Part shown: positions 1-64,000 of the stretch, in pieces
Layout: each line of letters opens with the position of its first letter
Position numbering within the stretch: position 1 is the first letter of the stretch
NCBI GenBank assembly: GCA_001828855.1
Contig: MHZT01000006.1
Coordinates: forward strand, 62,001 to 126,000
Direction: 5' to 3'
Length of the DNA stretch: 64,000 nt
Source: Rhodobacterales bacterium RIFCSPHIGHO2_02_FULL_62_130
Lineage (GTDB): Bacteria; Pseudomonadota; Alphaproteobacteria; Rhodobacterales; Rhodobacteraceae
Notes under the pieces: model-generated
What the model was told of the DNA's origin: nothing
The model's database searches: none
What the model saw: the letters and a program-made list of their open reading frames with translations, nothing else
Translations under genes and position numbers: made by a program

Positions 1-683
1 ACCCCGCGCGAGGCGATGGTCTGCAGCGCCACGATCACATGGGCCGCGACAACGGTGGTATCAATGCAGTCATGCGGCTTGGCGGCATGGCCACCCTTGC
101 CGGTGATGGTAATATCCACCGTATCGGCGGCGGCCATCATCGCGCCGGGGCGGATCGCGAAATGCCCCACCGGAATCCCCGGCATATTGTGCATCCCGTA
201 GACTTCCTGAATGCCCCAGCGGTCCATCATGCCATCGGCGCACATCTCGCGCCCGCCGCCGCCGCCCTCTTCGGCGGGCTGAAAGATCAACACGGCAGTC
301 CCGTCAAAGTTCCGCGTCTCGGCCAGATATTTCGCAGCCCCCAGCAGCATCGCGGTATGGCCGTCATGCCCGCAAGCATGCATCTTGCCCGCCACGGTCG
401 AGGCATAATCCACCCCCGTCAACTCGGTGATCGGCAGCGCATCCATATCGGCGCGCAAGCCGACCACACGACCCGCCGTATCGGTCTTGCCCTTGATCAC
501 AGCGACAACACCCGTGCGCCCGATCCCCGGCGTTACCTCGTCAACGCCAAATCCGCGCAGCAAATCCGCCACCCGCCCCGCCGTGCGCTGCACGTCGAAC
601 TGCAACTCGGGGTGGGCGTGGAAATCGCGCCGCCATTCGGTGATCTCGGGCAGCATCTCGGCAAAGCGGTTCTTCGGTGGCAT
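1..683 (-). CDS. M20-family amidohydrolase (hippurate hydrolase-like), 3' part outside window
   Basis: This is the N-terminal 227 residues of a metal-dependent amidohydrolase of the M20/HipO type, which removes acyl groups from N-acyl amino acids. The translated start MPPKNRFAEMLPEITEWRRD is followed by the family's HPEL motif, a DMDALP motif, the metal-binding HACGHDGHTAMLLG stretch and PAEEGGGGG, in the usual order. The chosen ATG has a GGAG-type ribosome site just upstream. The reading frame is open to the window edge, so the dimerisation domain and C-terminus are missing here. The exact substrate cannot be read from sequence. The Hsp70-like gene lies 60 bp upstream on the same strand, so the two may be co-transcribed. 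Confidence 0.85.
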   Translation of the reverse strand, partial: MPPKNRFAEMLPEITEWRRDFHAHPELQFDVQRTAGRVADLLRGFGVDEVTPGIGRTGVVAVIKGKTDTAGRVVGLRADMDALPITELTGVDYASTVAGKMHACGHDGHTAMLLGAAKYLAETRNFDGTAVLIFQPAEEGGGGGREMCADGMMDRWGIQEVYGMHNMPGIPVGHFAIRPGAMMAAADTVDITITGKGGHAAKPHDCIDTTVVAAHVIVALQTIASRG

Positions 684-743
684 GGGGGTTCTCCTTTGCG
701 CGCAGCGTGATCCAAACGCCCGCGCCCTGCAACCCCCTCCCCT

Positions 744-1997
744 TCAGGCAAAGCGCCGCCGCGCATCCAGCGCAAGGCCGGTGCCGACCGATCCCAGCAT
801 ATCCCCCGTCGCAATCGCCACACCGGGTAGCGCCGCTTGCACACAGGCCCGCAACACCGGCAACCCGCTGGAACCACCGGTCATGAACACCGTCCCGATA
901 TCCGCAGCCCCAACCCCCGCCTGGGCCAGAACCGATCCCAGCATCGCGGAAATCCGCTGCACCGGCGCTTCAACCGCCTCTTCAAACCGCGCGCGCAACG
1001 CCATCGGATTAGGCCCGCCGGTAAAGGCCGACATCGCAATCCGCGCGGCCTCTGCCTCCGACAGCGCGATCTTGGCGGCCTCGACCGCCATGGCAAGCGA
1101 GTGGCCATGCCGCCCCTCGACCACGCGGATCAAACGGTCAATCAATTCAGGCCGGTCCGCCACCGCGCGCAAGGCCTTCAGATCCGAGGCACAGCGTTGG
1201 GTGTAAAGCATGTTGATCCGGTGCCATGTCGCCAGATCCAGATAGTAATGCCGCGGCATGATCCCCTTGCCGCCGCCCGTGCTGGCCTTGAACCCCAGAT
1301 GCGGCATCACCTCGGACAGGCTCAGCAAACGGTCGAAATCCGTGCCGCCAACGCGGATACCGTCATTGGCCAGAATATCCCCCGCCCGATCTGCCGTCAG
1401 CGCCCGCTCGGGCGAGACGCGCACAATGGAAAAGTCCGAGGTGCCGCCGCCGATATCGACGATCAGAACCAACTCCTCCCGCGCCACCGACTGCTCGTAA
1501 TGCAAAGCCGCAGCAATCGGCTCATACTGAAAGGCGATGTCCCGAAACCCGCAGCCCCGCGCGATCTCTTCCAACACCGCCTGCGCGCGGGCATCCCCCG
1601 CCGCATCGTCATCGACAAAATGCACGGGCCGCCCCAGCACCACCTGCGACACCGCCCCCGCCTCGGCCTCCAACAGCCCGCGCAAATGCCCGATATAGCG
1701 CGCCAGCACATCGCGAAACGCCACAGCCCGCGCCCCGATGCGGGTCTTTTCGTCAATCAGCGAAGACCCCAGCGTGCTCTTCAGCCCCCGCATCAACCGC
1801 CCGTCCTCGCCCGTGACATAGGCCGCAATCGCCGCCCGCCCGAACACCGGTGCCGAGCCATCGCTCTCCCAGAACACCGCCGAAGGCAAAGTCACCGCCT
1901 CGCCCTCCAGCGCGATCAACCGCGCCGGTCCCTGCGGTCCCGCCACCGAAACCGTGGAGTTTGAAGTGCCAAAGTCGATCCCGCAAAACAACGTCAT
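744..1997 (-). CDS. Hsp70-family ATPase, YegD-like (no substrate-binding domain)
   Basis: The 417-residue protein has the actin/Hsp70 ATPase fold. Near the N-terminus is the phosphate-1 motif GIDFGTSNST, around residue 180 is the phosphate-2 motif VDIGGGTSDFS, and near the C-terminus is the adenosine-binding motif FMTGGSSGLP. It stops after the nucleotide-binding domain, about 200 residues short of DnaK, and lacks the DnaK peptide-binding beta-sandwich and lid. This is typical of the YegD/DnaK-like branch, whose clients are unknown. No co-chaperone gene is adjacent. The start MTLFCGIDFGTS places the first motif at residue 6, as expected. Family assignment is secure; the cellular role is not. 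Confidence 0.85.
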   Translation of the reverse strand: MTLFCGIDFGTSNSTVSVAGPQGPARLIALEGEAVTLPSAVFWESDGSAPVFGRAAIAAYVTGEDGRLMRGLKSTLGSSLIDEKTRIGARAVAFRDVLARYIGHLRGLLEAEAGAVSQVVLGRPVHFVDDDAAGDARAQAVLEEIARGCGFRDIAFQYEPIAAALHYEQSVAREELVLIVDIGGGTSDFSIVRVSPERALTADRAGDILANDGIRVGGTDFDRLLSLSEVMPHLGFKASTGGGKGIMPRHYYLDLATWHRINMLYTQRCASDLKALRAVADRPELIDRLIRVVEGRHGHSLAMAVEAAKIALSEAEAARIAMSAFTGGPNPMALRARFEEAVEAPVQRISAMLGSVLAQAGVGAADIGTVFMTGGSSGLPVLRACVQAALPGVAIATGDMLGSVGTGLALDARRRFA

Positions 1998-2069
1998 AGC
2001 CCGCCCCCGAAACGCAAGACGCCGCGCCTACCCCGACCACAGGCCCAAGTAAACCCACCCCCCGCGCAA

Positions 2070-2220
2070 GGTGCGTGAAATCACGCACCCTACCCCTTGG
2101 ATTTCACCTTGGGCCAAATACTCCCGCCGGAGGCTCTTGCCCTTGGTGTCGGATGCCTCCGGCGGGAGTATTTAGGCCAAGATGATGCACAAGGGGTAGG
2201 GTGCGTGCTTGTCACGCACC
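2070..2220. repeat. Composite intergenic repeat: two GTAG hairpins flanking a long inverted repeat
   Basis: Outer hairpins GGTGCGTGAAATCACGCACC (2070-2089) and its relative with a CTTGT loop (2200-2220) lie in opposite orientation, each bordered on the inner side by CTACCCC/GGGGTAG. Between them are two inverted arms (about 2108-2134 and 2155-2181) with the core GCCTCCGGCGGGAGTATTT. The element sits between the stop of the flavoenzyme gene and the Hsp70-like gene. Related full copies start at 42966 and 49113, and partial copies at 12234, 17225, 22037 and 45067. The layout resembles a REP pair (REPIN); the inner arms could also act as a terminator. Confidence 0.85.
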
Positions 2221-2225
2221 TTTGG

Positions 2226-3572
2226 TCACAGCGTGGGACCGGGGGCGATCTTGCTGCCGTCGGTAAAGCGGGCGTGGCGGAAGCGGGTCAGGTCATGGCC
2301 GGTGTCATTGCCTGCGACCAGATCGGCGACCACGCGGCCCATGCCGGGGCCGATGCCAAAGCCGTGGCCGCTCATGCCTGTGGCGATCACCAGCCCGGGC
2401 AGCGCCGCCACACGGTCGATCACCGGCACCACATCGGGCATGGTATCGATCATGCCACCCCAGACCGCGCGCAGTTTCGGGCGGCCAAGCGCGGGGAAGG
2501 CTTGGGCGAAATTGTCCTGCACATCCGACAGGGCCTGCATGTTCGGGGCGGGGTTCAGCACGCGCATCTGCTCGAAGGGCGATGGCATATCGGCGGACCA
2601 ACGCCGCCGTGTTCCCCATGCGTCAGGGAAATGGGCGGGGGCTTTGGGGCGGAACACGGTCGACTTGAAATCCTTTTTCAATACTGGCAGGTAAGTGCCG
2701 AAATGGCGGAACGCATCCGGCCCGATGAAGAAATCATGGCTTGCCCCCGGTGCCAGCGAATAGCCGCCGTCCTGTCTGCGGCGAAAGGCAAAGCGGTCAT
2801 CGGCGGCGTTACCGGCAAAGATCTCGGCCATCGGCTCGGTCGCAGCAACCGAGGCCAGCACCGACAGTTGCGGGATATTGACCCCTTCGGCGCGCAGGAA
2901 CAGCGAGGACCACGCCCCCCCCGCCACCACCACCTGATCGCAGGCGATGCGGCCTGCTTCGGTCACAACCCCGGCCACGCGCCCCGCCACAATATCCAGT
3001 CGCCGCACGGCGCAGTTTTCCACGATCACCGCCCCGCGTGCGACCGCCCCCTGCGCCAGCATCGGCACAGCCACCCAAGGTTCGGCCCGCGCGTCCGAGG
3101 GAGTCAGCAGCCCGCCCAGCCACGGGGCCGCCGCCCCTTTGATGCGATCCTGCACCTGACCTGCCGTCTGCATCACCGTATCCAGACCAAGTGCCTTTGC
3201 ATGGCTCAGCCAGTCTTCGAACCCTGCCATCTCGGCCCCAGTCCGCGCCAGATACATCACCCCTTCCTGCCGAAAGCCCAAAGCCTCGCCAAATTCCTGC
3301 GCCAGCGATTTCCAGATCCGCAGGCTTTCCACCATGATCGGCAATTCGTCCAGATCGCGGCCTTGCTGCCGTATCCAGCCCCAGTTGCGGCTGGACTGCT
3401 CGCCCGCGATGCGGCCCTTTTCGCACAAGACCACCTTGAAGCCGCGCTCCGCCAGATGCCACGCGGTCATCACACCGATGACACCACCGCCCAGCACAAC
3501 CACATCGCAAGCAGCGGGGGGCGGGCCTGCAAAACGGACCGGCGTTGACAGCGAAATCGGAAACGGGGTCAT
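2226..3572 (-). CDS. FAD-dependent oxidoreductase, D-amino-acid dehydrogenase (DadA/DAO) family
   Basis: A 448-residue flavoenzyme with the dinucleotide-binding motif VVVLGGGVIGVMTAWHLAER at about residues 24-43, an acidic residue ending the second beta strand (VVLCEKGRIAGEQSS), and a C-terminal VIATGMSGHGFGIGPGMGR segment typical of DAO/glycine-oxidase-like enzymes. It probably oxidises an amine or amino acid and passes electrons to the respiratory chain or oxygen. Its start overlaps the argE stop by 4 bp (ATGA), so the two genes are translationally coupled and may act in one N-acyl/amino-acid salvage route beside the peptide importer. The substrate is not predictable. The stop lies 6 bp from the composite repeat. 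Confidence 0.85.
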   Translation of the reverse strand: MTPFPISLSTPVRFAGPPPAACDVVVLGGGVIGVMTAWHLAERGFKVVLCEKGRIAGEQSSRNWGWIRQQGRDLDELPIMVESLRIWKSLAQEFGEALGFRQEGVMYLARTGAEMAGFEDWLSHAKALGLDTVMQTAGQVQDRIKGAAAPWLGGLLTPSDARAEPWVAVPMLAQGAVARGAVIVENCAVRRLDIVAGRVAGVVTEAGRIACDQVVVAGGAWSSLFLRAEGVNIPQLSVLASVAATEPMAEIFAGNAADDRFAFRRRQDGGYSLAPGASHDFFIGPDAFRHFGTYLPVLKKDFKSTVFRPKAPAHFPDAWGTRRRWSADMPSPFEQMRVLNPAPNMQALSDVQDNFAQAFPALGRPKLRAVWGGMIDTMPDVVPVIDRVAALPGLVIATGMSGHGFGIGPGMGRVVADLVAGNDTGHDLTRFRHARFTDGSKIAPGPTL

Positions 3573-4726
3573 GCCAACTCCTGCAACAAGGCTTCCATAA
3601 AGCGCTGGCCTGCCGCGAATTCGGCCAGATCAAGATATTCGTCGGGCTGATGCGCCTGCGCGATATGGCCCGGCCCGCAGATCACCGCCGAATAGCCCGC
3701 CTCTTGGAACTGCCCCGCTTCGGTGCCATAGGACACAACGCCCGTGGCATTGTCGCCGGTCAGGCGGCGGACCAAAGCCTCGGCCGCACCCGCCGTTTCG
3801 GGTTGCAATCCCGGCACGCGGAAGAAGCGCTCCAGATGAAAGCCCGCCTCGGGCCGCACTGCCTGCATGGTTTGCGTCAGCCGCGCCGCCTCGGCCTCGA
3901 CCGAACCCGCCCAAGCCTCAAGGTCTTCGCCCGGAACCACCCGCATCTCGATGGCGAACTGGCAATCGGCGGCGGTGATGTTGTTGGCGGTGCCGCCCTT
4001 GATGGTGCCGACATGCAGCGTGGTGAAGGGCGGGTCAAAAGCGGCAGCACGGGCGGCCACGGGGCGGGCCTGAATATCCGCGTTCTGCCCGTTCAGCCAG
4101 TGGATCAGCCGTGCGCCCTCCATCACCGCCGACACGCCGTAGGGCAGCAGGGACGAATGCACCTCGAACCCCTTCACATGCACCTTGAAGCCGGTGCCGC
4201 CCTTGTGGCCATTGATCAGCTTCATCCCCGAAGGTTCGCCGATCAGCGCAATTTCGGCCTGAGGCAGCACCTTTTGCATCGCCGCGATCATCGGCGGGGC
4301 GCCGGTGCAGCCCAACTCCTCATCATAAGACAGTGCCAGTTGCAGGGGCCGCGCCACCCCCAGCTTCTGCGCCCGCACCAAGGCCCAGACCGCCAGCGCG
4401 ACATAGCCCTTCATGTCGCAGGTGCCACGCCCGTAAAGCCGCCCGTCGCGTTCCGTCACGACCCAAGGGTCAGAGGTCCAGACCTGCCCCTCCACCGGCA
4501 CCACATCGGAATGACCCGACAGCACCACGCCCCCCGCCACCTTCGGCCCGACATGGGCGAACAGCGCGGCCTTGCTGCGATCCTCGTTCCAGTGGCGGTG
4601 CGCGGCGATCCCGTGGCCCGCCAGATAGCCCTCCAGCCAATCGACCAGATCAAGGTTCGACCCAGTGCTGACGGTCGGAAACCCCACCAAGGCCTGCAGC
4701 AATTGACGCGGCGTAAGTTCTTCCAT
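3569..4726 (-). CDS. argE: Acetylornithine deacetylase (M20 family)
   Basis: The protein (about 385 residues) hydrolyses N-acetylornithine to ornithine and acetate in arginine synthesis, or a related N-acyl amino acid. It shows the ArgE/DapE signature: SGHSDVVP with the first metal ligand, YGRGTCDMKG with the bridging aspartate, and SYDEELGC with the catalytic glutamate pair. I chose the ATG at 4726 (MEELTPRQLL), because a GGGGGTG ribosome site precedes it at good spacing; an in-frame ATG at 4738 would add four residues but has no such site. It is first in a two-gene operon with the DadA-like flavoenzyme. Because it lies beside a catabolic operon rather than other arg genes, it may be a dedicated N-acyl amino acid deacylase. 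Confidence 0.8.
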   Translation of the reverse strand: MEELTPRQLLQALVGFPTVSTGSNLDLVDWLEGYLAGHGIAAHRHWNEDRSKAALFAHVGPKVAGGVVLSGHSDVVPVEGQVWTSDPWVVTERDGRLYGRGTCDMKGYVALAVWALVRAQKLGVARPLQLALSYDEELGCTGAPPMIAAMQKVLPQAEIALIGEPSGMKLINGHKGGTGFKVHVKGFEVHSSLLPYGVSAVMEGARLIHWLNGQNADIQARPVAARAAAFDPPFTTLHVGTIKGGTANNITAADCQFAIEMRVVPGEDLEAWAGSVEAEAARLTQTMQAVRPEAGFHLERFFRVPGLQPETAGAAEALVRRLTGDNATGVVSYGTEAGQFQEAGYSAVICGPGHIAQAHQPDEYLDLAEFAAGQRFMEALLQELA

Positions 4727-4953
4727 CGGCACCCCCATATCTTGTGGGCAAACCTGCTACCCCCCACGATCCCTGTCAAGACCGCACAAAATTGATCGCA
4801 TTCACTGCATTTTGACGAAACATCCGGCTGGATTGCGCCCAAAATTCGGGATTGATCGGGTGATGGAAATGGGAAAGACTTGACCCAAAGCCAAAGGTGG
4901 ACAACGATCCACCCAACAAAACGAAAAGAATACAAAGACCTGGGGAGTGTCAT
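4727..4953. promoter_or_regulatory. Divergent promoter region between argE and the first peptide importer
   Basis: This 227-bp gap separates the leftward argE operon from the rightward importer operon and must hold both promoters. It is visibly AT-richer than its flanks, especially 4780-4860 and 4905-4940. A GGGGAG ribosome site at 4942-4947 serves the downstream ATG at 4954. I see no convincing palindrome or riboswitch. Confidence 0.5.
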
Positions 4954-5956
4954 ATGGCCGATCTGGCCGCGCCCGTGCTTGATGTGCGGGGGCTTAAGAC
5001 TGTATTTCAGACACGCGGCGGCGAAGTCCATGCCGTAAACTCGGTCAGCTTCCATCTGGAGCGTGGCGAATTGCTTGGCGTGGTGGGCGAAAGCGGGTCG
5101 GGCAAATCGGTGACAATGATGTCGCTGATCGGTTTGCTGCCCTCGCCCCCCGCCGATGTGCGCGCAGGCAGCGTGATGCTGGGCGACCGCGACCTTTTGA
5201 AAATCAGCGCTGCCGAATTGCAAGCGGTGCGCGGGGCCAAGGTCGGCTTTGTGTTTCAGGACCCGATGACCTCGCTGAACCCTGTGTTCACCGTTGGCAT
5301 GCAGATCATGGAGCCGCTGCGCCGCCACATGGGCCTGTCAAAGGCGCAGGCCGAAACCCGTGCGGTGGAACTGCTGGAACTGGTGGGCATCTCGGATGCG
5401 CGGAAACGCCTGAAAGCCTATCCGCACCAGTTTTCCGGCGGGATGCGGCAGCGGGTGATGATTGCCATCGCCCTTGCCTGTGACCCCGATGTGCTGATTG
5501 CCGATGAACCCACCACGGCGCTCGATGTGACGATTCAGGCGCAAATCCTTGAACTGGTAAAGGAACTCCGCCGCAAGCTGGGCATGGCGATCATCTGGAT
5601 CACCCATGATCTGGGCGTCATCGCGGGCATCGCGGATCGGGTGATGGTGATGTATGGCGGGCAGGTTGTGGAACAGGCTCCGGTCAAGGAATTGTTCGGC
5701 AACCCGCAGCACCCCTATACCCGCGCGCTGCTGAAAACGATCCCCTCGCTGACCGGTGAACGCGCGGACCGGCTTCAGGTGATCGAGGGCCAGCCCCCGA
5801 TCATGACCGCCGCCCCCACCGCCTGCCCATTCCGCGACCGCTGTGCGCAGGCGTTTGACCGCTGCGCGCGCGAAAACCCGCTCCGCCGTGCGATTGACGG
5901 GCGCGAGGTCGGGCGCGGCCATGACGTTGCCTGCCACTGGACGCCAGAGGTGGCCC

Positions 5957-5964
<8 letters not shown>
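4954..5964 (+). CDS. Peptide-type ABC importer ATPase 1 (OppD/DppD family)
   Basis: A 336-residue cytoplasmic ATPase with Walker [10 protein letters not shown], the Q-loop in [11 protein letters not shown], the signature [16 protein letters not shown], and Walker [14 protein letters not shown]. The C-terminal oligopeptide/dipeptide extension has the cysteine cluster [14 protein letters not shown] that is often associated with an iron-sulfur site. The start at 4954 is supported by GGGGAG and by the GxxHMADL context; upstream in-frame codons read through the promoter. It is the first of five genes ordered D-F-A-B-C with 4-8 bp overlaps, so it is translated together with the rest. Substrate class: di- or oligopeptides or related amino-acid derivatives. 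Confidence 0.92.
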
Positions 5965-7011
<1,047 letters not shown>

Positions 7012-7015
<4 letters not shown>

Positions 7016-8715
7016 AATTGAGAACAGCCCTTCTGGGCGCGGCCTGCGCTTTCGCGCTTGCCCCCGCCGCCTATGCCGAACGCGGCGCCGATGGCCATGT
7101 CAACGTGCTGTATTGGCAAGCCCCGTCCATCCTGAACCCCTATCTCTCGTCCGGCACCAAGGACGTGGAAACCGCCTCGCTGATCCTTGAAGGTCTGGGC
7201 GGCTTTAACGAAAAGGGCGAAGTCATCGCCCGTCTGGCCGAATCCGTTCCCACCGTGGAAAATGGCGGCGTCTCGGCAGATCTGACCACGATCACATGGA
7301 AATTGCAGGCTGGCCTGCTGTGGTCTGATGGCACCCCCGTCACGTCGGCGGATGCGAAATTCACCTATGACTATTGCACCCATCCCGAAGGCGGCTGCGC
7401 GCAGGCTGCGCGGTATGAAGGCATCAAGTCGATCGATACGCCCGATGCCCAGACCATCGTGATCACCTTCGATGCCCCCAAGCCGAACCCCTATCAGGCC
7501 TTCGTCGGCGGCACCTCGCCCATCCTTCAGGCCGCGCAATTCGCCAACTGCCTTGGCGCTGCGGCCTCGACCTGCACCGACCAGAACTTCATGCCCATCG
7601 GCACCGGCCCGTTCAAAGTGACCGAATTCAAGACCAACGACACCGTGTCGCTTGAAGCCAACCCGAACTACCGCGATCCGGCCAAGCCCGCCTTCGCCAC
7701 CATGACCGTCAAGGGCGGCGGCGACGCGCAGGGTGCAGCCCGCGCCGTGATGGAAACCGGCGAATTCGACTATGCATGGAACACCCAGATCAACCCCGAA
7801 ATGCAGGCGCAAATGGCGGCTGGCGGCAAGGGTGTGTTCCTGAACGGCTTCGGCACGCTGGTCGAACGGATCGAGATGAACATGACCGATCCTTCGGCTG
7901 ACCTGCCGGAAGGGGAGCGTTCGACTGTTGCCCACGCCCACCCGATCCTGTCGGACATCAACGTCCGCAAAGCACTGTCGATGGCCATCGACCGTCAGCT
8001 TCTGGTCGATGTCGGCTATGGCGCTGCGGGCCGCCCGACCTGCAACCTTGTGCCTGCGCCCGAGCTTTACGCCTCGGACAACACCGAGTGCATCCCGCAG
8101 CAGATGGACGCCGCCAAGGCGCTTCTGGACACCGCAGGCTGGACCGACTCTGACGGTGACGGCATCCGCGACAAGGACGGCAAGAAACTGTCGATCCTCT
8201 ATCAATCCTCGACCAACCCCGTCCGTCAGGACTTCCAGGCTCTGGTCAAAGGCTGGTGGAACGAGTTGGGCGTCGAGGTCGAGCTGAAGAACATCGACGC
8301 GTCCGTGTTCTTCGGCGGTGATGCGGGTTCGCCCGACACCTTCCAGAAGTTCTACGCCGACGTGGAAATGTATGCCAACAACTTCGACGGCACCGATCCG
8401 GAACCCTACCTTGCGCAATACATGTGCGACAAGATCCCCGGCCCGTCGAACCAGTGGCAGGGCGAGAACATCAACCGCTTCTGCGATCCGGCCTATGACG
8501 CGCTGGTGAAGGAAATGTCGGCGACCGCCGATCTGGCCAAGCGGTCGGAACTGGCCAAGAAGATGAACGACATGCTGACCAAAGACAGCTATGTCGTCGT
8601 CCCGCTGGTGGACCGTGGCCGTCTGTCGGCTGCCTCGAACACCCTTGGCGGTGTGGTGCTGAACACCTGGGACACCGAGCTGTGGAATGCCCAGGACTGG
8701 TTCCGCGTGAAGTGA
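7012..8715 (+). CDS. Periplasmic peptide-binding protein of ABC importer (SBP family 5)
   Basis: A 567-residue secreted substrate-binding protein. The N-terminus MKLRTALLGAACAFALAPAA is a classic Sec signal peptide with probable cleavage after AYA. The mature part follows the SBP_bac_5 pattern: LNVLYWQAPSILNPYLS-type opening, VKLQAGLLWSDGTPVTSADA, a PIGTGPFKV motif, and a NVRKALSMAIDRQ helix, the last being a family hallmark. Cysteine pairs around residues 118-123 and 180-190 may form disulfides. It captures the substrate in the periplasm and delivers it to the permeases. The high abundance usual for such proteins is consistent with the hairpin directly downstream of the stop. The ligand is unknown. 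Confidence 0.92.
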
Positions 8716-8724
8716 TCTGACCTT

Positions 8725-8748
8725 GGGGCGTGCCTTCGGGCGCGCCCT
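8725..8748 (+). other. Intercistronic hairpin after the binding-protein gene
   Basis: An 8-bp GC-rich stem (8726-8733 pairing with 8740-8747, with one G-U pair) is closed by a CTTCGG loop. There is no U-run, so I read it as an mRNA-stabilising or attenuating hairpin that lets the binding protein be made in excess of the permeases rather than as a full terminator. Confidence 0.6.
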
Positions 8749-8782
8749 TCCCTTCCGGCTGCTGATCCAAGGCGTCCTGCCC

Positions 8783-9790
8783 ATGCTGACCTATACGCTT
8801 CGCAGGCTTTTGCTTGCCATACCGACGCTTTTGCTCATCAGTCTGGTGATCTTCCTTCTGGTGGATTTCGCCCCCGGCAGCCCAATGTCGGAAATCCCGC
8901 TGACCGTCCCGCCCGAAGTGCGCCAGAAAATGATCGAGGCGATGGGCGCCGATCAGCCGGTGTTCATCCGCTATCTTTTGTGGCTGCGCCAGTTTTTCTG
9001 GGTGGAGCCGGCGGGGCTGATCGATGGCTGGTTCGGCACCAGTCTGGCCGAGGGCCAGCAGCGCATCATCTCGTGGCAGACCCGCAGCCCGGTTTTTGTC
9101 ACCATCGGCCAGCGTATCCCGCAGACCCTGACGGTGATCGGATCGGCCTATGCCATCGGCGTGCTGATCGCCCTGCCCATCGGCATCTACTCCGCCTACC
9201 GGCAATATTCGTGGTTCGACCAGTTGGGGACGTTCGTGGCGATGGTCGGCTATTCCGTGCCGACCTTCTTTACCGGCGTGCTGCTGATCGTGATCTTCTC
9301 GGTCAATCTGGGCTGGTTCCCGTCGATCTATGACACGACGCTGAAGGTGGTGGATTGGGACAGCTTCATCAAACAAGTCATGCAAATGGCCCTGCCCGTC
9401 ACTGTTCTGGCCCTGTTCAACGCAGCCGAGATCAGCCGCTATACCCGCGCCTCTTTCCTTGACAACCTGTCACAGGATTACGTCCGCACCGCCCGCGCCA
9501 AGGGGATGAGCGAGAAGACCGTGGTGCTGAAACATGTGCTGCGCAACTCTATGATTCCGGTGGTGACGGTGATCGCGCTGGGTATCCCCAGCATCTTTGC
9601 CGGCGCCATCATCACCGAACAGGTGTTCAAGGTGAACGGCATCGGTGCGGCCCTGATCGGGGCAATCCACGCCAACGACCTGCCGATGGTGCAGACGCTG
9701 ACTTTCATCTTTGCGGTGCTGATCGTGCTGTTCAACCTGATTGCCGACATCCTGTACGGGGTGCTGGACCCGAGGATTCGCTATGACTGA
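8783..9790 (+). CDS. Peptide-type ABC importer permease 1 (DppB/OppB family)
   Basis: A 335-residue inner-membrane permease. The start MLTYTLRRLLLAIPTLLLIS matches the DppB N-terminal membrane helix; a longer frame from 8723 would cross the intercistronic hairpin. The EAA-loop cytoplasmic motif is visible as YVRTARAKGMSEKTVVLKHVLRNS, which contacts the ATPases. About six membrane segments are evident. It has a longer periplasmic loop between helices 1 and 2 (around residues 60-110) than the minimal family member. It overlaps the next permease by 8 bp. Confidence 0.92.
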   Translation: MLTYTLRRLLLAIPTLLLISLVIFLLVDFAPGSPMSEIPLTVPPEVRQKMIEAMGADQPVFIRYLLWLRQFFWVEPAGLIDGWFGTSLAEGQQRIISWQTRSPVFVTIGQRIPQTLTVIGSAYAIGVLIALPIGIYSAYRQYSWFDQLGTFVAMVGYSVPTFFTGVLLIVIFSVNLGWFPSIYDTTLKVVDWDSFIKQVMQMALPVTVLALFNAAEISRYTRASFLDNLSQDYVRTARAKGMSEKTVVLKHVLRNSMIPVVTVIALGIPSIFAGAIITEQVFKVNGIGAALIGAIHANDLPMVQTLTFIFAVLIVLFNLIADILYGVLDPRIRYD

Positions 9791-10703
9791 CACGACAGTG
9801 ATCGAAAAACCGCGCAGCTTTTCCCGCGATGTCTGGGACCAGTTCCGCACCCATAAGGGGGCGATGGCGGGGCTGATCGTGCTGGCCACGCTGATCCTGT
9901 TTGTGGTCGTCGGCCCGTTTATCTGGCGCATCGACCCCACCTTTGTGGAACCCGACGCCGCCAAGATGATCATGTCGCGCAACAAGCCCCCCACTTGGGC
10001 GCATCCGCTTGGCACCGACCAGTTGGGCCGCGACATGCTGGCGCGGATGATGGCGGGGGGCAAAGTATCCTTGGCAGTTGGCACCGTGGCCATGCTGATC
10101 TCGATCTTCATCGGCACCTTTATCGGGGTGATGGCAGGCTATTTCAAACGGCTGGACGGCACGCTGATGCGGATGACCGACCTGTTTCTTGCACTGCCGC
10201 TGCTGCCCCTGCTGCTGGTGCTGATGATGCTGTTCGGCGACCGCATCCGCGCCCTTCTGGGGCCAGAGGCCGGAACCTTCCTGCTGATCGTCTTTGCCAT
10301 CGGCGTCACAAGCTGGATGCACTCGGCCCGCATCGTGCGCGGTCAGGTGCTGGCCCTGAAGGAGCGCGAGTTCGTGATGGCCGCGAAATCCATCGGCACG
10401 CCCTCGCGCCGCGTGATCCTGCGCCATATATTGCCTAACGTGGTCTCCCCCATCATGGTGGCTGCCACCCTTGGCATCGCAGGCGCGATCATCACCGAAA
10501 GCGTGCTGTCCTTTCTGGGATTGGGCTTTCCACCGGATTTCCCAACATGGGGGCGGCTTTTGTATGATGGCGTCGAATACATGCAGCTTTACCCGCAGCG
10601 GGTGATGTGGCCGGGGCTTGCGATCTCGCTCACGGTTCTGTCGGTGAACTACATCGGCGACGGCTTGCGCGATGCGCTTGATCCAAGGATTCGCGGTCGC
10701 TAG
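9783..10703 (+). CDS. Peptide-type ABC importer permease 2 (DppC/OppC family)
   Basis: A 306-residue membrane protein with the OppC N-terminal domain (about residues 20-75) and six predicted helices. The HPLGTDQLGRDMLARMMAGG motif after the first loop is characteristic of DppC. The EAA motif reads FVMAAKSIGTPSRRVILRHI. It pairs with the preceding permease to form the channel. The start overlaps the upstream stop (ATGACTGA). It is the last gene of the operon and is followed by a strong AT-stem hairpin. Confidence 0.92.
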   Translation: MTDTTVIEKPRSFSRDVWDQFRTHKGAMAGLIVLATLILFVVVGPFIWRIDPTFVEPDAAKMIMSRNKPPTWAHPLGTDQLGRDMLARMMAGGKVSLAVGTVAMLISIFIGTFIGVMAGYFKRLDGTLMRMTDLFLALPLLPLLLVLMMLFGDRIRALLGPEAGTFLLIVFAIGVTSWMHSARIVRGQVLALKEREFVMAAKSIGTPSRRVILRHILPNVVSPIMVAATLGIAGAIITESVLSFLGLGFPPDFPTWGRLLYDGVEYMQLYPQRVMWPGLAISLTVLSVNYIGDGLRDALDPRIRGR

Positions 10704-10709
10704 GCGGGA

Positions 10710-10740
10710 CCAAAAAATTTTTCGTCCGAAAAATTTTGGG
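10710..10740 (+). terminator. Probable terminator after the first importer operon
   Basis: An inverted repeat of the form CCAAAAAATTTTTCG - TC - CGAAAAATTTTGGGG forms a long AT-rich stem 7 bp after the dppC-like stop. It would work in either direction because of the A/T tracts within the stem. Confidence 0.65.
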
Positions 10741-10803
10741 GGGCTGTCTGCCCCCCGTCCACATTCGCAGGCGAATGTGGACTCCCCCCGAGGATATTTT
10801 TGC
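10738..10803. repeat. Double-hairpin intergenic repeat with CCCCCCG-AGGATATTT tail
   Basis: A G6/C6 hairpin (10738-10756) is followed by a perfect 10-bp stem, CCACATTCGC-AG-GCGAATGTGG (10759-10780), and then ACTCCCCCCGAGGATATTTT. The same three-part architecture, with different hairpin sequence but the same tail, recurs at 58999-59080 in the second importer operon. The tail resembles one arm of the composite repeats elsewhere in this window. Confidence 0.6.
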
Positions 10804-10819
10804 AAAGGGGATCGGGGGA

Positions 10820-12103
10820 TCAGTGCATCGCCTTGCGGATGCGGCGCACGGCATACCAGACAAGGGCGACCACCACCGGCGTCAGTGCCGCCATCGCCAT
10901 GCCTTTGGACAGATGCAGCGCGCTGATCACCGGATAGGCGGCATAAGAGGCAAGGCTGACCGCGTAATAGCTGATCGCCACCACCGACAGGCCTTCGACG
11001 GTGTGTTGCAGGCGCAAGGCCAGATCGGCGCGGCGGTCCATGCTTTCCAGCAGTTGCTGGTTCTGCGCCGAGCGTTCGACATCGACGCGGGTTCGCAGCA
11101 GTTCCGCCGCGCGGGTGGCGCGTTCGGCCAGATTCCGCAGCCGCGTTTCCGCCGATTTCACCGTCCGCATCGCCGGATCATAGCGGCGCATCATGAATTC
11201 GCCAAAGGTCTGGCGGCCTTGCAAGCGCACTTCACGCAAGGCTTCGATGCGCTGGTTGACGATGGCCTCATAGGCGCCTGTCGCGCCGAAGCGGAACGAC
11301 ACCCGCACCGCAAGGCTTTCCAGTTCCGCCGAAATGTTCAAAAGCTCGTGCAGGGCGGCTTCAGCGGGGCGGTTGGTGCGGTCCAGCCCCGAGACCAGCG
11401 CCGACAGCCTTGGGTCCAGCGCGTTCAGCTTGCTGCCCAGATCGCGCGCCCGCATCAGCCCCAGCATCGACATCGCGCGATAGGTTTCAATCTCGCACAA
11501 GCGCTGCACGATGCGGCCGATCCGCCGCGCGCCGGTGCCTTGGCGCACAAAGACCACAAAGCGCATATGGCCCGCCGGATCGATGCGGAAATCCCCCGCC
11601 ACAATCGCCGCACCGTCCACCACCCGCGCCACCGCAAGGCTTTCCGGCACGAACCAGTCGTCCAGCTTGTCCAGCACCTGCGCTTCATCCTCGGGCATGA
11701 ACTCGACCCGGATCAGCACCGAGGTCAGCAGTTTGCCCGGAGCCGCCGCCAGCCAGTCCTCGGGGAAAACCCCCGCCTCCGACGGATCAAAGGCGCGGTC
11801 CGACAGGCCGGGGGTAAAGGCCGAATAGGTCACGAATTCGGTATGGCTTTCCCATTTCAGATCCGACCGCCCGATGGCACCGGAGAAATGCGTGGCCTCG
11901 GGCTGCGGATGGGCCGAGCCGTTGCGGTCCAGCAGCGCCAGCAGATGCGCGCGGTCCAGCCCGCGATCCCGCGCCGCCGCCTCGACCGGTTCCTTGATCG
12001 CCACGAAGACCGCCGTGCAAGGGCAGGTCAGCGCCGGAAACGGGCGGGCGTGCAACTCGTTGACAAGGGCATAGCGCTGCGGGTGGTCGGTCAATGGCGT
12101 CAT
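10820..12103 (-). CDS. DUF3422 family membrane-anchored protein
   Basis: A 427-residue protein matching the proteobacterial DUF3422 pattern: an N-terminal HPQRYALVNELHARPFPAL opening, a GDFRIDPAGHMRFVVF strand region near residue 200, a long helical middle with coiled-coil character (about 250-350), and two C-terminal membrane helices (about 370-390 and 398-418) ending in the basic tail RRIRKAMH. Topology suggests a large cytoplasmic part anchored by a C-terminal hairpin. No biochemical function is established for the family. It is transcribed as a single gene downstream of pntAB on the same strand, separated by a terminator. Confidence 0.75.
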   Translation of the reverse strand: MTPLTDHPQRYALVNELHARPFPALTCPCTAVFVAIKEPVEAAARDRGLDRAHLLALLDRNGSAHPQPEATHFSGAIGRSDLKWESHTEFVTYSAFTPGLSDRAFDPSEAGVFPEDWLAAAPGKLLTSVLIRVEFMPEDEAQVLDKLDDWFVPESLAVARVVDGAAIVAGDFRIDPAGHMRFVVFVRQGTGARRIGRIVQRLCEIETYRAMSMLGLMRARDLGSKLNALDPRLSALVSGLDRTNRPAEAALHELLNISAELESLAVRVSFRFGATGAYEAIVNQRIEALREVRLQGRQTFGEFMMRRYDPAMRTVKSAETRLRNLAERATRAAELLRTRVDVERSAQNQQLLESMDRRADLALRLQHTVEGLSVVAISYYAVSLASYAAYPVISALHLSKGMAMAALTPVVVALVWYAVRRIRKAMH

Positions 12104-12196
12104 CGCGGGTCCAATTCGGGGATAGGGGCAGACCTAGCCGGTATTCCCCAACCAATCCAGCGGTTTAGCGGAATACAACGGTATACGGAAACGCAA

Positions 12197-12221
12197 ACGG
12201 CCCCTGCCATAGGAAGGGGCC
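12197..12221 (-). terminator. Rho-independent terminator of pntAB
   Basis: Read leftward, the stem CGGCCCC...GGGGCCG is followed by TTTGCGTTT. It lies 39-63 bp past the pntB stop and before the DUF3422 gene. Confidence 0.7.
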
Positions 12222-12233
12222 GCCGCATCAGGG

Positions 12234-12257
12234 GGTAGGGTGCGTGATCTCACGCAC
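12234..12257. repeat. Single GTAG hairpin (REP-like unit)
   Basis: GTAG followed by GGTGCGTGATCTCACGCACC, identical in its stem to the outer hairpins of the composite repeats but without the inner arms or a partner. It abuts the pntB stop codon. Confidence 0.7.
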
Positions 12258-12259
12258 CT

Positions 12260-13693
12260 TTATTCGATCATCGGCAGCAGGCTATCCAGCGACTTCTTGG
12301 CATCGCCATAGAACATCCGCGTGTTTTCCTTGTAGAACAGCGGGTTCTCGATGCCGGAATAGCCGGTTCCCTGCCCGCGCTTGGACACGAACACCTGTTT
12401 CGCCTTCCAGCACTCCAGCACCGGCATGCCTGCGATGGGTGAATTCGGGTCTTCCTGTGCCGCAGGGTTCACGATGTCGTTCGAGCCGATCACGATGGCC
12501 ACATCCGTTGTCGGGAAGTCCTCGTTGATCTCGTCCATCTCCATCACGATGTCGTAGGGCACTTTGGCCTCGGCCAGCAGCACGTTCATATGCCCCGGCA
12601 GACGGCCCGCAACGGGGTGGATGGCGAAGCGCACGGTCTTGCCCTTGGCGCGCAGTTTGCGCGTCAACTCGCTGACCGATTGCTGGGCCTGCGCCACCGC
12701 CATGCCGTAACCCGGAATGATGATGATGCTGTCGGCATCGTTCAGCGCCGCCGCAACCCCTTCGACATCAATGGCAATCTGCTCGCCGGTGACTTCCATC
12801 GCGGGGCCGGTGGTGCCACCGAAACCGCCCAAAATCACCGACACGAAGCTGCGGTTCATCGCCTTGCACATGATGTAAGACAGGATCGCACCCGAAGAAC
12901 CCACCAGTGCGCCCACCACGATCAGCAGGTCATTCGACAGCGAAAAGCCGATCGCCGCCGCCGCCCAGCCGGAATAGCTGTTCAGCATCGACACCACCAC
13001 CGGCATATCCGCGCCGCCGATGCCCATGATCAGGTGATAGCCGATGAACAGCGCCGCCACCGTCATGCCCAGCAGCGCCAGTGTTGACCCCGATTGCAGG
13101 TAAACCAGCAGCAGCACCAGCGACACCGCCGCCGCCGTCGCGTTCAGCATATGGCCGCCCGGCAGCTTTTTCGCCTTGCCATCGACCTTGCCCGCCAGCT
13201 TGCCAAAGGCAATCACCGATCCGGTAAAGGTCACCGCCCCGATGAACACGCCAAGGAAGGTTTCCACCCGCAGGATCGACACTTCGACGGGGGATTTATG
13301 CGCGATCACGGCAGCAAACCCGTTCAGCGCCGCGCGCGCAGCCTCATCAAGCCCCGCAACCCGCACCAGTTCGATATGGGTGTTATAGCCGATGAACACT
13401 GCCGCCAGACCAACCAGCGAGTGCATCGCCGCCACCAGTTGCGGCATCTCCGTCATCTGCACGCGCTGTGCAACAACCCAGCCAATCGCGCCCCCTGCGG
13501 CGATCATGGCCAATGAAATCAGCCAGTTGCCCGATCCGGGGCCGTAAAGCGTGGCCGCCACGGCCAGCGCCATGCCAACAATGCCATACCAGACCGCGCG
13601 TTTCGCGCTTTCCTGTCCCGAAAGCCCGCCCAGCGACTGGATGAAAAGAACGGCTGCGACAACATAGGCCGCCGTGGTAAATCCGTATTCCAT
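12260..13693 (-). CDS. pntB: NAD(P) transhydrogenase subunit beta
   Basis: The 477-residue membrane subunit of proton-translocating transhydrogenase, which couples the proton gradient to hydride transfer from NADH to NADP+. The start [20 protein letters not shown] fits the family; an upstream in-frame methionine would extend through the intergenic gap. About nine membrane helices occupy the first 290 residues. The C-terminal dIII NADP-binding domain shows [15 protein letters not shown] (the GYGxAVAxA loop), [17 protein letters not shown] and [20 protein letters not shown]. It lies 13 bp downstream of pntA in one operon. It is likely a main NADPH source for reductive and monooxygenase steps encoded elsewhere in the window. 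Confidence 0.95.
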
Positions 13694-13706
13694 TCTGCCT
13701 GCTCCC

Positions 13707-15284
13707 TTACGACTTCTGGAACATGGCAAGCATGCGCCGCGTGACCATGAAGCCACCGAAAATGTTGATCCCCGCCATGAACACCGAGGCCGCCGCCAGC
13801 ACCATCACCAGCCAGTTGCCCGACCCGATCTGCATCAGCGCGCCCAGAATGATGATCGAGGAAATCGCGTTTGTGATGGCCATCAAGGGCGTGTGCAACG
13901 AATGCGACACGTTCCAGATCACCTGCACGCCCACGTAAACCGACAGCACGAACACGATAAAATGCGACATGAAACTTGCCGGCGCATAAAGCCCCGCCAA
14001 CAGGATCAGCGCCCCACCCACCAGCAGCATCGCCACCTGAGACCGGGTCTGCGCCTTGAACGCCGCAGCTTCCGCCGCGCGCTTCTCCTCGTGGGTCAGT
14101 TCCTTGACCTTTTCCTTCGGTTTCTGCACCGCAATCGCCGCGATTTTCGGCGGTGGTGGCGGGAAGGTGATGGCGTGATCTTTCGCCACCGTCGCGCCAC
14201 GGATCACATCGTCTTCCATGTTATGCACGATCACACCGTCTTTCTTCGGTGTAAGATCGGTCAGCATGTGCCTGATATTGGTGGAATAAAGCGTCGATGC
14301 CTGTGCGGCCATCCGGCTGGGGAAATCGGTATAGCCCACAATGGTCACGCCATTATCGGATACGATCTTCTGGTCCATCACCGTCAGATCACAGTTGCCG
14401 CCACGTTCGGCGGCCAAATCGACCACGACCGATCCGGGCTTCATCATCGCCACCATATCGGCGGTCCAGAGTTTCGGCGCGGGCCGTCCGGGGATCAGCG
14501 CAGTAGTAATCACGATGTCCATCTCGGGCGCAAGTTCACGGAACTTCGCCAGTTGCTTGGCCGCAAAGGCGGGGCTGGAGGGCGCCGCATAGCCGCCCGT
14601 CGCCGCGCCATCGGGCAATTCGCTGGCGTCAAATTCCAGATAGACAAACGAAGCGCCCATCGACTCAATCTGCTCGGCCACTTCGGGGCGCACGTCAAAG
14701 GCATGTACAATCGCGCCCAAGGAAACCGAGGTGCCAATCGCGGCAAGCCCAGCCACGCCCGCGCCCACGATCAGAACCTTGGCAGGCGGAACCTTGCCCG
14801 CCGCCGTCACCTGACCGGTGAAGAAACGGCCAAAGTTGGACCCCGCCTCGATCACCGCGCGATAACCGGCGATATTCGCCATCGACGACAGCGCGTCCAT
14901 CTTCTGCGCGCGGGAAATCCGCGGCACCATGTCCATCGCCACCACGGTCGCGCCGCGCGCCTTGACGATCTCCAGCAATTCCGCGTTCTGGGCAGGCCAG
15001 AAGAACGAGATCAGCGTCTGGCCTTCCCGCAAAGCCTGCGCCTCGGCCACTTCCGGCCCGCGCACCTTCACCAGCACATCGGCAGCCGCGATCACCGCCG
15101 CCGCATCCGCCAGCACCTCGACGCCCGCCTTCGCGTAAAGCGCATCCGAGAACCCCGCCTTGGCCCCCGCCCCCGCCTGAATGCAGCAGCTATGCCCCAG
15201 CTTTACAAGTTGCAGCGCCGAATCCGGGGTCATAGACACCCGGTTTTCGCCTGCAAAAATCTCCGTCAAAGCGCCTATCTTCAC
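13707..15284 (-). CDS. pntA: NAD(P) transhydrogenase subunit alpha
   Basis: The 525-residue alpha subunit, containing the NAD(H)-binding dI domain (about residues 1-370) with [20 protein letters not shown], and a C-terminal membrane part of roughly four helices (about 415-510). This is the E. coli-like fused alpha form; Rhodospirillum splits it into two polypeptides. A loop rich in K/P/E (about 375-410) links the parts. The start is GTG ([17 protein letters not shown]) with a GGGGGAATACA ribosome site upstream. It forms a complex with PntB in the inner membrane. Confidence 0.95.
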
Positions 15285-15428
15285 TGTATTCCCCCGTCCT
15301 TTGGGCGGTTCAAGGCCGAACCGTGACCGCCGCCAGCTCCATTTCGAGCCATAACATCGCAGCCCGATAGTTCAATGTCTGATTGCCGCTTCTGGCGAAA
15401 AACCTGTCGGCTTCATGCTTTCACCACG

Positions 15429-15872
15429 TTAAAGCGGCCCGATCCAGCGCCCCGTTCGCGCCGCCCAAGTCGAATATTCCGCGCCAAACCCCGCTTGCAG
15501 ACGATTTTCCTCGTCGAGGATATATCGTTGCGTTATCAACGACATGAAGGCCGGAATCACTGGTAGCGCAAACAGCGCGCCCCAAAACAGAATCGCTCCC
15601 GTCAGGATCAGCGCATCCGCCAGATAGATCGGATTGCGGCTGATGGCGAAAAATCCGCCCGTCACCAAAGCCGTCGGATTGCGGCGCGGAATGAAAGTCG
15701 TGCGCGCCAGAACCATCTGCGCCACCGCCCCCAGCATCACCACACCGCCAAGCCCGATCAACAAGACCCCCGCCGCCACAAACGGCACCGCCAGCAGGAA
15801 CGAAAGCCCCCAACCCGCCAGCAAAGCCAGCCCCAGCCAGAACGGCGGAATATCGATCTGACGCAGCATCAC
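15429..15872 (-). CDS. Isoprenylcysteine carboxyl methyltransferase-like membrane protein
   Basis: A 147-residue protein with three to four membrane helices and the ICMT/PEMT-fold signature: a TFIPRRNPTALVTGGFFAIS loop followed by RNPIYLADALILTG, and a C-terminal EENRLQAGFGAEYSTW segment. In this family these C-terminal elements bind S-adenosylmethionine. Bacterial members methylate unknown small lipophilic substrates. It is a monocistronic leftward gene divergent from kynU. A possible role in the kynurenine locus is not indicated by sequence. Confidence 0.75.
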   Translation of the reverse strand: MMLRQIDIPPFWLGLALLAGWGLSFLLAVPFVAAGVLLIGLGGVVMLGAVAQMVLARTTFIPRRNPTALVTGGFFAISRNPIYLADALILTGAILFWGALFALPVIPAFMSLITQRYILDEENRLQAGFGAEYSTWAARTGRWIGPL

Positions 15873-15938
15873 CCCTCCGTTTCCCCTGTTATGGCACGAC
15901 TTGCCCCACGGGCCAGAGCAAACACCCGATCGAAAATC

Positions 15939-15954
15939 ATTTCAAGCTTGAAAT
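15939..15954. promoter_or_regulatory. Perfect 16-bp palindrome ATTTCAAGCTTGAAAT upstream of kynU
   Basis: This is a candidate operator 66 bp before the kynU start. It overlaps a possible -35 hexamer (TTGAAA, 15949-15954... spaced 17 bp from ATTGAT). The identical 16-mer occurs at 38741-38756 in the divergent promoter of the anthranilate-CoA genes. The size and symmetry fit a dimeric winged-helix repressor such as MarR; the MarR gene at 35243-35674 is a candidate. Confidence 0.7.
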
Positions 15955-16020
15955 TTATCCAAACTCCGCTATTGATCCCCCGGAACCAAGCGTGGCACCC
16001 TGCCGCCAAAGGAGCCTCAG

Positions 16021-17214
16021 ATGACCGATTTCGCCGCCACCAAAGCCCAGTTCCACCTGCCCGAAGGCATGATCTATCTTGACGGCAACTCGCTGGGTCC
16101 GCTGCCGCGCGCCACGGCCGCACGGGTGGCAAAGACGGTGGAACAGGAATGGGGCGACATGCTGATCACCGGCTGGAACAAGGCCGGCTGGATGGACAAG
16201 CCGATGCGCGTGGGCGACCGCATCGCGCGGCTGATCGGGGCCGAGGAAGGCCATGTGGTGATGGGCGACACCCTGTCGATCAAGGTCTATCAGGCGCTGG
16301 CCTCTTGCCTTGAGATGAACCCGTCCCGAAAAATCATCCTGTCCGATACCGGCAACTTCCCCTCCGACCTCTATATGGCCGAAGGTCTCTGCCGCACGCT
16401 GGGTCAGGGGTATGAACTGAAAACCGTCGCCCCCGAAGACGTGCTGGACGCCATCGACGAAACCGTCGCCGTGGCCATGATCACCGAGGTCGATTACCGC
16501 ACGGGTCGCCGTCACGACATGGCCGCCATCACCGCCCGCGCCCATGAAAAAGGCGCGCTGGCGATCTGGGATCTGGCCCATTCGGCAGGGGCGTTTCAGG
16601 TAGAACTAGCCAAATGCAACGCCGATTTCGCGGTGGGCTGCACCTATAAATACCTGAACTCCGGCCCCGGTGGCCCCGCATTCATCTATGTCGCCCCCCG
16701 CCACGCCGATACCGCCCGCCCGGCCCTGTCCGGCTGGCAAGGCCACGCCGCCCCCTTCGCCTTCGATCTGGATTACCGCCCCGCCACCGGCGCGGAACGG
16801 ATGCGCGTCGGCACCCCGCCGATCCTGCAACTGGCAGCACTCGAGGCCTCGCTGGACATCTGGGACACGGTCGATATGGCCGCCCTGCGCAAAGCCTCCC
16901 TCGCCCTGCAAGACCAGTATATCGCCGGGGTCGAGGCCGCCTGCCCCACCCTTACCCTTGCCACCCCGCGCGACCACGCCCTGCGCGGCAGTCAAGTGTC
17001 TTTCCGCCACGCGCAAGGCTATGCCATCATGCAGGCCATGATCGCCCGCGGCGTCATCGGCGATTTCCGCGCGCCTGACATCATCCGCTGCGGCTTTACC
17101 CCGCTGTTCATCGATGCAACCGATGTGGCTCGCGCCATCGCCATCATCGCCGACATCATGCAAAACAACCTCTGGGACCGCCCCGAGTATAAAACCCGCG
17201 CGAAAGTCACCTGA
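16021..17214 (+). CDS. kynU: Kynureninase
   Basis: A 397-residue PLP enzyme that hydrolyses L-kynurenine to anthranilate and alanine. The N-terminal YLDGNSLGPLPRAT, the GDTLSIKVYQAL loop, the DLAHSAGAFQVEL segment with the PLP-ring aspartate, and CTYKYLNSGPGG with the Schiff-base lysine (about residue 210) are all characteristic. The C-terminal IIRCGFTPLFIDATDVARA is also conserved. The start has an AAAGGAG ribosome site. It is followed after 235 bp by kynA on the same strand. Its product feeds the anthranilate-CoA pathway at 30.8-43 kb, with which it shares an upstream palindrome. Confidence 0.96.
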   Translation: MTDFAATKAQFHLPEGMIYLDGNSLGPLPRATAARVAKTVEQEWGDMLITGWNKAGWMDKPMRVGDRIARLIGAEEGHVVMGDTLSIKVYQALASCLEMNPSRKIILSDTGNFPSDLYMAEGLCRTLGQGYELKTVAPEDVLDAIDETVAVAMITEVDYRTGRRHDMAAITARAHEKGALAIWDLAHSAGAFQVELAKCNADFAVGCTYKYLNSGPGGPAFIYVAPRHADTARPALSGWQGHAAPFAFDLDYRPATGAERMRVGTPPILQLAALEASLDIWDTVDMAALRKASLALQDQYIAGVEAACPTLTLATPRDHALRGSQVSFRHAQGYAIMQAMIARGVIGDFRAPDIIRCGFTPLFIDATDVARAIAIIADIMQNNLWDRPEYKTRAKVT

Positions 17215-17224
17215 TGCCCCGCCG

Positions 17225-17309
17225 TTTCATCTTGGCCCAAATACTCCCGCCGGAGGCTTCTGCCGCCGATGCAGGACGCTCCGCGGGGAGTATTTGGGCC
17301 AAGATGAAA
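17225..17309. repeat. Inverted repeat (inner arms of the composite element) between kynU and kynA
   Basis: Arms at 17225-17257 and 17278-17309 pair as TTTCATCTTGGCCCAAATAC with GTATTTGGGCCAAGATGAAA and continue into the CCGCCGGAG core. There are no outer GTAG hairpins. One arm (CGCTCCGCGGGGAG) has diverged from the usual GCCTCCGGCGGGAG. The 31-33 bp stem could terminate or attenuate transcription between the two genes. Confidence 0.8.
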
Positions 17310-17449
17310 CCGCTGCCCGCGCTGTGCCGCCCCGCCGGATGGATCGCCTTGTGGCGGACCATCGGGGCCATGTCCGTGCTGAACTGCCGCCCTGCTCATT
17401 CCTTCGCCTGACGCGGCCCCGCGTTTCGGGGCTTACCCCTTAGGAAAGA

Positions 17450-18334
17450 ATGACCATGACCAATGATCCCAAATGCCCGATGCAGGCCGATCCCAAAGCA
17501 GGGACCGCCTATGACCCCGCAGGCGACGGCGCGCAGATGTCCTTTGACGGGCGGATGTCTTACGGCGACTATCTGCAGATCGACCGTATTCTGGACAGCC
17601 AGCGCCTGCTGACCGGCGCACATGACGAGATGCTGTTCATCATCCAGCACCAGACCTCGGAACTCTGGATGCGGCTGGCGTTGCATGAACTCGACGCCGC
17701 CCGCCGCGCCATTGCCGACAACCGCGCGCCCGAGGCGTTCAAGATGCTGGCCCGCATCGCGCGGATATTCGAGCAGTTGAACAACGCTTGGGACGTGCTA
17801 CGCACCATGACGCCCTCGGATTACACCACCTTCCGCGAAGGGCTGGGGCAATCGTCGGGCTTTCAGTCATGGCAGTACCGGCTGATCGAATATGCGGTCG
17901 GCAACCGCAATCTGGCGATGCTGAAACCGCATGCCCACCGTGCCGACCTGACCGCGAAACTGGAGGCAGAACTGGCCCGCCGCAGCCTGTATGACGAGGC
18001 GCTGCACCATCTGGCCCGCGCCGGTCTGCCGGTTCCGGCCGAAGTGCTGACCCGCGATCTGCGTCAGCCCTGGGTGGCGCATGAAGGGGTGCAGGCCGTG
18101 TGGGAAACCGTCTACCGCGACCCCGCGCAGTATTGGCAAGCCTATGAACTGGCGGAAAAGCTGGTCGATTTCGAGGATTACTTCCGCCGCTGGCGTTTCA
18201 ACCACGTCACCACGGTGGAACGTGTGATCGGCTTCAAGCGCGGCACCGGCGGCACCTCGGGGGTGAATTACCTGCGCCGGATGCTGGAGGTCGAGCTTTT
18301 CCCCGAACTATGGCACCTTCGCACAACCTTGTGA
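17450..18334 (+). CDS. kynA: Tryptophan 2,3-dioxygenase
   Basis: A 294-residue heme dioxygenase that opens the indole ring of L-tryptophan to N-formylkynurenine. It carries [20 protein letters not shown] with the substrate-pocket histidine (about residue 67), [18 protein letters not shown], and [20 protein letters not shown] with the proximal heme histidine. The length is normal for bacterial tetrameric enzymes. An in-frame ATG at 17456 is equally possible; AGGAAA is upstream of both. No formamidase gene (kynB) adjoins kynU/kynA, which is unusual. A 10-bp stem hairpin lies 18 bp after the stop. Confidence 0.96.
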
Positions 18335-18351
18335 TTTTTCAACGCGCTTTG

Positions 18352-18385
18352 GACGAGGGGCTTTGACGCCCGCGCGCCCCTCGTC
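18352..18385 (+). terminator. Hairpin downstream of kynA
   Basis: A perfect 10-bp stem, GACGAGGGGC / GCCCCTCGTC, with a 14-nt loop. It is not followed by a T-run, so termination would be imperfect or Rho-assisted. Confidence 0.5.
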
Positions 18386-18447
18386 TAGCGTTCTGGCCAG
18401 AGAATCCGGGCGCGCCCCTGTGCCGCCCCCTGTCGATGGACCCATTT

Positions 18448-19386
18448 ATGCGCCTTTTCGGGACGAAACTTCTGGCCGCCTCCGCGTTGCTTCTGTCTTT
18501 GGCGGCTTGCGTGCCGGATGCCGGCCTTGTCGATGCGGGGCTGGTGGCCCCACCTGCCCCGAAACTTCTGGCAGGCGTTTATGGTCCGGTGTCAGACCCG
18601 CAATTCAGCGTTCCCGCCGTGCCGGTGGAAAAGGTTCCCGCCGAATTCCAGCGCCAGACCGTGCGCTATGACAATCCCACAGAGCAGCCCGCAGGCACCA
18701 TCATCATTGATCCCTCGGCCAAGCATCTTTACCTGCTGACCGGCAAGAAAACCGCTGTGCGCTATGGCATCGCCGTGGGGCGCGCGGGCTTTCAGTGGTC
18801 GGGCGAGGCGCTGATCACCGACCGCAAGAACTGGCCGACATGGACGCCCCCGCCGGAAATGATCGACCGCAAGCCGGAACTGGCGAAATGGGAGAAAGGC
18901 CAGCCCGGCGGCCCCGAGAACCCCTTGGGCGCGCGGGCGCTGTATCTGACGACCAACGGCATCGACTACGGCTACCGCATCCACGGCACGCCGGAATGGT
19001 TTTCCATCGGCAAGAACGCCTCGTCGGGCTGTATCCGCATGATCAATCAGGACGTGATGGACCTGTTTGACCGTGTGCCGAACGGCACCAAGGTGATCGT
19101 GCTGAATGCGGACGGGTCTTTCCCCAAAGGGCTGAACCTGCCGCCGAAGCCGCCCGCCAAGAAGAAACCCGCGCCCGAAGCGGCCCCGATCATCGTCGCC
19201 AAACCCGCCGTGATGCCCGCGCCGGTGATCACGGGTGCGACGCCGGTCGTGGCCCCCACGCCGGTTCTGGCCCCCGCCAAACCCGCCGTCCTGCCAACCA
19301 CCCCGGCCGCGACCGCAGAGCCACCGGCCTGCAAAGTGCCACTGGTGGCAGGTGCCTGCCCGCCCGAGGTCAAGACAACCCCATAA
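18448..19386 (+). CDS. L,D-transpeptidase (YkuD domain) lipoprotein
   Basis: About 312 residues. The N-terminus MRLFGTKLLAASALLLSLAA leads into the lipobox cysteine at residue 21, so it is probably an outer-membrane or periplasmic lipoprotein. The YkuD catalytic domain (about 80-215) contains IHGTPEWFSIGKNASSGCIR with the catalytic cysteine near residue 195; it forms 3-3 peptidoglycan crosslinks or attaches proteins to peptidoglycan. The C-terminal third is a low-complexity P/A/K/V linker (about 225-300). An in-frame ATG at 18436 would add four residues. The gene stands alone and ends at a bidirectional terminator. Confidence 0.88.
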   Translation: MRLFGTKLLAASALLLSLAACVPDAGLVDAGLVAPPAPKLLAGVYGPVSDPQFSVPAVPVEKVPAEFQRQTVRYDNPTEQPAGTIIIDPSAKHLYLLTGKKTAVRYGIAVGRAGFQWSGEALITDRKNWPTWTPPPEMIDRKPELAKWEKGQPGGPENPLGARALYLTTNGIDYGYRIHGTPEWFSIGKNASSGCIRMINQDVMDLFDRVPNGTKVIVLNADGSFPKGLNLPPKPPAKKKPAPEAAPIIVAKPAVMPAPVITGATPVVAPTPVLAPAKPAVLPTTPAATAEPPACKVPLVAGACPPEVKTTP

Positions 19387-19393
19387 TGCAAAA

Positions 19394-19420
19394 CGGCCCC
19401 GCAACGCTGCGGGGCCGTTT
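19394..19420. terminator. Bidirectional terminator between convergent genes
   Basis: The 10-bp stem CGGCCCCGCA / TGCGGGGCCG is flanked by AAA on the left and TTT on the right. It lies between the L,D-transpeptidase stop and the stop of the leftward sugar isomerase. Confidence 0.85.
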
Positions 19421-19435
19421 CCATTCCGCCCAGTC

Positions 19436-20119
19436 TTACAGCCACTTGTCGTAATCGCTGACCAGCAGATGCGTGGGTGCCACATCCTCGTCAATCTCGG
19501 CAAAGCGGCCAATCGGTTCGCGGAACACGTTGTCGGTGACATCATCGTTCACCGTCGAAACCTCGCCGATCAGCACATCGCCCCCCTCGCCCCAGAAGGC
19601 ATGCCAATCGCCCGGCATCAGCGTGACAGACTCGCCCGGAGCCAGCCGCAGCTTGTCGCCGGGCGCATAGGGCCGGTCGATCCCGTCACAGCGCACCAGC
19701 CCGCCGCGATCGGGCGCAAACCCGCCCGCATCGTCCGAGCCGAACAACTCGACCACCAAGGTCGCGCCGCCACGGTTGATAATATCTTCGGCCTTGATGA
19801 CATGGGTGTGCATCGGCGAAAGCTGATCCTGACGGCTGATCAGCAGCTTTTCGGCATAGCACATGCCGCCGCCCCGTTGCAGATCGGCCAGCGAGCCATT
19901 CCGCAGGGTGAACAGGAACAGCCCCAGCTCGTCAAACCGCCCCTGCCCGTAATCGGTAATATCCCAGCCGCAGCGCCCCTCGATCACCCGCCGCGCCACG
20001 CCCGCCTTGGCCTTGAACTGATCCGGCGACCAATTGGCAAAGGGCGGCAAGACAAAGCCGTAATGGCGGATCATATCCTCCGCCGCTGCCATTATGTCAT
20101 TGATCCGAGACCGTTTCAT
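19436..20119 (-). CDS. D-lyxose/D-mannose family sugar isomerase (cupin-type)
   Basis: A 227-residue cupin-fold isomerase, which interconverts aldoses and ketoses such as lyxose and xylulose with a bound divalent metal. The metal site is visible as SPMHTHVIKAEDIINRGG (two histidines and a glutamate) with a later GDWHAFWGEGG histidine. The start MKRSRINDIMAAAEDMIRHY is preceded by GGAGGGG at correct spacing; a longer in-frame extension enters the next gene and is unlikely. It may be co-transcribed with the amidotransferase gene upstream on the same strand (58-bp gap), although no shared pathway is evident. Confidence 0.85.
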   Translation of the reverse strand: MKRSRINDIMAAAEDMIRHYGFVLPPFANWSPDQFKAKAGVARRVIEGRCGWDITDYGQGRFDELGLFLFTLRNGSLADLQRGGGMCYAEKLLISRQDQLSPMHTHVIKAEDIINRGGATLVVELFGSDDAGGFAPDRGGLVRCDGIDRPYAPGDKLRLAPGESVTLMPGDWHAFWGEGGDVLIGEVSTVNDDVTDNVFREPIGRFAEIDEDVAPTHLLVSDYDKWL

Positions 20120-20177
20120 TGCGCCCCTCCGCTGCGTTTCGTCGCGACTATATCGATTGCGGACCCCTCGACAAGCG

Positions 20178-20942
20178 TTAGCGCGCCGCCCACTCCGCCA
20201 CCGCCGCCCCGAAGGCAGCAAAAAGCGGCCGCGACACCGGATCGCCCACCGCGTTCCATTCGGGATGCCATTGCACCGACAGCGTGAACCCCGCAGCCCC
20301 CTCGACATAGATCGCCTCGGGCGTGCCATCGGGGGCCACACCGTCAATCACAATCCGCGATCCCGTGCGCGCGATGCCTTGGCCGTGCAGCGTGTTGGTC
20401 ATCACCTCTTGCGCGCCCATCAGGCGGTGAAACACCCCGCCTTCGGTGAACCGCACCACATGGCGCAGCGCGAACTGCTCCTCCAGAGAGCCATCAGGCG
20501 GCATGCGATGGTTCATCCGCCCCGGCAGATCGCGGATTTCGGCGTGCAGACTGCCGCCCATCGCCACGTTCAATTCCTGAAACCCGCGACAAATCCCAAG
20601 GAAGGGCTGACCACGGTCCACACAGGCGCGGATCAGCGGCAGCGTGATCGCATCGCGGCAGCGGTCAAAATCACCATGCGCGGGGGTTTCAGCCTCGCCA
20701 TATTCGCTGGGATGCACATTCGGCCGCCCGCCGGTCAGCAGGAACCCGTCACACAGCGCCATCAACTCTTCGACCGAGACATAGCGCGGGTCCGACGGGA
20801 TGATCAGCGGCAAACACCCCGCCGCCTGCGCCACCGCCTCTGCGTTGATCGTGCCGCTGGCCTGCACGGGATAGCGGTCATTCAAATTGTGGCTGTTGCC
20901 GATAATCCCCACGACGGGGCGGCGCGGCTTGGGTGCAGACAT
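20178..20942 (-). CDS. Gamma-glutamyl-gamma-aminobutyrate hydrolase family (class I amidotransferase)
   Basis: A 254-residue PuuD-like hydrolase. It has the nucleophile in GQPFLGICRGFQELNVAMGG (cysteine about residue 118) and the rest of the triad in SVQWHPEW (His 226, Glu 228). Family members cleave gamma-glutamyl amides in polyamine or amine catabolism. FLLTGGRPNVHPSEYGE matches the PuuD substrate loop. No puu genes lie nearby, so the substrate is uncertain. It is divergent from the EamA transporter. Confidence 0.87.
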   Translation of the reverse strand: MSAPKPRRPVVGIIGNSHNLNDRYPVQASGTINAEAVAQAAGCLPLIIPSDPRYVSVEELMALCDGFLLTGGRPNVHPSEYGEAETPAHGDFDRCRDAITLPLIRACVDRGQPFLGICRGFQELNVAMGGSLHAEIRDLPGRMNHRMPPDGSLEEQFALRHVVRFTEGGVFHRLMGAQEVMTNTLHGQGIARTGSRIVIDGVAPDGTPEAIYVEGAAGFTLSVQWHPEWNAVGDPVSRPLFAAFGAAVAEWAAR

Positions 20943-21116
20943 GCGGGAACCGGTCTTGTAATGGTTTTGTCATATTAGGCACGGCTCTGGCAGAGTGTGA
21001 AGGGGCCACGGCCTCCATTGTCCCGCGATCCGCGCACAGATCCCGTGCATGTCGCAATCAGACAGGCCACCCGCAGGATCACCGCCTAGAACGGGGCAAC
21101 AACCCGAAGGACCGCC

Positions 21117-22037
21117 ATGCCCGCCCCCAGCGCTTCTGCCGCCAGCCCCAAACCCCATAGCCTGCTTGGCATCGCCCTGATGCTGGGCGCGATGGCCGCG
21201 CTGCCGATGATCGATGTCTTTGCGAAATTTCTGGGCCACCAGGGCATTCCCGTGCTGCAGATCGTCTGGGCGCGGGTCGCCTTTGGGGCCATCGTCACCC
21301 TGCCCTTCGCGCTGCGCCACGGCGGCCCGGCGGCGCTGGTGCCGCAACGCCCGGTCTACCACCTGTTCCGAGCGGGCTTTCTGATTGCCGCGACCTTCTG
21401 CTTTTTCCTGTCGCTGAAATTCCTGCCCATTGCCGACGCTCTGGCGATCTTTTTCGTGCAGCCTCTGGTGGTCACGCTGCTGTCGCCGCTGGTGCTGGGC
21501 GAGACGGTGGGCCGCCAGCGCTGGATTGCCGTCTGCATCGGCTTTATCGGCACGCTGATCATCATCCGCCCCGGTTTCGTGGCGCTGAACCCCGGCAGCC
21601 TGCTGGCTCTGGCCGCAGGCACCAACCTTGCGATCTACTTCGTGATGACACGCAAGATTTCCGGCCAAGCCCCCGCAATGGTGACAACCTTTCAAACCAA
21701 CGTCATGGGCGCGCTGATCACCTGCGTCGCCATGCCGTTTCTATGGGTCACGCCCAATGCCGAACAATGGGCGATGTTTCTGGGCCTTGGCAGCATCGCC
21801 ACCTTTGGCCATTACCTGATCGTGCGCGCCTATGACCATGCCGAGGCCTCACTGCTGGCCCCGCTCGCCTATACCGAGATGGTGATGGCCACTGTGCTGG
21901 GCTGGTGGTTTTTCGGAGACTTCCCCGACCACTGGACCATCCTCGGCGTCGCCATCCTGATCGGCTGCGCGATCTTCATCTCATGGCGCGAAAGGCTGCG
22001 CGGCATCGCCCCGCCAATCGAATTCGAACAACCCTAG
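21117..22037 (+). CDS. EamA/DMT-family transporter
   Basis: A 306-residue integral membrane protein with ten predicted helices arranged as two EamA repeats (about residues 15-145 and 155-290). RIYHLFRAGFLIAATFCFFL-like and LAPLAYTEMVMATVLGWWFFGD segments are characteristic; the latter is the conserved end of the second repeat. Likely an exporter of amino acids or other metabolites. The stop codon TAG shares its final G with the first base of the downstream repeat hairpin. Confidence 0.85.
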   Translation: MPAPSASAASPKPHSLLGIALMLGAMAALPMIDVFAKFLGHQGIPVLQIVWARVAFGAIVTLPFALRHGGPAALVPQRPVYHLFRAGFLIAATFCFFLSLKFLPIADALAIFFVQPLVVTLLSPLVLGETVGRQRWIAVCIGFIGTLIIIRPGFVALNPGSLLALAAGTNLAIYFVMTRKISGQAPAMVTTFQTNVMGALITCVAMPFLWVTPNAEQWAMFLGLGSIATFGHYLIVRAYDHAEASLLAPLAYTEMVMATVLGWWFFGDFPDHWTILGVAILIGCAIFISWRERLRGIAPPIEFEQP

Positions 22038-22153
22038 GTGCGTGACAAGCACGCACCCTACCCCTTGCGCTTCATCTTGGCCCAAATACTCCCCGCGGAG
22101 CGTCCTGCATCCGCGACAAGTGCCTCCGGCGGGAGTATTTGGACCAAGATGAA
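22037..22153. repeat. Composite intergenic repeat lacking the right outer hairpin
   Basis: GGTGCGTGACAAGCACGCACC (a 21-bp hairpin, 22037-22057) plus CTACCCC is followed by inner arms at about 22071-22100 and 22121-22153 (GCCTCCGGCGGGAGTATTT core). The partner hairpin is absent, so this is a decayed or partial copy. It begins within the stop codon of the EamA gene. Confidence 0.8.
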
Positions 22154-22198
22154 ACCACGACCAATTCAAATCCCCGACGACGGCAAAGGTTAAGAACC

Positions 22199-22260
22199 GG
22201 TTAAATGCCCATCCCAAGCCCTTGATAAACCATATCTAAAAATGGTCCCGCGTTGGGACC
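22199..22260. repeat. Conserved 62-bp element with GGTCCC/GGGACC terminal hairpin (copy 1)
   Basis: GGTTAA, then CCCAA, then CTTGAT, then GGTCCC-GCGTT-GGGACC occur at the same offsets as in 63130-63190 (GGTTAA to GGTCCC: 40 bp in both; TTGAT to GGTCCC: 22 bp in both). In both copies the hairpin immediately follows the stop of a leftward gene. Here the leftward strand reads through the hairpin into ATTTTTAGA, so it probably terminates the aminotransferase transcript. Confidence 0.6.
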
Positions 22261-22263
22261 GCC

Positions 22264-23469
22264 CTAAACCCCCGCCGCCACGATCCTTGCCGCAGCCGCC
22301 AGCGCCCCACCGCCATGCGGGATGCCAAGGCTGACCATCCCCGCCTCCATCACCGCCAGCGCCCCCAGCGTCATATGGGCGTTCACATGCCCCATATGGG
22401 CCACCCGCAAAAAGCCGTGATAGGCAGGCTCGGACGGGGCCGCCATGCCCAAGCCGATCCCCAGCGTGACGCCCGCGTGTTTTTCCGTCCACTCCCGCAG
22501 CCGCGTCGCATGGGGCGCGCCGAACCGCGCCGCCGTGACCGACCGCCCCCTGTGGGCCGGATCGGCCACATTCAGCGCAATCGCCGGATTGCCCGCCGAC
22601 CATGCGTCAAAGGCCGCCCAGACCGCGCGGGCCAGCACGTCATGGCGGTGCCAGACGGCTGGCAGGCCTTCCTCGTGCAGGATCATCGTCAAAGCCTCGC
22701 GCAGGCCAAAGAGGTGATGCGTGGGGGCGGTGCCGTTCCAGAGTTGCCAGAACTCGGCCCCATCCGCGCGCGGCGTCCAGTCCCAATAGGGCGAGCGCAG
22801 ATCCGCCGCCCTTGTCGCCGCCCGCGCCTTTTCCGAGAACCACAGAAACCCCATCCCCGGCGGCGTCATCAGCCCCTTCTGGCTGGCCGCCACGGTGACA
22901 TCCACACCCCATGCATCCATGTGATATTCATCGCATCCCAGCGCCGCGATGCAATCCACCGCCAGAAGTGCGGGATGACCCGCCGCATCCATCGCCGCAC
23001 GCAAGCCCGCCACATCCGTCCGCACCGTTGATGCCGTATCCACCTGCGTTGTCAGCACAGCTCTGATCCGACCTGCTTTGTCGGCCCGCAGCGCCGCCTC
23101 GACCTGCCCCATATCGGCGGGAGAGGATTTGCCGAAATCCAGCACTTCGACCTCGATCCCCTGCGCCCGCGCCGTCCCCGCCCAGCCAAGCCCGAACTGC
23201 CCCGTCGCAATCACCAGTGCCTTGTCCCCGCGCGAGAACAGGTTGGCATTGGCCGCCTCCCAGATCGCATGGCCATTGCCGATATAGGCCGCCACATTGG
23301 CAGTCGTCCCCGCAAGGGTCCGCAGATCCGGCCACAGCGTCTCCACCATCCTGTGCAGATCCCCCTCGTAGATATTCGGGGCCGCGCGGTGCATCGCCGC
23401 CAGCACGCGGTCGGGCATGACCGAGGGGCCTGGAATGGCAAGGTAAGGACGACCGTTGGCAAGGCTCAT
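22264..23469 (-). CDS. Class V PLP aminotransferase (alanine/serine-glyoxylate type)
   Basis: A 401-residue fold-type I PLP enzyme. The opening YLAIPGPSVMPDRVLAAMHR, the ALLAVDCIAALGCDEYHMDA segment with the PLP aspartate, and VTVAASQKGLMTPPGMGF with the Schiff-base lysine (about residue 198) identify the serine-pyruvate/alanine-glyoxylate aminotransferase group. A GGAG ribosome site precedes the ATG. It could make glycine from glyoxylate or act on related amino acids. It is monocistronic and terminated by the GGTCCC hairpin. Exact amino donor not predictable. Confidence 0.87.
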   Translation of the reverse strand: MSLANGRPYLAIPGPSVMPDRVLAAMHRAAPNIYEGDLHRMVETLWPDLRTLAGTTANVAAYIGNGHAIWEAANANLFSRGDKALVIATGQFGLGWAGTARAQGIEVEVLDFGKSSPADMGQVEAALRADKAGRIRAVLTTQVDTASTVRTDVAGLRAAMDAAGHPALLAVDCIAALGCDEYHMDAWGVDVTVAASQKGLMTPPGMGFLWFSEKARAATRAADLRSPYWDWTPRADGAEFWQLWNGTAPTHHLFGLREALTMILHEEGLPAVWHRHDVLARAVWAAFDAWSAGNPAIALNVADPAHRGRSVTAARFGAPHATRLREWTEKHAGVTLGIGLGMAAPSEPAYHGFLRVAHMGHVNAHMTLGALAVMEAGMVSLGIPHGGGALAAAARIVAAGV

Positions 23470-23525
23470 CTGAGGCTCCGTCTGCTGATCCGCAATGGCT
23501 ACGCGGCAGCCAAGCCAGCGTCAAC

Positions 23526-23555
23526 CGCCCGTAGGTCGGGGTTCACCCCGACTCT
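23526..23555. repeat. GTAG-hairpin repeat, second family (copy 1)
   Basis: GTAG followed by GTCGGGGT-TC-ACCCCGAC. The 30-bp stretch is identical, in reverse orientation, to 46858-46887. It lies between the aminotransferase and ABC exporter start regions. Confidence 0.75.
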
Positions 23556-23663
23556 GCCGCCCCCGAATCTACTGCCACCGACTCTGCCACACCAGACCCG
23601 CCCCCCGCTTGCACCCCCGCCCTGCCCAAGCTAGACCACTCCCACCCCATCGAAAGCCGCCCC

Positions 23664-25406
23664 TTGCCCGAAGCCCCCTCCAAACTGTCGCGCCGGTTCT
23701 GGTCCGGTTATCTGCGCCCGCAGGTGCCAGCCCTTGCCGCCGGCTTTGCGCTGATGGTGATCGAGGGCAGCGCGCTGGGGGGGCTGTCCTATCTGCTGAA
23801 GCCGCTGTTCGATCAGGTCTTTGCCCCCGGTGGTAGCAGCGCGCTGATGGCGGTGGGGCTGGGCATCCTTGCGCTGTTTGCAGTGCGGGCGGTCTGCGTG
23901 GTGTCGTCGCGCACGCTGATGGCGGCAGTGGCGCAGCGGGTGTCTGCGGCGATGCAGGCCGATCTTCTGCGCCATATCCTGACGCTGGACGCGGGGTTCT
24001 TCCAGACCAACGCGCCGGGCGTTCTGATCGAGCGGGTGCAGGGTGATACCATCGCGGTGCAGGGCATCTGGTCCAGCCTGCTGACGGGGATTGGCCGCGA
24101 TGCGCTGGGTCTGGCGCTGCTGTTCGGGGTGGCGATCTCGATCGATCCCTACTGGACGCTTTATGCGCTGATCGGCGCTCCCCTGCTGATCCTGCCCTCG
24201 GCCCTGCTGCAATCCTATGTGCGGCGCAAATCCAGCCAGTTGCGCGATCAGGCAGGCGCGCGCGCCACCCGACTGGACGAGATTTTCCACGGCATCCAAG
24301 CGGTGAAGCTGAACCGGATGGAGGATTACCAGACCGCCCGTTTCCGTGCCGTGCTGAAAACCATCACGCGGTCCGAGGTGAAATCCGTGCTGGGCCGCAG
24401 CCTGATGCCCGGCATGATCGATCTGGTCACCGGCATCGGGTTTTTTGCCGTGCTTTACATGGCAGGGGACGAGATTGCCGACGGCTCGCGCACGGTAGGG
24501 GATTTCATGTCCTTCTTCACCGCGATGTCGCTGACCTTCCAACCGCTGCGCCGTCTGGGCGAGATGTCGGGGACATGGCAGATTGCCGCCGCCAGCCTTG
24601 ACCGCATCTATGCGCTGCTGGACACCAAACCCGCCCGCCCGCGCCCTGCGGTCAGCGTGGCGCGGCCCAGTGCTGGCGCACCGGAAATCCGGTTTGAGGA
24701 TGTGCGCTTTGCCCATGGCGACAGCCCCGTGCTGCGCGGGCTGACCTTTACCGCCGCCGCTGGCAAGACCACGGCACTGGTGGGCGCGTCGGGTGCGGGC
24801 AAAAGCACGGTGTTCCACCTGCTGACGGGCCTGCTGGAACCTGACGCGGGCCGGATCAGCATCGGCGGGGCCGACAGCGCGGGGATGTCCCTGCCCGACC
24901 AGCGCGCGCTGTTTGCCACCGTCACGCAGGACTCGGCGCTGTTCGATGAAACCTTGCGGGATAACGTCACCCTTGGCCGCGATGGCATCGCGCCGGATCG
25001 GTTGCAAGCCGCCCTTGCCGCCGCCCATGTCAGCGATTTTCTCGATGCCCTGCCGCAGGGGCTGACGACCCCCGTAGGCCCGCGCGGCTCGGCCCTGTCA
25101 GGGGGCCAACGGCAGCGCGTGGCCATCGCGCGGGCGCTGATACAGGACGCGCCTGTGCTGCTGCTGGACGAGGCGACAAGTGCGCTTGACGCACAGTCCG
25201 AGGCCGCCGTGGCCGATGCGCTTGCCGCCGGATCGCAGGGCCGCACCACGCTGGTGATCGCCCACCGCCTTGCCACCGTGCGCGGGGCTGACAAGATCAT
25301 CGTGCTGGATCAGGGGCTTGTGGCCGAAGAAGGCAGCCATGACGCGCTTTTGTCGCGGGGGGGGCTTTACGCAGGCCTCTATAAACTCCAGTTCAAAGAC
25401 GAATAG
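23664..25406 (+). CDS. ABC exporter, fused permease-ATPase (MsbA-like)
   Basis: A 580-residue half-transporter. Six membrane helices occupy about residues 20-310; the ATPase has Walker A GASGAGKST, Q-loop VTQDSALFDE, signature LSGGQRQRVAIARAL, Walker B VLLLDEATSALD and the H-loop VIAHRL. It works as a homodimer exporting lipids or hydrophobic compounds, MsbA-like. The start is TTG at 23664 (MPEAPSKLSRRFW); the next in-frame ATG is inside the first membrane segment, so a non-ATG start is likely. It is followed after 9 bp by ygfZ, so the two are co-transcribed. Confidence 0.88.
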   Translation: MPEAPSKLSRRFWSGYLRPQVPALAAGFALMVIEGSALGGLSYLLKPLFDQVFAPGGSSALMAVGLGILALFAVRAVCVVSSRTLMAAVAQRVSAAMQADLLRHILTLDAGFFQTNAPGVLIERVQGDTIAVQGIWSSLLTGIGRDALGLALLFGVAISIDPYWTLYALIGAPLLILPSALLQSYVRRKSSQLRDQAGARATRLDEIFHGIQAVKLNRMEDYQTARFRAVLKTITRSEVKSVLGRSLMPGMIDLVTGIGFFAVLYMAGDEIADGSRTVGDFMSFFTAMSLTFQPLRRLGEMSGTWQIAAASLDRIYALLDTKPARPRPAVSVARPSAGAPEIRFEDVRFAHGDSPVLRGLTFTAAAGKTTALVGASGAGKSTVFHLLTGLLEPDAGRISIGGADSAGMSLPDQRALFATVTQDSALFDETLRDNVTLGRDGIAPDRLQAALAAAHVSDFLDALPQGLTTPVGPRGSALSGGQRQRVAIARALIQDAPVLLLDEATSALDAQSEAAVADALAAGSQGRTTLVIAHRLATVRGADKIIVLDQGLVAEEGSHDALLSRGGLYAGLYKLQFKDE

Positions 25407-25415
25407 GAGATGCAC

Positions 25416-26192
25416 ATGCCCCAGACCCTTGGCGAAACCGCCCCTGACCGCCGCGTTTACGAGGTGACAGGCAAGGACGCGCTGACCTTCCTGCAAGGCA
25501 TGGTCAGCAATGACGTGCTGCCACTGGGCAAGGGCGATGGCATCGTCTGGGCGGCGCTGCTGACGCCACAGGGCAAATATCTGGCCGATTTCCTGCTGAT
25601 CGCGCAGGGGGGCAGCCTTCTGCTGGACATCAAGGACAGCATCGCCGAAGCCACCATCCGCCGCCTGTCGATGTATCGCCTGCGCGCCGATGTGCAGTTT
25701 GCCGCCATCGATCTTGTGGTGACGCGCGGGCTGGGCGAGACACCCGCGAACGCCCTGCCCGACCCGCGCCACCCCGCCCTTGGCTGGCGGACATACGGCG
25801 CGGCAGGCAGCGCGCCACAAATCGACTGGGACACCATCCGCGTCGCCCATTGCATCCCCGAAACCGGAATCGAGCTGATCCCAGACGACAGCTATCTGCT
25901 GGAATCCGGCTTTGAACGCCTGCACGGCGTCGATTTCCGCAAGGGCTGCTATGTCGGGCAGGAAGTGACCGCGCGGATGAAGCACAAGACCGAACTTCGC
26001 AAGGGCCTGACCCGCGTGCAGATCGACGGGGCGGCCCCCGTAGGCACCCCAATCCTGCAAGGCGACAAGCCCGCAGGCACCCTGTTCACCCAAAGCCACG
26101 GCCACGCCATCGCCTATCTGCGCTTTGACCGGACCGAGGGGCTGACCGCAGGCAGCGCCCGCATCACGCCGGCCCAAATCACGCAGGAATGA
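25416..26192 (+). CDS. ygfZ: Folate-binding iron-sulfur cluster protein YgfZ
   Basis: A 258-residue GcvT-like protein that helps assemble or repair iron-sulfur clusters and binds tetrahydrofolate. The diagnostic KGCYVGQEVTAR motif with the invariant cysteine lies at about residues 176-187, and LTFLQGMVSNDV near the N-terminus is also typical. I chose the ATG at 25416 because GGAG sits 7 bp upstream; the in-frame ATG at 25410 is too close to it. It is second in an operon with the ABC exporter, and ends at a terminator shared with efp. Confidence 0.92.
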   Translation: MPQTLGETAPDRRVYEVTGKDALTFLQGMVSNDVLPLGKGDGIVWAALLTPQGKYLADFLLIAQGGSLLLDIKDSIAEATIRRLSMYRLRADVQFAAIDLVVTRGLGETPANALPDPRHPALGWRTYGAAGSAPQIDWDTIRVAHCIPETGIELIPDDSYLLESGFERLHGVDFRKGCYVGQEVTARMKHKTELRKGLTRVQIDGAAPVGTPILQGDKPAGTLFTQSHGHAIAYLRFDRTEGLTAGSARITPAQITQE

Positions 26193-26195
26193 AAA

Positions 26196-26213
26196 GGCCG
26201 CCCGAAGGCGGCC
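26196..26213. terminator. Terminator between ygfZ and efp (convergent)
   Basis: GGCCGCC-CGAA-GGCGGCC. Leftward it is followed by TTTTC, so it chiefly ends the efp transcript; the stem can also serve ygfZ. Confidence 0.8.
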
Positions 26214-26219
26214 AGATCG

Positions 26220-26783
26220 TTACGCGCGTTCCGAATATTCCATCAATTCGGTATGCACGATGATGAATTCTTCCGGTCCGATGAACGGCGGTATCATGAT
26301 CCGCACGCCATTGTCCAGAATGGCAGGCTTAAAGCTGTTGGCCGCAGTCTGGCCCTTCTGCACCGGCTCGGTATCCACGACCTGACAGCGCACTTTCTGC
26401 GGCAGGGTGACGTTAAGCGGTTCTTCACCGTAGTAGTTCACAGTGGCGGTCATGCCGTCCTGCAGGAAGGGGCGGCGGTCGCCCAGCAATTCGGCATCAA
26501 TCTCGACCTGCTCATAGGTTTCGGCATCCATGAACACCAGCCGCCCGTCGGTTTCATACAGGAACTGCTGGTCCTTGTTCTCCAGCTCGACCTTTTCAAC
26601 CTTGTCTTCCGAGCGGAAGCGCTCGTTCAGCTTGCGGCCATCGCGCAGGTTTTTCAATTCGACCTGAGCGAAGGCGCCGCCCTTGCCCGGCTTGACATGG
26701 TTGACCTTGACCGAAGCCCAAAGACCCCCATCGTGTTCAATGATCGTCCCGGGTTTGATTTCGTTTCCGTTTATCTTCGGCAT
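26220..26783 (-). CDS. efp: Elongation factor P
   Basis: A 187-residue translation factor that relieves ribosome stalling at polyproline. Three beta-barrel domains are evident, and the loop [10 protein letters not shown] carries the modified lysine position (Lys34). The C-terminal [19 protein letters not shown] is the conserved OB-fold end. It is monocistronic. The start region has a small AACCTT-GTCAA-AAGGTT inverted repeat at about 26793-26809 in the leader. Confidence 0.96.
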
Positions 26784-26997
26784 TGTGGCAAAACCTTGTC
26801 AAAAGGTTGAAGGAATTTGAGCGGACCCTATATATCGCCGAGGCGTTCCCGGCAAGGCGACTAGATACGGTAAAGCTTGCGGCAAGCTATGCGTCAGGTG
26901 CATAACTGTCATTCCAAATAGGACAAGCCGAATCGTTGCTAAATCGTTACAAGCACAGAACGCACGAAAGACAAGAGCAAGAATAAAGGAAGACGCG

Positions 26998-27324
26998 ATG
27001 CTTGGTTCCGTTGACAGCACTGCCTTCAATTTTGAACAAGGCCAGCGCGCACGCAAACTTTTTGCCGCCGTTGTGCTGGCGGCCCTCGACGATGCAATCG
27101 CCGATGACAAGAAATATGGCAATGGTCCTGACCAGATTGCCCGTTGGGCGCGGTCGCGCGATGGCCGTGAAGTGCTGTCTTGCGCGGGCATCGACCCGAA
27201 CGAACGCGTTGTCAAAGGTCTGATGGAGTTTGTCTCCAAAGGCGTCCGCACCTCTGTCGCCCTGTCGCGCGAAGAAAGCGAACGCCGTCACGCGCTGGAA
27301 ATCGAACAGGCCGAAGCCGCCTGA
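26998..27324 (+). CDS. DUF6280-like small conserved protein
   Basis: A 108-residue acidic, mostly helical, probably cytoplasmic protein with no signal peptide or membrane segment. The sequence (NFEQGQRARKLFAAVVLAAL, then KKYGNGPDQIARWARSRDGR) matches what I recall as a short protein family restricted to Rhodobacteraceae, annotated DUF6280; function unknown. AAAGGAAG precedes the ATG. A near-perfect palindrome AGCTTGC-G-GCAAGCT lies about 110 bp upstream (26874-26888). A strong terminator follows directly. Confidence 0.75.
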   Translation: MLGSVDSTAFNFEQGQRARKLFAAVVLAALDDAIADDKKYGNGPDQIARWARSRDGREVLSCAGIDPNERVVKGLMEFVSKGVRTSVALSREESERRHALEIEQAEAA

Positions 27325-27347
27325 TCTGGGTCCAGCCCCGAAATACG

Positions 27348-27375
27348 AAAAACGCGCCCATCGGGCGCGTTTTTT
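27348..27375. terminator. Bidirectional rho-independent terminator
   Basis: ACGCGCCC-ATC-GGGCGCGT flanked by A-run and T-run (TTTTTT after the stem). It separates the DUF6280-like gene from the convergent PopZ-like gene. Confidence 0.9.
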
Positions 27376-27398
27376 CATTCTGGCCAAAGGGTTCCGGT

Positions 27399-28115
27399 CT
27401 AGTCCATCGTTTGCGTCGCCAAGGCCCGCGCCATTTCGGCCCGCACCAGTTTGCGGATATTGCGGGTGATCCGCTCCCCCAGACCGCCCTGCAATTCTTC
27501 GCGGATGATCTCGCGCACCATGTCGCGCAACACCTGTTCGTCATAGGATAGCGGATCATCGGCGGCAAAGATGCCACCTGCGGGTCCGGTCTGCGCGGCG
27601 TCAGAGTGCAGATCGTCGCTGCCCTCCAACTCGGCAATCACCCGCGCCTCGGCAGCGGCGGCCCAAGCCGGGTCCGGCTCGGGCGTGTCGGTCAGGGCAG
27701 GTTCGGCCTCGCGGTTGTCCTCTTGGCCATCCCCCTCTTGCGCCCAGCCGGGAACGGCAGTCATTGCAGCATCGGCAGCATCCGCAGCGGCGGGAACCGC
27801 ATCTTCCGGCAGGCTCCAATCCTGCGGCAAAGCCCGCTCGGGCAAGACATCGGAGGTGTCATGTTCCCACTGGTCATCGCTGGTGACAGCCGCACCCAGC
27901 GAGGCCACAACCTGTTCTATCCCGACATTTTCTGCCATCGGCGCCTCGGCCTGCTCTGTGACAACCCGCAGCGCCGGAGTCAAAATCAGTTTCTCGCCAA
28001 CGGGTTGCACGGCAACAGGATCAGGGCGGGGCGCGGGCCGCATGTCATCGGACACCAAGCGCCGGATCGACGACAAGACATCCTCAATCTCGACAGAGGT
28101 TAGCGGTTCCGACAT
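27399..28115 (-). CDS. PopZ-like (DUF2497-like) acidic protein
   Basis: A 238-residue protein with a short N-terminal helix (VEIEDVLSSIRRLVSDD, about residues 8-24), a long acidic, alanine/proline-rich disordered middle (about 30-180) and a C-terminal helical region with LRDMVREIIREELQGGLGER and RKLVRAEMARAL. This three-part plan matches the alphaproteobacterial pole organiser PopZ, whose N-terminal helix recruits partners and whose C-terminus oligomerises. The gene order pcm-tolC-this gene also matches the popZ neighbourhood I know from Rhizobiales. The match is by pattern and position, not strong identity. The start MSEPLTS is preferred over an upstream ATG that would add 27 residues. Confidence 0.55.
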   Translation of the reverse strand: MSEPLTSVEIEDVLSSIRRLVSDDMRPAPRPDPVAVQPVGEKLILTPALRVVTEQAEAPMAENVGIEQVVASLGAAVTSDDQWEHDTSDVLPERALPQDWSLPEDAVPAAADAADAAMTAVPGWAQEGDGQEDNREAEPALTDTPEPDPAWAAAAEARVIAELEGSDDLHSDAAQTGPAGGIFAADDPLSYDEQVLRDMVREIIREELQGGLGERITRNIRKLVRAEMARALATQTMD

Positions 28116-28217
28116 TCTGCGCCCCAACACCCGGTTCTTTGCTTTGTTATCCGAAGTGTAACCCCAGCCCTGCGCCAATACAAGAATTTGGCGCAAGGCG
28201 GACGGATCGGCTTTAGC

Positions 28218-29600
28218 TCAATTGCCGATCTTTTCCAGAATCTTGTCCAGCTTTTTGCCGCGCGCACTGGTGGCGGGGGCTTTCTTGACGGCATCGTAAT
28301 AGGCTTCGGGATCATAGGTCGGGATGCCCAGTTGCAGATGATCCGCCGTCAGCAGCCCCATCGCGGACAACAGCGCATAGGTGCCGACATAGCGCGCCGC
28401 TTCGGATTGCAGCTTGGTCGCACGGGCGTCCAGCAATTCCTGCTCGGCATCCAGCACGTCCAAGGTGGTGCGCGCGCCCAAGGTCGCCTCTTCGCGCACC
28501 CCGTCAAACGCCGCCTGCGCCGCCGTCACCTGCCGCGACCCCGCTTCGATCGAGGCTTGGGCGACTTGCAGGCTGGTCCAGGCGCGGCCCACATTCTCAC
28601 CGATCACCACAGCAGTCTGATGCAGTGCTGCTTCGGCAATATCCTTGCCCGCCAAGGCTTTACGGTAGGTTGCCGACAGCTCGCCGCCCGCATAAAGCGT
28701 CTGGTTCAGCGACAGGCCAAGCTGAACATTGCCCAGACCGTCAAAATCCTCCGAGGCAATCGCCTGCCCCGACAAGGTTGGCAACATCCCCGCCTTGGCC
28801 AAAGCCACCCGCAGTTCGGCTCCTTTCGCCTCATGCTGGGCCTGAATCACGAAAGGATGGGTCCGCAATGCTACGGCACGGGCATCTTCCATCGATTTGG
28901 CTGTGGCGGGCAGCTTGGGCAGCCCCGCCAGATTGCCGGGATACTCCCCGACCGTCGCCTTGTAGCGTTCCCGCGCGATCATCAGATCGCCCTGCGCCGC
29001 CGCCAGCCCCGACCGCGCCGCAGCCAGCCGCGCTTCGGCCAAGGACACATCGGTCAGCGTGACCTCGCCCACATCAAAGCGGTCTTTCGCCGCGCGAAGT
29101 TGCTGGGTGATCAGCCGCACGTTGGACTGACGCAGCGCCACGATTTCCGCTTGCAGGCGCACATCGACATAGGCCGAAACGGCGGCCAGCAGCACCTCTT
29201 GCTCGACATTAACCAGAACGGCGCGGGTGGACAAAACCGCCTCGCGCGCCAGTTCCAGACCCAGTTTCGCACGCCCGCCGCCATAGATCAGGATGCTGGT
29301 GGTCAGCGTGAACGATCCGGCAAAAGCCTCAAAATAGGGGTTCGGCAAGGTGCTGGTCGTCGCGGCATTGTCATATTTGCGCCAACCGCCCTGCACCGCA
29401 AAATCGACCACGGGCCGCAGTTTCGCCATCGCAATCGCCGCATCCTCATCCGCTGCGCGCAGCACGGCCTGATTCTGGTCCAGCAGGTTCGAGGTTTTAT
29501 AGGCCGAGATCAGGGCATCGGACAAAGTTTCCGCCTGTATGGCCTGCGCGTTGAAAAGACCCGCCGTCACGGCCACTGCTGCAAGAAACTTCCGCATCAT
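28218..29600 (-). CDS. tolC: TolC-family outer-membrane efflux channel
   Basis: About 460 residues, with a Sec signal peptide (MMRKFLAAVAVTAGLFNAQA..., cleavage near IQAE) and two homologous OEP repeats (roughly residues 30-220 and 230-420) of long helices and short beta segments. ETLSDALISAYKTSNLLDQN and the mirrored second-repeat NQTLYAGGELSATYRKALAG are typical. It forms the trimeric exit duct for type I secretion and RND/MFS pumps. Tandem ATGs at 29600 and 29597 are both possible. It lies between pcm and the PopZ-like gene on the same strand. Confidence 0.92.
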   Translation of the reverse strand: MMRKFLAAVAVTAGLFNAQAIQAETLSDALISAYKTSNLLDQNQAVLRAADEDAAIAMAKLRPVVDFAVQGGWRKYDNAATTSTLPNPYFEAFAGSFTLTTSILIYGGGRAKLGLELAREAVLSTRAVLVNVEQEVLLAAVSAYVDVRLQAEIVALRQSNVRLITQQLRAAKDRFDVGEVTLTDVSLAEARLAAARSGLAAAQGDLMIARERYKATVGEYPGNLAGLPKLPATAKSMEDARAVALRTHPFVIQAQHEAKGAELRVALAKAGMLPTLSGQAIASEDFDGLGNVQLGLSLNQTLYAGGELSATYRKALAGKDIAEAALHQTAVVIGENVGRAWTSLQVAQASIEAGSRQVTAAQAAFDGVREEATLGARTTLDVLDAEQELLDARATKLQSEAARYVGTYALLSAMGLLTADHLQLGIPTYDPEAYYDAVKKAPATSARGKKLDKILEKIGN

Positions 29601-29663
29601 CACCCCATGTCCGGTGCCGTGGCACCTATGTCTTTGGCCAAGGCTGCCCTTGGCAGGCCGCGC

Positions 29664-30311
29664 CTACAGAACGAAGGCGCGCGCCGCAGCAAATCCGGGC
29701 AGAACAGGCGCGGTCGCATTGAACGCAAAGCGCCAGCTGATCTTGCCCTCGGTTTTCAATCCGACCTTCACGGTGCCAAGCGCGCCTTCCATAAAGACAG
29801 CGCCGATGCGCCCGCCTTCTTTCAGTTGCGCCAGAAGGGCGACAGGGATCTGCTCGACCCCGCCTTGCACGGTGATCACATCATAGGGGCCTTGCGCGGC
29901 ATGACCCGCGGCCAAAGGCCCTGCCACCACCGCCACATTGCCAATCCCCGCCAAAGCCGCCTTGGCACCTTCGGCCAGATCCGCATCTTCTTCCAGCGCC
30001 ACAACCGAAGCCGCAAGCCGCGCCATCACAGCAGCGCCATAGCCAAGACCCGTCCCCACATCCAGCACGGACTCCGCTGGCTGAATGTCCAAGGCATCCA
30101 GAAGCTTGGCAAGGCTGCGTGCCTCAAGCACCTCGCGCCCGTGGCCCAGATCGACGCTGCCGCCGACATAAGCCGCCGCACGCAGCGCAGGCGGCACGAA
30201 CTCTTCGCGCGGCACAGTCAGCATTGCTTCGATAATCGGGAATTTGGTCACATCCGAAGGCCGCACCTGAGTGTCCACCATCATCACGCGAAGGTCAGTG
30301 TATTGGCTCAT
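29664..30311 (-). CDS. pcm: Protein-L-isoaspartate O-methyltransferase family
   Basis: A 215-residue SAM-dependent methyltransferase of the PCMT family, which repairs isoaspartyl residues. The N-terminal RRMMVDTQVRPSDV-like start, PREEFVPPALR, and the SAM motif VLDVGTGLGYGAAVMARLA are clear. It lacks the usual GTGSGY form (GTGLGY here) but keeps the fold order. It is the first gene of a leftward pcm-tolC-PopZ-like set that is conserved in many Alphaproteobacteria. Confidence 0.85.
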   Translation of the reverse strand: MSQYTDLRVMMVDTQVRPSDVTKFPIIEAMLTVPREEFVPPALRAAAYVGGSVDLGHGREVLEARSLAKLLDALDIQPAESVLDVGTGLGYGAAVMARLAASVVALEEDADLAEGAKAALAGIGNVAVVAGPLAAGHAAQGPYDVITVQGGVEQIPVALLAQLKEGGRIGAVFMEGALGTVKVGLKTEGKISWRFAFNATAPVLPGFAAARAFVL

Positions 30312-30657
30312 GTCTGAACTCGTCGGTCTAGTTCTGCGTTACTTTCCGTCTTGCCACATAAGCAGGGGCGGGGCAACGGGGGAAGGCAGGCCAAGCCCCC
30401 CCTTGCCCGCGCTTTTTCGTCCGCTGTGGCCGGACGCGCGCCCCAAACTGCACGAAAGGCACAGAGGTCGCGTCAGGCCAAGGGCCGTCGGGTTCGCACC
30501 GCATAGCGCGCCCCGACATCAAAGGATTGCAAAACCGGTTCAGGTTTTCCGGACCAGACGCGCAAAGCACGGCTTTTCCCGCCCGCGCATCGACGAATCA
30601 TTAATCCTTTCACGGCACTCTGGGGCCAGAGTCAGCTTGCCAGAAAGGATGCCCCCC
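30312..30657. other. Gene-free region upstream of pcm and of a small rightward gene
   Basis: This 346-bp stretch must hold the pcm promoter and, at its right end, the leader of the small gene (AGAAAGGA at about 30641-30648). A hairpin-like structure (GGGCAA at 30371-30376 with TTGCCC at 30403-30408, plus a G5/C5 stem) is followed by GCGCTTTTTC, resembling a rightward terminator with no gene upstream of it. I see no RNA gene or coding frame. Confidence 0.4.
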
Positions 30658-30804
30658 ATGTCCGCCGCAGATGAATTGGCCGAAATCCGCGCCGAAATCG
30701 AACGGCTCCGCCAGCGTGAGGCGGTTTTGTCGGCCCGCGCCGCCAATGCACCGCCTCTGCCGCCCCGCCCCGGCTGGCCGATCCAGCGCGGGGCGCTGCA
30801 CTAA
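30658..30804 (+). CDS. Small 48-residue helical protein
   Basis: Predicted product MSAADELAEIRAEIERLRQR followed by EAVLSARAANAPPLPPRPGW and a short end. The first 30 residues form a charged amphipathic helix with heptad-like leucines (coiled coil), followed by a proline-rich tail with PGWP. Short proteins with this helix-plus-PRPGWP plan recur in Rhodobacteraceae as far as I recall. AGAAAGGA lies just upstream. The stop overlaps by 4 bp the stop of the convergent CoA ligase gene. Function unknown; coding assignment is moderately supported. Confidence 0.5.
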   Translation: MSAADELAEIRAEIERLRQREAVLSARAANAPPLPPRPGWPIQRGALH

Positions 30805-32420
30805 CTCTGCCGCAGCCGGAACCGCTGGATCTTGCCGGTCTGGGTTTTCGGCAAGGCCCGCACGAAAACCACGCGGCGGGGGTATTTATAGGGCGCGATC
30901 ACCCGTTTCACATGATCCTGCAACAGCTTGACCATCAGCGCATCGGGTTCGCGCCCCTCGGCCAGCACCACATGCGCCTCGACGATCTGGCCGCGTTCCT
31001 CATCCGGACAGCCGATCACCGCACATTCAACCACATCGGGATGCGACAGCAGCGCCGCCTCCACCTCTGGCCCCGCGATGTTGTAGCCCGCGCTGATAAT
31101 CATATCGTCCGAGCGCGCAGCGAAGTGGAAACGCCCCTCCTCGTCCTGCCAGAAACTGTCGCCCGTCAGGTTCCAGCCATCGCGCACATATTTCATCTGC
31201 CGGTCATCTGCCAGATAGCGGCAGCCCGTCGGCCCCCGCACCGCCAGCCGGCCCACCTCGCCGCGCGGCATTTCCTGCATGTTCTCGTCCACGATCCGCG
31301 CCTCGTATCCCGTCACGGGCCGCCCCGTGCAGCCCGGCCGGTGGTCGTCAAAGCGGTTGGTCAGGAAGATATGCAGCATCTCGGTGGCGCCGATACCATC
31401 CAGCATCGGCTTGCCGGTTTTCGCCATCCATTCCTCATAAACCGGCGCGGGCAGGGTTTCCCCCGCCGAAACCGCCGCGCGCAAAGACGACAGATCGGCC
31501 CCCTCTGACATCGCCTTCAGCATCACCCGATAGGCGGTGGGGGCGGTGAAACACACCGTCGCCTTATGAGTCTGGATCAATTCGATCATATTGGTGGGGG
31601 TCGCTTGCTCCAGCAGCGCCGCCGCCGCCCCGAAGCGCAGCGGAAACACCGCCAACCCGCCCAGCCCAAAGGTAAAGGCCAAGGGCGGAGACCCCACAAA
31701 CACATCCTCGGGCGTCACCCCCAGAACCTCGCGCGCATAGCCATCCGCGATGATCAGCAGGTCACGATGAAAGGCCAACGCGCCCTTCGGCTCTCCGGTG
31801 GTGCCAGAGGTAAACCCGATCAGCGCCACATCATCGCGCCCGACCGGCGGCGCGGTAAAGCGCACCGATTTCGACAGCGCCACACGGTCCAGTTCCGCAT
31901 CATGGTTCGCGGTGCCATCAAAGCCGATCACGGTTTTGAGGTGCTGCGAGTGTTTGGCGCAGGCCACCAGTTCTTCCATCAACCGCGTATCGCACAGGGC
32001 AAATTCGATCTCGGCGCGGTCAACAATCTGCCCCAACTCGCCCGCCCGCAGCATCGGCATGGTGTTGACCACCACCGCCCCCGCCTTGGTCGCGGCCAAC
32101 CAGCAGGCCACCATCGCCGGATTATTGGCCGACCGGATCAGCACACGATTTCCGGGCTTTACGCCGTAATCCTCAACCAGCGCATGCGCGATCCGGTTCG
32201 ACCAGTCGGTCAACTCCTTGTAGGTCCGCTGCCGCCCGTTGCCGATCAGCGCAGTATGGTCGCCAAAGCCGCGCTCGACCATCCGGTCGGTCAGTTCCAC
32301 CGCCGCATTCATGTAGTCTGGGTAGTCAAACCCCTCCAGCCGGATTTCCGGCCATTGATCGGCAGGGGGCAAACGATCACGGGTAAAGCTGTCAACGTGG
32401 CCCGATGGTCCCAGCATCAT
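30801..32420 (-). CDS. abmG: 2-Aminobenzoate-CoA ligase
   Basis: A 539-residue AMP-forming acyl-CoA synthetase that activates anthranilate to 2-aminobenzoyl-CoA. It shows the AMP-binding core IGFTSGTTGEPKGALAFHRD, the adenylate motif DGIGATEMLHIF, and the hinge GRFHFAARSDDMIISAGYNI. The C-terminal lysine region is LPKTQTGKIQRF. The assignment to aminobenzoate rests on context: it ends an operon headed by the diagnostic monooxygenase/reductase. Its start overlaps the RidA gene stop (ATGA). Benzoate- or other aryl-CoA ligase activity is the main alternative. Confidence 0.88.
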   Translation of the reverse strand: MMLGPSGHVDSFTRDRLPPADQWPEIRLEGFDYPDYMNAAVELTDRMVERGFGDHTALIGNGRQRTYKELTDWSNRIAHALVEDYGVKPGNRVLIRSANNPAMVACWLAATKAGAVVVNTMPMLRAGELGQIVDRAEIEFALCDTRLMEELVACAKHSQHLKTVIGFDGTANHDAELDRVALSKSVRFTAPPVGRDDVALIGFTSGTTGEPKGALAFHRDLLIIADGYAREVLGVTPEDVFVGSPPLAFTFGLGGLAVFPLRFGAAAALLEQATPTNMIELIQTHKATVCFTAPTAYRVMLKAMSEGADLSSLRAAVSAGETLPAPVYEEWMAKTGKPMLDGIGATEMLHIFLTNRFDDHRPGCTGRPVTGYEARIVDENMQEMPRGEVGRLAVRGPTGCRYLADDRQMKYVRDGWNLTGDSFWQDEEGRFHFAARSDDMIISAGYNIAGPEVEAALLSHPDVVECAVIGCPDEERGQIVEAHVVLAEGREPDALMVKLLQDHVKRVIAPYKYPRRVVFVRALPKTQTGKIQRFRLRQS

Positions 32421-32821
32421 TCCCCCTCCGGCACAACGGCCGTTGCCTCGATTTCCACCAATGCCCGATCCTCGACCAAGGCCACAACCTGCACCAAGGC
32501 CATCGCCGGATAATGCCGCCCGATCAACGCCTTGTAGGCCGCCCCGATTTCCTTGAGGCTGGCCAGATATTGACGCTTGTCAGTAACATACCACGTCAGG
32601 CGCACCAGATGTTCGGGTTTCGCACCGCCCTCGGCCAGCACCTCGACGATGCTGCGCAGGGCCTGTTCGACCTGCCCCGCAAAGTCATCCGTCTCGAACT
32701 CCTGCTCGGCATTCCAGCCGATAATCCCGCCGGTAAACACCATCCGGCCCGAGGCAGCCACGCCATTGGCATAGCCCCGCGCCGCTTTCCAATGTTTCGG
32801 GTGCAAAATCTCGTGGCTCAT
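32417..32821 (-). CDS. RidA/YjgF family protein of the anthranilate-CoA operon
   Basis: A 134-residue RidA-fold protein (GMVFTGGIIGWNAEQEF-like strand, VVEVLAEGGAKPEHLVRLTWYVTD, and a C-terminal VVALVEDRALVEIEATAVVP). Family members hydrolyse reactive enamines and imines to ketones and ammonia. The terminal segment ends EIEATAV, where classical RidA has the catalytic arginine a few residues earlier in an ARxxVE context; here the equivalent position reads DRALVEIEA, retaining an arginine. It is translationally coupled to both neighbours. I infer that it hydrolyses the enamine produced from 2-aminobenzoyl-CoA, releasing the anthranilate nitrogen. Confidence 0.85.
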   Translation of the reverse strand: MSHEILHPKHWKAARGYANGVAASGRMVFTGGIIGWNAEQEFETDDFAGQVEQALRSIVEVLAEGGAKPEHLVRLTWYVTDKRQYLASLKEIGAAYKALIGRHYPAMALVQVVALVEDRALVEIEATAVVPEGE

Positions 32822-33228
32822 GCCGCGCCCTCCAAATGCCGCGCAAGGCGGTCCCGCATTTCAACCGGCCATTCCGCCGCCTTCATTCCGTCAATCCACA
32901 CCAGCGTCAGGGTGGCACGCAAACGCGCCTCGCCCGCCATCACACCGGTGATCCGCACCGTCACCGAGGACCGCCCCACCTTCACCACATCCAGCGCAAA
33001 GGTTACGATATCGCCCAAGCGCGAGGGCGCCATGAAATCCGCCTCGATCCGCACCGTCGGCACGCCGTTCTGCGCCGCAACATGCATCGAGGCAAAAGAC
33101 CGCCCGACCTCATCCTTGAAAAAGTTTTCCACGACCGAGTTGGTCATCTCGAAATAGCGCGGATAAAACACGATCCCGGCGGGGTCACAGTGGTTGAACT
33201 CGATCTGGATATCGCGGGAGTAGGTCAT
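32818..33228 (-). CDS. Acyl-CoA thioesterase, 4-hydroxybenzoyl-CoA thioesterase family
   Basis: A 136-residue hotdog-fold thioesterase. The active-site segment [20 protein letters not shown] contains the aspartate used by Pseudomonas-type 4-hydroxybenzoyl-CoA thioesterase. It probably releases CoA from dead-end aromatic or alicyclic thioesters formed in the pathway, protecting the CoA pool. It overlaps RidA and the acyl-CoA dehydrogenase by 4 bp on each side. Confidence 0.88.
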
Positions 33229-34391
33229 GCCAGAATGCTCCGCGCAATCACCACGCGCTGCACGTCCGAAGCCCCCTCGTAAATCCGCAAGGCTCTGATT
33301 TCACGATACAAAGCCTCAACCGCAAAGCCATGCCGCACCCCGTCACCGCCATGCAGTTGCACCGCCATGTCGATCACCTTCTGCGCGGCCTCGGTGGCAT
33401 AAAGCTTGGCCATCGCCGCCTCGCGCGACACCCGCGCAGCCCCTTGATCCTTGACCCAAGCCGCGCGGTAGATCAGCAAAGCCGCGGCATCGATCTGCAG
33501 CGCCATGTCCGCCAAATGCCCCTGCACCATCTGCAATTCCGCCAGCGCAGCCCCTTGAATCCGCCGCGCCTTCACCCGCGCCAAAGCCTCGTCCAGCGCG
33601 CGCCGCGCAAAGCCCAAGGCCGCCGCCCCGACGGTGGACCGGAACACATCCAGCACCGACATGGCAATCTTGAAGCCATCCCCCGCCTTCCCGATCAGTG
33701 CGCCTTCCGGCAGGATCACATCGCGCAAGGCCAGATGCGCCAAAGGATGCGGCGCGATCACCTCGATCCGCTCCACCACCGAAAGCCCGACCGTATCCGC
33801 AGGCAGCAAAAACGCCGAAAGCCCCTTGGCCCCCGGAGCCTCACCCGTGCGGGCGATGATCACATAAACATCGGCAATCCCGCCGTTCGAGATATAGGTT
33901 TTCTCGCCGTTCAGCACCCAGCCGCCCTGGCCGCGCACCGCCGTCGTCGCCGTCGCCGCCACGTCAGACCCCGACCCCGGTTCGGTCAGCGCAAAGCCCG
34001 AAATGGCATGGCCCGCCCGCGTCAGTGACAGCCATTCCCGCTGCACCTCGGACCCGAACAGCGACACCGCCCCCATGCCAAGCCCCTGCATCGCAAAGGC
34101 AAAATCCGCCAAACCGTCATGTCGCGCCAAAGTCTCGCGGATCAGGCACAGGGTGCGAACATCCAGCACTTCGCCCGCCGCAGCGCCGGAATGCTGCAAC
34201 CAGCCGCCCGCACCCAAGGCCGCGACCAACCCGCGACAGGCCGCATCCACATCGCCATGATCCACCGGCAGATGCGCGCCGGCCCAAGCCTCAAGTGCCT
34301 CGGCCAAGGCGCGGTGGCGCTCCTCGAAAAACGGCCATTCCAAGAAACTGCGATCCGGCACGGGTTCATCCTCTTCGTTCAAATATCCCAC
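33225..34391 (-). CDS. Acyl-CoA dehydrogenase
   Basis: A 388-residue FAD enzyme that introduces a 2,3 double bond into an acyl-CoA. The flavin/substrate motif [19 protein letters not shown], the [19 protein letters not shown] loop, and the C-terminal [20 protein letters not shown] and [13 protein letters not shown] (catalytic glutamate in IYEG) are present. In this operon it should act on the ring-derived alicyclic or ring-opened CoA ester. The first residues ([15 protein letters not shown]) are less conserved, so a start slightly downstream is possible. A 45-bp gap to the upstream hydratase gene is the only non-overlapping junction in the operon. Confidence 0.9.
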
Positions 34392-34436
34392 GGGGGAAGC
34401 GGCCTTGGCCGCGCGGGGGTGTGAAACCCCCGTCTG

Positions 34437-35246
34437 TCAGTTCCCCGCGAAAACCGGCTTTTCCTTGGCGACAAAGGCGTTGTAGGCGCGCTCGAAATCC
34501 TTGGTCTGCATGCAGATCGCCTGCGCCTGCGCCTCGGCCTCGATCGCCTGCTCCAGCCCCATATTCCATTCGTGGTTCAACTGCGTCTTGGTCATGGAAT
34601 GGGCAAAGGTCGGCCCCGAAGCCAGCCGCCGCGCAAGGGTCATCGCCTCGGCCTCCAGCACGTCCGCGCCATGCAGCGCGTTCCAATAGCCCCACCGCTC
34701 GCCCTCGGCGGCTGACATCACGCGGCCCGTATAAAGCAGTTCCGCCGCCCGCCCTTGCCCGATGATGCGCGGCAGCATCGCGCAAGCGCCCATATCGCAG
34801 CCCGCCAAGCCTACGCGCGTAAACAGGAAGGCCGTCTTCGCCTCGGGTGTCGCAAGCCGCAGATCGGCGGCCATCGAGATGATCGCCCCCGCGCCAACAG
34901 CCACCCCGTCCACAGCCGCGATGATCGGTTTTCCGCAGGAAATCATTGCCTTGACCAGATCGCCCGTCATGCGGGTAAAGGCCAGCAGGTCTTTCATCGG
35001 CAGCCCGATCAGCGGCCCGATGATGTCATGCACATCCCCGCCCGAGCAGAAATTCCCCCCGTTTGACGCAAACACCACCACATCGACATCCTCCGCATAG
35101 ACCAGCGCGCGGAAGGTGTCGCGCAACTCGGCATAGCTCTCAAAGGTCAACGGGTTCTTGCGGTCGGGCCGGTTCAGCCGCACCACGGCGATGCGGTCTG
35201 CCACCTCCCACAGGAAATGCTGCGGTTTCAACCCTGCCAGTTTCAT
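34437..35246 (-). CDS. Enoyl-CoA hydratase/isomerase family protein
   Basis: A 269-residue crotonase-fold enzyme. The oxyanion-hole segments [20 protein letters not shown] and [20 protein letters not shown] are evident, followed by [20 protein letters not shown]. Members hydrate or isomerise unsaturated CoA esters; some hydrolyse alicyclic rings. It is coupled to the MarR gene by a 4-bp overlap. Whether it hydrates, isomerises or opens the ring is not decided by sequence. Confidence 0.88.
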
Positions 35247-35674
35247 TGCTTGGCCATCCTTTTCAAAATCTCGGTCAGCGCGTCCAGATCAGACTCGGAC
35301 AGGCCCGCAAACAGCCGATCTACCTCGCGTTCATGGTCGGTGGCCAGCCCTTCAAACTGCGCCAACCCTTCGGGGGTCAGCGCCACGAAAACCGTGCGGC
35401 GGTCGGTTTCCGACGGCGTACGCCGCACCAGACCATCCTTTTCCAGCCGGTCCACCACCGCCGTCGCATTGCCGTTTGACACCAGCAGCATCCGCGAAAG
35501 CTCGCTCATCGTCACGCCATCGCGGCGGCGATACAGCGCCGCCAGAACGTCAAAACGCGGCAAGGTGGTGTCGTGCTTCACCCGCAGAAACTCACGCAGA
35601 TGGCTTTCAGAGGCCCGCGTGACGCCCAGCATCCTGATCCACATCTTCAGGCGGCGTTTTGACAGGTCGCTCAC
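35243..35674 (-). CDS. MarR-family regulator inside the anthranilate-CoA operon
   Basis: A 143-residue winged-helix regulator. The DNA-binding part reads [20 protein letters not shown] for helix-turn-helix and [20 protein letters not shown] for the wing (DRR is the family signature). GTG at 35674 is the likely start, because it overlaps the SDR stop as GTGA and has GGGGGG upstream; a longer frame would run into the SDR gene. MarR repressors in aromatic-CoA operons usually respond to the aryl-CoA intermediate. The palindrome at 38741 (and 15939) is a plausible target. Confidence 0.9.
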
Positions 35675-36411
35675 AATTCGCCCCCCGCGATGGTGATGGC
35701 TTGGCCGTTGATGCCGTCCGACCCCGCCCCGCACAAAAACAGCGCGGTCGCGGTGACTTCCGAAGGCTGGATCAGCCGGTTCTGCGGGTTCATCGCCTCA
35801 AGTGCGCCGCGTGCTTCGGCCAGTGAACGGCCGGTTTTCTCGGCAATCACCTGCACGGAATGATCCGTCATCGGTGTGTCCAGAAAGCCGGGGCAAATCG
35901 CGTTCACCGTGATCGGCTTGCGCGCGATTTCCAGCGCCAAGGACCGCGTGAGGCCAATCACCCCGTGTTTCGCCGCCGCATAGGGGGCAACCTTGGCATA
36001 GCCCTTCAGCCCGGCGGTCGAGGCCACCGAAATCAGCCGCCCCCAGCCCGTCATCTGCAACAACCCCTCGCGCAGGGTCAAAAACACCCCCGTCAGGTTC
36101 ACCGCAATCATCGCATTCCATTGATCCAGCGAGGTTTTCGTCATCGGCGCGGAATCCGCCGCCCCCGCATTGGCGATCACGATATCGCAAGGGCCAGCCG
36201 CCGCGAACATCGCCTTGACGGAAAGCTCATCCGTCACATCAGCCTGCACCGCGCGGATACCCGAGGCCCGCGCCGCCACCGCCTGCAAGGGTGCCAGCCT
36301 GCGGCCCGAGATCACCACTTCGGCCCCCGCAGCGGCGAAGCCGAGGGCGAGGTTTTCGCCCGCCCCCGTGCCGCCACCGGTAATCAGAACGCGTTTGCCT
36401 GCCAGTGTCAT
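35671..36411 (-). CDS. Short-chain dehydrogenase/reductase of the anthranilate-CoA operon
   Basis: A 246-residue SDR. Cofactor motif [23 protein letters not shown] motif [10 protein letters not shown], and the catalytic YAAAKHG (Tyr-xxx-Lys). The start [13 protein letters not shown] overlaps the abmA stop as ATGA. It probably oxidises or reduces a cyclic hydroxy/keto-acyl-CoA intermediate. The C-terminus [20 protein letters not shown] is standard. Confidence 0.9.
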
Positions 36412-38690
36412 ACGCGGATCGTCTCCTGCTGTTTCTGCACCAACCGCCGCGCCTGATCGCGGCCCGCAAGATAGGGCAGCGGCCATTCGGTGCCAGCATC
36501 GCCCAAGGCCACCGATTGATGCAACGTCCAATAGGGGTCGGCCAGATGCGGGCGGGCAAGGCAGACCAGATCGGCACGGCCCGCCAGAAGAATCTGGTTC
36601 ACCTGCTCGGCCTCGGTGATATTGCCGACAGCCATCGTGGCAAGCCCTGCCTCGTTGCGGATACGGTCGCTGAACGGGGTCTGGAACATGCGGCCATAAA
36701 CAGGGCGCGCGTCGGTGCTGGTCTGGCCTGCCGACACATCGATGATATCGGCCCCCTCCATCGCAAACATCCGCGCGATTTCAACGGCCTCGGCGGGCGA
36801 GACACCGCCATCCACCCAATCGGTTGCCGAAATCCGCACCGACATCGGCTTATGCCCCGGCCAATAGCGCCGCATCTCGCGGAACACTTCCAGCGGATAG
36901 CGCATCCGGTTTTCCAAGGAACCGCCGTATTCATCTTCCCGCACATTCGACAGCGGCGAGATAAAGCTTGAGATCAGATAGCCATGCGCCGCGTGCAACT
37001 CGATCATGTCAAAGTCTGCGCCTTCGGCCATTTCCACGGCCTTGATGAACTGGCGCAGAACCGCGTCCATATCATTGCGGTCCATCGCCTTTGGCACCGC
37101 ATTGCCCGCAGCCCAAGGAATCGCGGATGCCGACAGCAGCGGCCAATTCCCCGAAACCAAAGGCGCATCCGCATCGGCCCAGCCGACTTGGGTAGAGCCT
37201 TTGCGCCCCGCATGGCCGATCTGGCAGCAGGTTTTCGCCTTGGTCTCGGCATGGATGAAATCGTTGATCCGCTTCCATGCGGCCTCGTGCTTTGGCGTAT
37301 AAAGCCCCGTGCAGCCGGGGGTGATACGGCCATTGGCAGAAACGCAGGTCATTTCCGTATAAACCAGCCCCGCGCCGCCCTTGGCGCGCTCGGCGTAATG
37401 CACGAAATGCCAATCCCCCGGCACACCATCAATCGCGCGATATTGCGCCATGGGCGACACGACAACGCGGTTTTCAAGCGCCATGCCACGCAGTTGGAAC
37501 GGCGCGAACATCGGCGCGCGGCCCGCCTGCCCGCCATATTGCGCGGCAAACCAGTCCTCGGTTTCACGCAGCCAAGCCGGATCACGCAGGCGCAGGTTTT
37601 CGTGGGAAATCCGCTGCGAGCGGGTCAGCAGCGAATAGGCGAATTGCTGCGGCGGCAGGTCAAGATAACGTTCAACCTCCTCGAACCACTCCAGCGAATT
37701 GCGCGCCGCCGATTGCAGACGCAGCACTTCAACCCGACGTTCAGCCTGATAACGCTCAAAGGCCGATTTCATATCGGGTTCGGAGTGCAGATATTCTGCC
37801 AGCGCAATCGCACTATCAAACGCCAGCCGCGAACCGGAGCCGATCGAGAAATGCCCCGTCGCCGCCGCATCGCCCATCAGCACCACGTTTTCATGATACC
37901 ACTGACCGCAAATCACACGCGGGAACTGCATCCAGACCGCCGAGCCGCGCAAATGCGCCGCATTCGACATCAGATCATGCCCGCCAAGGTGGGCCGCAAA
38001 GATCTTGCGGCAGGTTTCCACCGTTTCTTCCTTAGACATATCCGCAAAGCCCCAGCGGTCCCACGTTTCCGGCAGACATTCCACGATGAAGGTCGCGGTG
38101 TTGTCGTCAAACTGGTAGACATGCGCCCAGACCCAGCCATGTTCGGTTTTCTCGAAGATGAAGGTGAAGGCGTCGTCGAACTTGGCATGGGTGCCAAGCC
38201 AGACGAACTTGCACTTGCGCAGATCAATATCGGGCTGGAACACCTCTTGGTATTCGCGCCGCACCAAGGAATTGATGCCATCCGTCGCCACGACGATATC
38301 GTATTCCTTGCGGTATTCTTCAGCCGATTTGAACTCGGTCTCAAAGCGCATATCCACGCCCAATTCCCGCGCGCGGGATTGCAGCAGGATCAGCATCGCC
38401 TTGCGGCCAATCCCTGCAAATCCATGCCCGCCCGACACCGTGCGAACCCCGTTATGCACCACCGCAATATCGTCCCAATAGGCGAAATTGCTGCGGATCG
38501 ACTCGGTCGAGACCGGATCATTCTTCTGCATCCGCCCCAGCGCGTCATCCGACAGCACCACACCCCAGCCGAACGTATCGTTGGCCTTGTTGCGCTCCAT
38601 CACGACGACCTCGTGCGCAGGGTCGCGCAGCTTCATCGAGATTGCGAAGTAAAGACCGGCGGGGCCACCGCCCAAGCACAGAACTTTCAT
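36408..38690 (-). CDS. abmA: 2-Aminobenzoyl-CoA monooxygenase/reductase (fused flavoenzyme)
   Basis: A 760-residue fusion that defines the pathway. The N-terminal half (about 1-390) is an FAD aromatic monooxygenase: [20 protein letters not shown], and [20 protein letters not shown] for the FAD ribityl site. The C-terminal half (about 400-750) is an Old-Yellow-Enzyme-type FMN reductase: [37 protein letters not shown] and [16 protein letters not shown]. Established role of the fusion in Azoarcus evansii: hydroxylation at C5 plus ring reduction of 2-aminobenzoyl-CoA to a non-aromatic 2-amino-5-oxocyclohexene-carbonyl-CoA. GGAGG lies 7 bp before the chosen ATG; upstream in-frame ATGs cross the operator. 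Confidence 0.95.
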
Positions 38691-38740
38691 GGCCATTCCT
38701 CCATCATGCGTTGAAGCCAGAGTTACACCGCCGCAAAACA

Positions 38741-38770
38741 ATTTCAAGCTTGAAATTTCTGACTTGAAAT
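38741..38770. promoter_or_regulatory. Divergent promoter operator of the anthranilate-CoA gene set
   Basis: A perfect palindrome ATTTCAAGCTTGAAAT (38741-38756), identical to the one before kynU, plus an extra half-site CTTGAAAT at 38763-38770. It lies 51 bp before abmA (leftward) and 42 bp before the hydratase gene (rightward), so one bound dimer could control both operons. Leftward, a TTGAAA hexamer in the palindrome is followed 17 bp later by AACTCT, a weak -10. Confidence 0.75.
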
Positions 38771-38797
38771 TTTGTCGCAGGGATGCAGAGTGGCAGC

Positions 38798-39556
38798 ATG
38801 GAAAATCTGATCATCACACCGCAGGCCGGATGGGTGCAAATTACCCTGAACCGCCCCGCCGCCAAAAACGCGCTGAACACCGCCATCTTGGCCGCCTTGG
38901 CCAAAGCCTTGGCGGATGCCGCCGCCGACCCGTCGGTGCGCGCCGTTCTGATCCACGGGGCCGATGGCAATTTCGCCGCCGGCGCCGACATCGGGGAAAT
39001 CGAAACCAAGACCACAGCCGAAGGGGCGGTTGATCCGCGCAAGGCCCATTGGGCCGCGATCCGCGCCTTTCCGAAACCACTGATCGCCGCCGTGGATGGC
39101 TTTGCACTGGGGGGTGGGCTGGAACTGGCGTTGATGGCCGATCTGTTGATTTTGGGCGAGTCGGCACGACTGGGCCTGCCCGAAACCAACCTTGGCCTGA
39201 TCCCCGGCGCGGGCGGCACCCAGCGGCTTTTGGCGCTTGCAGGCCGCGCGCGGGCCTCGCGTCTGGTGCTGACGGGCGAGATTATTGACGCCGCGACTGC
39301 CTTTGACTGGGGGATAGGATCTTATCTGGCCGCTGGCCTTGCCCTGCCCGAGGCCGAGGCTTTGGCCGCAAAAATCGCCCTGCGCGCACCCTTGGCCTTG
39401 CAGGCGGCCAAAGCGGCACTGGTGGCAGGCGACGAATCCGCCCACGCCTTTGCGCTGGAACGCAGCGGTTTTGAATCCCTGCTGGATACCGCCGACAAGG
39501 CCGAAGGCATCCGCGCCTTCCGCGAGAAACGCAAACCCGATTTCAGGGGGAAATGA
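38798..39556 (+). CDS. Enoyl-CoA hydratase (PaaF/PaaG-like)
   Basis: A 252-residue crotonase-fold enzyme. [20 protein letters not shown] and [20 protein letters not shown] form the oxyanion hole, and [19 protein letters not shown] carries the catalytic glutamate. The start at 38798 ([11 protein letters not shown]) fits the family length; an in-frame ATG at 38783 lies 15 bp upstream and cannot be excluded. It heads a four-gene rightward operon (hydratase, 3-hydroxyacyl-CoA dehydrogenase, thiolase, kynureninase-like) that completes beta-oxidation of the ring-opened CoA ester. Confidence 0.9.
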
Positions 39557-40668
39557 TGGCAACCATCGGAGTCGTGGGCCTTGGCACCATGGGGCTTGGT
39601 ATCGCCCAAGTCTTTGCTGCAGCAGGATTTACCACCATCACCACCGACGCTCATGCCCCCGCCCGCGACACGGCCCGCGCGCGCATGGCCGACGCCTTGG
39701 CCGCCCGAGTCACTGCCGGAAAACTGTCCGAAGCTGACCGCGACGCCACCCTGTCCAACCTGCGGGCCGTCGAAACCCTGTCCGGTTTTGCCCCCTGCGA
39801 TCTGGTGATCGAGGCCATCGTGGAACGCGCCGACGCCAAACAGGCGCTGTTCGCCCAGCTTGAAACCATCGTTTCGGCCACCACGATCCTTGCCACCAAC
39901 ACCTCGTCCATCCCGGTGGCCACCATCGCCAGCACGGCCCAAAACCCCGACCGCATCCTTGCGCTGCACTTCTTCAACCCGCCCACCGCGATGAAACTGG
40001 TCGAACTGGCACCCCACGCTGGCACCTCTGCCACCGCGCTTGCGACCGCCCGCACCCTGACCGAAGCCGCTGGCAAAACCGTCATCCAATGCCCCGACCG
40101 CCCCGGTTTCATCGTGAACCGCTGCGCCCGCCCCTATTACGGCGAGGCGCTGGCCCTGCTGGAGGAAGGCATCCCCGCCGCCCATATCGACGCCGCGATG
40201 CAGGCCGCAGGCTATCGCCTTGGCCCCTTCGCGCTGATCGACCTGATCGGCGCCGACATCAATCTGGCCGCCACGTTGGGCCTTAATGCCGCGATGGGAA
40301 ACCACCCGCGCTATCACGCCTTTGCGGCCCTGCGCGATCAGGTCGCCGCAGGCCATCTGGGGCGCAAATCCGGCCAAGGCTTCCTCTTCCCCGCCAAAAC
40401 CGATCCCGCGCCCGATCCCGCCATAGCCCTGCGGATCGAAGCCACCTTGGTGAACGAGGCCGCATGGCTGCTGACCGAAGGCGGCACTTCAGCGCAAGGC
40501 ATTGATACCGCGATGAAACTTGGCCTCAACTTCCCGCGCGGCCCCTTCGAGGCCCTAAGCCAGCACGGCAAATCTGCCATCCTTGCCACCCTCGCCGCCC
40601 TCGAATCCGCCGCCCCGCCGCATCTGAAAACCCGCTACCTGCCCGCGCCAGCCTTGGAGGCCCTATGA
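39553..40668 (+). CDS. 3-Hydroxyacyl-CoA dehydrogenase (PaaH-like, short form)
   Basis: A 371-residue NAD-dependent dehydrogenase. NAD motif IGVVGLGTMGLGIAQVFAAA, catalytic ALHFFNPPTAMKLVELA, and two C-terminal 3HCDH domains (about 185-280 and 290-365) with FIVNRCARPYYGEALALLEE. Phenylacetate-pathway PaaH is about 475-510 residues, so this is a shorter version. The tandem ATGATG overlaps the hydratase stop; 39556 is an equivalent start. It oxidises the hydroxyacyl-CoA ahead of thiolysis. Confidence 0.9.
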   Translation: MMATIGVVGLGTMGLGIAQVFAAAGFTTITTDAHAPARDTARARMADALAARVTAGKLSEADRDATLSNLRAVETLSGFAPCDLVIEAIVERADAKQALFAQLETIVSATTILATNTSSIPVATIASTAQNPDRILALHFFNPPTAMKLVELAPHAGTSATALATARTLTEAAGKTVIQCPDRPGFIVNRCARPYYGEALALLEEGIPAAHIDAAMQAAGYRLGPFALIDLIGADINLAATLGLNAAMGNHPRYHAFAALRDQVAAGHLGRKSGQGFLFPAKTDPAPDPAIALRIEATLVNEAAWLLTEGGTSAQGIDTAMKLGLNFPRGPFEALSQHGKSAILATLAALESAAPPHLKTRYLPAPALEAL

Positions 40669-41840
40669 CCGAAGTCTACCTCTGCGCCGCCCGCCGTACC
40701 CCCATCGGCCGCTACGCGGGCAGCCTTTCACCCGTGCGCCCCGACGATCTGGCCGCCCGCGTGATCGACGGCTTGCTGGACCTGCACGATCTGCCCGTAG
40801 ACGAGGTGATTTTCGGCTGCGCCAATCAGGCGGGCGAGGATAACCGCAACGTCGCCCGCATGGCGGTGCTGCTGTCGCGCCTGCCCGAAACCGTCCCCGC
40901 CCTGACCGTCAACCGCCTCTGCGCCAGCGGTCTGGATGCCATCATCACCGCCGCCCGCACCATCCGCGACGGTGCCGCCGAGATCATCATCGCGGGCGGG
41001 GTGGAATCCATGTCCCGCGCCCCCTTCGTGATGCCAAAATCCGACACCGCCTTCGCCCGCGCACCCGAGATTCACGACACCACAATCGGCTGGCGCTTTG
41101 TCCATTCACGCATCGCGAAACTCTACGGCGTTGAATCCATGCCGGAAACCGCCGAGAACGTCGCCGCAGATTATGGCATTTCCCGCGCCGACCAAGACGC
41201 CTTCGCGCACCGCAGCCAAGCCCGCTATGACGCCGATTGGCACGCCGCCGACATCCTGCCGGTGACGATTGCAGGCCGCAAGGCTGATACCATCGTCAGC
41301 ATCGACGAACACCCGCGCCCCACCACGCCAGAGCAACTCGCAGCCCTCAAGGCCCCCTTCCGCGCAGGCGGAACGGTCACAGCGGGCAATGCCTCGGGCG
41401 TCAATGACGGTGCGGCAGGGGTGATTCTGGCCTCCGAAGCGGCGGTAAAACGCCATAACCTGACACCCCTTGCCCGCATCGGCACTGCCGCCGCCGCCGC
41501 CGTCGCCCCCCGCATCATGGGCATAGGCCCCGTCGCGGCCCTTGCAAAACTGACCGCGCGCACCGGCCTGACCGCCCATGATTTCGACGTGATCGAGTTG
41601 AACGAGGCCTTCGCCGCCCAAGCCCTTGCCTGCACCCGCGCCTGGGGCCTTCCCGATGACGCAGCGCATGTGAACGCCTATGGCGGCGGGATCAGCATGG
41701 GGCATCCTCTGGGCGCATCTGGCGCACGCATTGCAGGGGCCGCCGCGCGCAGGCTATACGAGACGGGCGGCAAACATGCCCTCGCAACCCTCTGCGTCGG
41801 CGTCGGCCAAGGCGTAGCCCTTTCCCTTCATGCGGTGTGA
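40665..41840 (+). CDS. Acetyl-CoA C-acyltransferase (PcaF/PaaJ-like thiolase)
   Basis: A 391-residue thiolase. Nucleophile region ALTVNRLCASGLDAIITAAR, substrate-binding ELNEAFAAQALACTRAWGL, GGGISMGHPLGASGARI with the active histidine, and TLCVGVGQGVALSLH with the second cysteine. Closest in pattern to beta-ketoadipyl-CoA thiolases. It cleaves the 3-oxoacyl-CoA from the anthranilate ring into acetyl-CoA and a shortened dicarboxyl-CoA. It overlaps the preceding gene by 4 bp. Confidence 0.93.
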   Translation: MTEVYLCAARRTPIGRYAGSLSPVRPDDLAARVIDGLLDLHDLPVDEVIFGCANQAGEDNRNVARMAVLLSRLPETVPALTVNRLCASGLDAIITAARTIRDGAAEIIIAGGVESMSRAPFVMPKSDTAFARAPEIHDTTIGWRFVHSRIAKLYGVESMPETAENVAADYGISRADQDAFAHRSQARYDADWHAADILPVTIAGRKADTIVSIDEHPRPTTPEQLAALKAPFRAGGTVTAGNASGVNDGAAGVILASEAAVKRHNLTPLARIGTAAAAAVAPRIMGIGPVAALAKLTARTGLTAHDFDVIELNEAFAAQALACTRAWGLPDDAAHVNAYGGGISMGHPLGASGARIAGAAARRLYETGGKHALATLCVGVGQGVALSLHAV

Positions 41841-41841
41841 C

Positions 41842-42966
41842 ATGTCCGAAACCTATTTCCTCTATCATTCCATCGGCATGTATCCCAACAAGGCGCGCGA
41901 CCTAGCGGGCGCAATGGCCGAGTTCGCCTTCGTCTGGGGCAAGCCCGATGACAGCCAATGGGCCTATGCCTTGGGCGCGCGGGCGCGGTTCATCGACCGC
42001 TGGCGCGCGATCCTGAACGCGGCCCCCGATACGGTCACGACGTTCGAGAATGTGACAGCAGCCTTTCATGCCCTGCTGACATCGCTGCCCGAAGGCCACC
42101 TGCGCGGGCGCAAAGTGCTGGTGGGGGCGGATTGCTTTCCGTCCAACCACTTCCTTCTGAACGGGATGGCGCAGAAATACGGCTTTACCCTGCACACCGT
42201 TCCCCTGCGCCAAGGTGCCGCTTTCGTCGAGGACGAGGATTTCCTTGACGCATGGACGCCAGAGGTAGGGCTGGCGCTGCTGACATGGGTGTCCTCCACC
42301 TCCAGCCACCGCATCGACCTGAAACGCATGGTTGCACATGGCCGCCGGATGGGGTCGCTGATCGGCACCGATATCACCCAAGGCGCAGGTCTGATCCCCT
42401 ACGACGTGCATGCGCCCGAGGTGGATTTCACCGTCTCGACCTCGCTGAAATGGATGTGCGGCACACCCGGAGCAGGGATTCTCTACCTGTCACCCCGCCT
42501 GATCCGCCACTGCCACCCCGAATTGCGCGGCTGGTTCAGCCAGACCAACCCGTTCAACTGGGACATCACCGCCTTCGACTACGCCCCCGACATCAGCCGC
42601 TTTGACAACGGCACCCCGTCAGTGATGTCAGCCCTCGCCAGCCTTCCGGCACTCGACTGGCACGCAAGCCAGGATCAGGCCGCCCTTCTGGCCCATAACC
42701 GCCGCCTGACCGCCCGCCTGATCGAGGCGGCAGACGATCTGGCCCTGCACATCATCACCCCCCGCGCCCCTGAAAAACGTGGCGGCTCGGTCATGCTGCG
42801 CCTGCCAGACGACCGCCCCGCGGCCCAAATCGTCACCGCCCTGCGCACGCAAGGCATCACGACAGATGCCCGCAGCCAGACGCTGCGCCTGTCTCCGGGC
42901 AACCTGACAACGCTGGACGGCACCGAAACCCTGATCGCGGCCTTGGGCAAACTTCTGCGCCCCTAG
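41842..42966 (+). CDS. Kynureninase-like class V PLP enzyme of unknown role
   Basis: A 374-residue fold-type I PLP enzyme. FTVSTSLKWMCGTPGAGILY carries the Schiff-base lysine (about residue 203), equivalent to CTYKYLNSGPGG in KynU, and VLVGADCFPSNHFLLNGMAQ corresponds to KynU's NFPSDLYMAEGL. The N-terminal loop YHSIGMYPNKARDLAG replaces KynU's YLDGNSLGPLPRAT. The start at 41842 (MSETYFLYHS) follows the thiolase stop by 1 bp. I infer a C-C hydrolase or aminotransferase acting on a nitrogen-containing pathway intermediate, or a divergent kynureninase. Its stop overlaps the downstream repeat. Confidence 0.75.
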   Translation: MSETYFLYHSIGMYPNKARDLAGAMAEFAFVWGKPDDSQWAYALGARARFIDRWRAILNAAPDTVTTFENVTAAFHALLTSLPEGHLRGRKVLVGADCFPSNHFLLNGMAQKYGFTLHTVPLRQGAAFVEDEDFLDAWTPEVGLALLTWVSSTSSHRIDLKRMVAHGRRMGSLIGTDITQGAGLIPYDVHAPEVDFTVSTSLKWMCGTPGAGILYLSPRLIRHCHPELRGWFSQTNPFNWDITAFDYAPDISRFDNGTPSVMSALASLPALDWHASQDQAALLAHNRRLTARLIEAADDLALHIITPRAPEKRGGSVMLRLPDDRPAAQIVTALRTQGITTDARSQTLRLSPGNLTTLDGTETLIAALGKLLRP

Positions 42967-43127
42967 GTGCGTGAAATCACGCACCCTACCCCCTGTTCTG
43001 ATCTGACGGCTTCATCTTGGCCTAAATACTCCCGCCGGAGGCACCCGCCATTGCAGCTGGACGCCTCCGGCGGGAGTATTTGAACCAAGGTGAATGGCAG
43101 GGGTAGGGTGCGTGCTTGTCACGCACC
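42966..43127. repeat. Composite intergenic repeat, complete copy
   Basis: Outer hairpins GGTGCGTGAAATCACGCACC (42966-42985) and the CTTGT-loop version (43107-43127) with CTAC/GTAG on their inner sides. Inner arms at about 43012-43042 and 43063-43092 (GCCTCCGGCGGGAGTATTT). It lies between two convergent genes and could terminate both. Confidence 0.85.
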
Positions 43128-43134
43128 TTTGCGG

Positions 43135-44121
43135 TCAGTCCTGATAGCCGCTGCCTTTGGCCGCCCGCAGAGTGTCGCGGGGGGATAGTCCGTAATGGGC
43201 GCGGTAGCTTTCGGAGAACCGTCCGAAATGGGCAAAGCCCCAGCGCAATGCAACCTCGGTGACTGTGCCTGCGCCCGCAACCAGATCGCCATGCGCCCGC
43301 GCCAGCCGCAAATCGCGCCAGAATCCCAAGGGCGTTGTGCCTCGATGTTGGCGGAAGGCCAGTTGCAGGCCGCGCGGGCTTATCCCTGCGGCGGCGGCAA
43401 TGTCCTCCAGTGTCAGCGGCTGGTCCAGATGCGCCTCGATATAGCTTTCTGCCAGCCGCATATGCCTTGGGCGCGGGGCGGCCCTGCGGCGGCCTAACAA
43501 AGAGTCATAATCGTGGCGGTGCGCCTCCAGCAATCCCGACAGCAGCGCCGATTCCACGGCCCGCCCCGTCATACCCGTCCCGATTGGCGATGTGCCGCCA
43601 TCCGCCTCGGCCACCAGAAACAACACCAACCGTCGCAGCGCCGCCCCTGCCCCGCGCGTCAGGTCCAGCGCGCCCGTAAAGGTCAGGGGCCGGTCTGCCG
43701 CTGCGCCCAGTTGCGCCGACAGATGATCCATCAAGGCCTGACGGTCGATCTGCACCAGCACCTGCCGCGTGCCTTCCTCCCAGATCATCGTGGTGGCCTG
43801 ATGCGGATTCAGCACCGCCGCCGCTGCCGGGCTGGAGTAATAGCGATCCGTCCCGTTCACCACCGCCGCCCCGCCCGACAGCGGAATCTGCAGCAGATAA
43901 AAGCGCTCCAACTCTCCCGGTGCGATCAGGGTCTTGGCCCCGTACTGGATGTAATTCAGGCTCAGCCGGTCGCCTGCCAGATGGTGCTGGCGCGCATCCG
44001 TCACCCCACGCCCGATCCGGTCCAGCCTGTGCGGGCAAAACACCGCAGCCACCCGCTCCCGCGCCTCGTCGAGGTCGGTCGAGTGGAACAGTTTATGCGC
44101 CTGTAGCGGGTCGGCCTGCAT
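43135..44121 (-). CDS. AraC-family regulator
   Basis: A 328-residue activator. The N-terminal AraC-binding-2-like sensor domain (about 1-200, NYIQYGAKTLIAPGELERFY-type strand pattern) is followed by two C-terminal helix-turn-helix units: LTLEDIAAAAGISPRGLQLA and GTVTEVALRWGFAHFGRFSE. The start at 44121 (MQADPLQAHKLF) has CGGAGACAGG upstream; an in-frame extension to 44184 is unlikely. It is divergent from the SDR/StyA-like operon, and two CCGGATAG direct repeats 20 bp apart lie between them. This matches the position of IifR in the Acinetobacter indole cluster. Confidence 0.9.
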   Translation of the reverse strand: MQADPLQAHKLFHSTDLDEARERVAAVFCPHRLDRIGRGVTDARQHHLAGDRLSLNYIQYGAKTLIAPGELERFYLLQIPLSGGAAVVNGTDRYYSSPAAAAVLNPHQATTMIWEEGTRQVLVQIDRQALMDHLSAQLGAAADRPLTFTGALDLTRGAGAALRRLVLFLVAEADGGTSPIGTGMTGRAVESALLSGLLEAHRHDYDSLLGRRRAAPRPRHMRLAESYIEAHLDQPLTLEDIAAAAGISPRGLQLAFRQHRGTTPLGFWRDLRLARAHGDLVAGAGTVTEVALRWGFAHFGRFSESYRAHYGLSPRDTLRAAKGSGYQD

Positions 44122-44195
44122 TGCCTGTCTCCGAAGGACAATGCGGCAGCCTATCACGCTTTGGCGCGCTGCAACCCTGTTCATGACGATTTTTT

Positions 44196-44229
44196 CGTTT
44201 TCCGGATAGTCGCCCCGTTTGCCGGATAG
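44196..44229 (+). promoter_or_regulatory. Direct-repeat candidate AraC operator
   Basis: CGTTTTCCGGATAG (44196-44209) and CGTTTGCCGGATAG (44216-44229) match in 13 of 14 positions and are spaced exactly 20 bp, about two helical turns. This is the usual geometry for an AraC-family dimer. It lies 57 bp before the SDR start and 75 bp after the start of the divergent araC-type gene. Confidence 0.7.
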
Positions 44230-44285
44230 CGCGGGCGGGCGCTTGGGCGGACGCTGCTTTGAACTTGAAACACCAAGGGGGAAAC

Positions 44286-45050
44286 ATGCGCGGATTATCA
44301 GGCAAAGTGGCGATCGTGCCGGGCGGGGCCACCAAGATCGGGCAAGCCGTGGTGGCGGCGTTCCGCGACGCGGGTGTGCGGGTGATGGTGGCGGATATTG
44401 CGCCGGCGCCTGTGTCCGAGGGCGTGGCCTTCCAGCCCTGCGATTTGCGCGACGACGCCCAGATTGCGGCGCTGGTGAAGGCCACCAAGGACACTTTCGG
44501 GCGGATTGATTTTCTGGTCAATGTCGCCTGTTCCTATCTGGACAATGGCGCGGCAACCACCCGCGCCGATTGGCTGACCGCGCTGGACATCAATATTGTC
44601 GGCTCGGTGATGCTGATGCAGGCCGCGCAGGCAGAACTTGCGGCGACGCGGGGCGCGATTGTGAACTTTGGTTCGATATCGTCGCGGGTGGCGCAGACCG
44701 GGCGCTGGGTTTATCCGGTGTCCAAAGCCGCGATCCTGCAACTGACGCGCAATCAGGCGATGGACCTTGCGCCCTTGGGCATCCGCGTGAACGCGGTATC
44801 CCCCGGCTGGACGTGGTCGAACATCATGGACCAGTTGACCGGTGGCGACCGCGCCAAGACCGATGCCGTCGCCGCCCCCTTCCACCTTTTGGGCCGCGTG
44901 GCCAACCCCGAAGAGGTGGCAAGTGCCGTGCTGTTCCTGTGTTCGGACGAGGCCAGCTTTATCACCGGCACCGATATCTGTGTGGACGGCGGCTACACGG
45001 CGATGGGGCCGGAGCAGGCGGAGCCGGCAATTCCGAAACTGATGAGCTAG
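44286..45050 (+). CDS. Short-chain dehydrogenase of the StyA-like oxygenase operon (IifB-like position)
   Basis: A 254-residue SDR. It opens with [20 protein letters not shown]; the dinucleotide loop reads PGGATKIG instead of the usual TGGxxxIG. The catalytic pair is in [10 protein letters not shown] (Tyr-xxx-Lys) and the C-terminus ends [27 protein letters not shown] lies 5 bp before the ATG. In the iif cluster an SDR cooperates with the flavin oxygenase in turning indole epoxide into a dihydroindolone; the same is inferred here. Confidence 0.82.
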
Positions 45051-45066
45051 CGCCCTGCCTTGGGGG

Positions 45067-45106
45067 CGGATGCCTCCGGCGGGGATATTTAAGAAACAGA
45101 TGAAAT
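45067..45106. repeat. Half copy of the intergenic repeat inner arm
   Basis: GCCTCCGGCGGGGATATTT followed by AAGAAACAGATGAAAT, a single diverged arm with no partner. It ends shortly before the ribosome site of the StyA-like gene, so it lies inside the transcript. Confidence 0.65.
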
Positions 45107-45119
45107 CAGGGAGATAACA

Positions 45120-46352
45120 ATGCGGAAAATCACCATCATCGGCGGCGGGCAGTCGGGCTTGCAGCTGGGTATCGGGTTGCTGAAGGCGGGGCATGGGGTG
45201 CGGATCGTGCAGAACCGCACGGCCGAGCAGATTGCGGCAGGCAAGGTGCTGTCCAGCCAGTGCATGTTTTCCAACGCGGTGCAGCATGAGAAAGATCTGG
45301 GCATCGACTTCTGGTCGGCGACCTGCCCGCCGGTCGAAGGGATCAACTTTATCGTGCCGAACCCCGACGGGTCGGGCAGCAAAGTGATCGACTGGGCAGC
45401 AAGGCTGGACAGCAACGCCTATTCCGTCGATCAGCGCGTGAAGATCCCGCGCTGGATGGCAGAGTTTCAGGCGCTTGGCGGGCAGTTGGTGATCGCCGAT
45501 GCAGGGATCGCCGAGATTGAAACCTATGCTGCGCGCGATGATCTGGTGATTGTCGCCTCGGGCAAGGGCGAGGTGGGCGCGATGTTCACCCGCGACGCGC
45601 AGAAATCGGCCTATGACAAGCCGATGCGCGCACTGGCGCTGACCTATGTGACCGGCATGACCCCGCGTGAACCCCATTCGGCGGTTGAATTCAACCTGAT
45701 CCCCGGCGTGGGCGAATATTTCGTGTTTCCGGCCCTGACCACCACCGGCCCTTGCGAGATCATGGTATTCGAAGGCATCCCCGGTGGCCCGATGGATTGC
45801 TGGGCCGATGTGAAAACGCCCGCGCAGCATCTGGAAACCTCGCTCAATATCCTGAAAACCTTCCTGCCTTGGGAATATGAGCGGTCAAAAAACTGCCAGT
45901 TGACCGATGACAACGGCATCCTTGCGGGCCGCTTTGCCCCCACGATCCGCCACCCCGTCGCCACCCTGCCTTCGGGCCGTAAGGTGCTGGGTCTGGGCGA
46001 TGCGGTTTGCCTGAATGATCCGATCACCGGACAGGGCTCGAACAACGCGGCCAAGGCGGCGGCGATTTACCTCAAGCGCATTCTGGATCACGGCGACAAA
46101 CCGTTCGATGCGGCATGGATGCAAGGCACCTTCGATCAGTTCTGGGATTACGCGCAATGGGTGGTGGGCTGGACCAATATGCTGCTGCTGCCGCCGCCGC
46201 CCTTTATCCTTGAAATCATGGGAACCGCCTGCGCCGATCCGCGTCTGGCGCACCGGATGGCCAACGGCTTTGACGATCCGCGCGATTTCTTCCCGTGGTT
46301 CGCCGATCCCACCGCCGCCGCCAACTACCTTGCCGAATTGCGGGCGGCATAA
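45120..46352 (+). CDS. Styrene/indole monooxygenase-like FAD oxygenase (StyA/IifC family)
   Basis: A 410-residue two-component flavin oxygenase. FAD motif ITIIGGGQSGLQLGIGLLKA, and GLGDAVCLNDPITGQGSNNA for the ribityl site. The QCMFSNAVQHEKDLGIDFW and YEFFVFPALTTTGPCEIMVFE-type segments match StyA, where the enzyme epoxidises styrene or indole using FADH2 from a partner reductase. The partner is encoded 1 bp downstream. A GGGAG ribosome site precedes the ATG. With an SDR and an AraC regulator alongside, indole is the more likely substrate than styrene. Other bicyclic aromatics are possible. Confidence 0.87.
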   Translation: MRKITIIGGGQSGLQLGIGLLKAGHGVRIVQNRTAEQIAAGKVLSSQCMFSNAVQHEKDLGIDFWSATCPPVEGINFIVPNPDGSGSKVIDWAARLDSNAYSVDQRVKIPRWMAEFQALGGQLVIADAGIAEIETYAARDDLVIVASGKGEVGAMFTRDAQKSAYDKPMRALALTYVTGMTPREPHSAVEFNLIPGVGEYFVFPALTTTGPCEIMVFEGIPGGPMDCWADVKTPAQHLETSLNILKTFLPWEYERSKNCQLTDDNGILAGRFAPTIRHPVATLPSGRKVLGLGDAVCLNDPITGQGSNNAAKAAAIYLKRILDHGDKPFDAAWMQGTFDQFWDYAQWVVGWTNMLLLPPPPFILEIMGTACADPRLAHRMANGFDDPRDFFPWFADPTAAANYLAELRAA

Positions 46353-46353
46353 G

Positions 46354-46848
46354 ATGAGCGCGCCCATCGACGCCGCCCAGTTCCGCGCTGCGATGGCGCG
46401 CTTTCCGGGGGCTGTGACCATCGTCACAGCCCTGTCAGGGTCCGAACGGCGCGGCATCACCGCCACCGCCGTCTGTTCGGTGACAGCCGATCCGCCCAGC
46501 CTGCTGGTCTGCCTGAACCGCAAGACCGGCACCTGTGCCGCCGTGCGCGAAAGCGGCATGTTCAACGTGAACCTGCTGCCCGATGCCGCCAGCCCGATTG
46601 CCCTGCGCTTTGCCGGTGCAGGCGGGGTGACGGGCGAGGATAAATTCGCCGCCGGAGACTGGACAGCGGACGCACGCGGTCTGCCCCTGCTGGCCGAAGC
46701 CTCGCTAAGTTTCTCATGCGATGTGGCCGAGGTGACCGAGGCGGGATCGCATTCGATCTTCATCGGCCAGATTACGGGGCTGACGCTTGGGGCAGCGCCT
46801 GCGTTGATTTACGAGCAAAGCCGGTTTCATCGGCTGCAGGCGATTTAG
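46354..46848 (+). CDS. Flavin reductase partner (StyB/IifD-like)
   Basis: A 164-residue NAD(P)H:flavin oxidoreductase of the HpaC/StyB family. FPGAVTIVTALSGSERRGIT, VCSVTADPPSLLVCLNRKTG and the C-terminal GHSIFIGQITGLTLG-type segment bind flavin. It supplies reduced FAD to the StyA-like oxygenase encoded immediately upstream. The start (MSAPIDAAQFRAAM) lies 1 bp after the upstream stop; a longer in-frame start would lie inside the oxygenase gene. Confidence 0.9.
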   Translation: MSAPIDAAQFRAAMARFPGAVTIVTALSGSERRGITATAVCSVTADPPSLLVCLNRKTGTCAAVRESGMFNVNLLPDAASPIALRFAGAGGVTGEDKFAAGDWTADARGLPLLAEASLSFSCDVAEVTEAGSHSIFIGQITGLTLGAAPALIYEQSRFHRLQAI

Positions 46849-46857
46849 AGGGGAAAG

Positions 46858-46887
46858 AGAGTCGGGGTGAACCCCGACCTACGGGCG
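46858..46887. repeat. GTAG-hairpin repeat, second family (copy 2, inverted)
   Basis: Identical over 30 bp to the reverse complement of 23526-23555. Here it sits in the 44-bp gap between convergent genes and could form a stem for transcripts from either side. Confidence 0.75.
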
Positions 46888-46892
46888 GGGGG

Positions 46893-47456
46893 CTAAGCCC
46901 CCTCCCCCCGCCGATGCGTCGCGGCCACCCGCGCCGCTTCCTCATAGATGCCGGACAACAGATTAAGCGTGCGGGTGGCGTCGGCCAGCCGCGCCGAAAA
47001 CCCCGGCAAATCCTCAATCTGCGCGATCAGCAAGCGCCGCCGCACCGCACCGTAATCATCCGTCACCTGCCGCCCGCGCTCTGTCACCTCATAGGTGACG
47101 CCAGACCGCCCCGCGCCCTTGCGGATCACCAGCCCCGCCCCAATCAGCTTGCGCAAACTATACTGGATGTTCGGCACATCATCGCGGTTGGTCATCCGCG
47201 CCAGTTCCTTGATCGATTTTGGCCTCTCGTTCATGCGGATGATGTGCAGCATGGCATTTTCCGGCCCCGTCGCGGCCAGATCGACCACCGAGGCCAGACA
47301 CTCCGACTGCCAACGACCGAATCCCTCGAAGGTCCGCATCAGCGCAAATTCAAGCTCGGTCGTGTCCACCTCGGCACCGCTTTGCGCCAGATGCCAGCGA
47401 TAATTCACAGCAGACTCTTGCCCATCGGTTTGAGTTTCCACGATTTTTTTCGCCAT
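46893..47456 (-). CDS. Winged-helix (MarR/HpaR-like) regulator
   Basis: A 187-residue regulator. The central winged-helix reads PKSIKELARMTNRDDVPNIQ and LIRKLIGAGLVIRKGAGRSG-like, followed by YEVTERGRQVTDDY. A long N-terminal extension (about 1-60) and a C-terminal helical part (about 150-185) probably make the dimer interface. The start MAKKIVETQ is preferred over one 13 codons upstream. It diverges from the broken LLM monooxygenase gene, so it probably controlled that gene and the second flavin reductase. Confidence 0.8.
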   Translation of the reverse strand: MAKKIVETQTDGQESAVNYRWHLAQSGAEVDTTELEFALMRTFEGFGRWQSECLASVVDLAATGPENAMLHIIRMNERPKSIKELARMTNRDDVPNIQYSLRKLIGAGLVIRKGAGRSGVTYEVTERGRQVTDDYGAVRRRLLIAQIEDLPGFSARLADATRTLNLLSGIYEEAARVAATHRRGEGA

Positions 47457-47571
47457 GCGCCTACCTTCCGTTTTGCCGCCAAAATGGCTGCACAAATCCG
47501 TTGACGCAATCTGATTTTAGAATAGACTTTCAAACATAAAATAAATCCAAAAACCAAACAGGGAGTCTACC

Positions 47572-48541
47572 ATGACCAAAAACCCGATGCTGTCGGGCGA
47601 TCACTTTCGCTTGGGCACCTTTTCCTCGAACTGCTCGTCGGGCATGACGCCCACGAAAATCGCAGAACGCTGGGACAATAGCTGGGATAACAACCTTGCG
47701 CTGGCCAAGATGCTGGACGACGCAGGGATTGATTTCATGCTGCCGATCGCGCGCTGGATCGGCTACGGCGGTGAAACCGATTTCCACGGCGGCCGACCAG
47801 ATCGGCCATGGCCGCGCAGGTCTGAACATCGTCGCAGGCTGGAACAAGCCGGAGTATGAGGCGCTGGGTCTGTCGCTGCCCGACGATCACGAAACCCGCT
47901 ATGCCTATGCACAGGAATGGTTCGACCTGATCCGCAAGCTGTGGGCCTCGGACACGCATTTCGACTGGGATGGCAAGTATTTCAAGGCCAAGAAGATCAA
48001 GGGCAACCCCGCCCCCGTGCGCGGCTCTGTCCCGATCATCAACGCCGCAGGCAGCCCGCAGGGCCGCGAATTTGCCACCGACAATGCGAACTTCCTGTTC
48101 ACCCCCGCGATTGATCTGGAACGGTCGAAAGGCGAGATCGCCGATCTGAAAGCCCAAGGTCAGGCCAAGGGCCGCAAGATCGACGTGCTGACCTTCAGCC
48201 ATGTGATCTGCCGCCCCACCCGCGAAGAGGCCGAGGCCTTCGCCAAGCACACCGCTGTCGATAATGCCGACACCGATGCCATCGACAATCTGGTGAACCT
48301 GCAATTCGCCCATGCCCACAGCTTCCCGCATGATCTGCTGGCGCAAATCAAACATTTGTTCGCATTGGGCCACGGCGGCTTCCCGCTGATCGGCACGCCC
48401 GATGATGTGGCAGCAGGTATCCTGAAGCTGCACGCCACAGGCTTTGCCGGCACCACGCTCTCCTTCGTGGATTATGTGGCGGAATTCCCTTATTTCCGCG
48501 ACACCGTGCTGCCGAAACTGAAAGAGGCCGGTATTCGCTAA
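47572..48541 (+). pseudogene. LLM-class flavin-dependent monooxygenase, broken by an internal out-of-frame deletion
   Basis: The first frame gives a normal N-terminus (MTKNPMLSGDHFRLGTFSSN up to ARWIGYGGETDFHG, about residue 73) and then garbled sequence to a stop at 47859. From about 47787 a second frame continues the same family: ADQIGHGRAGLNIVAGWNKP, then AAGSPQGREFATDNANFLFT to the natural C-terminus at 48541. Comparing with full-length family members (about 360-370 residues), some 40-50 residues between GETDFHG and ADQIGHG are missing and the frame is shifted. Only a 95-residue truncated product can be made. Intact members are FMNH2-dependent monooxygenases related to RutA. An assembly error is possible. 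Confidence 0.8.
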
Positions 48542-48617
48542 ATCACTTTGCCTTCGGGCAAAACCACCCTAAGTCAAGCTTCGCCGGATCATCCGGCGAA
48601 GCCCCAAAGGACGCGAC

Positions 48618-49106
48618 ATGACCGAACCCAGCCCCAAAGAGTTCCGCGACGCCATGCGCGCCTTCGTCGGCAATTGCAGCGTGATCACCACGGGCGAGGG
48701 CGAAGCCGCCACCGGCCTGATCGTCACCTCCGCGATCTCGCTTTCCGCCGAACCGCCGCTGCTGCTGGCCTGCATCAACCGCTCGTCGTCCAGTTGGCCC
48801 GTGCTGAAAGAAAGCGGTAAATTCGGCTGGTCCAGCCTCGGGGCCGCTCACCAGCCCGTCGCCGAACGCTTCTCGGGCTTTGGCGGCGTCAAAGGCCCCG
48901 CCCGCTATGACGGTGCGGAATGGGAAACGGCCGTCACCGGCGCGCGCCTGCTGACAGGCGCCCCCACCGCCTTTGACTGCACCGTCGAAGAAATGATCGA
49001 CCGCGCCACCCATTCGATCCTGATCGGCCGCGTCCAGGCCATCCGCATCACCGAAGGCGCAGGCGCGCTGATCTACTGGAACGGTGCCTATCGCAGCCTG
49101 ACCTGA
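48618..49106 (+). CDS. Flavin reductase, second copy
   Basis: A 162-residue HpaC-like flavin reductase. FVGNCSVITTGEGEAATGLI and AISLSAEPPLLLACINRSSS are the flavin-binding regions; THSILIGRVQAIRITEGAGA is the C-terminal strand. It would supply reduced FMN to the LLM monooxygenase immediately upstream, which is broken, so this reductase may now be without a partner or serve another oxygenase. AAAGGACGCGAC precedes the ATG. Confidence 0.88.
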   Translation: MTEPSPKEFRDAMRAFVGNCSVITTGEGEAATGLIVTSAISLSAEPPLLLACINRSSSSWPVLKESGKFGWSSLGAAHQPVAERFSGFGGVKGPARYDGAEWETAVTGARLLTGAPTAFDCTVEEMIDRATHSILIGRVQAIRITEGAGALIYWNGAYRSLT

Positions 49107-49112
49107 CGCAAA

Positions 49113-49273
49113 GGTGCGTGACAAGCACGCACCCTACCCTTGCCCTTCATCTGTTCTTAAATATCCCCGCTGGAGGCTCCTTGGGTATGACACAGGAGCC
49201 TCCGGCGGGAGTATTTTTGCCAAGATGAAACCGGCAAGTCAGGATTGGGGTAGGGTGCGTGATTTCACGCACC
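49113..49273. repeat. Composite intergenic repeat, complete copy
   Basis: Outer hairpins at 49113-49133 (ACAAG loop) and 49254-49273 (ATTT loop) in opposite orientation with CTACCC/GGGTAG inside. The left inner arm has diverged (TTCATCTGTTCTTAAATATC), while the right arm keeps GCCTCCGGCGGGAGTATTT and AAGATGAAA. It separates convergent operons. Confidence 0.85.
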
Positions 49274-49281
49274 CTGTCTTG

Positions 49282-50823
49282 TCAGGCAAAGCTGCGGATG
49301 GTGGCCAAGGCCCCGTCCAGCGCCTTACCCTCTTCATCCTTCAGCGCCGCTTCACGCAGGCGGCGCGCCCAGTCGGCGGCGTCATCGCGCTGTGCGATCA
49401 GGGCGATGCCCGCCAGCACCTTGTCGAACTTCGACAGCCCCCTCGCGTGGGTGTCGGAATAGCCTTTGACCAGACGGCGGCATTTGAGGATCTCGACTGC
49501 CAAATCGTAGTTCTGTGCCAGATAGCTGTCGGCCACGGCCAGCCAGCGGTCCATATGGGCGCGTTCCTGTTTGTGGCGCAGGGTGCCACGGCGGCGGGAT
49601 TTCAGGCCACCCAGCACGTAAAGCATCAGATAGGCGCGCAGGCCGTCTGTCCGCAGGCGGCGGCCCTTGTTGAACCAGCGATCCAGCCGCGCCATCCATG
49701 CAGGGCTGGCTTCGACCTTTGCACCCAGTTTCGCGGGCAGCATTCCGGCGATTTCCTCGGCACGGGGGTGCATGAATTCGGTCAGTTGCAACACATGCTT
49801 GTCCTTCACGCCCATTTCCGCGCGGATGCGGTCAAAGCGGTGGGCGCGGGTTTTCAGATCGGCCACGCGGATCACATCGTCATAGCACATGGCATTGGCG
49901 ATATATTTTGCAGCCTCGCGGGTCAGGGCATGGCCCTTGGCGGGGGTGTCCTTGGCCAGAACGGCCTCGACGCGGGTGAGGTAGTCCGCGCCATAGGCAA
50001 GGTCTTGGAAATCCACGACCTTCTTCAGCCCCAGCAGCGCCATTTCCGCGGCGGAGTCCGGCAGGGCAGCCGCGCGCGCAGACAGGCGCGCCCATTCCGC
50101 CATCAGTTTGGCCGGACCCTTCGGGGCGATTGGCGCTTTGACTGCGGGTTTTTCGGGCGCAACTGTTGCCCCCTGCGCCGCCTCATACCCCGCAGCAAAG
50201 GCACGCAAAGAGCCTTCGATGCCCTTCCCGCCCGACCGGATCGCAGCCTCGAACGCCTCACGCGCAAATGGCAGCGCGCCCGACCCTGCCAGCGCACCGA
50301 ACAGACTGGCCGAGATCACCGACCCCTTGGCAATCGCCAGCGCGTCGAAATCGGCGGTAATCACGCGGCGGGCGGCAATATCGGCGGCGGCCAGCACTTC
50401 GGCCCCGTTGGCAATCCCGTCCCCCGGCTCCATCTTTTCCGACACCGCCAGCGCGCGGTGAGTCGAGGTGATCAGCACCGTGCGATCGGGCGTCACGAAA
50501 CCGCGCATGATCGAGCGACCCGCCTCCATCAACTCGGCCGAGATCATGATATCAACGTCGCCCGCCGCAGGGGCCAGCGAGAAGATCGGCGGACGGGCCG
50601 AAGCGGGGGCCATTTCCACATAGTAAACCGTGGCCCCCGTGCGCTGCGCCACACCGGCCACCGAAGTGGCCTGACAGACATAGCCATTGGCGCGGGCGAC
50701 CGTCTCGATCCAGCCGGTCAGCACGCCGCCGCCCTGTCCGCCCACCGCAAGGCAGGCCAGCTTGATGATGCCTGCCATCGACGGATCGGGCGTGGCGGGA
50801 ACAAAGGATTGATGCAGCGTCAT
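49282..50823 (-). CDS. iorB: Indolepyruvate ferredoxin oxidoreductase, beta-type subunit with DUF6537
   Basis: A 513-residue protein. The N-terminal 200 residues are the gamma-type (POR) domain: LAVGGQGGGVLTGWIETVAR and QATSVAGVAQRTGATVYYVE. The remaining 300 residues match the DUF6537 extension seen in aerobic indolepyruvate oxidoreductases (YLMLYVLGGLKSRRRGTLRH). Start at 50823 overlaps the alpha-subunit stop as ATGA. Together with the alpha subunit it converts arylpyruvates to aryl-acetyl-CoA with ferredoxin as acceptor. It is the last gene of a five-gene operon. Confidence 0.88.
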   Translation of the reverse strand: MTLHQSFVPATPDPSMAGIIKLACLAVGGQGGGVLTGWIETVARANGYVCQATSVAGVAQRTGATVYYVEMAPASARPPIFSLAPAAGDVDIMISAELMEAGRSIMRGFVTPDRTVLITSTHRALAVSEKMEPGDGIANGAEVLAAADIAARRVITADFDALAIAKGSVISASLFGALAGSGALPFAREAFEAAIRSGGKGIEGSLRAFAAGYEAAQGATVAPEKPAVKAPIAPKGPAKLMAEWARLSARAAALPDSAAEMALLGLKKVVDFQDLAYGADYLTRVEAVLAKDTPAKGHALTREAAKYIANAMCYDDVIRVADLKTRAHRFDRIRAEMGVKDKHVLQLTEFMHPRAEEIAGMLPAKLGAKVEASPAWMARLDRWFNKGRRLRTDGLRAYLMLYVLGGLKSRRRGTLRHKQERAHMDRWLAVADSYLAQNYDLAVEILKCRRLVKGYSDTHARGLSKFDKVLAGIALIAQRDDAADWARRLREAALKDEEGKALDGALATIRSFA

Positions 50824-52961
50824 GCTCCGAACTCCAACCGTTTTGCGGCGCGGCGGGCCTGCAGCCAACCAATTGCGCGGGCCGAAAAGGCGGCCCATTT
50901 CGCCTCCCATTTGCCCGGATTATGCACCACATCGGCGCGGTAAAAGCTGGGGCAGAGGACGGCGGCATCCGCCACCTCGCCGCAGTTGCCACAACCGACG
51001 CAGGATTGGTCGATGCTGGCCACCGGATCATCGCGCAGCGGATCATCCAGTCTTTTCAAGGACAAGGACGGACAGCCCGACAGGCGGATGCAGGCGTGAT
51101 CGCCGGTGCAGACATCTTCATCGACGCCAAAGCGCGGGGCCTCAACCCTGCGGCCTTCCTTGATCGCCGCCGCCCGCAAGGGTTTCTCGCGGCGCTGTTT
51201 GTTCAGCATACACTCAGATGAGGCCACGATCACATGCGGGCCGGGGGCGTCTGTGGTCAGCGCCTCGCGGATGGTGTCGCGCATCTTTTTCACGTCATAG
51301 GTGCGGTCGATCTGGCGCACCCAGTTGATGCCGATGCCGTTCAGCGCCTTGGAGATCGGGTTTTTCGTGGCCTTGCTGGCATTGTCGGCGCGGCTCGACA
51401 TCACGTCTTGCCCGCCCGTCGCCGCCGAGTAATAGTTGTCCACGATGATCGCCACACCGTCGGACTTGTTGAAGGCCATGTTGGTGAAGGACGAACTCAA
51501 CCCGTTATGCCAGAAGCCACCATCGCCGATGATCGCCACGGGGCGACGCTCGCCCCCGCCATCGAAGGCGGCGTTTGCGGCGGGACCAAGGCCGTAACCC
51601 ATGGTTGCGCCGCCGATTTCAAACGGCGGCAGCGAAGCGAACAGGTGGCACCCAATATCGGCGGCGATCTGGTGCTTGCCCAACTCCTTTTCCACCAACT
51701 TCATCGCGGCGAAAATGGGCCGCTCGGGGCAGCCGGTGCAGAAACCTGGCGGGCGGATCGGCACGGTTTTCGACAGATCGGGGATCTGCGGCTTGTCCTC
51801 GTTCGGGGCGCGCACCACGGCGGCGAGCATGGCGGGCGCGGCCTGTTTCAGGAAGGCGGTGATGCCGTCCAGCATGACCTGTCCGGTATATTCCCCCGCC
51901 ATCGGCAAGACGCCCTTGCCGTGCAGTTTCACCGATGAACCGGCCCGATAGAGGAAAGACCCAAGCTGCGTTTCAATGAATTCAGGCTGGCCCTCCTCGA
52001 CCACCAGAACCTGTTCCTTGCCCTGACAGAACTCAAGGAATTCAGAAGAAACAAGCGGATAGGTGACGTTCAGCACATAGATCGGGATCTGGCTGTCGCC
52101 GTAAATATCGGCCAGCCCCATCCGTTGCAGCGCGCGGATCACCGCGTTGAACATCCCCCCCTGCACCACGATACCGACAGGGGCATCGGCAGGGCCAAAG
52201 CGTTCGTTCAGGCTATTCTCAAGGATGAACCTTTCCGCCGCAGGCCAGCGGTTTTTCACCTTGTCTTGCTCATGTGCAAAGGACATCGGTGGCAGCACCA
52301 CACGGGCAAAATCGCTGCGCGGGTTGGACAGCGCATCGCGCACCGTCAGGCTGGGCCGCACATTGTCGCGGGTCTGGAAAGACCCCGTGACATGGCAAGA
52401 CCGGATGCGCACCATCAGCATCACGGGGGTATTGCTGGCCTCGGACAGCGCGAAACCATCGCCCACGGCCTTTACAATCGTCGGCAGGCTGGGGCGCGGG
52501 TCCAAGAGCCAGAATTGCGACTTCATCGCAAAGGGGTGGCTGCGTTCCTGCATGATGGAACTGCCTTCGCCGTAATCCTCGCCCACGATGATCAGCGCAC
52601 CGCCCGTCACCCCCGACGAGGCAAGGTTCGCCAAAGCGTCAGACGCCACGTTCACCCCGACCGAGCCTTTGAACGTCACCGCCCCGCGGATCGGGTAATG
52701 CACCGAAGCCGCCAGCATTGCCGCCGCCGCCGCCTCGTTCGCGTTGGCCTCGAACCGCACGCCCAATTCGCCCAGCAAATCCTCGGCATCGGCCAGAACG
52801 TCCATCAGGTGCGAGATCGGCGCGCCCTGATAGCCGCCGACATAGCCGACGCCGTTTTCCAAAAGCGCCTTGGTCAGCGCCAGAATCCCCTCGCCGGTAA
52901 AGGTTTCACCCGCGCCCAAACGCAGGTCTTCGACTTCGGCCTTGAAAGAACGCTCTGCCAT
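50820..52961 (-). CDS. iorA: Indolepyruvate ferredoxin oxidoreductase, alpha-type subunit
   Basis: A 713-residue TPP enzyme. The N-terminal pyrimidine-binding domain (about 1-250: EGILALTKALLENGVGYVGG and NANEAAAAAMLAASVHYPI) is followed by the TPP-diphosphate motif GDGGFWHNGLSSSFTNMAFN (about residue 480-500) and FCTGCPERPIFAAMKLVEKE. The C-terminus (about 620-690) is a ferredoxin-like domain with CTGDHACIRLSGCPSL and CVGCGNC cysteines for 4Fe-4S clusters. Substrates in the family are indolepyruvate and other arylpyruvates. Coupled to IorB by a 4-bp overlap and directly behind the MarR gene. Confidence 0.92.
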   Translation of the reverse strand: MAERSFKAEVEDLRLGAGETFTGEGILALTKALLENGVGYVGGYQGAPISHLMDVLADAEDLLGELGVRFEANANEAAAAAMLAASVHYPIRGAVTFKGSVGVNVASDALANLASSGVTGGALIIVGEDYGEGSSIMQERSHPFAMKSQFWLLDPRPSLPTIVKAVGDGFALSEASNTPVMLMVRIRSCHVTGSFQTRDNVRPSLTVRDALSNPRSDFARVVLPPMSFAHEQDKVKNRWPAAERFILENSLNERFGPADAPVGIVVQGGMFNAVIRALQRMGLADIYGDSQIPIYVLNVTYPLVSSEFLEFCQGKEQVLVVEEGQPEFIETQLGSFLYRAGSSVKLHGKGVLPMAGEYTGQVMLDGITAFLKQAAPAMLAAVVRAPNEDKPQIPDLSKTVPIRPPGFCTGCPERPIFAAMKLVEKELGKHQIAADIGCHLFASLPPFEIGGATMGYGLGPAANAAFDGGGERRPVAIIGDGGFWHNGLSSSFTNMAFNKSDGVAIIVDNYYSAATGGQDVMSSRADNASKATKNPISKALNGIGINWVRQIDRTYDVKKMRDTIREALTTDAPGPHVIVASSECMLNKQRREKPLRAAAIKEGRRVEAPRFGVDEDVCTGDHACIRLSGCPSLSLKRLDDPLRDDPVASIDQSCVGCGNCGEVADAAVLCPSFYRADVVHNPGKWEAKWAAFSARAIGWLQARRAAKRLEFGA

Positions 52962-53426
52962 CTAAATCTCGTGCTTTCTGATATTTGCCAGCATTTTCTG
53001 CAGCGTAGCCACAAAGGCGCGGCGTTCATCCTCGGGGATACCGCGGAACATCCGCGCCTGCGCCTCGGCCATATGCGGCCACAGGGTTTCGAACGAGGCG
53101 CGCCCCGCATCGGTGATGAACACCCGCACCGCGCGGCTGTCATTGGGATCGGTTTCGCGGCGCACCAGCCCGTCATTGGTCAACTGTTCCAGCGCGCGGG
53201 ACAGGGTGGATTGTTCCACCACGGTCAGTACCGACAGCTCGCGGATCAGCGGGCCTTCGACGACCGACAGCACCGCCAGCGCCCGCATCTTGGGCGTGGT
53301 TAGGCCCAGATCGGCCATCTCCTCGCGCAAGGACGCGTTATAGCGCCCCATAATCCGGTTCATCAGATAGGGCGCGAAATTCGCCAGCCCCACCTCACCC
53401 AGCCGTCTTGGCACGCCGTCCTTCAT
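52962..53426 (-). CDS. MarR-family regulator of the ior operon
   Basis: A 154-residue regulator. HTH segment LIRELSVLTVVEQSTLSRAL and wing LVRRETDPNDSRAVRVFITD. The start (MKDGVPRRLGEVG) overlaps the FAD oxidoreductase stop as ATGA; a longer frame would lie inside that gene. It sits in the middle of the operon it probably represses, the same arrangement as the MarR gene in the anthranilate-CoA operon. ATTTGCAAAT at 55836 in the divergent promoter is a candidate site. Confidence 0.88.
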   Translation of the reverse strand: MKDGVPRRLGEVGLANFAPYLMNRIMGRYNASLREEMADLGLTTPKMRALAVLSVVEGPLIRELSVLTVVEQSTLSRALEQLTNDGLVRRETDPNDSRAVRVFITDAGRASFETLWPHMAEAQARMFRGIPEDERRAFVATLQKMLANIRKHEI

Positions 53427-54979
53427 GCGCCCAACCTTTTCGCCGCGTTGAATCCCGACCCACCGCCAAGCCCCGGCCCCGGATGGGTGGAGGCGCCGAT
53501 ATGGATCAGCCCGCGCACAGGGCCAGTGCCATTGGTCGAATGGGCAAAGGGCCGCCAGATAAAGAACTGGTCGATGCTGCAAGCCCCGCCATAGGGGTCG
53601 CCGCCCACCAGATTGATGTTCATCCGTTCCAGATCGGCGGGGGAATAGGCGCGGCGCGCCAGCTTGATCTGGTCAAAATTCCTGATGTGGCGTAACAGGA
53701 TAGCCTCAAGCCGGTCGGCGAAAGCCTCTTTCACCGTGTCCCAATCGTTGCCCGCAATCTCGCCGCCCGCATCGCCCTTGATCACGCGCGGGGCGTCTGG
53801 GATTTGCAGCCAGAGAATCGCCTTGCCTTCGGGGCAGCGCGACGGGTCCAGCCGATGCGGTTGGCCGACGCAGATCGTAGGGGTTGCAGGCAGCATCCCG
53901 CGTTCCGCCTCGTTCGCGGATTTCGAGACCGAATCGATGCCATCCGCCAGATGGATCAGCGCCACATCCTGCAAGCCGTCGGTGGTCCATTCCGGCACCG
54001 CATCCAGCGCGTAATGCAGTTGGAAATCGCCGCGCCCGTGGCGATAGCCCTGCACCGCCGCGCGATCTTCGGGCAGGTTCACATCCAGCAACCGCCCGTA
54101 AAGCTGCCCCGGTGCCACCGAAGCCAGAACCGAGCGGCAGGCGATTTCTTCGCCATCCGCCAGACGCACCCCCGTGACACGGCCATCCTTGACCGTGATC
54201 TTGTCAACATCCGCGCCGCAGCGAATCTCGCCGCCCTTTTCCTCGATCAGACCACGGAAGGCGCGCACCGCCGCCCCTGCCCCGCCCTTGATCACCGGCG
54301 CACCGGCGGCCTCAAGCGCGAAGGCCACCACCTTGGCCATCTGCCCCGAATAGGTGCTTTCCGGCGTCAGCCCGCAATGCAGCACCCAAGGCGCCCAAAG
54401 CGCCTGCACCAAGGGCGATTGATAGCCCTCAAGCCAGCCGCGCGCAGGGGCAAGGGCGCTGCCCATCCACGCCGCAAGGCCCCGAAGCCCGCGCTTGCGC
54501 ACCTGACCGAACAGCAGCTTCGCGGTCGGCCATGACCACAACGACCCGCCCAGCAGCGCAAACAGGAAGGGCGCGTCGGCCTGAATCGCACCGACATCAG
54601 TGCCATGCCGATCACCATCGCCCGCTGCCAAAGCATTGAAGCCGCTGATATTCTTTGCCCTGTCCGTCGTCAGAACCAAGGCAGACCCATCCGGCCGCAG
54701 CACGGCAGTCGGATGGGGCGTGTGGCAATATTCCAGCCCATGCCGCACCAGATGCGGACCAAGAACGGCCCCCGCTGGCGAGGTCATGAACAGAACAAAG
54801 GTTGCCGCCATCACATCATGCGAAAAGCCCGGCAGCGTCACCTCTTCGGTCCGCAAACAGCCCCCCGCAACCGATTCGCGCTCCAACAACAGAACGCGGT
54901 CGCCCTTCAGACCCAGCATCGCACCTGCAACCAGCGCGTTGATGCCCGACCCGATGATGATGTGATCGACGGCAGCCAT
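53423..54979 (-). CDS. FAD oxidoreductase, phytoene-desaturase-like (paralog 1)
   Basis: A 518-residue flavoenzyme. FAD motif HIIIGSGINALVAGAMLGLK at residues 6-25 with the GG doublet LERESVAGGCLRTEE, and a C-terminal LIHIGASTHPGPGLGGGSGF for FAD. It is paralogous to the protein at 55872-57437 (shared GQP...DPSR.P.GK..LW.Q. and the NL.GGD motif). Family members oxidise or isomerise polyenes, amines or unknown substrates. The start MAAVDHIIIGSG lies 1 bp after the cyclase stop. Substrate unknown. Confidence 0.85.
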   Translation of the reverse strand: MAAVDHIIIGSGINALVAGAMLGLKGDRVLLLERESVAGGCLRTEEVTLPGFSHDVMAATFVLFMTSPAGAVLGPHLVRHGLEYCHTPHPTAVLRPDGSALVLTTDRAKNISGFNALAAGDGDRHGTDVGAIQADAPFLFALLGGSLWSWPTAKLLFGQVRKRGLRGLAAWMGSALAPARGWLEGYQSPLVQALWAPWVLHCGLTPESTYSGQMAKVVAFALEAAGAPVIKGGAGAAVRAFRGLIEEKGGEIRCGADVDKITVKDGRVTGVRLADGEEIACRSVLASVAPGQLYGRLLDVNLPEDRAAVQGYRHGRGDFQLHYALDAVPEWTTDGLQDVALIHLADGIDSVSKSANEAERGMLPATPTICVGQPHRLDPSRCPEGKAILWLQIPDAPRVIKGDAGGEIAGNDWDTVKEAFADRLEAILLRHIRNFDQIKLARRAYSPADLERMNINLVGGDPYGGACSIDQFFIWRPFAHSTNGTGPVRGLIHIGASTHPGPGLGGGSGFNAAKRLGA

Positions 54980-54980
54980 A

Positions 54981-55769
54981 TTAACGCGCCACCAAGGCCA
55001 GCGCGCGGATCGGCGATCCGGTGCCGTTCTCGATCTTGAGCGGTGCCGCAATCAGGATCGCGCCCTTGGCGGGCAGCTTGTCCAGATTGGCAAGGCTGGC
55101 CAGACCGTAGCAGTTGTTCTTGTGCAGCAAATTATGCGCGGGGAAAGGCGGCGTCATGCCACCGGCCTGACCTGCATCGGTGCCGATGCACTGCGAACCC
55201 CAGCCGACAATGCCCTTTGACAGCAGATATTCGATCACCTCGGCGGTCGGGCCGGGGGTATGCGGGCCGGTTTCATCCGCATTCAGAAAAAGGTTTTCAT
55301 CATGGCTGCGCTTGTCCCAGTCACTGCGCAAAACAACCCACTCGCCCGCGTTGATCGCGCCATGCTTGGCCTCCCATGCCTTCACATGGTCGATGGTCAG
55401 CAGGAAGTCGGGGTTTGCGCCACATTCCGCAGCGAAATCCAGCACGTTGACGGGGGCGACAAGGCGCTGCACCGGCAGGGTGTCGGTATAGCCGTCGGCA
55501 TAATCCTTGCCAGTAATCCAGTGGTGCGGCGCATCAAAGTGGGTGCCGGAATGTTCGCCGACCTTCAGCCAGTTCCACGCCCAGAACGGGCCATCGGCGT
55601 CATATTCGGAAATGCGGTGAATCTCGATCGCGGGGGTATCCTTGGCGAAATCGGGGGGCAGCTTCAGCAGCGGCGTGTTCGGGCCAAGAACGCCGGTGCA
55701 ATCCACCACCTCGATCCCGCCCGAGGCCAACATTCCCGCCAGACCGGCCAGCACAGTTGCAGATGTCAT
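54981..55769 (-). CDS. Cyclase-family metal-dependent hydrolase (KynB / isatin hydrolase-like)
   Basis: A 262-residue hydrolase of the cyclase (PF04199) family. The metal-binding motif HSGTHFDAPHHW (HxGTHxDxPxH) lies at about residues 72-83. Known members include N-formylkynurenine formamidase (about 210 residues) and isatin hydrolase (about 260-275 residues); the length here and the ior/indole context favour the isatin-hydrolase type, while the absence of kynB beside kynA/kynU leaves formamidase possible. No signal peptide is obvious, so it is probably cytoplasmic. It is the first gene of the cyclase-FAD oxidoreductase-MarR-iorA-iorB operon. Confidence 0.85.
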   Translation of the reverse strand: MTSATVLAGLAGMLASGGIEVVDCTGVLGPNTPLLKLPPDFAKDTPAIEIHRISEYDADGPFWAWNWLKVGEHSGTHFDAPHHWITGKDYADGYTDTLPVQRLVAPVNVLDFAAECGANPDFLLTIDHVKAWEAKHGAINAGEWVVLRSDWDKRSHDENLFLNADETGPHTPGPTAEVIEYLLSKGIVGWGSQCIGTDAGQAGGMTPPFPAHNLLHKNNCYGLASLANLDKLPAKGAILIAAPLKIENGTGSPIRALALVAR

Positions 55770-55835
55770 ATCAATCTCCCTGTTTGCGACGGTTGTCCCG
55801 TCCTTCGATGAATCAGACTAGACAGAATTAAATGC

Positions 55836-55845
55836 ATTTGCAAAT
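55836..55845. promoter_or_regulatory. Palindrome ATTTGCAAAT in the divergent promoter
   Basis: A 10-bp perfect palindrome in the AT-rich 102-bp gap between the cyclase gene (leftward) and the paralogous FAD oxidoreductase (rightward), 27 bp before the rightward ATG. ATGCAT lies next to it. Position and symmetry suit a MarR dimer, but the site is short. Confidence 0.45.
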
Positions 55846-55871
55846 ATCCCTGTGTCACTCGGAGTCAAGAA

Positions 55872-57437
55872 ATGTCCGAAACTTTCGACGCGGTCTTTAT
55901 CGGGGCCGGCCACAACACCCTTGCCTGCGCGCTGCACCTTGCGGTGCGTGGCTGGCGTGTCGGTCTGTTCGAACAGGCAGGCGTGGCCGGTGGCGCGGTC
56001 AAGACGGGCGACTATACCCTGCCCGGATTCCGGCATGACTGGGCGGCGATGAACCTGTCGCTGTTCGCAGGATCAGCGTTTTTCAAGGCTCATGCGGCGG
56101 AACTGGTGAAGCATGGTGCAGATTTCGTGCCGGTCAGCCATCCTTTCGCCAGCGCCTTTCCCGACGGGACATGGTGCGGCGTGTCGACCGACATGGCGGC
56201 CACCACCGCGCGAATCGCGGGCCACTCCACGCAAGACGCCGCAACATGGCAAACCCTTGTCGCCGGATTCGGGGCCGAGGCACCGCATCTGTTCGGCCTT
56301 TTGGGCAGCCCGATGAAAATGCGTGCGCTTGCATATTTCGGGTTCAAAACACTCCGCGCCAAGGGCTTTGGCGGCACCGCTGACATGGGCCGCTTCCTGC
56401 TGCAAAGCCCGCGCGACTGGCTGGGCCAAACCTTCCAATCCCCGAAAGTGCAGGCCATGCTGGGCGCTTGGGGGATGCATCTGGATTTCGCCCCCGATGT
56501 CGCCGGCGGCGCGCTGTTTCCCTATCTTGAGGGCATGGCGGCGCAAGCCTTCGGCATGGCATTGGGCAAGGGCGGTGCGGATACGATCATCCGTGCGATG
56601 GTCGCAGCAATCGAGGCGCGCGGCGGGCGGGTGGAGACCGGCGCGACCGTTTCGCGCATCCTGCACACAAACGGCAAGGCCACAGGCATCGAACTGGCCG
56701 ACGGGCGCAAGATCATGGCGGAAAAGGCGGTGATCGCCGGTGTCGCCCCCCGCGCCCTGCCCCGCCTGACCGGCACTGCGAGCGACTATGACCAGAAGCT
56801 GACCGATTTCACCCATGCCCCCGGCACGATGATGATCCATCTGGCACTGGACGCCCTGCCCGACTGGGCGGCAGGCCCCGATCTGCACCGCTTTGCCTAT
56901 ATTCACCTTGCCCCCAGCCTTGACCAGATGGCGCGCACCTACCAACAGGCACAGGCGGGCCTTCTGCCAGATGAGCCGATTCTGGTTGTAGGCCAGCCCA
57001 CCACCCAAGATCCCAGCCGCGCGCCGGATGGCAAGCATGTGCTTTGGGTGCAGGTCCGCATGGCCCCCGGCACCATCCGTGGCGATGCCGCTGGCCAGAT
57101 CACCGCGACCGACTGGAGCACTGCCGCCGACCCCTTCGCCACCCGCGCGCTGGATATACTGGAGCGTTACGCCCCGAACACCCGCGCCAAGATCATCGGG
57201 CAGCGGATTGTCACCCCCGCCGAGCTGGAAGCCGACAACCCCAACCTGATCGGCGGCGATCAGGTCTGCGGCAGTCACCATCTGGCGCAGAACTTCCTTT
57301 TCCGACCCGTGCGCGGCCATGCCGACGGGTCCACCCCCATCCGCAACCTTCACCTGACCGGAGCGGGCGTCTGGCCCGGAGCCGGAACAGGGGCAGGTCC
57401 GGGATACCTGCTGGCGCAAAAGCTGGCAGGCAAATGA
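55872..57437 (+). CDS. FAD oxidoreductase, phytoene-desaturase-like (paralog 2)
   Basis: A 521-residue flavoenzyme. FAD motif AVFIGAGHNTLACALHLAVR with the acidic strand end GLFEQAGVAGGAVKTGDY, and a C-terminal LTGAGVWPGAGTGAGPGYLL. Clear paralog of the enzyme encoded at 53423-54979, and the two flank one divergent promoter, so they probably act in the same pathway or as a pair. CGGAGTCAAGAA precedes the ATG. Its stop overlaps a possible early start of the binding-protein gene, so it heads the importer operon. Confidence 0.85.
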   Translation: MSETFDAVFIGAGHNTLACALHLAVRGWRVGLFEQAGVAGGAVKTGDYTLPGFRHDWAAMNLSLFAGSAFFKAHAAELVKHGADFVPVSHPFASAFPDGTWCGVSTDMAATTARIAGHSTQDAATWQTLVAGFGAEAPHLFGLLGSPMKMRALAYFGFKTLRAKGFGGTADMGRFLLQSPRDWLGQTFQSPKVQAMLGAWGMHLDFAPDVAGGALFPYLEGMAAQAFGMALGKGGADTIIRAMVAAIEARGGRVETGATVSRILHTNGKATGIELADGRKIMAEKAVIAGVAPRALPRLTGTASDYDQKLTDFTHAPGTMMIHLALDALPDWAAGPDLHRFAYIHLAPSLDQMARTYQQAQAGLLPDEPILVVGQPTTQDPSRAPDGKHVLWVQVRMAPGTIRGDAAGQITATDWSTAADPFATRALDILERYAPNTRAKIIGQRIVTPAELEADNPNLIGGDQVCGSHHLAQNFLFRPVRGHADGSTPIRNLHLTGAGVWPGAGTGAGPGYLLAQKLAGK

Positions 57438-57466
57438 ACAAAATCAACAACAGGGAAACCACACCT

Positions 57467-58987
57467 ATGAAACTGAACCGTCGCAGCCTGCTGCAACTGT
57501 CGGCCGCCACCGCCGCCTTGGGCTTTGCGGGCCTCCCCGCCCGCGCCCAAGCCATTGACGAGCTGGTCATCGCCTATAACGTCAACCTGCCCGCATGGGA
57601 CCCGACCACCGGACCCAGCGCGGTGAATCCCACGCTGCAGGGGCTTTATCAGTCGGTCTTCGACCAATACATCCTGCAACAGCCCGATCTAAAGCCCGCC
57701 CCCGGCCTGCTGACCGAATGGGGCTGGAACGATGACCGCACCAAGGTCTGGATGACCGTGCGCGAAGGCGTGACATGGCACGACGGCAGCCCCTTCACCG
57801 CCGATGACGTGGCATGGAGCCTTGCCCGCGTCGCCGATCCGGCCACCGGCAGCCCGATCAACTTTGTCTGGGCGAACCTGTCGAACTTTGTGGTTGAAGG
57901 CAACAAGGTGACGGCGGACGCCAAATCCTTTGACCCGACCCTGTTCAAATGGATGTATTTCCTGACCGGCTATGTCCTGCCGAAGGCCTATTTCGAAAAG
58001 GTCGGCGCCGAAGGCTTCGAGGCAGCCCCGATCGGCACCGGTCCCTATATGGTCGAGAAATTCGAGCGCAACGCCTTTGTCCGCCTGAAAGCCAACGAAT
58101 CCTACTGGGGCGGCGCGCCCGAGTTCAAGACCGTCACCATCAAGTTCGTAACCGATGCCGCAGCCCGTGTGGCCGAAGTGGAGTCCGGCAACTCTCATGT
58201 CACGCTGGAAGTGCCTTACGAGGAATATGACCGCCTGAAAGCCACCCTCACCGGCACGGCGGAACCTGTGTCGGACATCGGCATGATCTTCCTGAACGAC
58301 ATCGACGTGATGCTGGATGCGAACGTGCGCAAGGCCGCTGTCCATGCCATCGACAAACAGGCGATCATCGACCGGCTGATGGGCGGCTATGGCACCAAGA
58401 TCGACACGCTGGAAACCCCGCAATACGACGCCTTCGATCCGTCGATCACCGTCGAATACAGCCCCGAAAAGGCGGTCGAGCTGCTGGCGGCTTCGGGCTA
58501 TTCGGTTGATAATCCGGTCAAGTTCAAGATCCAGACCACCAAGGGCTACAAGCCCAAGGATTACGAGATGATCCAGGCCATCGTGGGCCTGTGGCGCAAG
58601 GTCGGGATCGAGGCCGAGATCGAAGTCTACGAGATCGCCAAGCATTACGAGCTGCGCGCGGCAGACCAGCTTGCTCCGGCGTCCTTCTACAACTGGGGCA
58701 ACTCGGTAGGCGACCCGACAACTTCGACCGGCTTTGCCATGTATGGCCCCTCGCCGCATTCGGTCTGGGACGGTCAGGACGTGATCGACATGATCAACCC
58801 GCTGTGGGGCGAGGCCGATGAGGCCAAGCGCATCGCAGGCTGGAAAGCGGTGGACAAGCATATCGCCGAAAACGCGCTGGTGATCCCGCTCTTGCAATAT
58901 GTGCAGCCGATCCTGTCGGCGGCGGGCGTGGTTGTGACACCGCATGCGTCGGGCGCACTGCTCCCGCATCTGATGAAGCGGGCGTAA
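57467..58987 (+). CDS. Periplasmic peptide-binding protein (SBP family 5), second importer
   Basis: A 506-residue secreted protein. The N-terminus MKLNRRSLLQLSAATAALGF has a twin-arginine-like RRSLLQL motif and a cleavage site near ARAQA, so it is probably exported through Tat. The mature part shows VREGVTWHDGSPFTADDVAW, APIGTGPYMVEKFERNAFV and LDANVRKAAVHAIDKQAIID, all typical. The start at 57467 was chosen over 57434 because it places the RR motif at the N-terminus and has AGGGAAA upstream. The operon suggests that it captures the substrate of the FAD oxidoreductase pathway. Confidence 0.9.
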   Translation: MKLNRRSLLQLSAATAALGFAGLPARAQAIDELVIAYNVNLPAWDPTTGPSAVNPTLQGLYQSVFDQYILQQPDLKPAPGLLTEWGWNDDRTKVWMTVREGVTWHDGSPFTADDVAWSLARVADPATGSPINFVWANLSNFVVEGNKVTADAKSFDPTLFKWMYFLTGYVLPKAYFEKVGAEGFEAAPIGTGPYMVEKFERNAFVRLKANESYWGGAPEFKTVTIKFVTDAAARVAEVESGNSHVTLEVPYEEYDRLKATLTGTAEPVSDIGMIFLNDIDVMLDANVRKAAVHAIDKQAIIDRLMGGYGTKIDTLETPQYDAFDPSITVEYSPEKAVELLAASGYSVDNPVKFKIQTTKGYKPKDYEMIQAIVGLWRKVGIEAEIEVYEIAKHYELRAADQLAPASFYNWGNSVGDPTTSTGFAMYGPSPHSVWDGQDVIDMINPLWGEADEAKRIAGWKAVDKHIAENALVIPLLQYVQPILSAAGVVVTPHASGALLPHLMKRA

Positions 58988-58998
58988 CCGCATCAGCC

Positions 58999-59080
58999 GC
59001 GGGGGGCTTCGCGCCCCCCGCACGTTCCAAGGGCCAAGGCCCTTGGAACTCCCCCCGCGGAGTATTTAGGCCAAGATGAA
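58999..59080. repeat. Double-hairpin intergenic repeat with CCCCCCG-CGGAGTATTT tail
   Basis: GCGGGGGGC/GCCCCCCGC stem (58999-59021), then a perfect 12-bp stem GTTCCAAGGGCC-AA-GGCCCTTGGAAC (59024-59049), then CTCCCCCCGCGGAGTATTTA and GGCCAAGATGAAGGGG. Same architecture as 10738-10803. It lies between the binding-protein and permease genes, where it may stabilise the upstream message or limit readthrough. Confidence 0.65.
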
Positions 59081-59104
59081 GGGGTAAGGCCCGCTCTTGG
59101 TGGA

Positions 59105-60127
59105 ATGTTGGGCCTCATGCAGCTTTTACGAACCTTCCTTTTACGGCTGGCGACCACGGCCGTGACCCTGTTCGGTGTCGCGGTGATCGTGTTTTTCGTG
59201 ATCCGTGTGGTGCCGGGCAATCCGATTGCGATGATGCTGCCGCCGGGGGCCACCGAGGCCGATGTGGCGCAGCTGACCGCCCTTTACGGGTTGGACAAAT
59301 CCATCCCGCAGCAATTCCTGATCTGGGGCGCGGGCGTCTTGCAGGGCGATTTCGGAGCCTCGATCACCTCGCGCCAGCCGGTGCTGGATCTGGTGCTGGG
59401 GCGGTTGCCGGCAACGCTGGAGCTGTCGGTGATGGCGCTGGTGATCGCGGTGGCCTTGGGCGGCTTCATGGCGTTGACCGGCACACGGCTACGCGGCAGC
59501 AAGACCGAGGCCGCGATCGATGTCGGCAACGGGGTGGCGCTGTCGGTGCCGGATTTCCTCTGGGGGCTGGTGCTGATCCTGCTGTTCGGGGTGCTGGTGC
59601 CGGTGTTCCATATCTCGGGACGGGTGACACCCAGTCTGGAATTGCCGTTTTCGACCAACTTCTACCTGTTTGAATCCGTGCTGCGGCTGCGGTTCGATCT
59701 CTGGGCCGATATTGTCGGGCATATGTTCATGCCGGCCTTGGCGCTGGCGATCCCCTTGGCGGCGATCATCGGGCAATTGCTGAAGCAAAGTCTGAAGGAA
59801 ACCATGAACCTTGATTACGTCACGCTGGCCCGCACCAAGGGCTATGGCGAAAACCATGTCATCCTGTCCGAGGCTTTGCCAAACGCGATCCTGCCGACGC
59901 TGACGCTGGTGGGGGTGCAGTTCACCTTTCTGATCGGCGGCACCGTGATTATCGAGCGGCTGTTTTCCTATGAGGGGCTGGGCAATATGGCCATTGATGC
60001 GGTGATCAACCGCGATCTTCCGCTGATCCAAGGCATCGTGATCCTGTTTGCGGTGATCTTTACCGCCGTCAACTTGGCTGTCGATCTGTGCTATGCCGCC
60101 CTGAACCCGAGGTTGCGCCATGCTTGA
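59105..60127 (+). CDS. Peptide-type ABC importer permease 1, second set
   Basis: A 340-residue DppB-like permease with about six membrane helices. LATTAVTLFGVAVIVFFVIR is helix 1, MNLDYVTLARTKGYGENHVI is the EAA loop. The start at 59105 may be 59117 (MQLLRTFLLR); neither has a strong ribosome site. Works with the next gene to form the channel. It overlaps the next gene by 8 bp. Confidence 0.9.
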   Translation: MLGLMQLLRTFLLRLATTAVTLFGVAVIVFFVIRVVPGNPIAMMLPPGATEADVAQLTALYGLDKSIPQQFLIWGAGVLQGDFGASITSRQPVLDLVLGRLPATLELSVMALVIAVALGGFMALTGTRLRGSKTEAAIDVGNGVALSVPDFLWGLVLILLFGVLVPVFHISGRVTPSLELPFSTNFYLFESVLRLRFDLWADIVGHMFMPALALAIPLAAIIGQLLKQSLKETMNLDYVTLARTKGYGENHVILSEALPNAILPTLTLVGVQFTFLIGGTVIIERLFSYEGLGNMAIDAVINRDLPLIQGIVILFAVIFTAVNLAVDLCYAALNPRLRHA

Positions 60128-60971
60128 CGGACGCGCCCAAATCTCGCGGCCATGGTCGCCACGCTTGATCCTGTCGGGGGCATGGCTGGCCTTTCTGGTC
60201 GCCGCAGCCCTGCTGGCGCCGTGGATCGCGCCCAAGGACCCACTGGCCCAAGACCTGTTCCTTGGCCGCCTGCCGCCCTTCTGGGTGACGGGGGCCGAGC
60301 CGGGCTATTACCTTGGCACCGACAGCCTTGGCCGCGATGTGCTGTCGCGCATCCTGCACGGCGCACGGCTGGCGCTGACGGTGGCGCTGATCGCAGGCAG
60401 CCTGACCTGCATCATCGGGGCCACGCTTGGCCTGCTGGCAGGGTTCCTGCGCGGCTGGGTCGATATCGCCATCAGCCGCATGATCGACATCTGGATGGCC
60501 TTCCCGCCGGTGCTGTTTTCCATCCTGCTGATCGCGGTGCTTGGCCCGGGCCTGACATCCATCATCATCGCCATCGTGGTGATCGACTGGACCCGCTTTG
60601 CCCGCGTCATCCGCGCCGAGGCCATGGCCCAGGGTGCGATGGATTACGTCGCATCGGCACAGGTCGCAGGCCGCACCCGCCTGTCGACCATGGTCACCGA
60701 AATCCTGCCCAACGTGCTGCCCACCATCGTGGTGCTGCTGACGCTGGAAATGGGCATTTCCATCATCGTTGAGGCGATCCTGTCCTTTGTGAACCTGTCG
60801 ATTTCCACCGACGATCCCACCTGGGGCGGCATGATCGCCGAAGGCCGCACCTCTGTGCATCAGGCGTGGTGGGTGCTGGTTTTCCCGCTGGTCACGCTGT
60901 TTTTCACCGTCCTCAGCTTCAGCCAACTCGGCGAAGGGCTGAAAGACCGCTATGATCCGGTGCTAAGATGA
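60120..60971 (+). CDS. Peptide-type ABC importer permease 2, second set
   Basis: A 283-residue DppC-like permease. YLGTDSLGRDVLSRILHGAR and QGAMDYVASAQVAGRTRLST (EAA-type loop) are typical; six helices. Slightly shorter than the paralog of the first importer (306 residues), mainly at the N-terminus. Overlaps both neighbours (8 bp upstream, 4 bp downstream). Confidence 0.9.
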   Translation: MLDGRAQISRPWSPRLILSGAWLAFLVAAALLAPWIAPKDPLAQDLFLGRLPPFWVTGAEPGYYLGTDSLGRDVLSRILHGARLALTVALIAGSLTCIIGATLGLLAGFLRGWVDIAISRMIDIWMAFPPVLFSILLIAVLGPGLTSIIIAIVVIDWTRFARVIRAEAMAQGAMDYVASAQVAGRTRLSTMVTEILPNVLPTIVVLLTLEMGISIIVEAILSFVNLSISTDDPTWGGMIAEGRTSVHQAWWVLVFPLVTLFFTVLSFSQLGEGLKDRYDPVLR

Positions 60972-61840
60972 GCTTCCTGTCCATCCGTAACCTGTCCGCC
61001 GCCCTGAAGGGCCGCCCCGAGGATCGTATCCTGCGCAACGTCTCGCTGAACGTCGCCGCAGGCGAGGTGCGCGGGCTGGTCGGCGAATCCGGTGCAGGCA
61101 AGTCGATGATCGGCAAAGCCATTCTGGGAACCTTGCCGCTATCGGTGGAAATCACCGGCGGCCAGATCATCCTTGATGGCACCGATCTGCTGACCCTGCC
61201 GCCTGCCCAACGCCGCACCCGCATCGGCCAGATTTGCGCGCTTATCCCGCAAGACCCGCTGACAGCCCTTAACCCGTCACGCCGCATTGGCCCGCAGATC
61301 ACCAACCGGCTTGTCGATATCCTGCACTGGTCGCGCGCCGATGCCGAAAAGCGCGCCCGAGATCTGCTGGCCGAAGTTCACATTCCCGACCCCGACCGCG
61401 TGATGCGCAGCTATCCGCACGAGCTGTCGGGCGGTATGCGCCAGCGCATCCTGATCGCGTCGGCCTTTGCCGCCGAACCCAAACTGATCGTGGCCGATGA
61501 ACCGACCACCGCGCTTGATGTCACCGTGCAAAAGCAGATCCTGAAGCTGATTGCCGAAATGCAGGCCCGCCACGGCACCGCGATCCTGTTTGTGACGCAT
61601 GATCTGGGTGTGGTGTCCAAGGTCTGCCAAAGCCTGTCAGTGCTTTATGCGGGCAAGGTGCTGGAAGACACGACCGTGCGCGATTTCTTCGCAGCCCCTG
61701 GCCACGCCTACTCCCGCGCCCTGCTGGCCGCGACCCCGAAATACACCGACCCCGATGGCAGCCTGACACCCGTGCCCGATGCCGTGATCGCGGCCACCCG
61801 CGCCGAAGTGGCCGACGCCGATAGGATGACCCATGTCTGA
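60968..61840 (+). CDS. Peptide-type ABC importer ATPase 1, second set
   Basis: A 290-residue ATPase. Walker A GESGAGKSM, Q-loop LIPQDPLTALNPSR, signature LSGGMRQRILIASAFA, Walker [14 protein letters not shown]. It lacks the cysteine-rich C-terminal oligopeptide tail present in the first importer's ATPases, ending soon after the H-loop (VTHDLGVVSK). It is therefore a shortened family member. Overlaps the next ATPase gene by 8 bp. Confidence 0.9.
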   Translation: MSFLSIRNLSAALKGRPEDRILRNVSLNVAAGEVRGLVGESGAGKSMIGKAILGTLPLSVEITGGQIILDGTDLLTLPPAQRRTRIGQICALIPQDPLTALNPSRRIGPQITNRLVDILHWSRADAEKRARDLLAEVHIPDPDRVMRSYPHELSGGMRQRILIASAFAAEPKLIVADEPTTALDVTVQKQILKLIAEMQARHGTAILFVTHDLGVVSKVCQSLSVLYAGKVLEDTTVRDFFAAPGHAYSRALLAATPKYTDPDGSLTPVPDAVIAATRAEVADADRMTHV

Positions 61841-62633
61841 CCTCTATCAGATCGAGAACCTGCGCCTGTCCTTGGCCGACATGACGCGCAAGCCCCTGCT
61901 GGGGGCCGCCCCGCGTCTGGAAATCCTGAAGGGGCTGAATTTCACCATCCCCAAGGGCGAGATTCTGGGCATCGTCGGCGGCTCGGGCTCTGGCAAGTCG
62001 ACGCTGGGGCGGGCCTTGGTGCGCCTGCTGGAACCGTCGGGCGGTCAGGTCCGCTTTGACGGCATCGACATCACCCATATGGCGGAACCGGATCTGCGCG
62101 CCCTGCGCCGCCGCTTCCAGATGATCTTCCAGGACCCGATGAGCAGCCTGAACCCCCGCCACCGCGTCGGCCAGATCATCGCCGCCCCCCTGTCGCTGCA
62201 CGGGCTGGACAACACCCACGCCCGCGCCTTGGAGGCGCTCGATCATGTCGGCCTGCCGCGCAGCTTTGCCCGCCGCTTCCCGCACGAGCTTTCGGGCGGC
62301 CAGCGCCAGCGCGTCGGCATCGCGCGGGCGATTGCGCTGAAACCCGATTTCATTCTGGCCGATGAAATCGTGTCGGGGCTGGATGTGTCATCGCAGGCCC
62401 AAGTGCTGAACCTGCTGGAGCAACTGGTCAAAGACCTTGGCCTGACGCTGGCCTTCATCAGCCACGACCTGTCGGTGATCCGCCGCCTGTGCACCCGCGT
62501 TCTGGTGCTGCATCACGGTGTGATCGTCGAAAATGCTGCCACCGCCGATGTGTTCGCGGCCCCGCAGGCGCAATATACCCGCGACCTTCTGGACGCGATC
62601 CCGCTGCCCGACCCCGATCAGGTCTGGGTTTAG
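61833..62633 (+). CDS. Peptide-type ABC importer ATPase 2, second set
   Basis: A 266-residue ATPase. Walker A GGSGSGKST, Q-loop IFQDPMSSLNPRH, signature LSGGQRQRVGIARAIAL, Walker B FILADEIVSGLDV, H-loop ISHDLSVIRR. The Walker B segment has IVSGLD instead of the more common PTTALD. It too lacks the cysteine-rich tail. It is the last gene of the operon; its stop codon lies in a 16-bp tandem duplication shared with the convergent gene. Confidence 0.9.
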   Translation: MSDLYQIENLRLSLADMTRKPLLGAAPRLEILKGLNFTIPKGEILGIVGGSGSGKSTLGRALVRLLEPSGGQVRFDGIDITHMAEPDLRALRRRFQMIFQDPMSSLNPRHRVGQIIAAPLSLHGLDNTHARALEALDHVGLPRSFARRFPHELSGGQRQRVGIARAIALKPDFILADEIVSGLDVSSQAQVLNLLEQLVKDLGLTLAFISHDLSVIRRLCTRVLVLHHGVIVENAATADVFAAPQAQYTRDLLDAIPLPDPDQVWV

Positions 62634-62650
62634 GCAGGTCTGGGTTTAGG
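62619..62650. repeat. 16-bp perfect tandem duplication over two convergent stop codons
   Basis: CAGGTCTGGGTTTAGG occurs twice in direct succession (62619-62634 and 62635-62650). The first copy carries the stop TAG of the ATPase gene. The second supplies the stop of the leftward RbsD/FucU gene (TAA, read leftward, 62646-62648). It looks like a replication-slippage event. Confidence 0.85.
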
Positions 62651-63104
62651 CCAAAGGCGGCAGGTCAATCACGCCCTTTTTCAGGATGAAACAGCCATAA
62701 GGCCCCGAATCCGCCGTGCGAATGATCGCAAAGGCGGATTTTGCGGCGGCATAAAAGGCAAACCGCTCCAGCGGTTCGATGTCAATCGCCCGCCCCTCGG
62801 CACGGTCCACCACCGCCTGCATCTTGGCGAAAATCGGCACCACGCCATCAGGATCACCCACCACCTGCATCCGGCGCACAGGTGCTGCCACAAAGCTATC
62901 AAGCGGCATCAGCGACAAGACCGCCGCCGCCCCCGTCGGAATATCGCAGCCCGCCATGTCGATCAGCCTGCCGTAAGTGGTTTCCGCCGCAATCGTTGCC
63001 GCCGGATGGTTCACATCGCAGATCACCAGATCATCGCCATGCCCCATCAGCATCAGCACATGCACAATCTCGGCCGACAGCCGCTGGTCGATGCCTTTCA
63101 GCAT
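62646..63104 (-). CDS. RbsD/FucU domain protein (sugar mutarotase-like)
   Basis: A 152-residue protein of the RbsD/FucU family, which catalyses pyranose-furanose or anomer interconversion of ribose or fucose. LMLMGHGDDLVICDVNHPAA carries the conserved His-Gly-Asp segment near the N-terminus, and YGCFILKKGVIDLPPL ends the protein. It lies downstream of a sugar ABC permease gene on the same strand, with the conserved element between them, so it probably belongs to a carbohydrate uptake operon extending beyond the window. Confidence 0.88.
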   Translation of the reverse strand: MLKGIDQRLSAEIVHVLMLMGHGDDLVICDVNHPAATIAAETTYGRLIDMAGCDIPTGAAAVLSLMPLDSFVAAPVRRMQVVGDPDGVVPIFAKMQAVVDRAEGRAIDIEPLERFAFYAAAKSAFAIIRTADSGPYGCFILKKGVIDLPPLA

Positions 63105-63129
63105 TGGCAGGCTCCAATCCTTAAAAACG

Positions 63130-63190
63130 GGTTAACGCGCAAGCCCAACCCCTTGATTTCACAGCAGGCGATCCGGTCCCGACGCGGGAC
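63130..63190. repeat. Conserved 62-bp element with GGTCCC/GGGAC hairpin (copy 2)
   Basis: GGTTAA (from 63130), CCCAA (63144), TTGAT (63153) and GGTCCC (63175) lie at exactly the offsets seen in copy 1 at 22199-22260. The hairpin is GGTCCC-GACGC-GGGAC and abuts the stop of the leftward permease. It may terminate that transcript or be a conserved mobile or RNA element. Confidence 0.6.
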
Positions 63191-64000
63191 TATTTCACCG
63201 CCCCCGCCGCCATCCCCTTGATGATATACCGCTCCAGCACGACACCAATGACGATCAAAGGCAGAATAGCCGCCCAGGCCAGCGCCGCCATCGACCACCA
63301 CGAAATCCCCTGTGATCCGGTCTGACTGGCCACCATCACAGGCAAGGTATTGGCATAGGTCGAGGTCAGCAGCGCCGCGAAGAAATACTCGTTCCACGTC
63401 AGAACCAAAGACAGGATGAACGCCGCCACCATCCCCGGCAGCGCGATCGGCAGGATGATCGTCACGAACGCCCCCCAGATCGACAACCCGTCCACCAGCG
63501 CCGCCTCTTCCAGCTCGGTCGGGATCGAACTGAACTGATCCCGCATGATCCAGATCACAATCGGCAAAACCGATAGCGTATACAGCAGGATCAACCCCAC
63601 CCGCGTATCCAGCAGCGCCAGCTCTTTATACAAAACCAACATCGGCAGCGCCAAAACCACCGGCGGCAGGATCAACTGCGACAGAAAGAAAAACGAGATG
63701 TCGGAATTCCGCATCCATGCGAACTTATAGCTGAACCGGCTTAACCCATAGGCCGCCAAAGACCCCAACACCACCGCCAGCAACGAAGACGCCAGCGCCG
63801 CAATCGCAGAGTTCAGGAACCGCTTCAGAAACTCGGCCCGCACCGTGTTGTCATCGCCGATCGTATCCGGCGACAGCCCCAGCGATTTCCAACCCAGCCA
63901 CTTCGGCGTGAAATCCACCCAAGGGATCATGTTCCCCTTCATCACGTCCGGCGCCATCTTGAAGCTGGTGGTCAGCGTCCAGTAGATCGGAAACAGACAG
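63190..64000 (-). CDS. Carbohydrate ABC importer permease (MalG family), 5' part outside window
   Basis: At least 269 residues of a MalG-type inner-membrane permease. The frame continues to the window edge (LFPIYWTLTTSFKMAPDVM is the end of helix 1 and the following loop). FLNSAIAALASSLLAVVLGS and the EAA loop EEAALVDGLSIWGAFVTIIL are characteristic, and ERYIIKGMAAGAVK is the usual end. It should work with a second permease, a binding protein and an ATPase located outside the window. Its stop abuts the conserved GGTCCC hairpin. Confidence 0.9.
   Translation of the reverse strand, partial: CLFPIYWTLTTSFKMAPDVMKGNMIPWVDFTPKWLGWKSLGLSPDTIGDDNTVRAEFLKRFLNSAIAALASSLLAVVLGSLAAYGLSRFSYKFAWMRNSDISFFFLSQLILPPVVLALPMLVLYKELALLDTRVGLILLYTLSVLPIVIWIMRDQFSSIPTELEEAALVDGLSIWGAFVTIILPIALPGMVAAFILSLVLTWNEYFFAALLTSTYANTLPVMVASQTGSQGISWWSMAALAWAAILPLIVIGVVLERYIIKGMAAGAVK

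Follow-up and report, generated by a model that had tools for sequence, protein, structure and literature searches.

In Variovorax and other bacteria, a MarR protein that regulates auxin catabolism bears the name IadR. The MarR regulators of this catabolism in Variovorax steer the use of a tryptophan-derived aromatic (PMC9613470, in the sections drawn on here), as is proposed below for the locus under study, and their structures are among the listed fold matches of the MarR protein described here. Auxin catabolism is a different pathway, and the word "anthranilate" is absent from the main text of that article. A close parallel in design is CouR of Rhodococcus jostii RHA1, a MarR repressor with p-coumaroyl-CoA as ligand (according to the sections of PMC4737184 on which we rely). 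Both systems would have in common a MarR repressor (here predicted) of an aromatic-acid CoA pathway, an inverted-repeat box overlapping the -35 hexamer (here inferred from conservation) and several operons of one pathway carrying the same box; one CouR operator serves two divergent promoters, and here a site lies between divergent genes (PMC4737184, same sections). The boxes themselves differ, being cATTGA-N5-TCAATg for CouR (PMC4737184, same sections) and ATTTCAAGCTTGAAAT in our case, frequently as a tandem with a 14-bp offset, and the site ATTTCAAGCTTGAAAT does not match the CouR-type box ATTGA-N5-TCAAT. The sequence relation to CouR is remote (the PDB chain labelled CouR, 6c28, was matched at E 6e-6), and unlike that of CouR the regulon proposed here includes a gene that makes the substrate.

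The window, which is the whole stretch of 64,000 nucleotides of Rhodobacterales bacterium RIFCSPHIGHO2_02_FULL_62_130 that was analysed, holds two copies of the perfect 16-bp palindrome ATTTCAAGCTTGAAAT: O-kyn at 15939..15954, 66 bp upstream of kynU, and O-abm1 at 38741..38756, between abmA and a rightward operon. A weaker copy with three mismatches, O-abm2 (38755..38770), is offset by 14 bp from O-abm1 and contains an extra half-site CTTGAAAT at 38763-38770, the tandem as a whole (38741-38770) being placed between abmA and the rightward hydratase gene. Against an expectation of 0.14, the window contains three matches, a number reached in 0/100 shuffles. The two identical 16-mers, the half-site at 38763 and the overlap with a TTGAAA hexamer at both places had been reported by an earlier, sequence-only reading; all were found, with TTGAAA inside both copies. 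The genome scan that it had proposed shows that the 16-mer is not scattered: within 4,970,223 bases (53 contigs) there are two exact copies, at kynU and at the abm divergon, and no further exact one in these 4.97 Mb. There are no places with one mismatch, two with two and ten with three (O-abm2, at 38755, among them), and the places with up to three mismatches number 14, versus 2 for a reversed control. We think that the palindrome is almost certainly a real operator.

The genes around these sites fit together in a putative route for anthranilate. Kynureninase, which makes anthranilate, is encoded by kynU on the forward strand (16021..17214; NCBIfam TIGR01814, 294 bits, cut-off 246.4). On the reverse strand, abmA (36408..38690) encodes a two-part flavoprotein monooxygenase/reductase (NF006101, 1259 bits, cut-off 1078), and is followed by genes for an SDR-family dehydrogenase (35671..36411), the MarR-family regulator (35243..35674, with a GTG start at 35674), an enoyl-CoA hydratase family protein (34437..35246; NF006107), an acyl-CoA dehydrogenase (33225..34391; assigned at family level, below equivalog cut-offs), a YbgC/FadM-like acyl-CoA thioesterase (32818..33228) and a Rid-family protein (32417..32821), these last two under the curated cut-offs. 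The series ends with a benzoate-CoA-ligase-like acid-CoA ligase (30801..32420; TIGR02262, 366.9 bits, just under the cut-off of 375.25), read here as an anthranilate-CoA ligase with a putative substrate. The rightward operon, on the forward strand, starts with a PaaF-like enoyl-CoA hydratase (38783..39556; 269 bits, PaaF cut-off 371), whose gene has a second ATG at 38798, and continues with a 3-hydroxyacyl-CoA dehydrogenase (39553..40668; under the curated cut-offs), a thiolase most like 3-oxoadipyl-CoA thiolase (40665..41840; 575.9 bits, just under the cut-off of 605) and, as its last gene, the kynureninase-like paralogue kynU2 (41830..42966; TIGR01814 at 88 bits, below cut-off, with Pfam Aminotran_5 and KYNU_C matched). 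The earlier calls of kynU, the monooxygenase/reductase and the MarR protein agree with NCBIfam and Pfam; the substrate in the call of abmA departs from the name of its model, which is bifunctional salicylyl-CoA 5-hydroxylase/oxidoreductase. With its score above the cut-off of this salicylyl-CoA-named model, abmA corresponds to the two-part flavin monooxygenase/OYE-type enzyme of the 2-aminobenzoyl-CoA pathway, and it is read here as a 2-aminobenzoyl-CoA monooxygenase/reductase.

In relatives, the palindrome is found 44-80 bp upstream of abmA, with at most two mismatches in 68/76 loci (no mismatch in 37, one in 18, two in 13, three in 6 and four in 2), whereas each of 293 permuted palindromes gave 0/76 loci at this level. 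A second copy with up to three mismatches is located 14 bp away in 38/76 relatives and 15 bp away in 9/76. Since these 76 loci were fetched with the MarR protein, their count alone is no test of the link to MarR, and in all the counts given here close relatives are non-independent. Fifteen hand-picked genomes with a MarR protein of about 49-59% identity, abmA and no near-perfect site gave, in 12 cases, a best match of 2-3 mismatches upstream of abmA and, in the other three (G263, G233 and G260), of just 4-5. Three more genomes, with a MarR match and an abmA homologue of 49% identity, gave 7, 7 and 4 mismatches (G055, G255 and G282, respectively), the MarR gene of the last one lying about 1 kb from this homologue.

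The protein encoded at 35243-35674 matches Pfam MarR_2 (60.6 bits) and MarR (58.4 bits) above their cut-offs. Its AlphaFold2 monomer was modelled with pLDDT 93.5 and pTM 0.79, and MarR proteins, some of them solved together with operator DNA, lead the Foldseek matches, at TM scores (query length) of 0.54-0.86 among the 50 listed. Similarity to HpaR, MprA, BilQ and other NCBIfam MarR subfamilies is at family level; the best of them, HpaR (TIGR02337), was rejected as an identity at 46.1 bits versus a cut-off of 121.2, and no named MarR subfamily fits because the score is below the curated cut-off in each of the 17 families matched. The closest solved sequence is 3boq (65 bits), an uncharacterised MarR protein of Silicibacter pomeroyi that has NGN in its recognition stretch, as the protein studied here does; VS[NGA]GNxT occupies this stretch in 21/21 aligned MarR proteins. 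Among 295 genomes of the family, 49 hold the site in exact or one-mismatch form (67 copies in all, versus 2 for the reversed control), and a MarR match at E 1e-25 is present in 42 of these 49 versus 106/295 overall (p 4e-15, uncorrected for kinship). MarR proteins of just 39-54% identity often retain a site with no more than one mismatch near abmA. The proposal that the MarR protein inside the abm operon is the regulator gains support from this tracking of gene and site, and we think that this protein is very probably the binder of the palindrome.

At kynU, conservation is partial. With a matrix trained on the abmA sites and a threshold at the 99.9% level of shuffled sequence, the site was found upstream of kynU in 15/24 genomes with a MarR protein of at least 59% identity, in 9/15 with one of 46-54% and in 0/17 without a MarR match (Fisher p 3e-5, and 6e-6 for all MarR-bearing genomes, uncorrected for kinship); the looser 99% level was passed by one of these 17 promoters (G036, five mismatches). 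The site is missing at kynU in 9/24 genomes with a close MarR, including the near relative G155, whose MarR is 93% identical, and in 28/49 rows of a second set. When presence of the site is mapped on a 30-row kynU tree, 8 changes are required, and as few were obtained in 55/500 shuffles. The kynU branch is not universal and varies between lineages; the conservation that the earlier reading had expected in relatives holds upstream of abmA and only in part at kynU.

Our main reading, to which we give a probability of about 0.8, is that the MarR repressor of the abm operon uses the palindrome as its operator; this repressor would switch kynU and the abm genes and be released by an aromatic ligand. 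A MarR dimer would bind ATTTCAAGCTTGAAAT, covering the -35 hexamer TTGAAA and blocking RNA polymerase at kynU and abmA, and repression would probably extend to the divergent rightward operon. At the abm divergon, the tandem operators 14 bp apart would accommodate two dimers side by side. Release of the repressor by the ligand would cause the anthranilate-making gene and the anthranilate-using genes, together with the repressor's own gene, to be switched jointly. Sequence comparison itself shows the sites, how they are conserved, their overlap with the predicted -35 hexamer and the joint occurrence of site and MarR gene; binding, repression and ligand are predictions. For the ligand, 2-aminobenzoyl-CoA is the likeliest candidate and anthranilate the next one; we favour the thioester tentatively, at something close to even odds. 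The same operator and repressor could respond instead to anthranilate (or kynurenine), which is a serious possibility that falls somewhat short of an even chance. MarR proteins that bind free acids are known, as the listed Foldseek matches include titles with salicylic, benzoic, indole-3-carboxylic and 6-hydroxynicotinic acid, and a free acid would be the simplest logic for the kynU branch, because kynU acts upstream of any CoA thioester. However, the regulator travels among acyl-CoA genes (abmA, the acyl-CoA dehydrogenase and the enoyl-CoA hydratase in 54/54 full loci, all fetched by MarR), and for CouR, a regulator with the same promoter design, it is the thioester rather than the acid that elicits the response (PMC4737184, same sections).

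A different factor could bind the palindrome, either an unlinked regulator or the AndR-like AraC protein encoded at 43135-44184. This gene adjoins the rightward operon, and its product is similar to the anthranilate 1,2-dioxygenase regulator, scoring 165.5 bits where the cut-off is 350; from the name of the NCBIfam model, AndR-type proteins control anthranilate use, and they belong to another protein family than MarR. At E 1e-25, a MarR match is absent from seven of the 49 site-bearing genomes, and the abmA site is missing from a few genomes that have MarR. Two of the seven, G021 and G166 (79% and 71% complete), have abmA beside the site, as a fragment in G166, and in G210 the gene after the site is MarR-like, at 38% identity; G029, G036, G207 and G286 stay unexplained. 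The AraC gene does not track the palindrome: it was found (E 1e-30) in 12 of the 33 site-bearing genomes searched (of 49) and, at 35% identity or more within 10-kb flanks, in 6/54 full loci, and it is absent from G247, of the same genus, which has the same pair of sites. Besides, a symmetric dimer would be a more natural partner for a perfect palindrome than an AraC protein. In our opinion, binding by another factor is unlikely.

The promoter layout bears on the sign of the control. The TTGAAA inside O-kyn (15948..15953, forward strand) is the predicted -35 hexamer of kynU, with a candidate -10, TATTGAT, at 15970-15976 on the same strand. On the reverse strand, the TTGAAA inside O-abm1 (38742..38747) is taken from conservation as the -35 hexamer of abmA, 17 bp from an extended -10 (TG, then AACTCT; 38719..38727). 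A simple consensus scan detected no sigma-70 promoter at kynU or at the abm divergon. Aligned on the abmA-proximal site, 76/76 abmA promoters have TTGAA, and the TG, A and T columns of the extended -10, 17 bp after it, are conserved. The right half of the palindrome coincides with the -35 hexamer, and the extended -10 follows after 17 bp, a layout that would be expected of a repressor site; we consider repression quite likely. Some MarR proteins are activators (PMC4737184, same sections), but activation seems improbable here, since an operator that covers the -35 hexamer is at the usual place of a repressor. The right half is also the most conserved part, as it would be if the sequence were merely a shared promoter element; this is very improbable, given that the left half is conserved too (columns 2 and 3 in 76/76, columns 5 and 6 at 93% and 96%), that a second copy is often present 14 bp upstream and that kynU of the 17 genomes without a MarR match lacks the palindrome. 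The same applies to G033 and G102, which have abmA and no MarR match: the palindrome is absent (5 and 4 mismatches at best), and the abmA promoter retains GGGTTGAAAT without the left half. An origin of the identical 16-mers, 22.8 kb apart, by chance or by duplication of a promoter segment has a negligible probability, as their 60-bp flanks on each side agree at just 26/120 and 35/120 positions (two orientations), so that they are not a duplicated segment, and the pair recurs in other genera, also where kynU and abmA are more than 1 Mb apart (G034 and G175) or on different contigs (G285 and G191).

Returning to the MarR repressor, a wider and more speculative reading, which we regard as possible rather than probable, joins a 2-aminobenzoyl-CoA-sensing feed-forward switch, a sharper response of the tandem sites and the lineage pattern of the branches. 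The repressor would shut the route from tryptophan to central metabolism at two points, kynU and abm. If 2-aminobenzoyl-CoA is sensed, a product made after kynU would be needed to open kynU, so that the switch would be feed-forward and self-sustaining. The tandem spacing of 14 bp, or roughly one and a third turns, would place two dimers on different faces of the DNA, giving the abm divergon a sharper response than kynU, whose promoter has a single site. Across several groups of alphaproteobacteria, the repressor and its abm operator would have been retained, with the kynU branch repeatedly gained or lost.

The open papers searched describe no regulator for CoA-dependent anthranilate use in Rhodobacteraceae and some neighbours, and for these bacteria the present analysis supplies a candidate regulator together with an operator and a predicted regulon. 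That the operator is common to kynU points to anthranilate as the substrate of the pathway, despite the salicylyl-CoA name of the key-enzyme family. Moreover, the palindrome and the MarR protein would form a simple sensor pair. The best reading is that a MarR repressor regulon, built like that of CouR, would join the kynurenine and 2-aminobenzoyl-CoA pathways, which indicates a control of a familiar kind, with what would be a new example for anthranilate genes.

The 16-bp palindrome ATTTCAAGCTTGAAAT occurs exactly at 15939-15954, before kynU, and at 38741-38756, before abmA, as found by a mismatch scan of the window. Since a third copy with three mismatches spans 38755-38770, overlapping the abmA copy, a right half-site CTTGAAAT is recognized at 38763-38770; the two palindromes and the extra half-site are thus present as the sequence-only reading had described them. 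No further exact copy exists in the organism's genome of 4,970,223 bases, where one mismatch gives no place, two mismatches give two and three give ten, so the 16-mer is not scattered. The two places with two mismatches, which precede frames resembling by eye an aldo/keto reductase and an ABC ATPase, were considered as further targets and are taken as chance. An origin of the exact copies by duplication of a promoter segment is excluded by their dissimilar flanks, in which 26 and 35 of 120 positions agree.

By NCBIfam and Pfam, 16021-17214 encodes kynureninase (kynU) and 17450-18334 encodes tryptophan 2,3-dioxygenase (tdo). The minus-strand run that includes abmA encodes a benzoate-CoA-ligase-like enzyme, a Rid-like protein, a thioesterase-like protein, an acyl-CoA dehydrogenase, an enoyl-CoA hydratase, the MarR regulator, an SDR enzyme and AbmA, and to the right of abmA there are a PaaF-like hydratase, a hydroxyacyl-CoA dehydrogenase, a 3-oxoadipyl-CoA-type thiolase and a kynureninase-like paralogue, several enzyme names in both runs resting on scores under curated cut-offs. 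The paralogue, kynU2 (41830-42966), is the terminal gene of this rightward acyl-CoA operon, and a frame with a styrene-monooxygenase substrate-binding domain lies close to the anthranilate genes, at 45120-46352. AbmA is a two-part monooxygenase/reductase whose NCBIfam family model carries the salicylyl-CoA name. We read it as a 2-aminobenzoyl-CoA monooxygenase/reductase because of this two-part build, which we take to be the mark of such enzymes, and because of the link to kynU. tdo was kept out of the claimed regulon, as it starts 235 bp past kynU behind an inverted repeat with 43-nt arms, and the window scan gave no operator for it within three mismatches.

One inverted pair of the repeat GGAGTATTTNNNCCAAGATGAA sits inside these arms. 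With up to two mismatches it occurs 10 times in the window (2103-2186, 17226-17308, 22071-22153, 43011-43094, 49208 and 59059), eight of the occurrences forming four inverted pairs with a spacing of about 61 bp, and the set resembles a family of terminators or REP-like repeats.

The abmA loci of relatives, named genomes and MAGs, were fetched with the MarR protein as seed. Of the best 80 of 130, most came from Rhodobacteraceae, among them Cypionkella, Pseudorhodobacter, Tabrizicola, Gemmobacter and Paracoccus, and some were Pannonibacter, Aestuariivirga or Rhizobium-type records; 76 of these 80 covered the abmA start together with 100 bp or more upstream of it. The closest match to the palindrome before abmA showed zero, one, two, three and four mismatches in 37, 18, 13, 6 and 2 of the 76 loci, respectively, whereas each of 293 permuted palindromes gave no locus at up to two mismatches. 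The palindrome is therefore kept upstream of abmA, with at most two mismatches in 68 of the 76. In the same set, the end of the best site lies 44-80 bp upstream of the abmA start, and a second site with up to three mismatches is found 14 bp off in 38 promoters and 15 bp off in nine. The 14-bp tandem spacing, a close packing for MarR dimers, recurs in distant genomes whose sites have diverged.

When the 76 promoters were aligned on the site itself, TTGAA was present in all of them, followed by TG, A and T columns, and because of these conserved columns an extended -10 hexamer was placed 17 bp after TTGAAA. The operator thus appears to contain the -35 hexamer of abmA, with a predicted minus-strand promoter at 38747-38742 (-35) and 38724-38719 (-10). 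The same geometry applied to kynU predicts a plus-strand promoter formed by TTGAAA at 15948-15953 and TATTGAT at 15970-15976. Both were assigned from the alignment because a sigma-70 consensus scan gave no promoter before kynU or abmA; no position could be assigned to the promoter of the rightward operon.

The site before kynU was examined with a matrix built from abmA sites only, run on the 200 bp upstream of kynU with thresholds from shuffled sequence. Of the 241 family genomes that have kynU, the test covered 56, namely 30 loci plus 26 fetched by hand, most of the latter from the next identity ranks and six (G124, G280, G024, G068, G119 and G023) chosen for holding MarR; five MarR-less genomes from the same identity stretch (G244, G292, G181, G220 and G287) were left out, as were the MarR-bearing G022, G186, G228 and G069. 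Above the 99.9% level were 15 of the 24 genomes whose MarR orthologue has at least 59% identity, 9 of the 15 whose MarR has 46-54%, and none of the 17 that lack a MarR match (0 of 16 on excluding G166, an incomplete genome scored MarR-less though it has an abmA fragment). At the looser 99% level, one of the 17 passes. The two groups separate sharply, most positives having 0-3 mismatches and negatives 5-10, with a few intermediates among the remote-MarR genomes; G068, a negative, offers a stretch of only about 134 bp upstream of kynU. The reading of a palindrome shared with kynU thus holds in 15 of the close-MarR genomes, but nine others, G155 included, have no kynU site, so gain or loss of the kynU branch comes easily. 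Mapped on a tree of 30 kynU rows, presence of the site requires eight changes, at least four of them forced by well-supported branches.

In a second set, reached via the named loci, promoter stretches were read for 50 of the 80 loci, and 21 of 49 kynU rows were above threshold. Here G342 had no kynU match, G305 (kynU at a contig end) and a second G306 copy were omitted, and G332 contributed two. The sets overlap, as at least six genomes share coordinates (G247, G121, G178, G280, G234 and G135); without these six, 16 of 43 rows are above threshold. Two of these 16, Pannonibacter sp. SL95 and P. carbonis (L099, L100), are doubtful positives, with a poor site 145-148 bp away. Among the named relatives, Cypionkella psychrotolerans has both sites (L039 and L197), and Paracoccus denitrificans DSM 413 has the one at abmA (L052) and none ahead of its kynU-like gene (L241). 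The organism and five near kin with both sites on one contig space them by 22.8-27.7 kb. The sites are more than 1 Mb apart in G034 and G175 and on separate contigs in G285 and G191 (whose abm site has two mismatches), so the link between kynU and abm is not a by-product of neighbourhood.

These data bear on what binds the site. A bare -35 hexamer, needing no dedicated binder, is ruled out by the conserved left half of the palindrome and by the MarR-less kynU promoters without the site. Another candidate is an AraC regulator resembling AndR, encoded next to the rightward operon (43135-44184; 165.5 bits, under the AndR cut-off of 350). It is rejected on its distribution, being found in 12 of the 33 site genomes searched, out of 49, and absent from G247.

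The MarR protein encoded in the abm operon (35243-35674), which has the family fold in its predicted structure, follows the site more closely. Among 295 family genomes drawn from a larger group, 106 have a MarR match (E 1e-25), 106 abmA (E 1e-150) and 241 kynU (E 1e-60); 49 carry sites with at most one mismatch, 42 of them with a MarR match. As for the other seven, G021 and G166 are incomplete genomes with abmA adjoining the site, in G210 the site precedes a MarR-like gene of 38% identity, and in four it is left unexplained. A recognition stretch VS[NGA]GNxT is shared by 20 other, mostly remote, MarR proteins and that of the window. Twenty abmA promoters were hand-picked for comparison. In 15 genomes with a more remote MarR and without a near-perfect site, the closest match before abmA had 2-3 mismatches in 12 genomes and 4-5 in the other three (G263, G233 and G260), the sites often still paired 14 bp apart, and in G033 and G102, which have abmA without a MarR match, the palindrome is absent. 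Against the MarR count G055, G255 and G282, which combine a MarR match with a 49%-identical abmA homologue and show 7, 7 and 4 mismatches. In G282 (contig C33, locus L282) the MarR match lies about 1 kb from this operator-less homologue; this could be a sister system that uses a different site. We consider that the MarR protein as regulator of both gene sets, as first proposed from sequence, has good support short of binding and ligand.

Against 67 sites with at most one mismatch in the family genomes, the gene context was viewed at 43 loci. Most of these adjoin abmA, kynU or acyl-CoA genes next to them. Others are at a Rid-like gene (G128, G137 and G142), at MarR genes (G193, G197 and G210) or, with one mismatch, at a kynU2-like gene accompanied by an enoyl-CoA hydratase (G280, L151), and several have nothing of the pathway nearby. 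An exact 16-mer precedes a gene resembling by eye one for a Liv-type ABC binding protein (L150, G280:C11, around 894624), perhaps an uptake system within the regulon of that genus. A single one-mismatch site 69 bp before a frame resembling by eye trpC, for indole-3-glycerol-phosphate synthase (L027, G212:C125:10278), may be chance.

In the passages seen from a mainly open literature, we found no description of a MarR regulator of kynU or of 2-aminobenzoyl-CoA genes (PMC9613470, PMC4737184, PMC5487221, PMC6449761, PMC3737221, PMC5343134). The proposed regulon is new, the kind of control well known. For CouR of Rhodococcus, boxes are reported to lie over the -35, a single box serves two divergent promoters, and the protein answers to the thioester, not the acid (PMC4737184); here as well the operator lies over the predicted -35 hexamer. 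CouR-like repression would be the simplest account: a MarR dimer would cover the -35 until lifted by a ligand, for which 2-aminobenzoyl-CoA and anthranilate are the candidates. As its gene lies within the abm operon, the MarR protein would control its own level. If the ligand is the thioester, the inducer of kynU would be formed later in the pathway than the KynU step, and the resulting feed-forward loop would keep itself running once tryptophan or anthranilate arrives.
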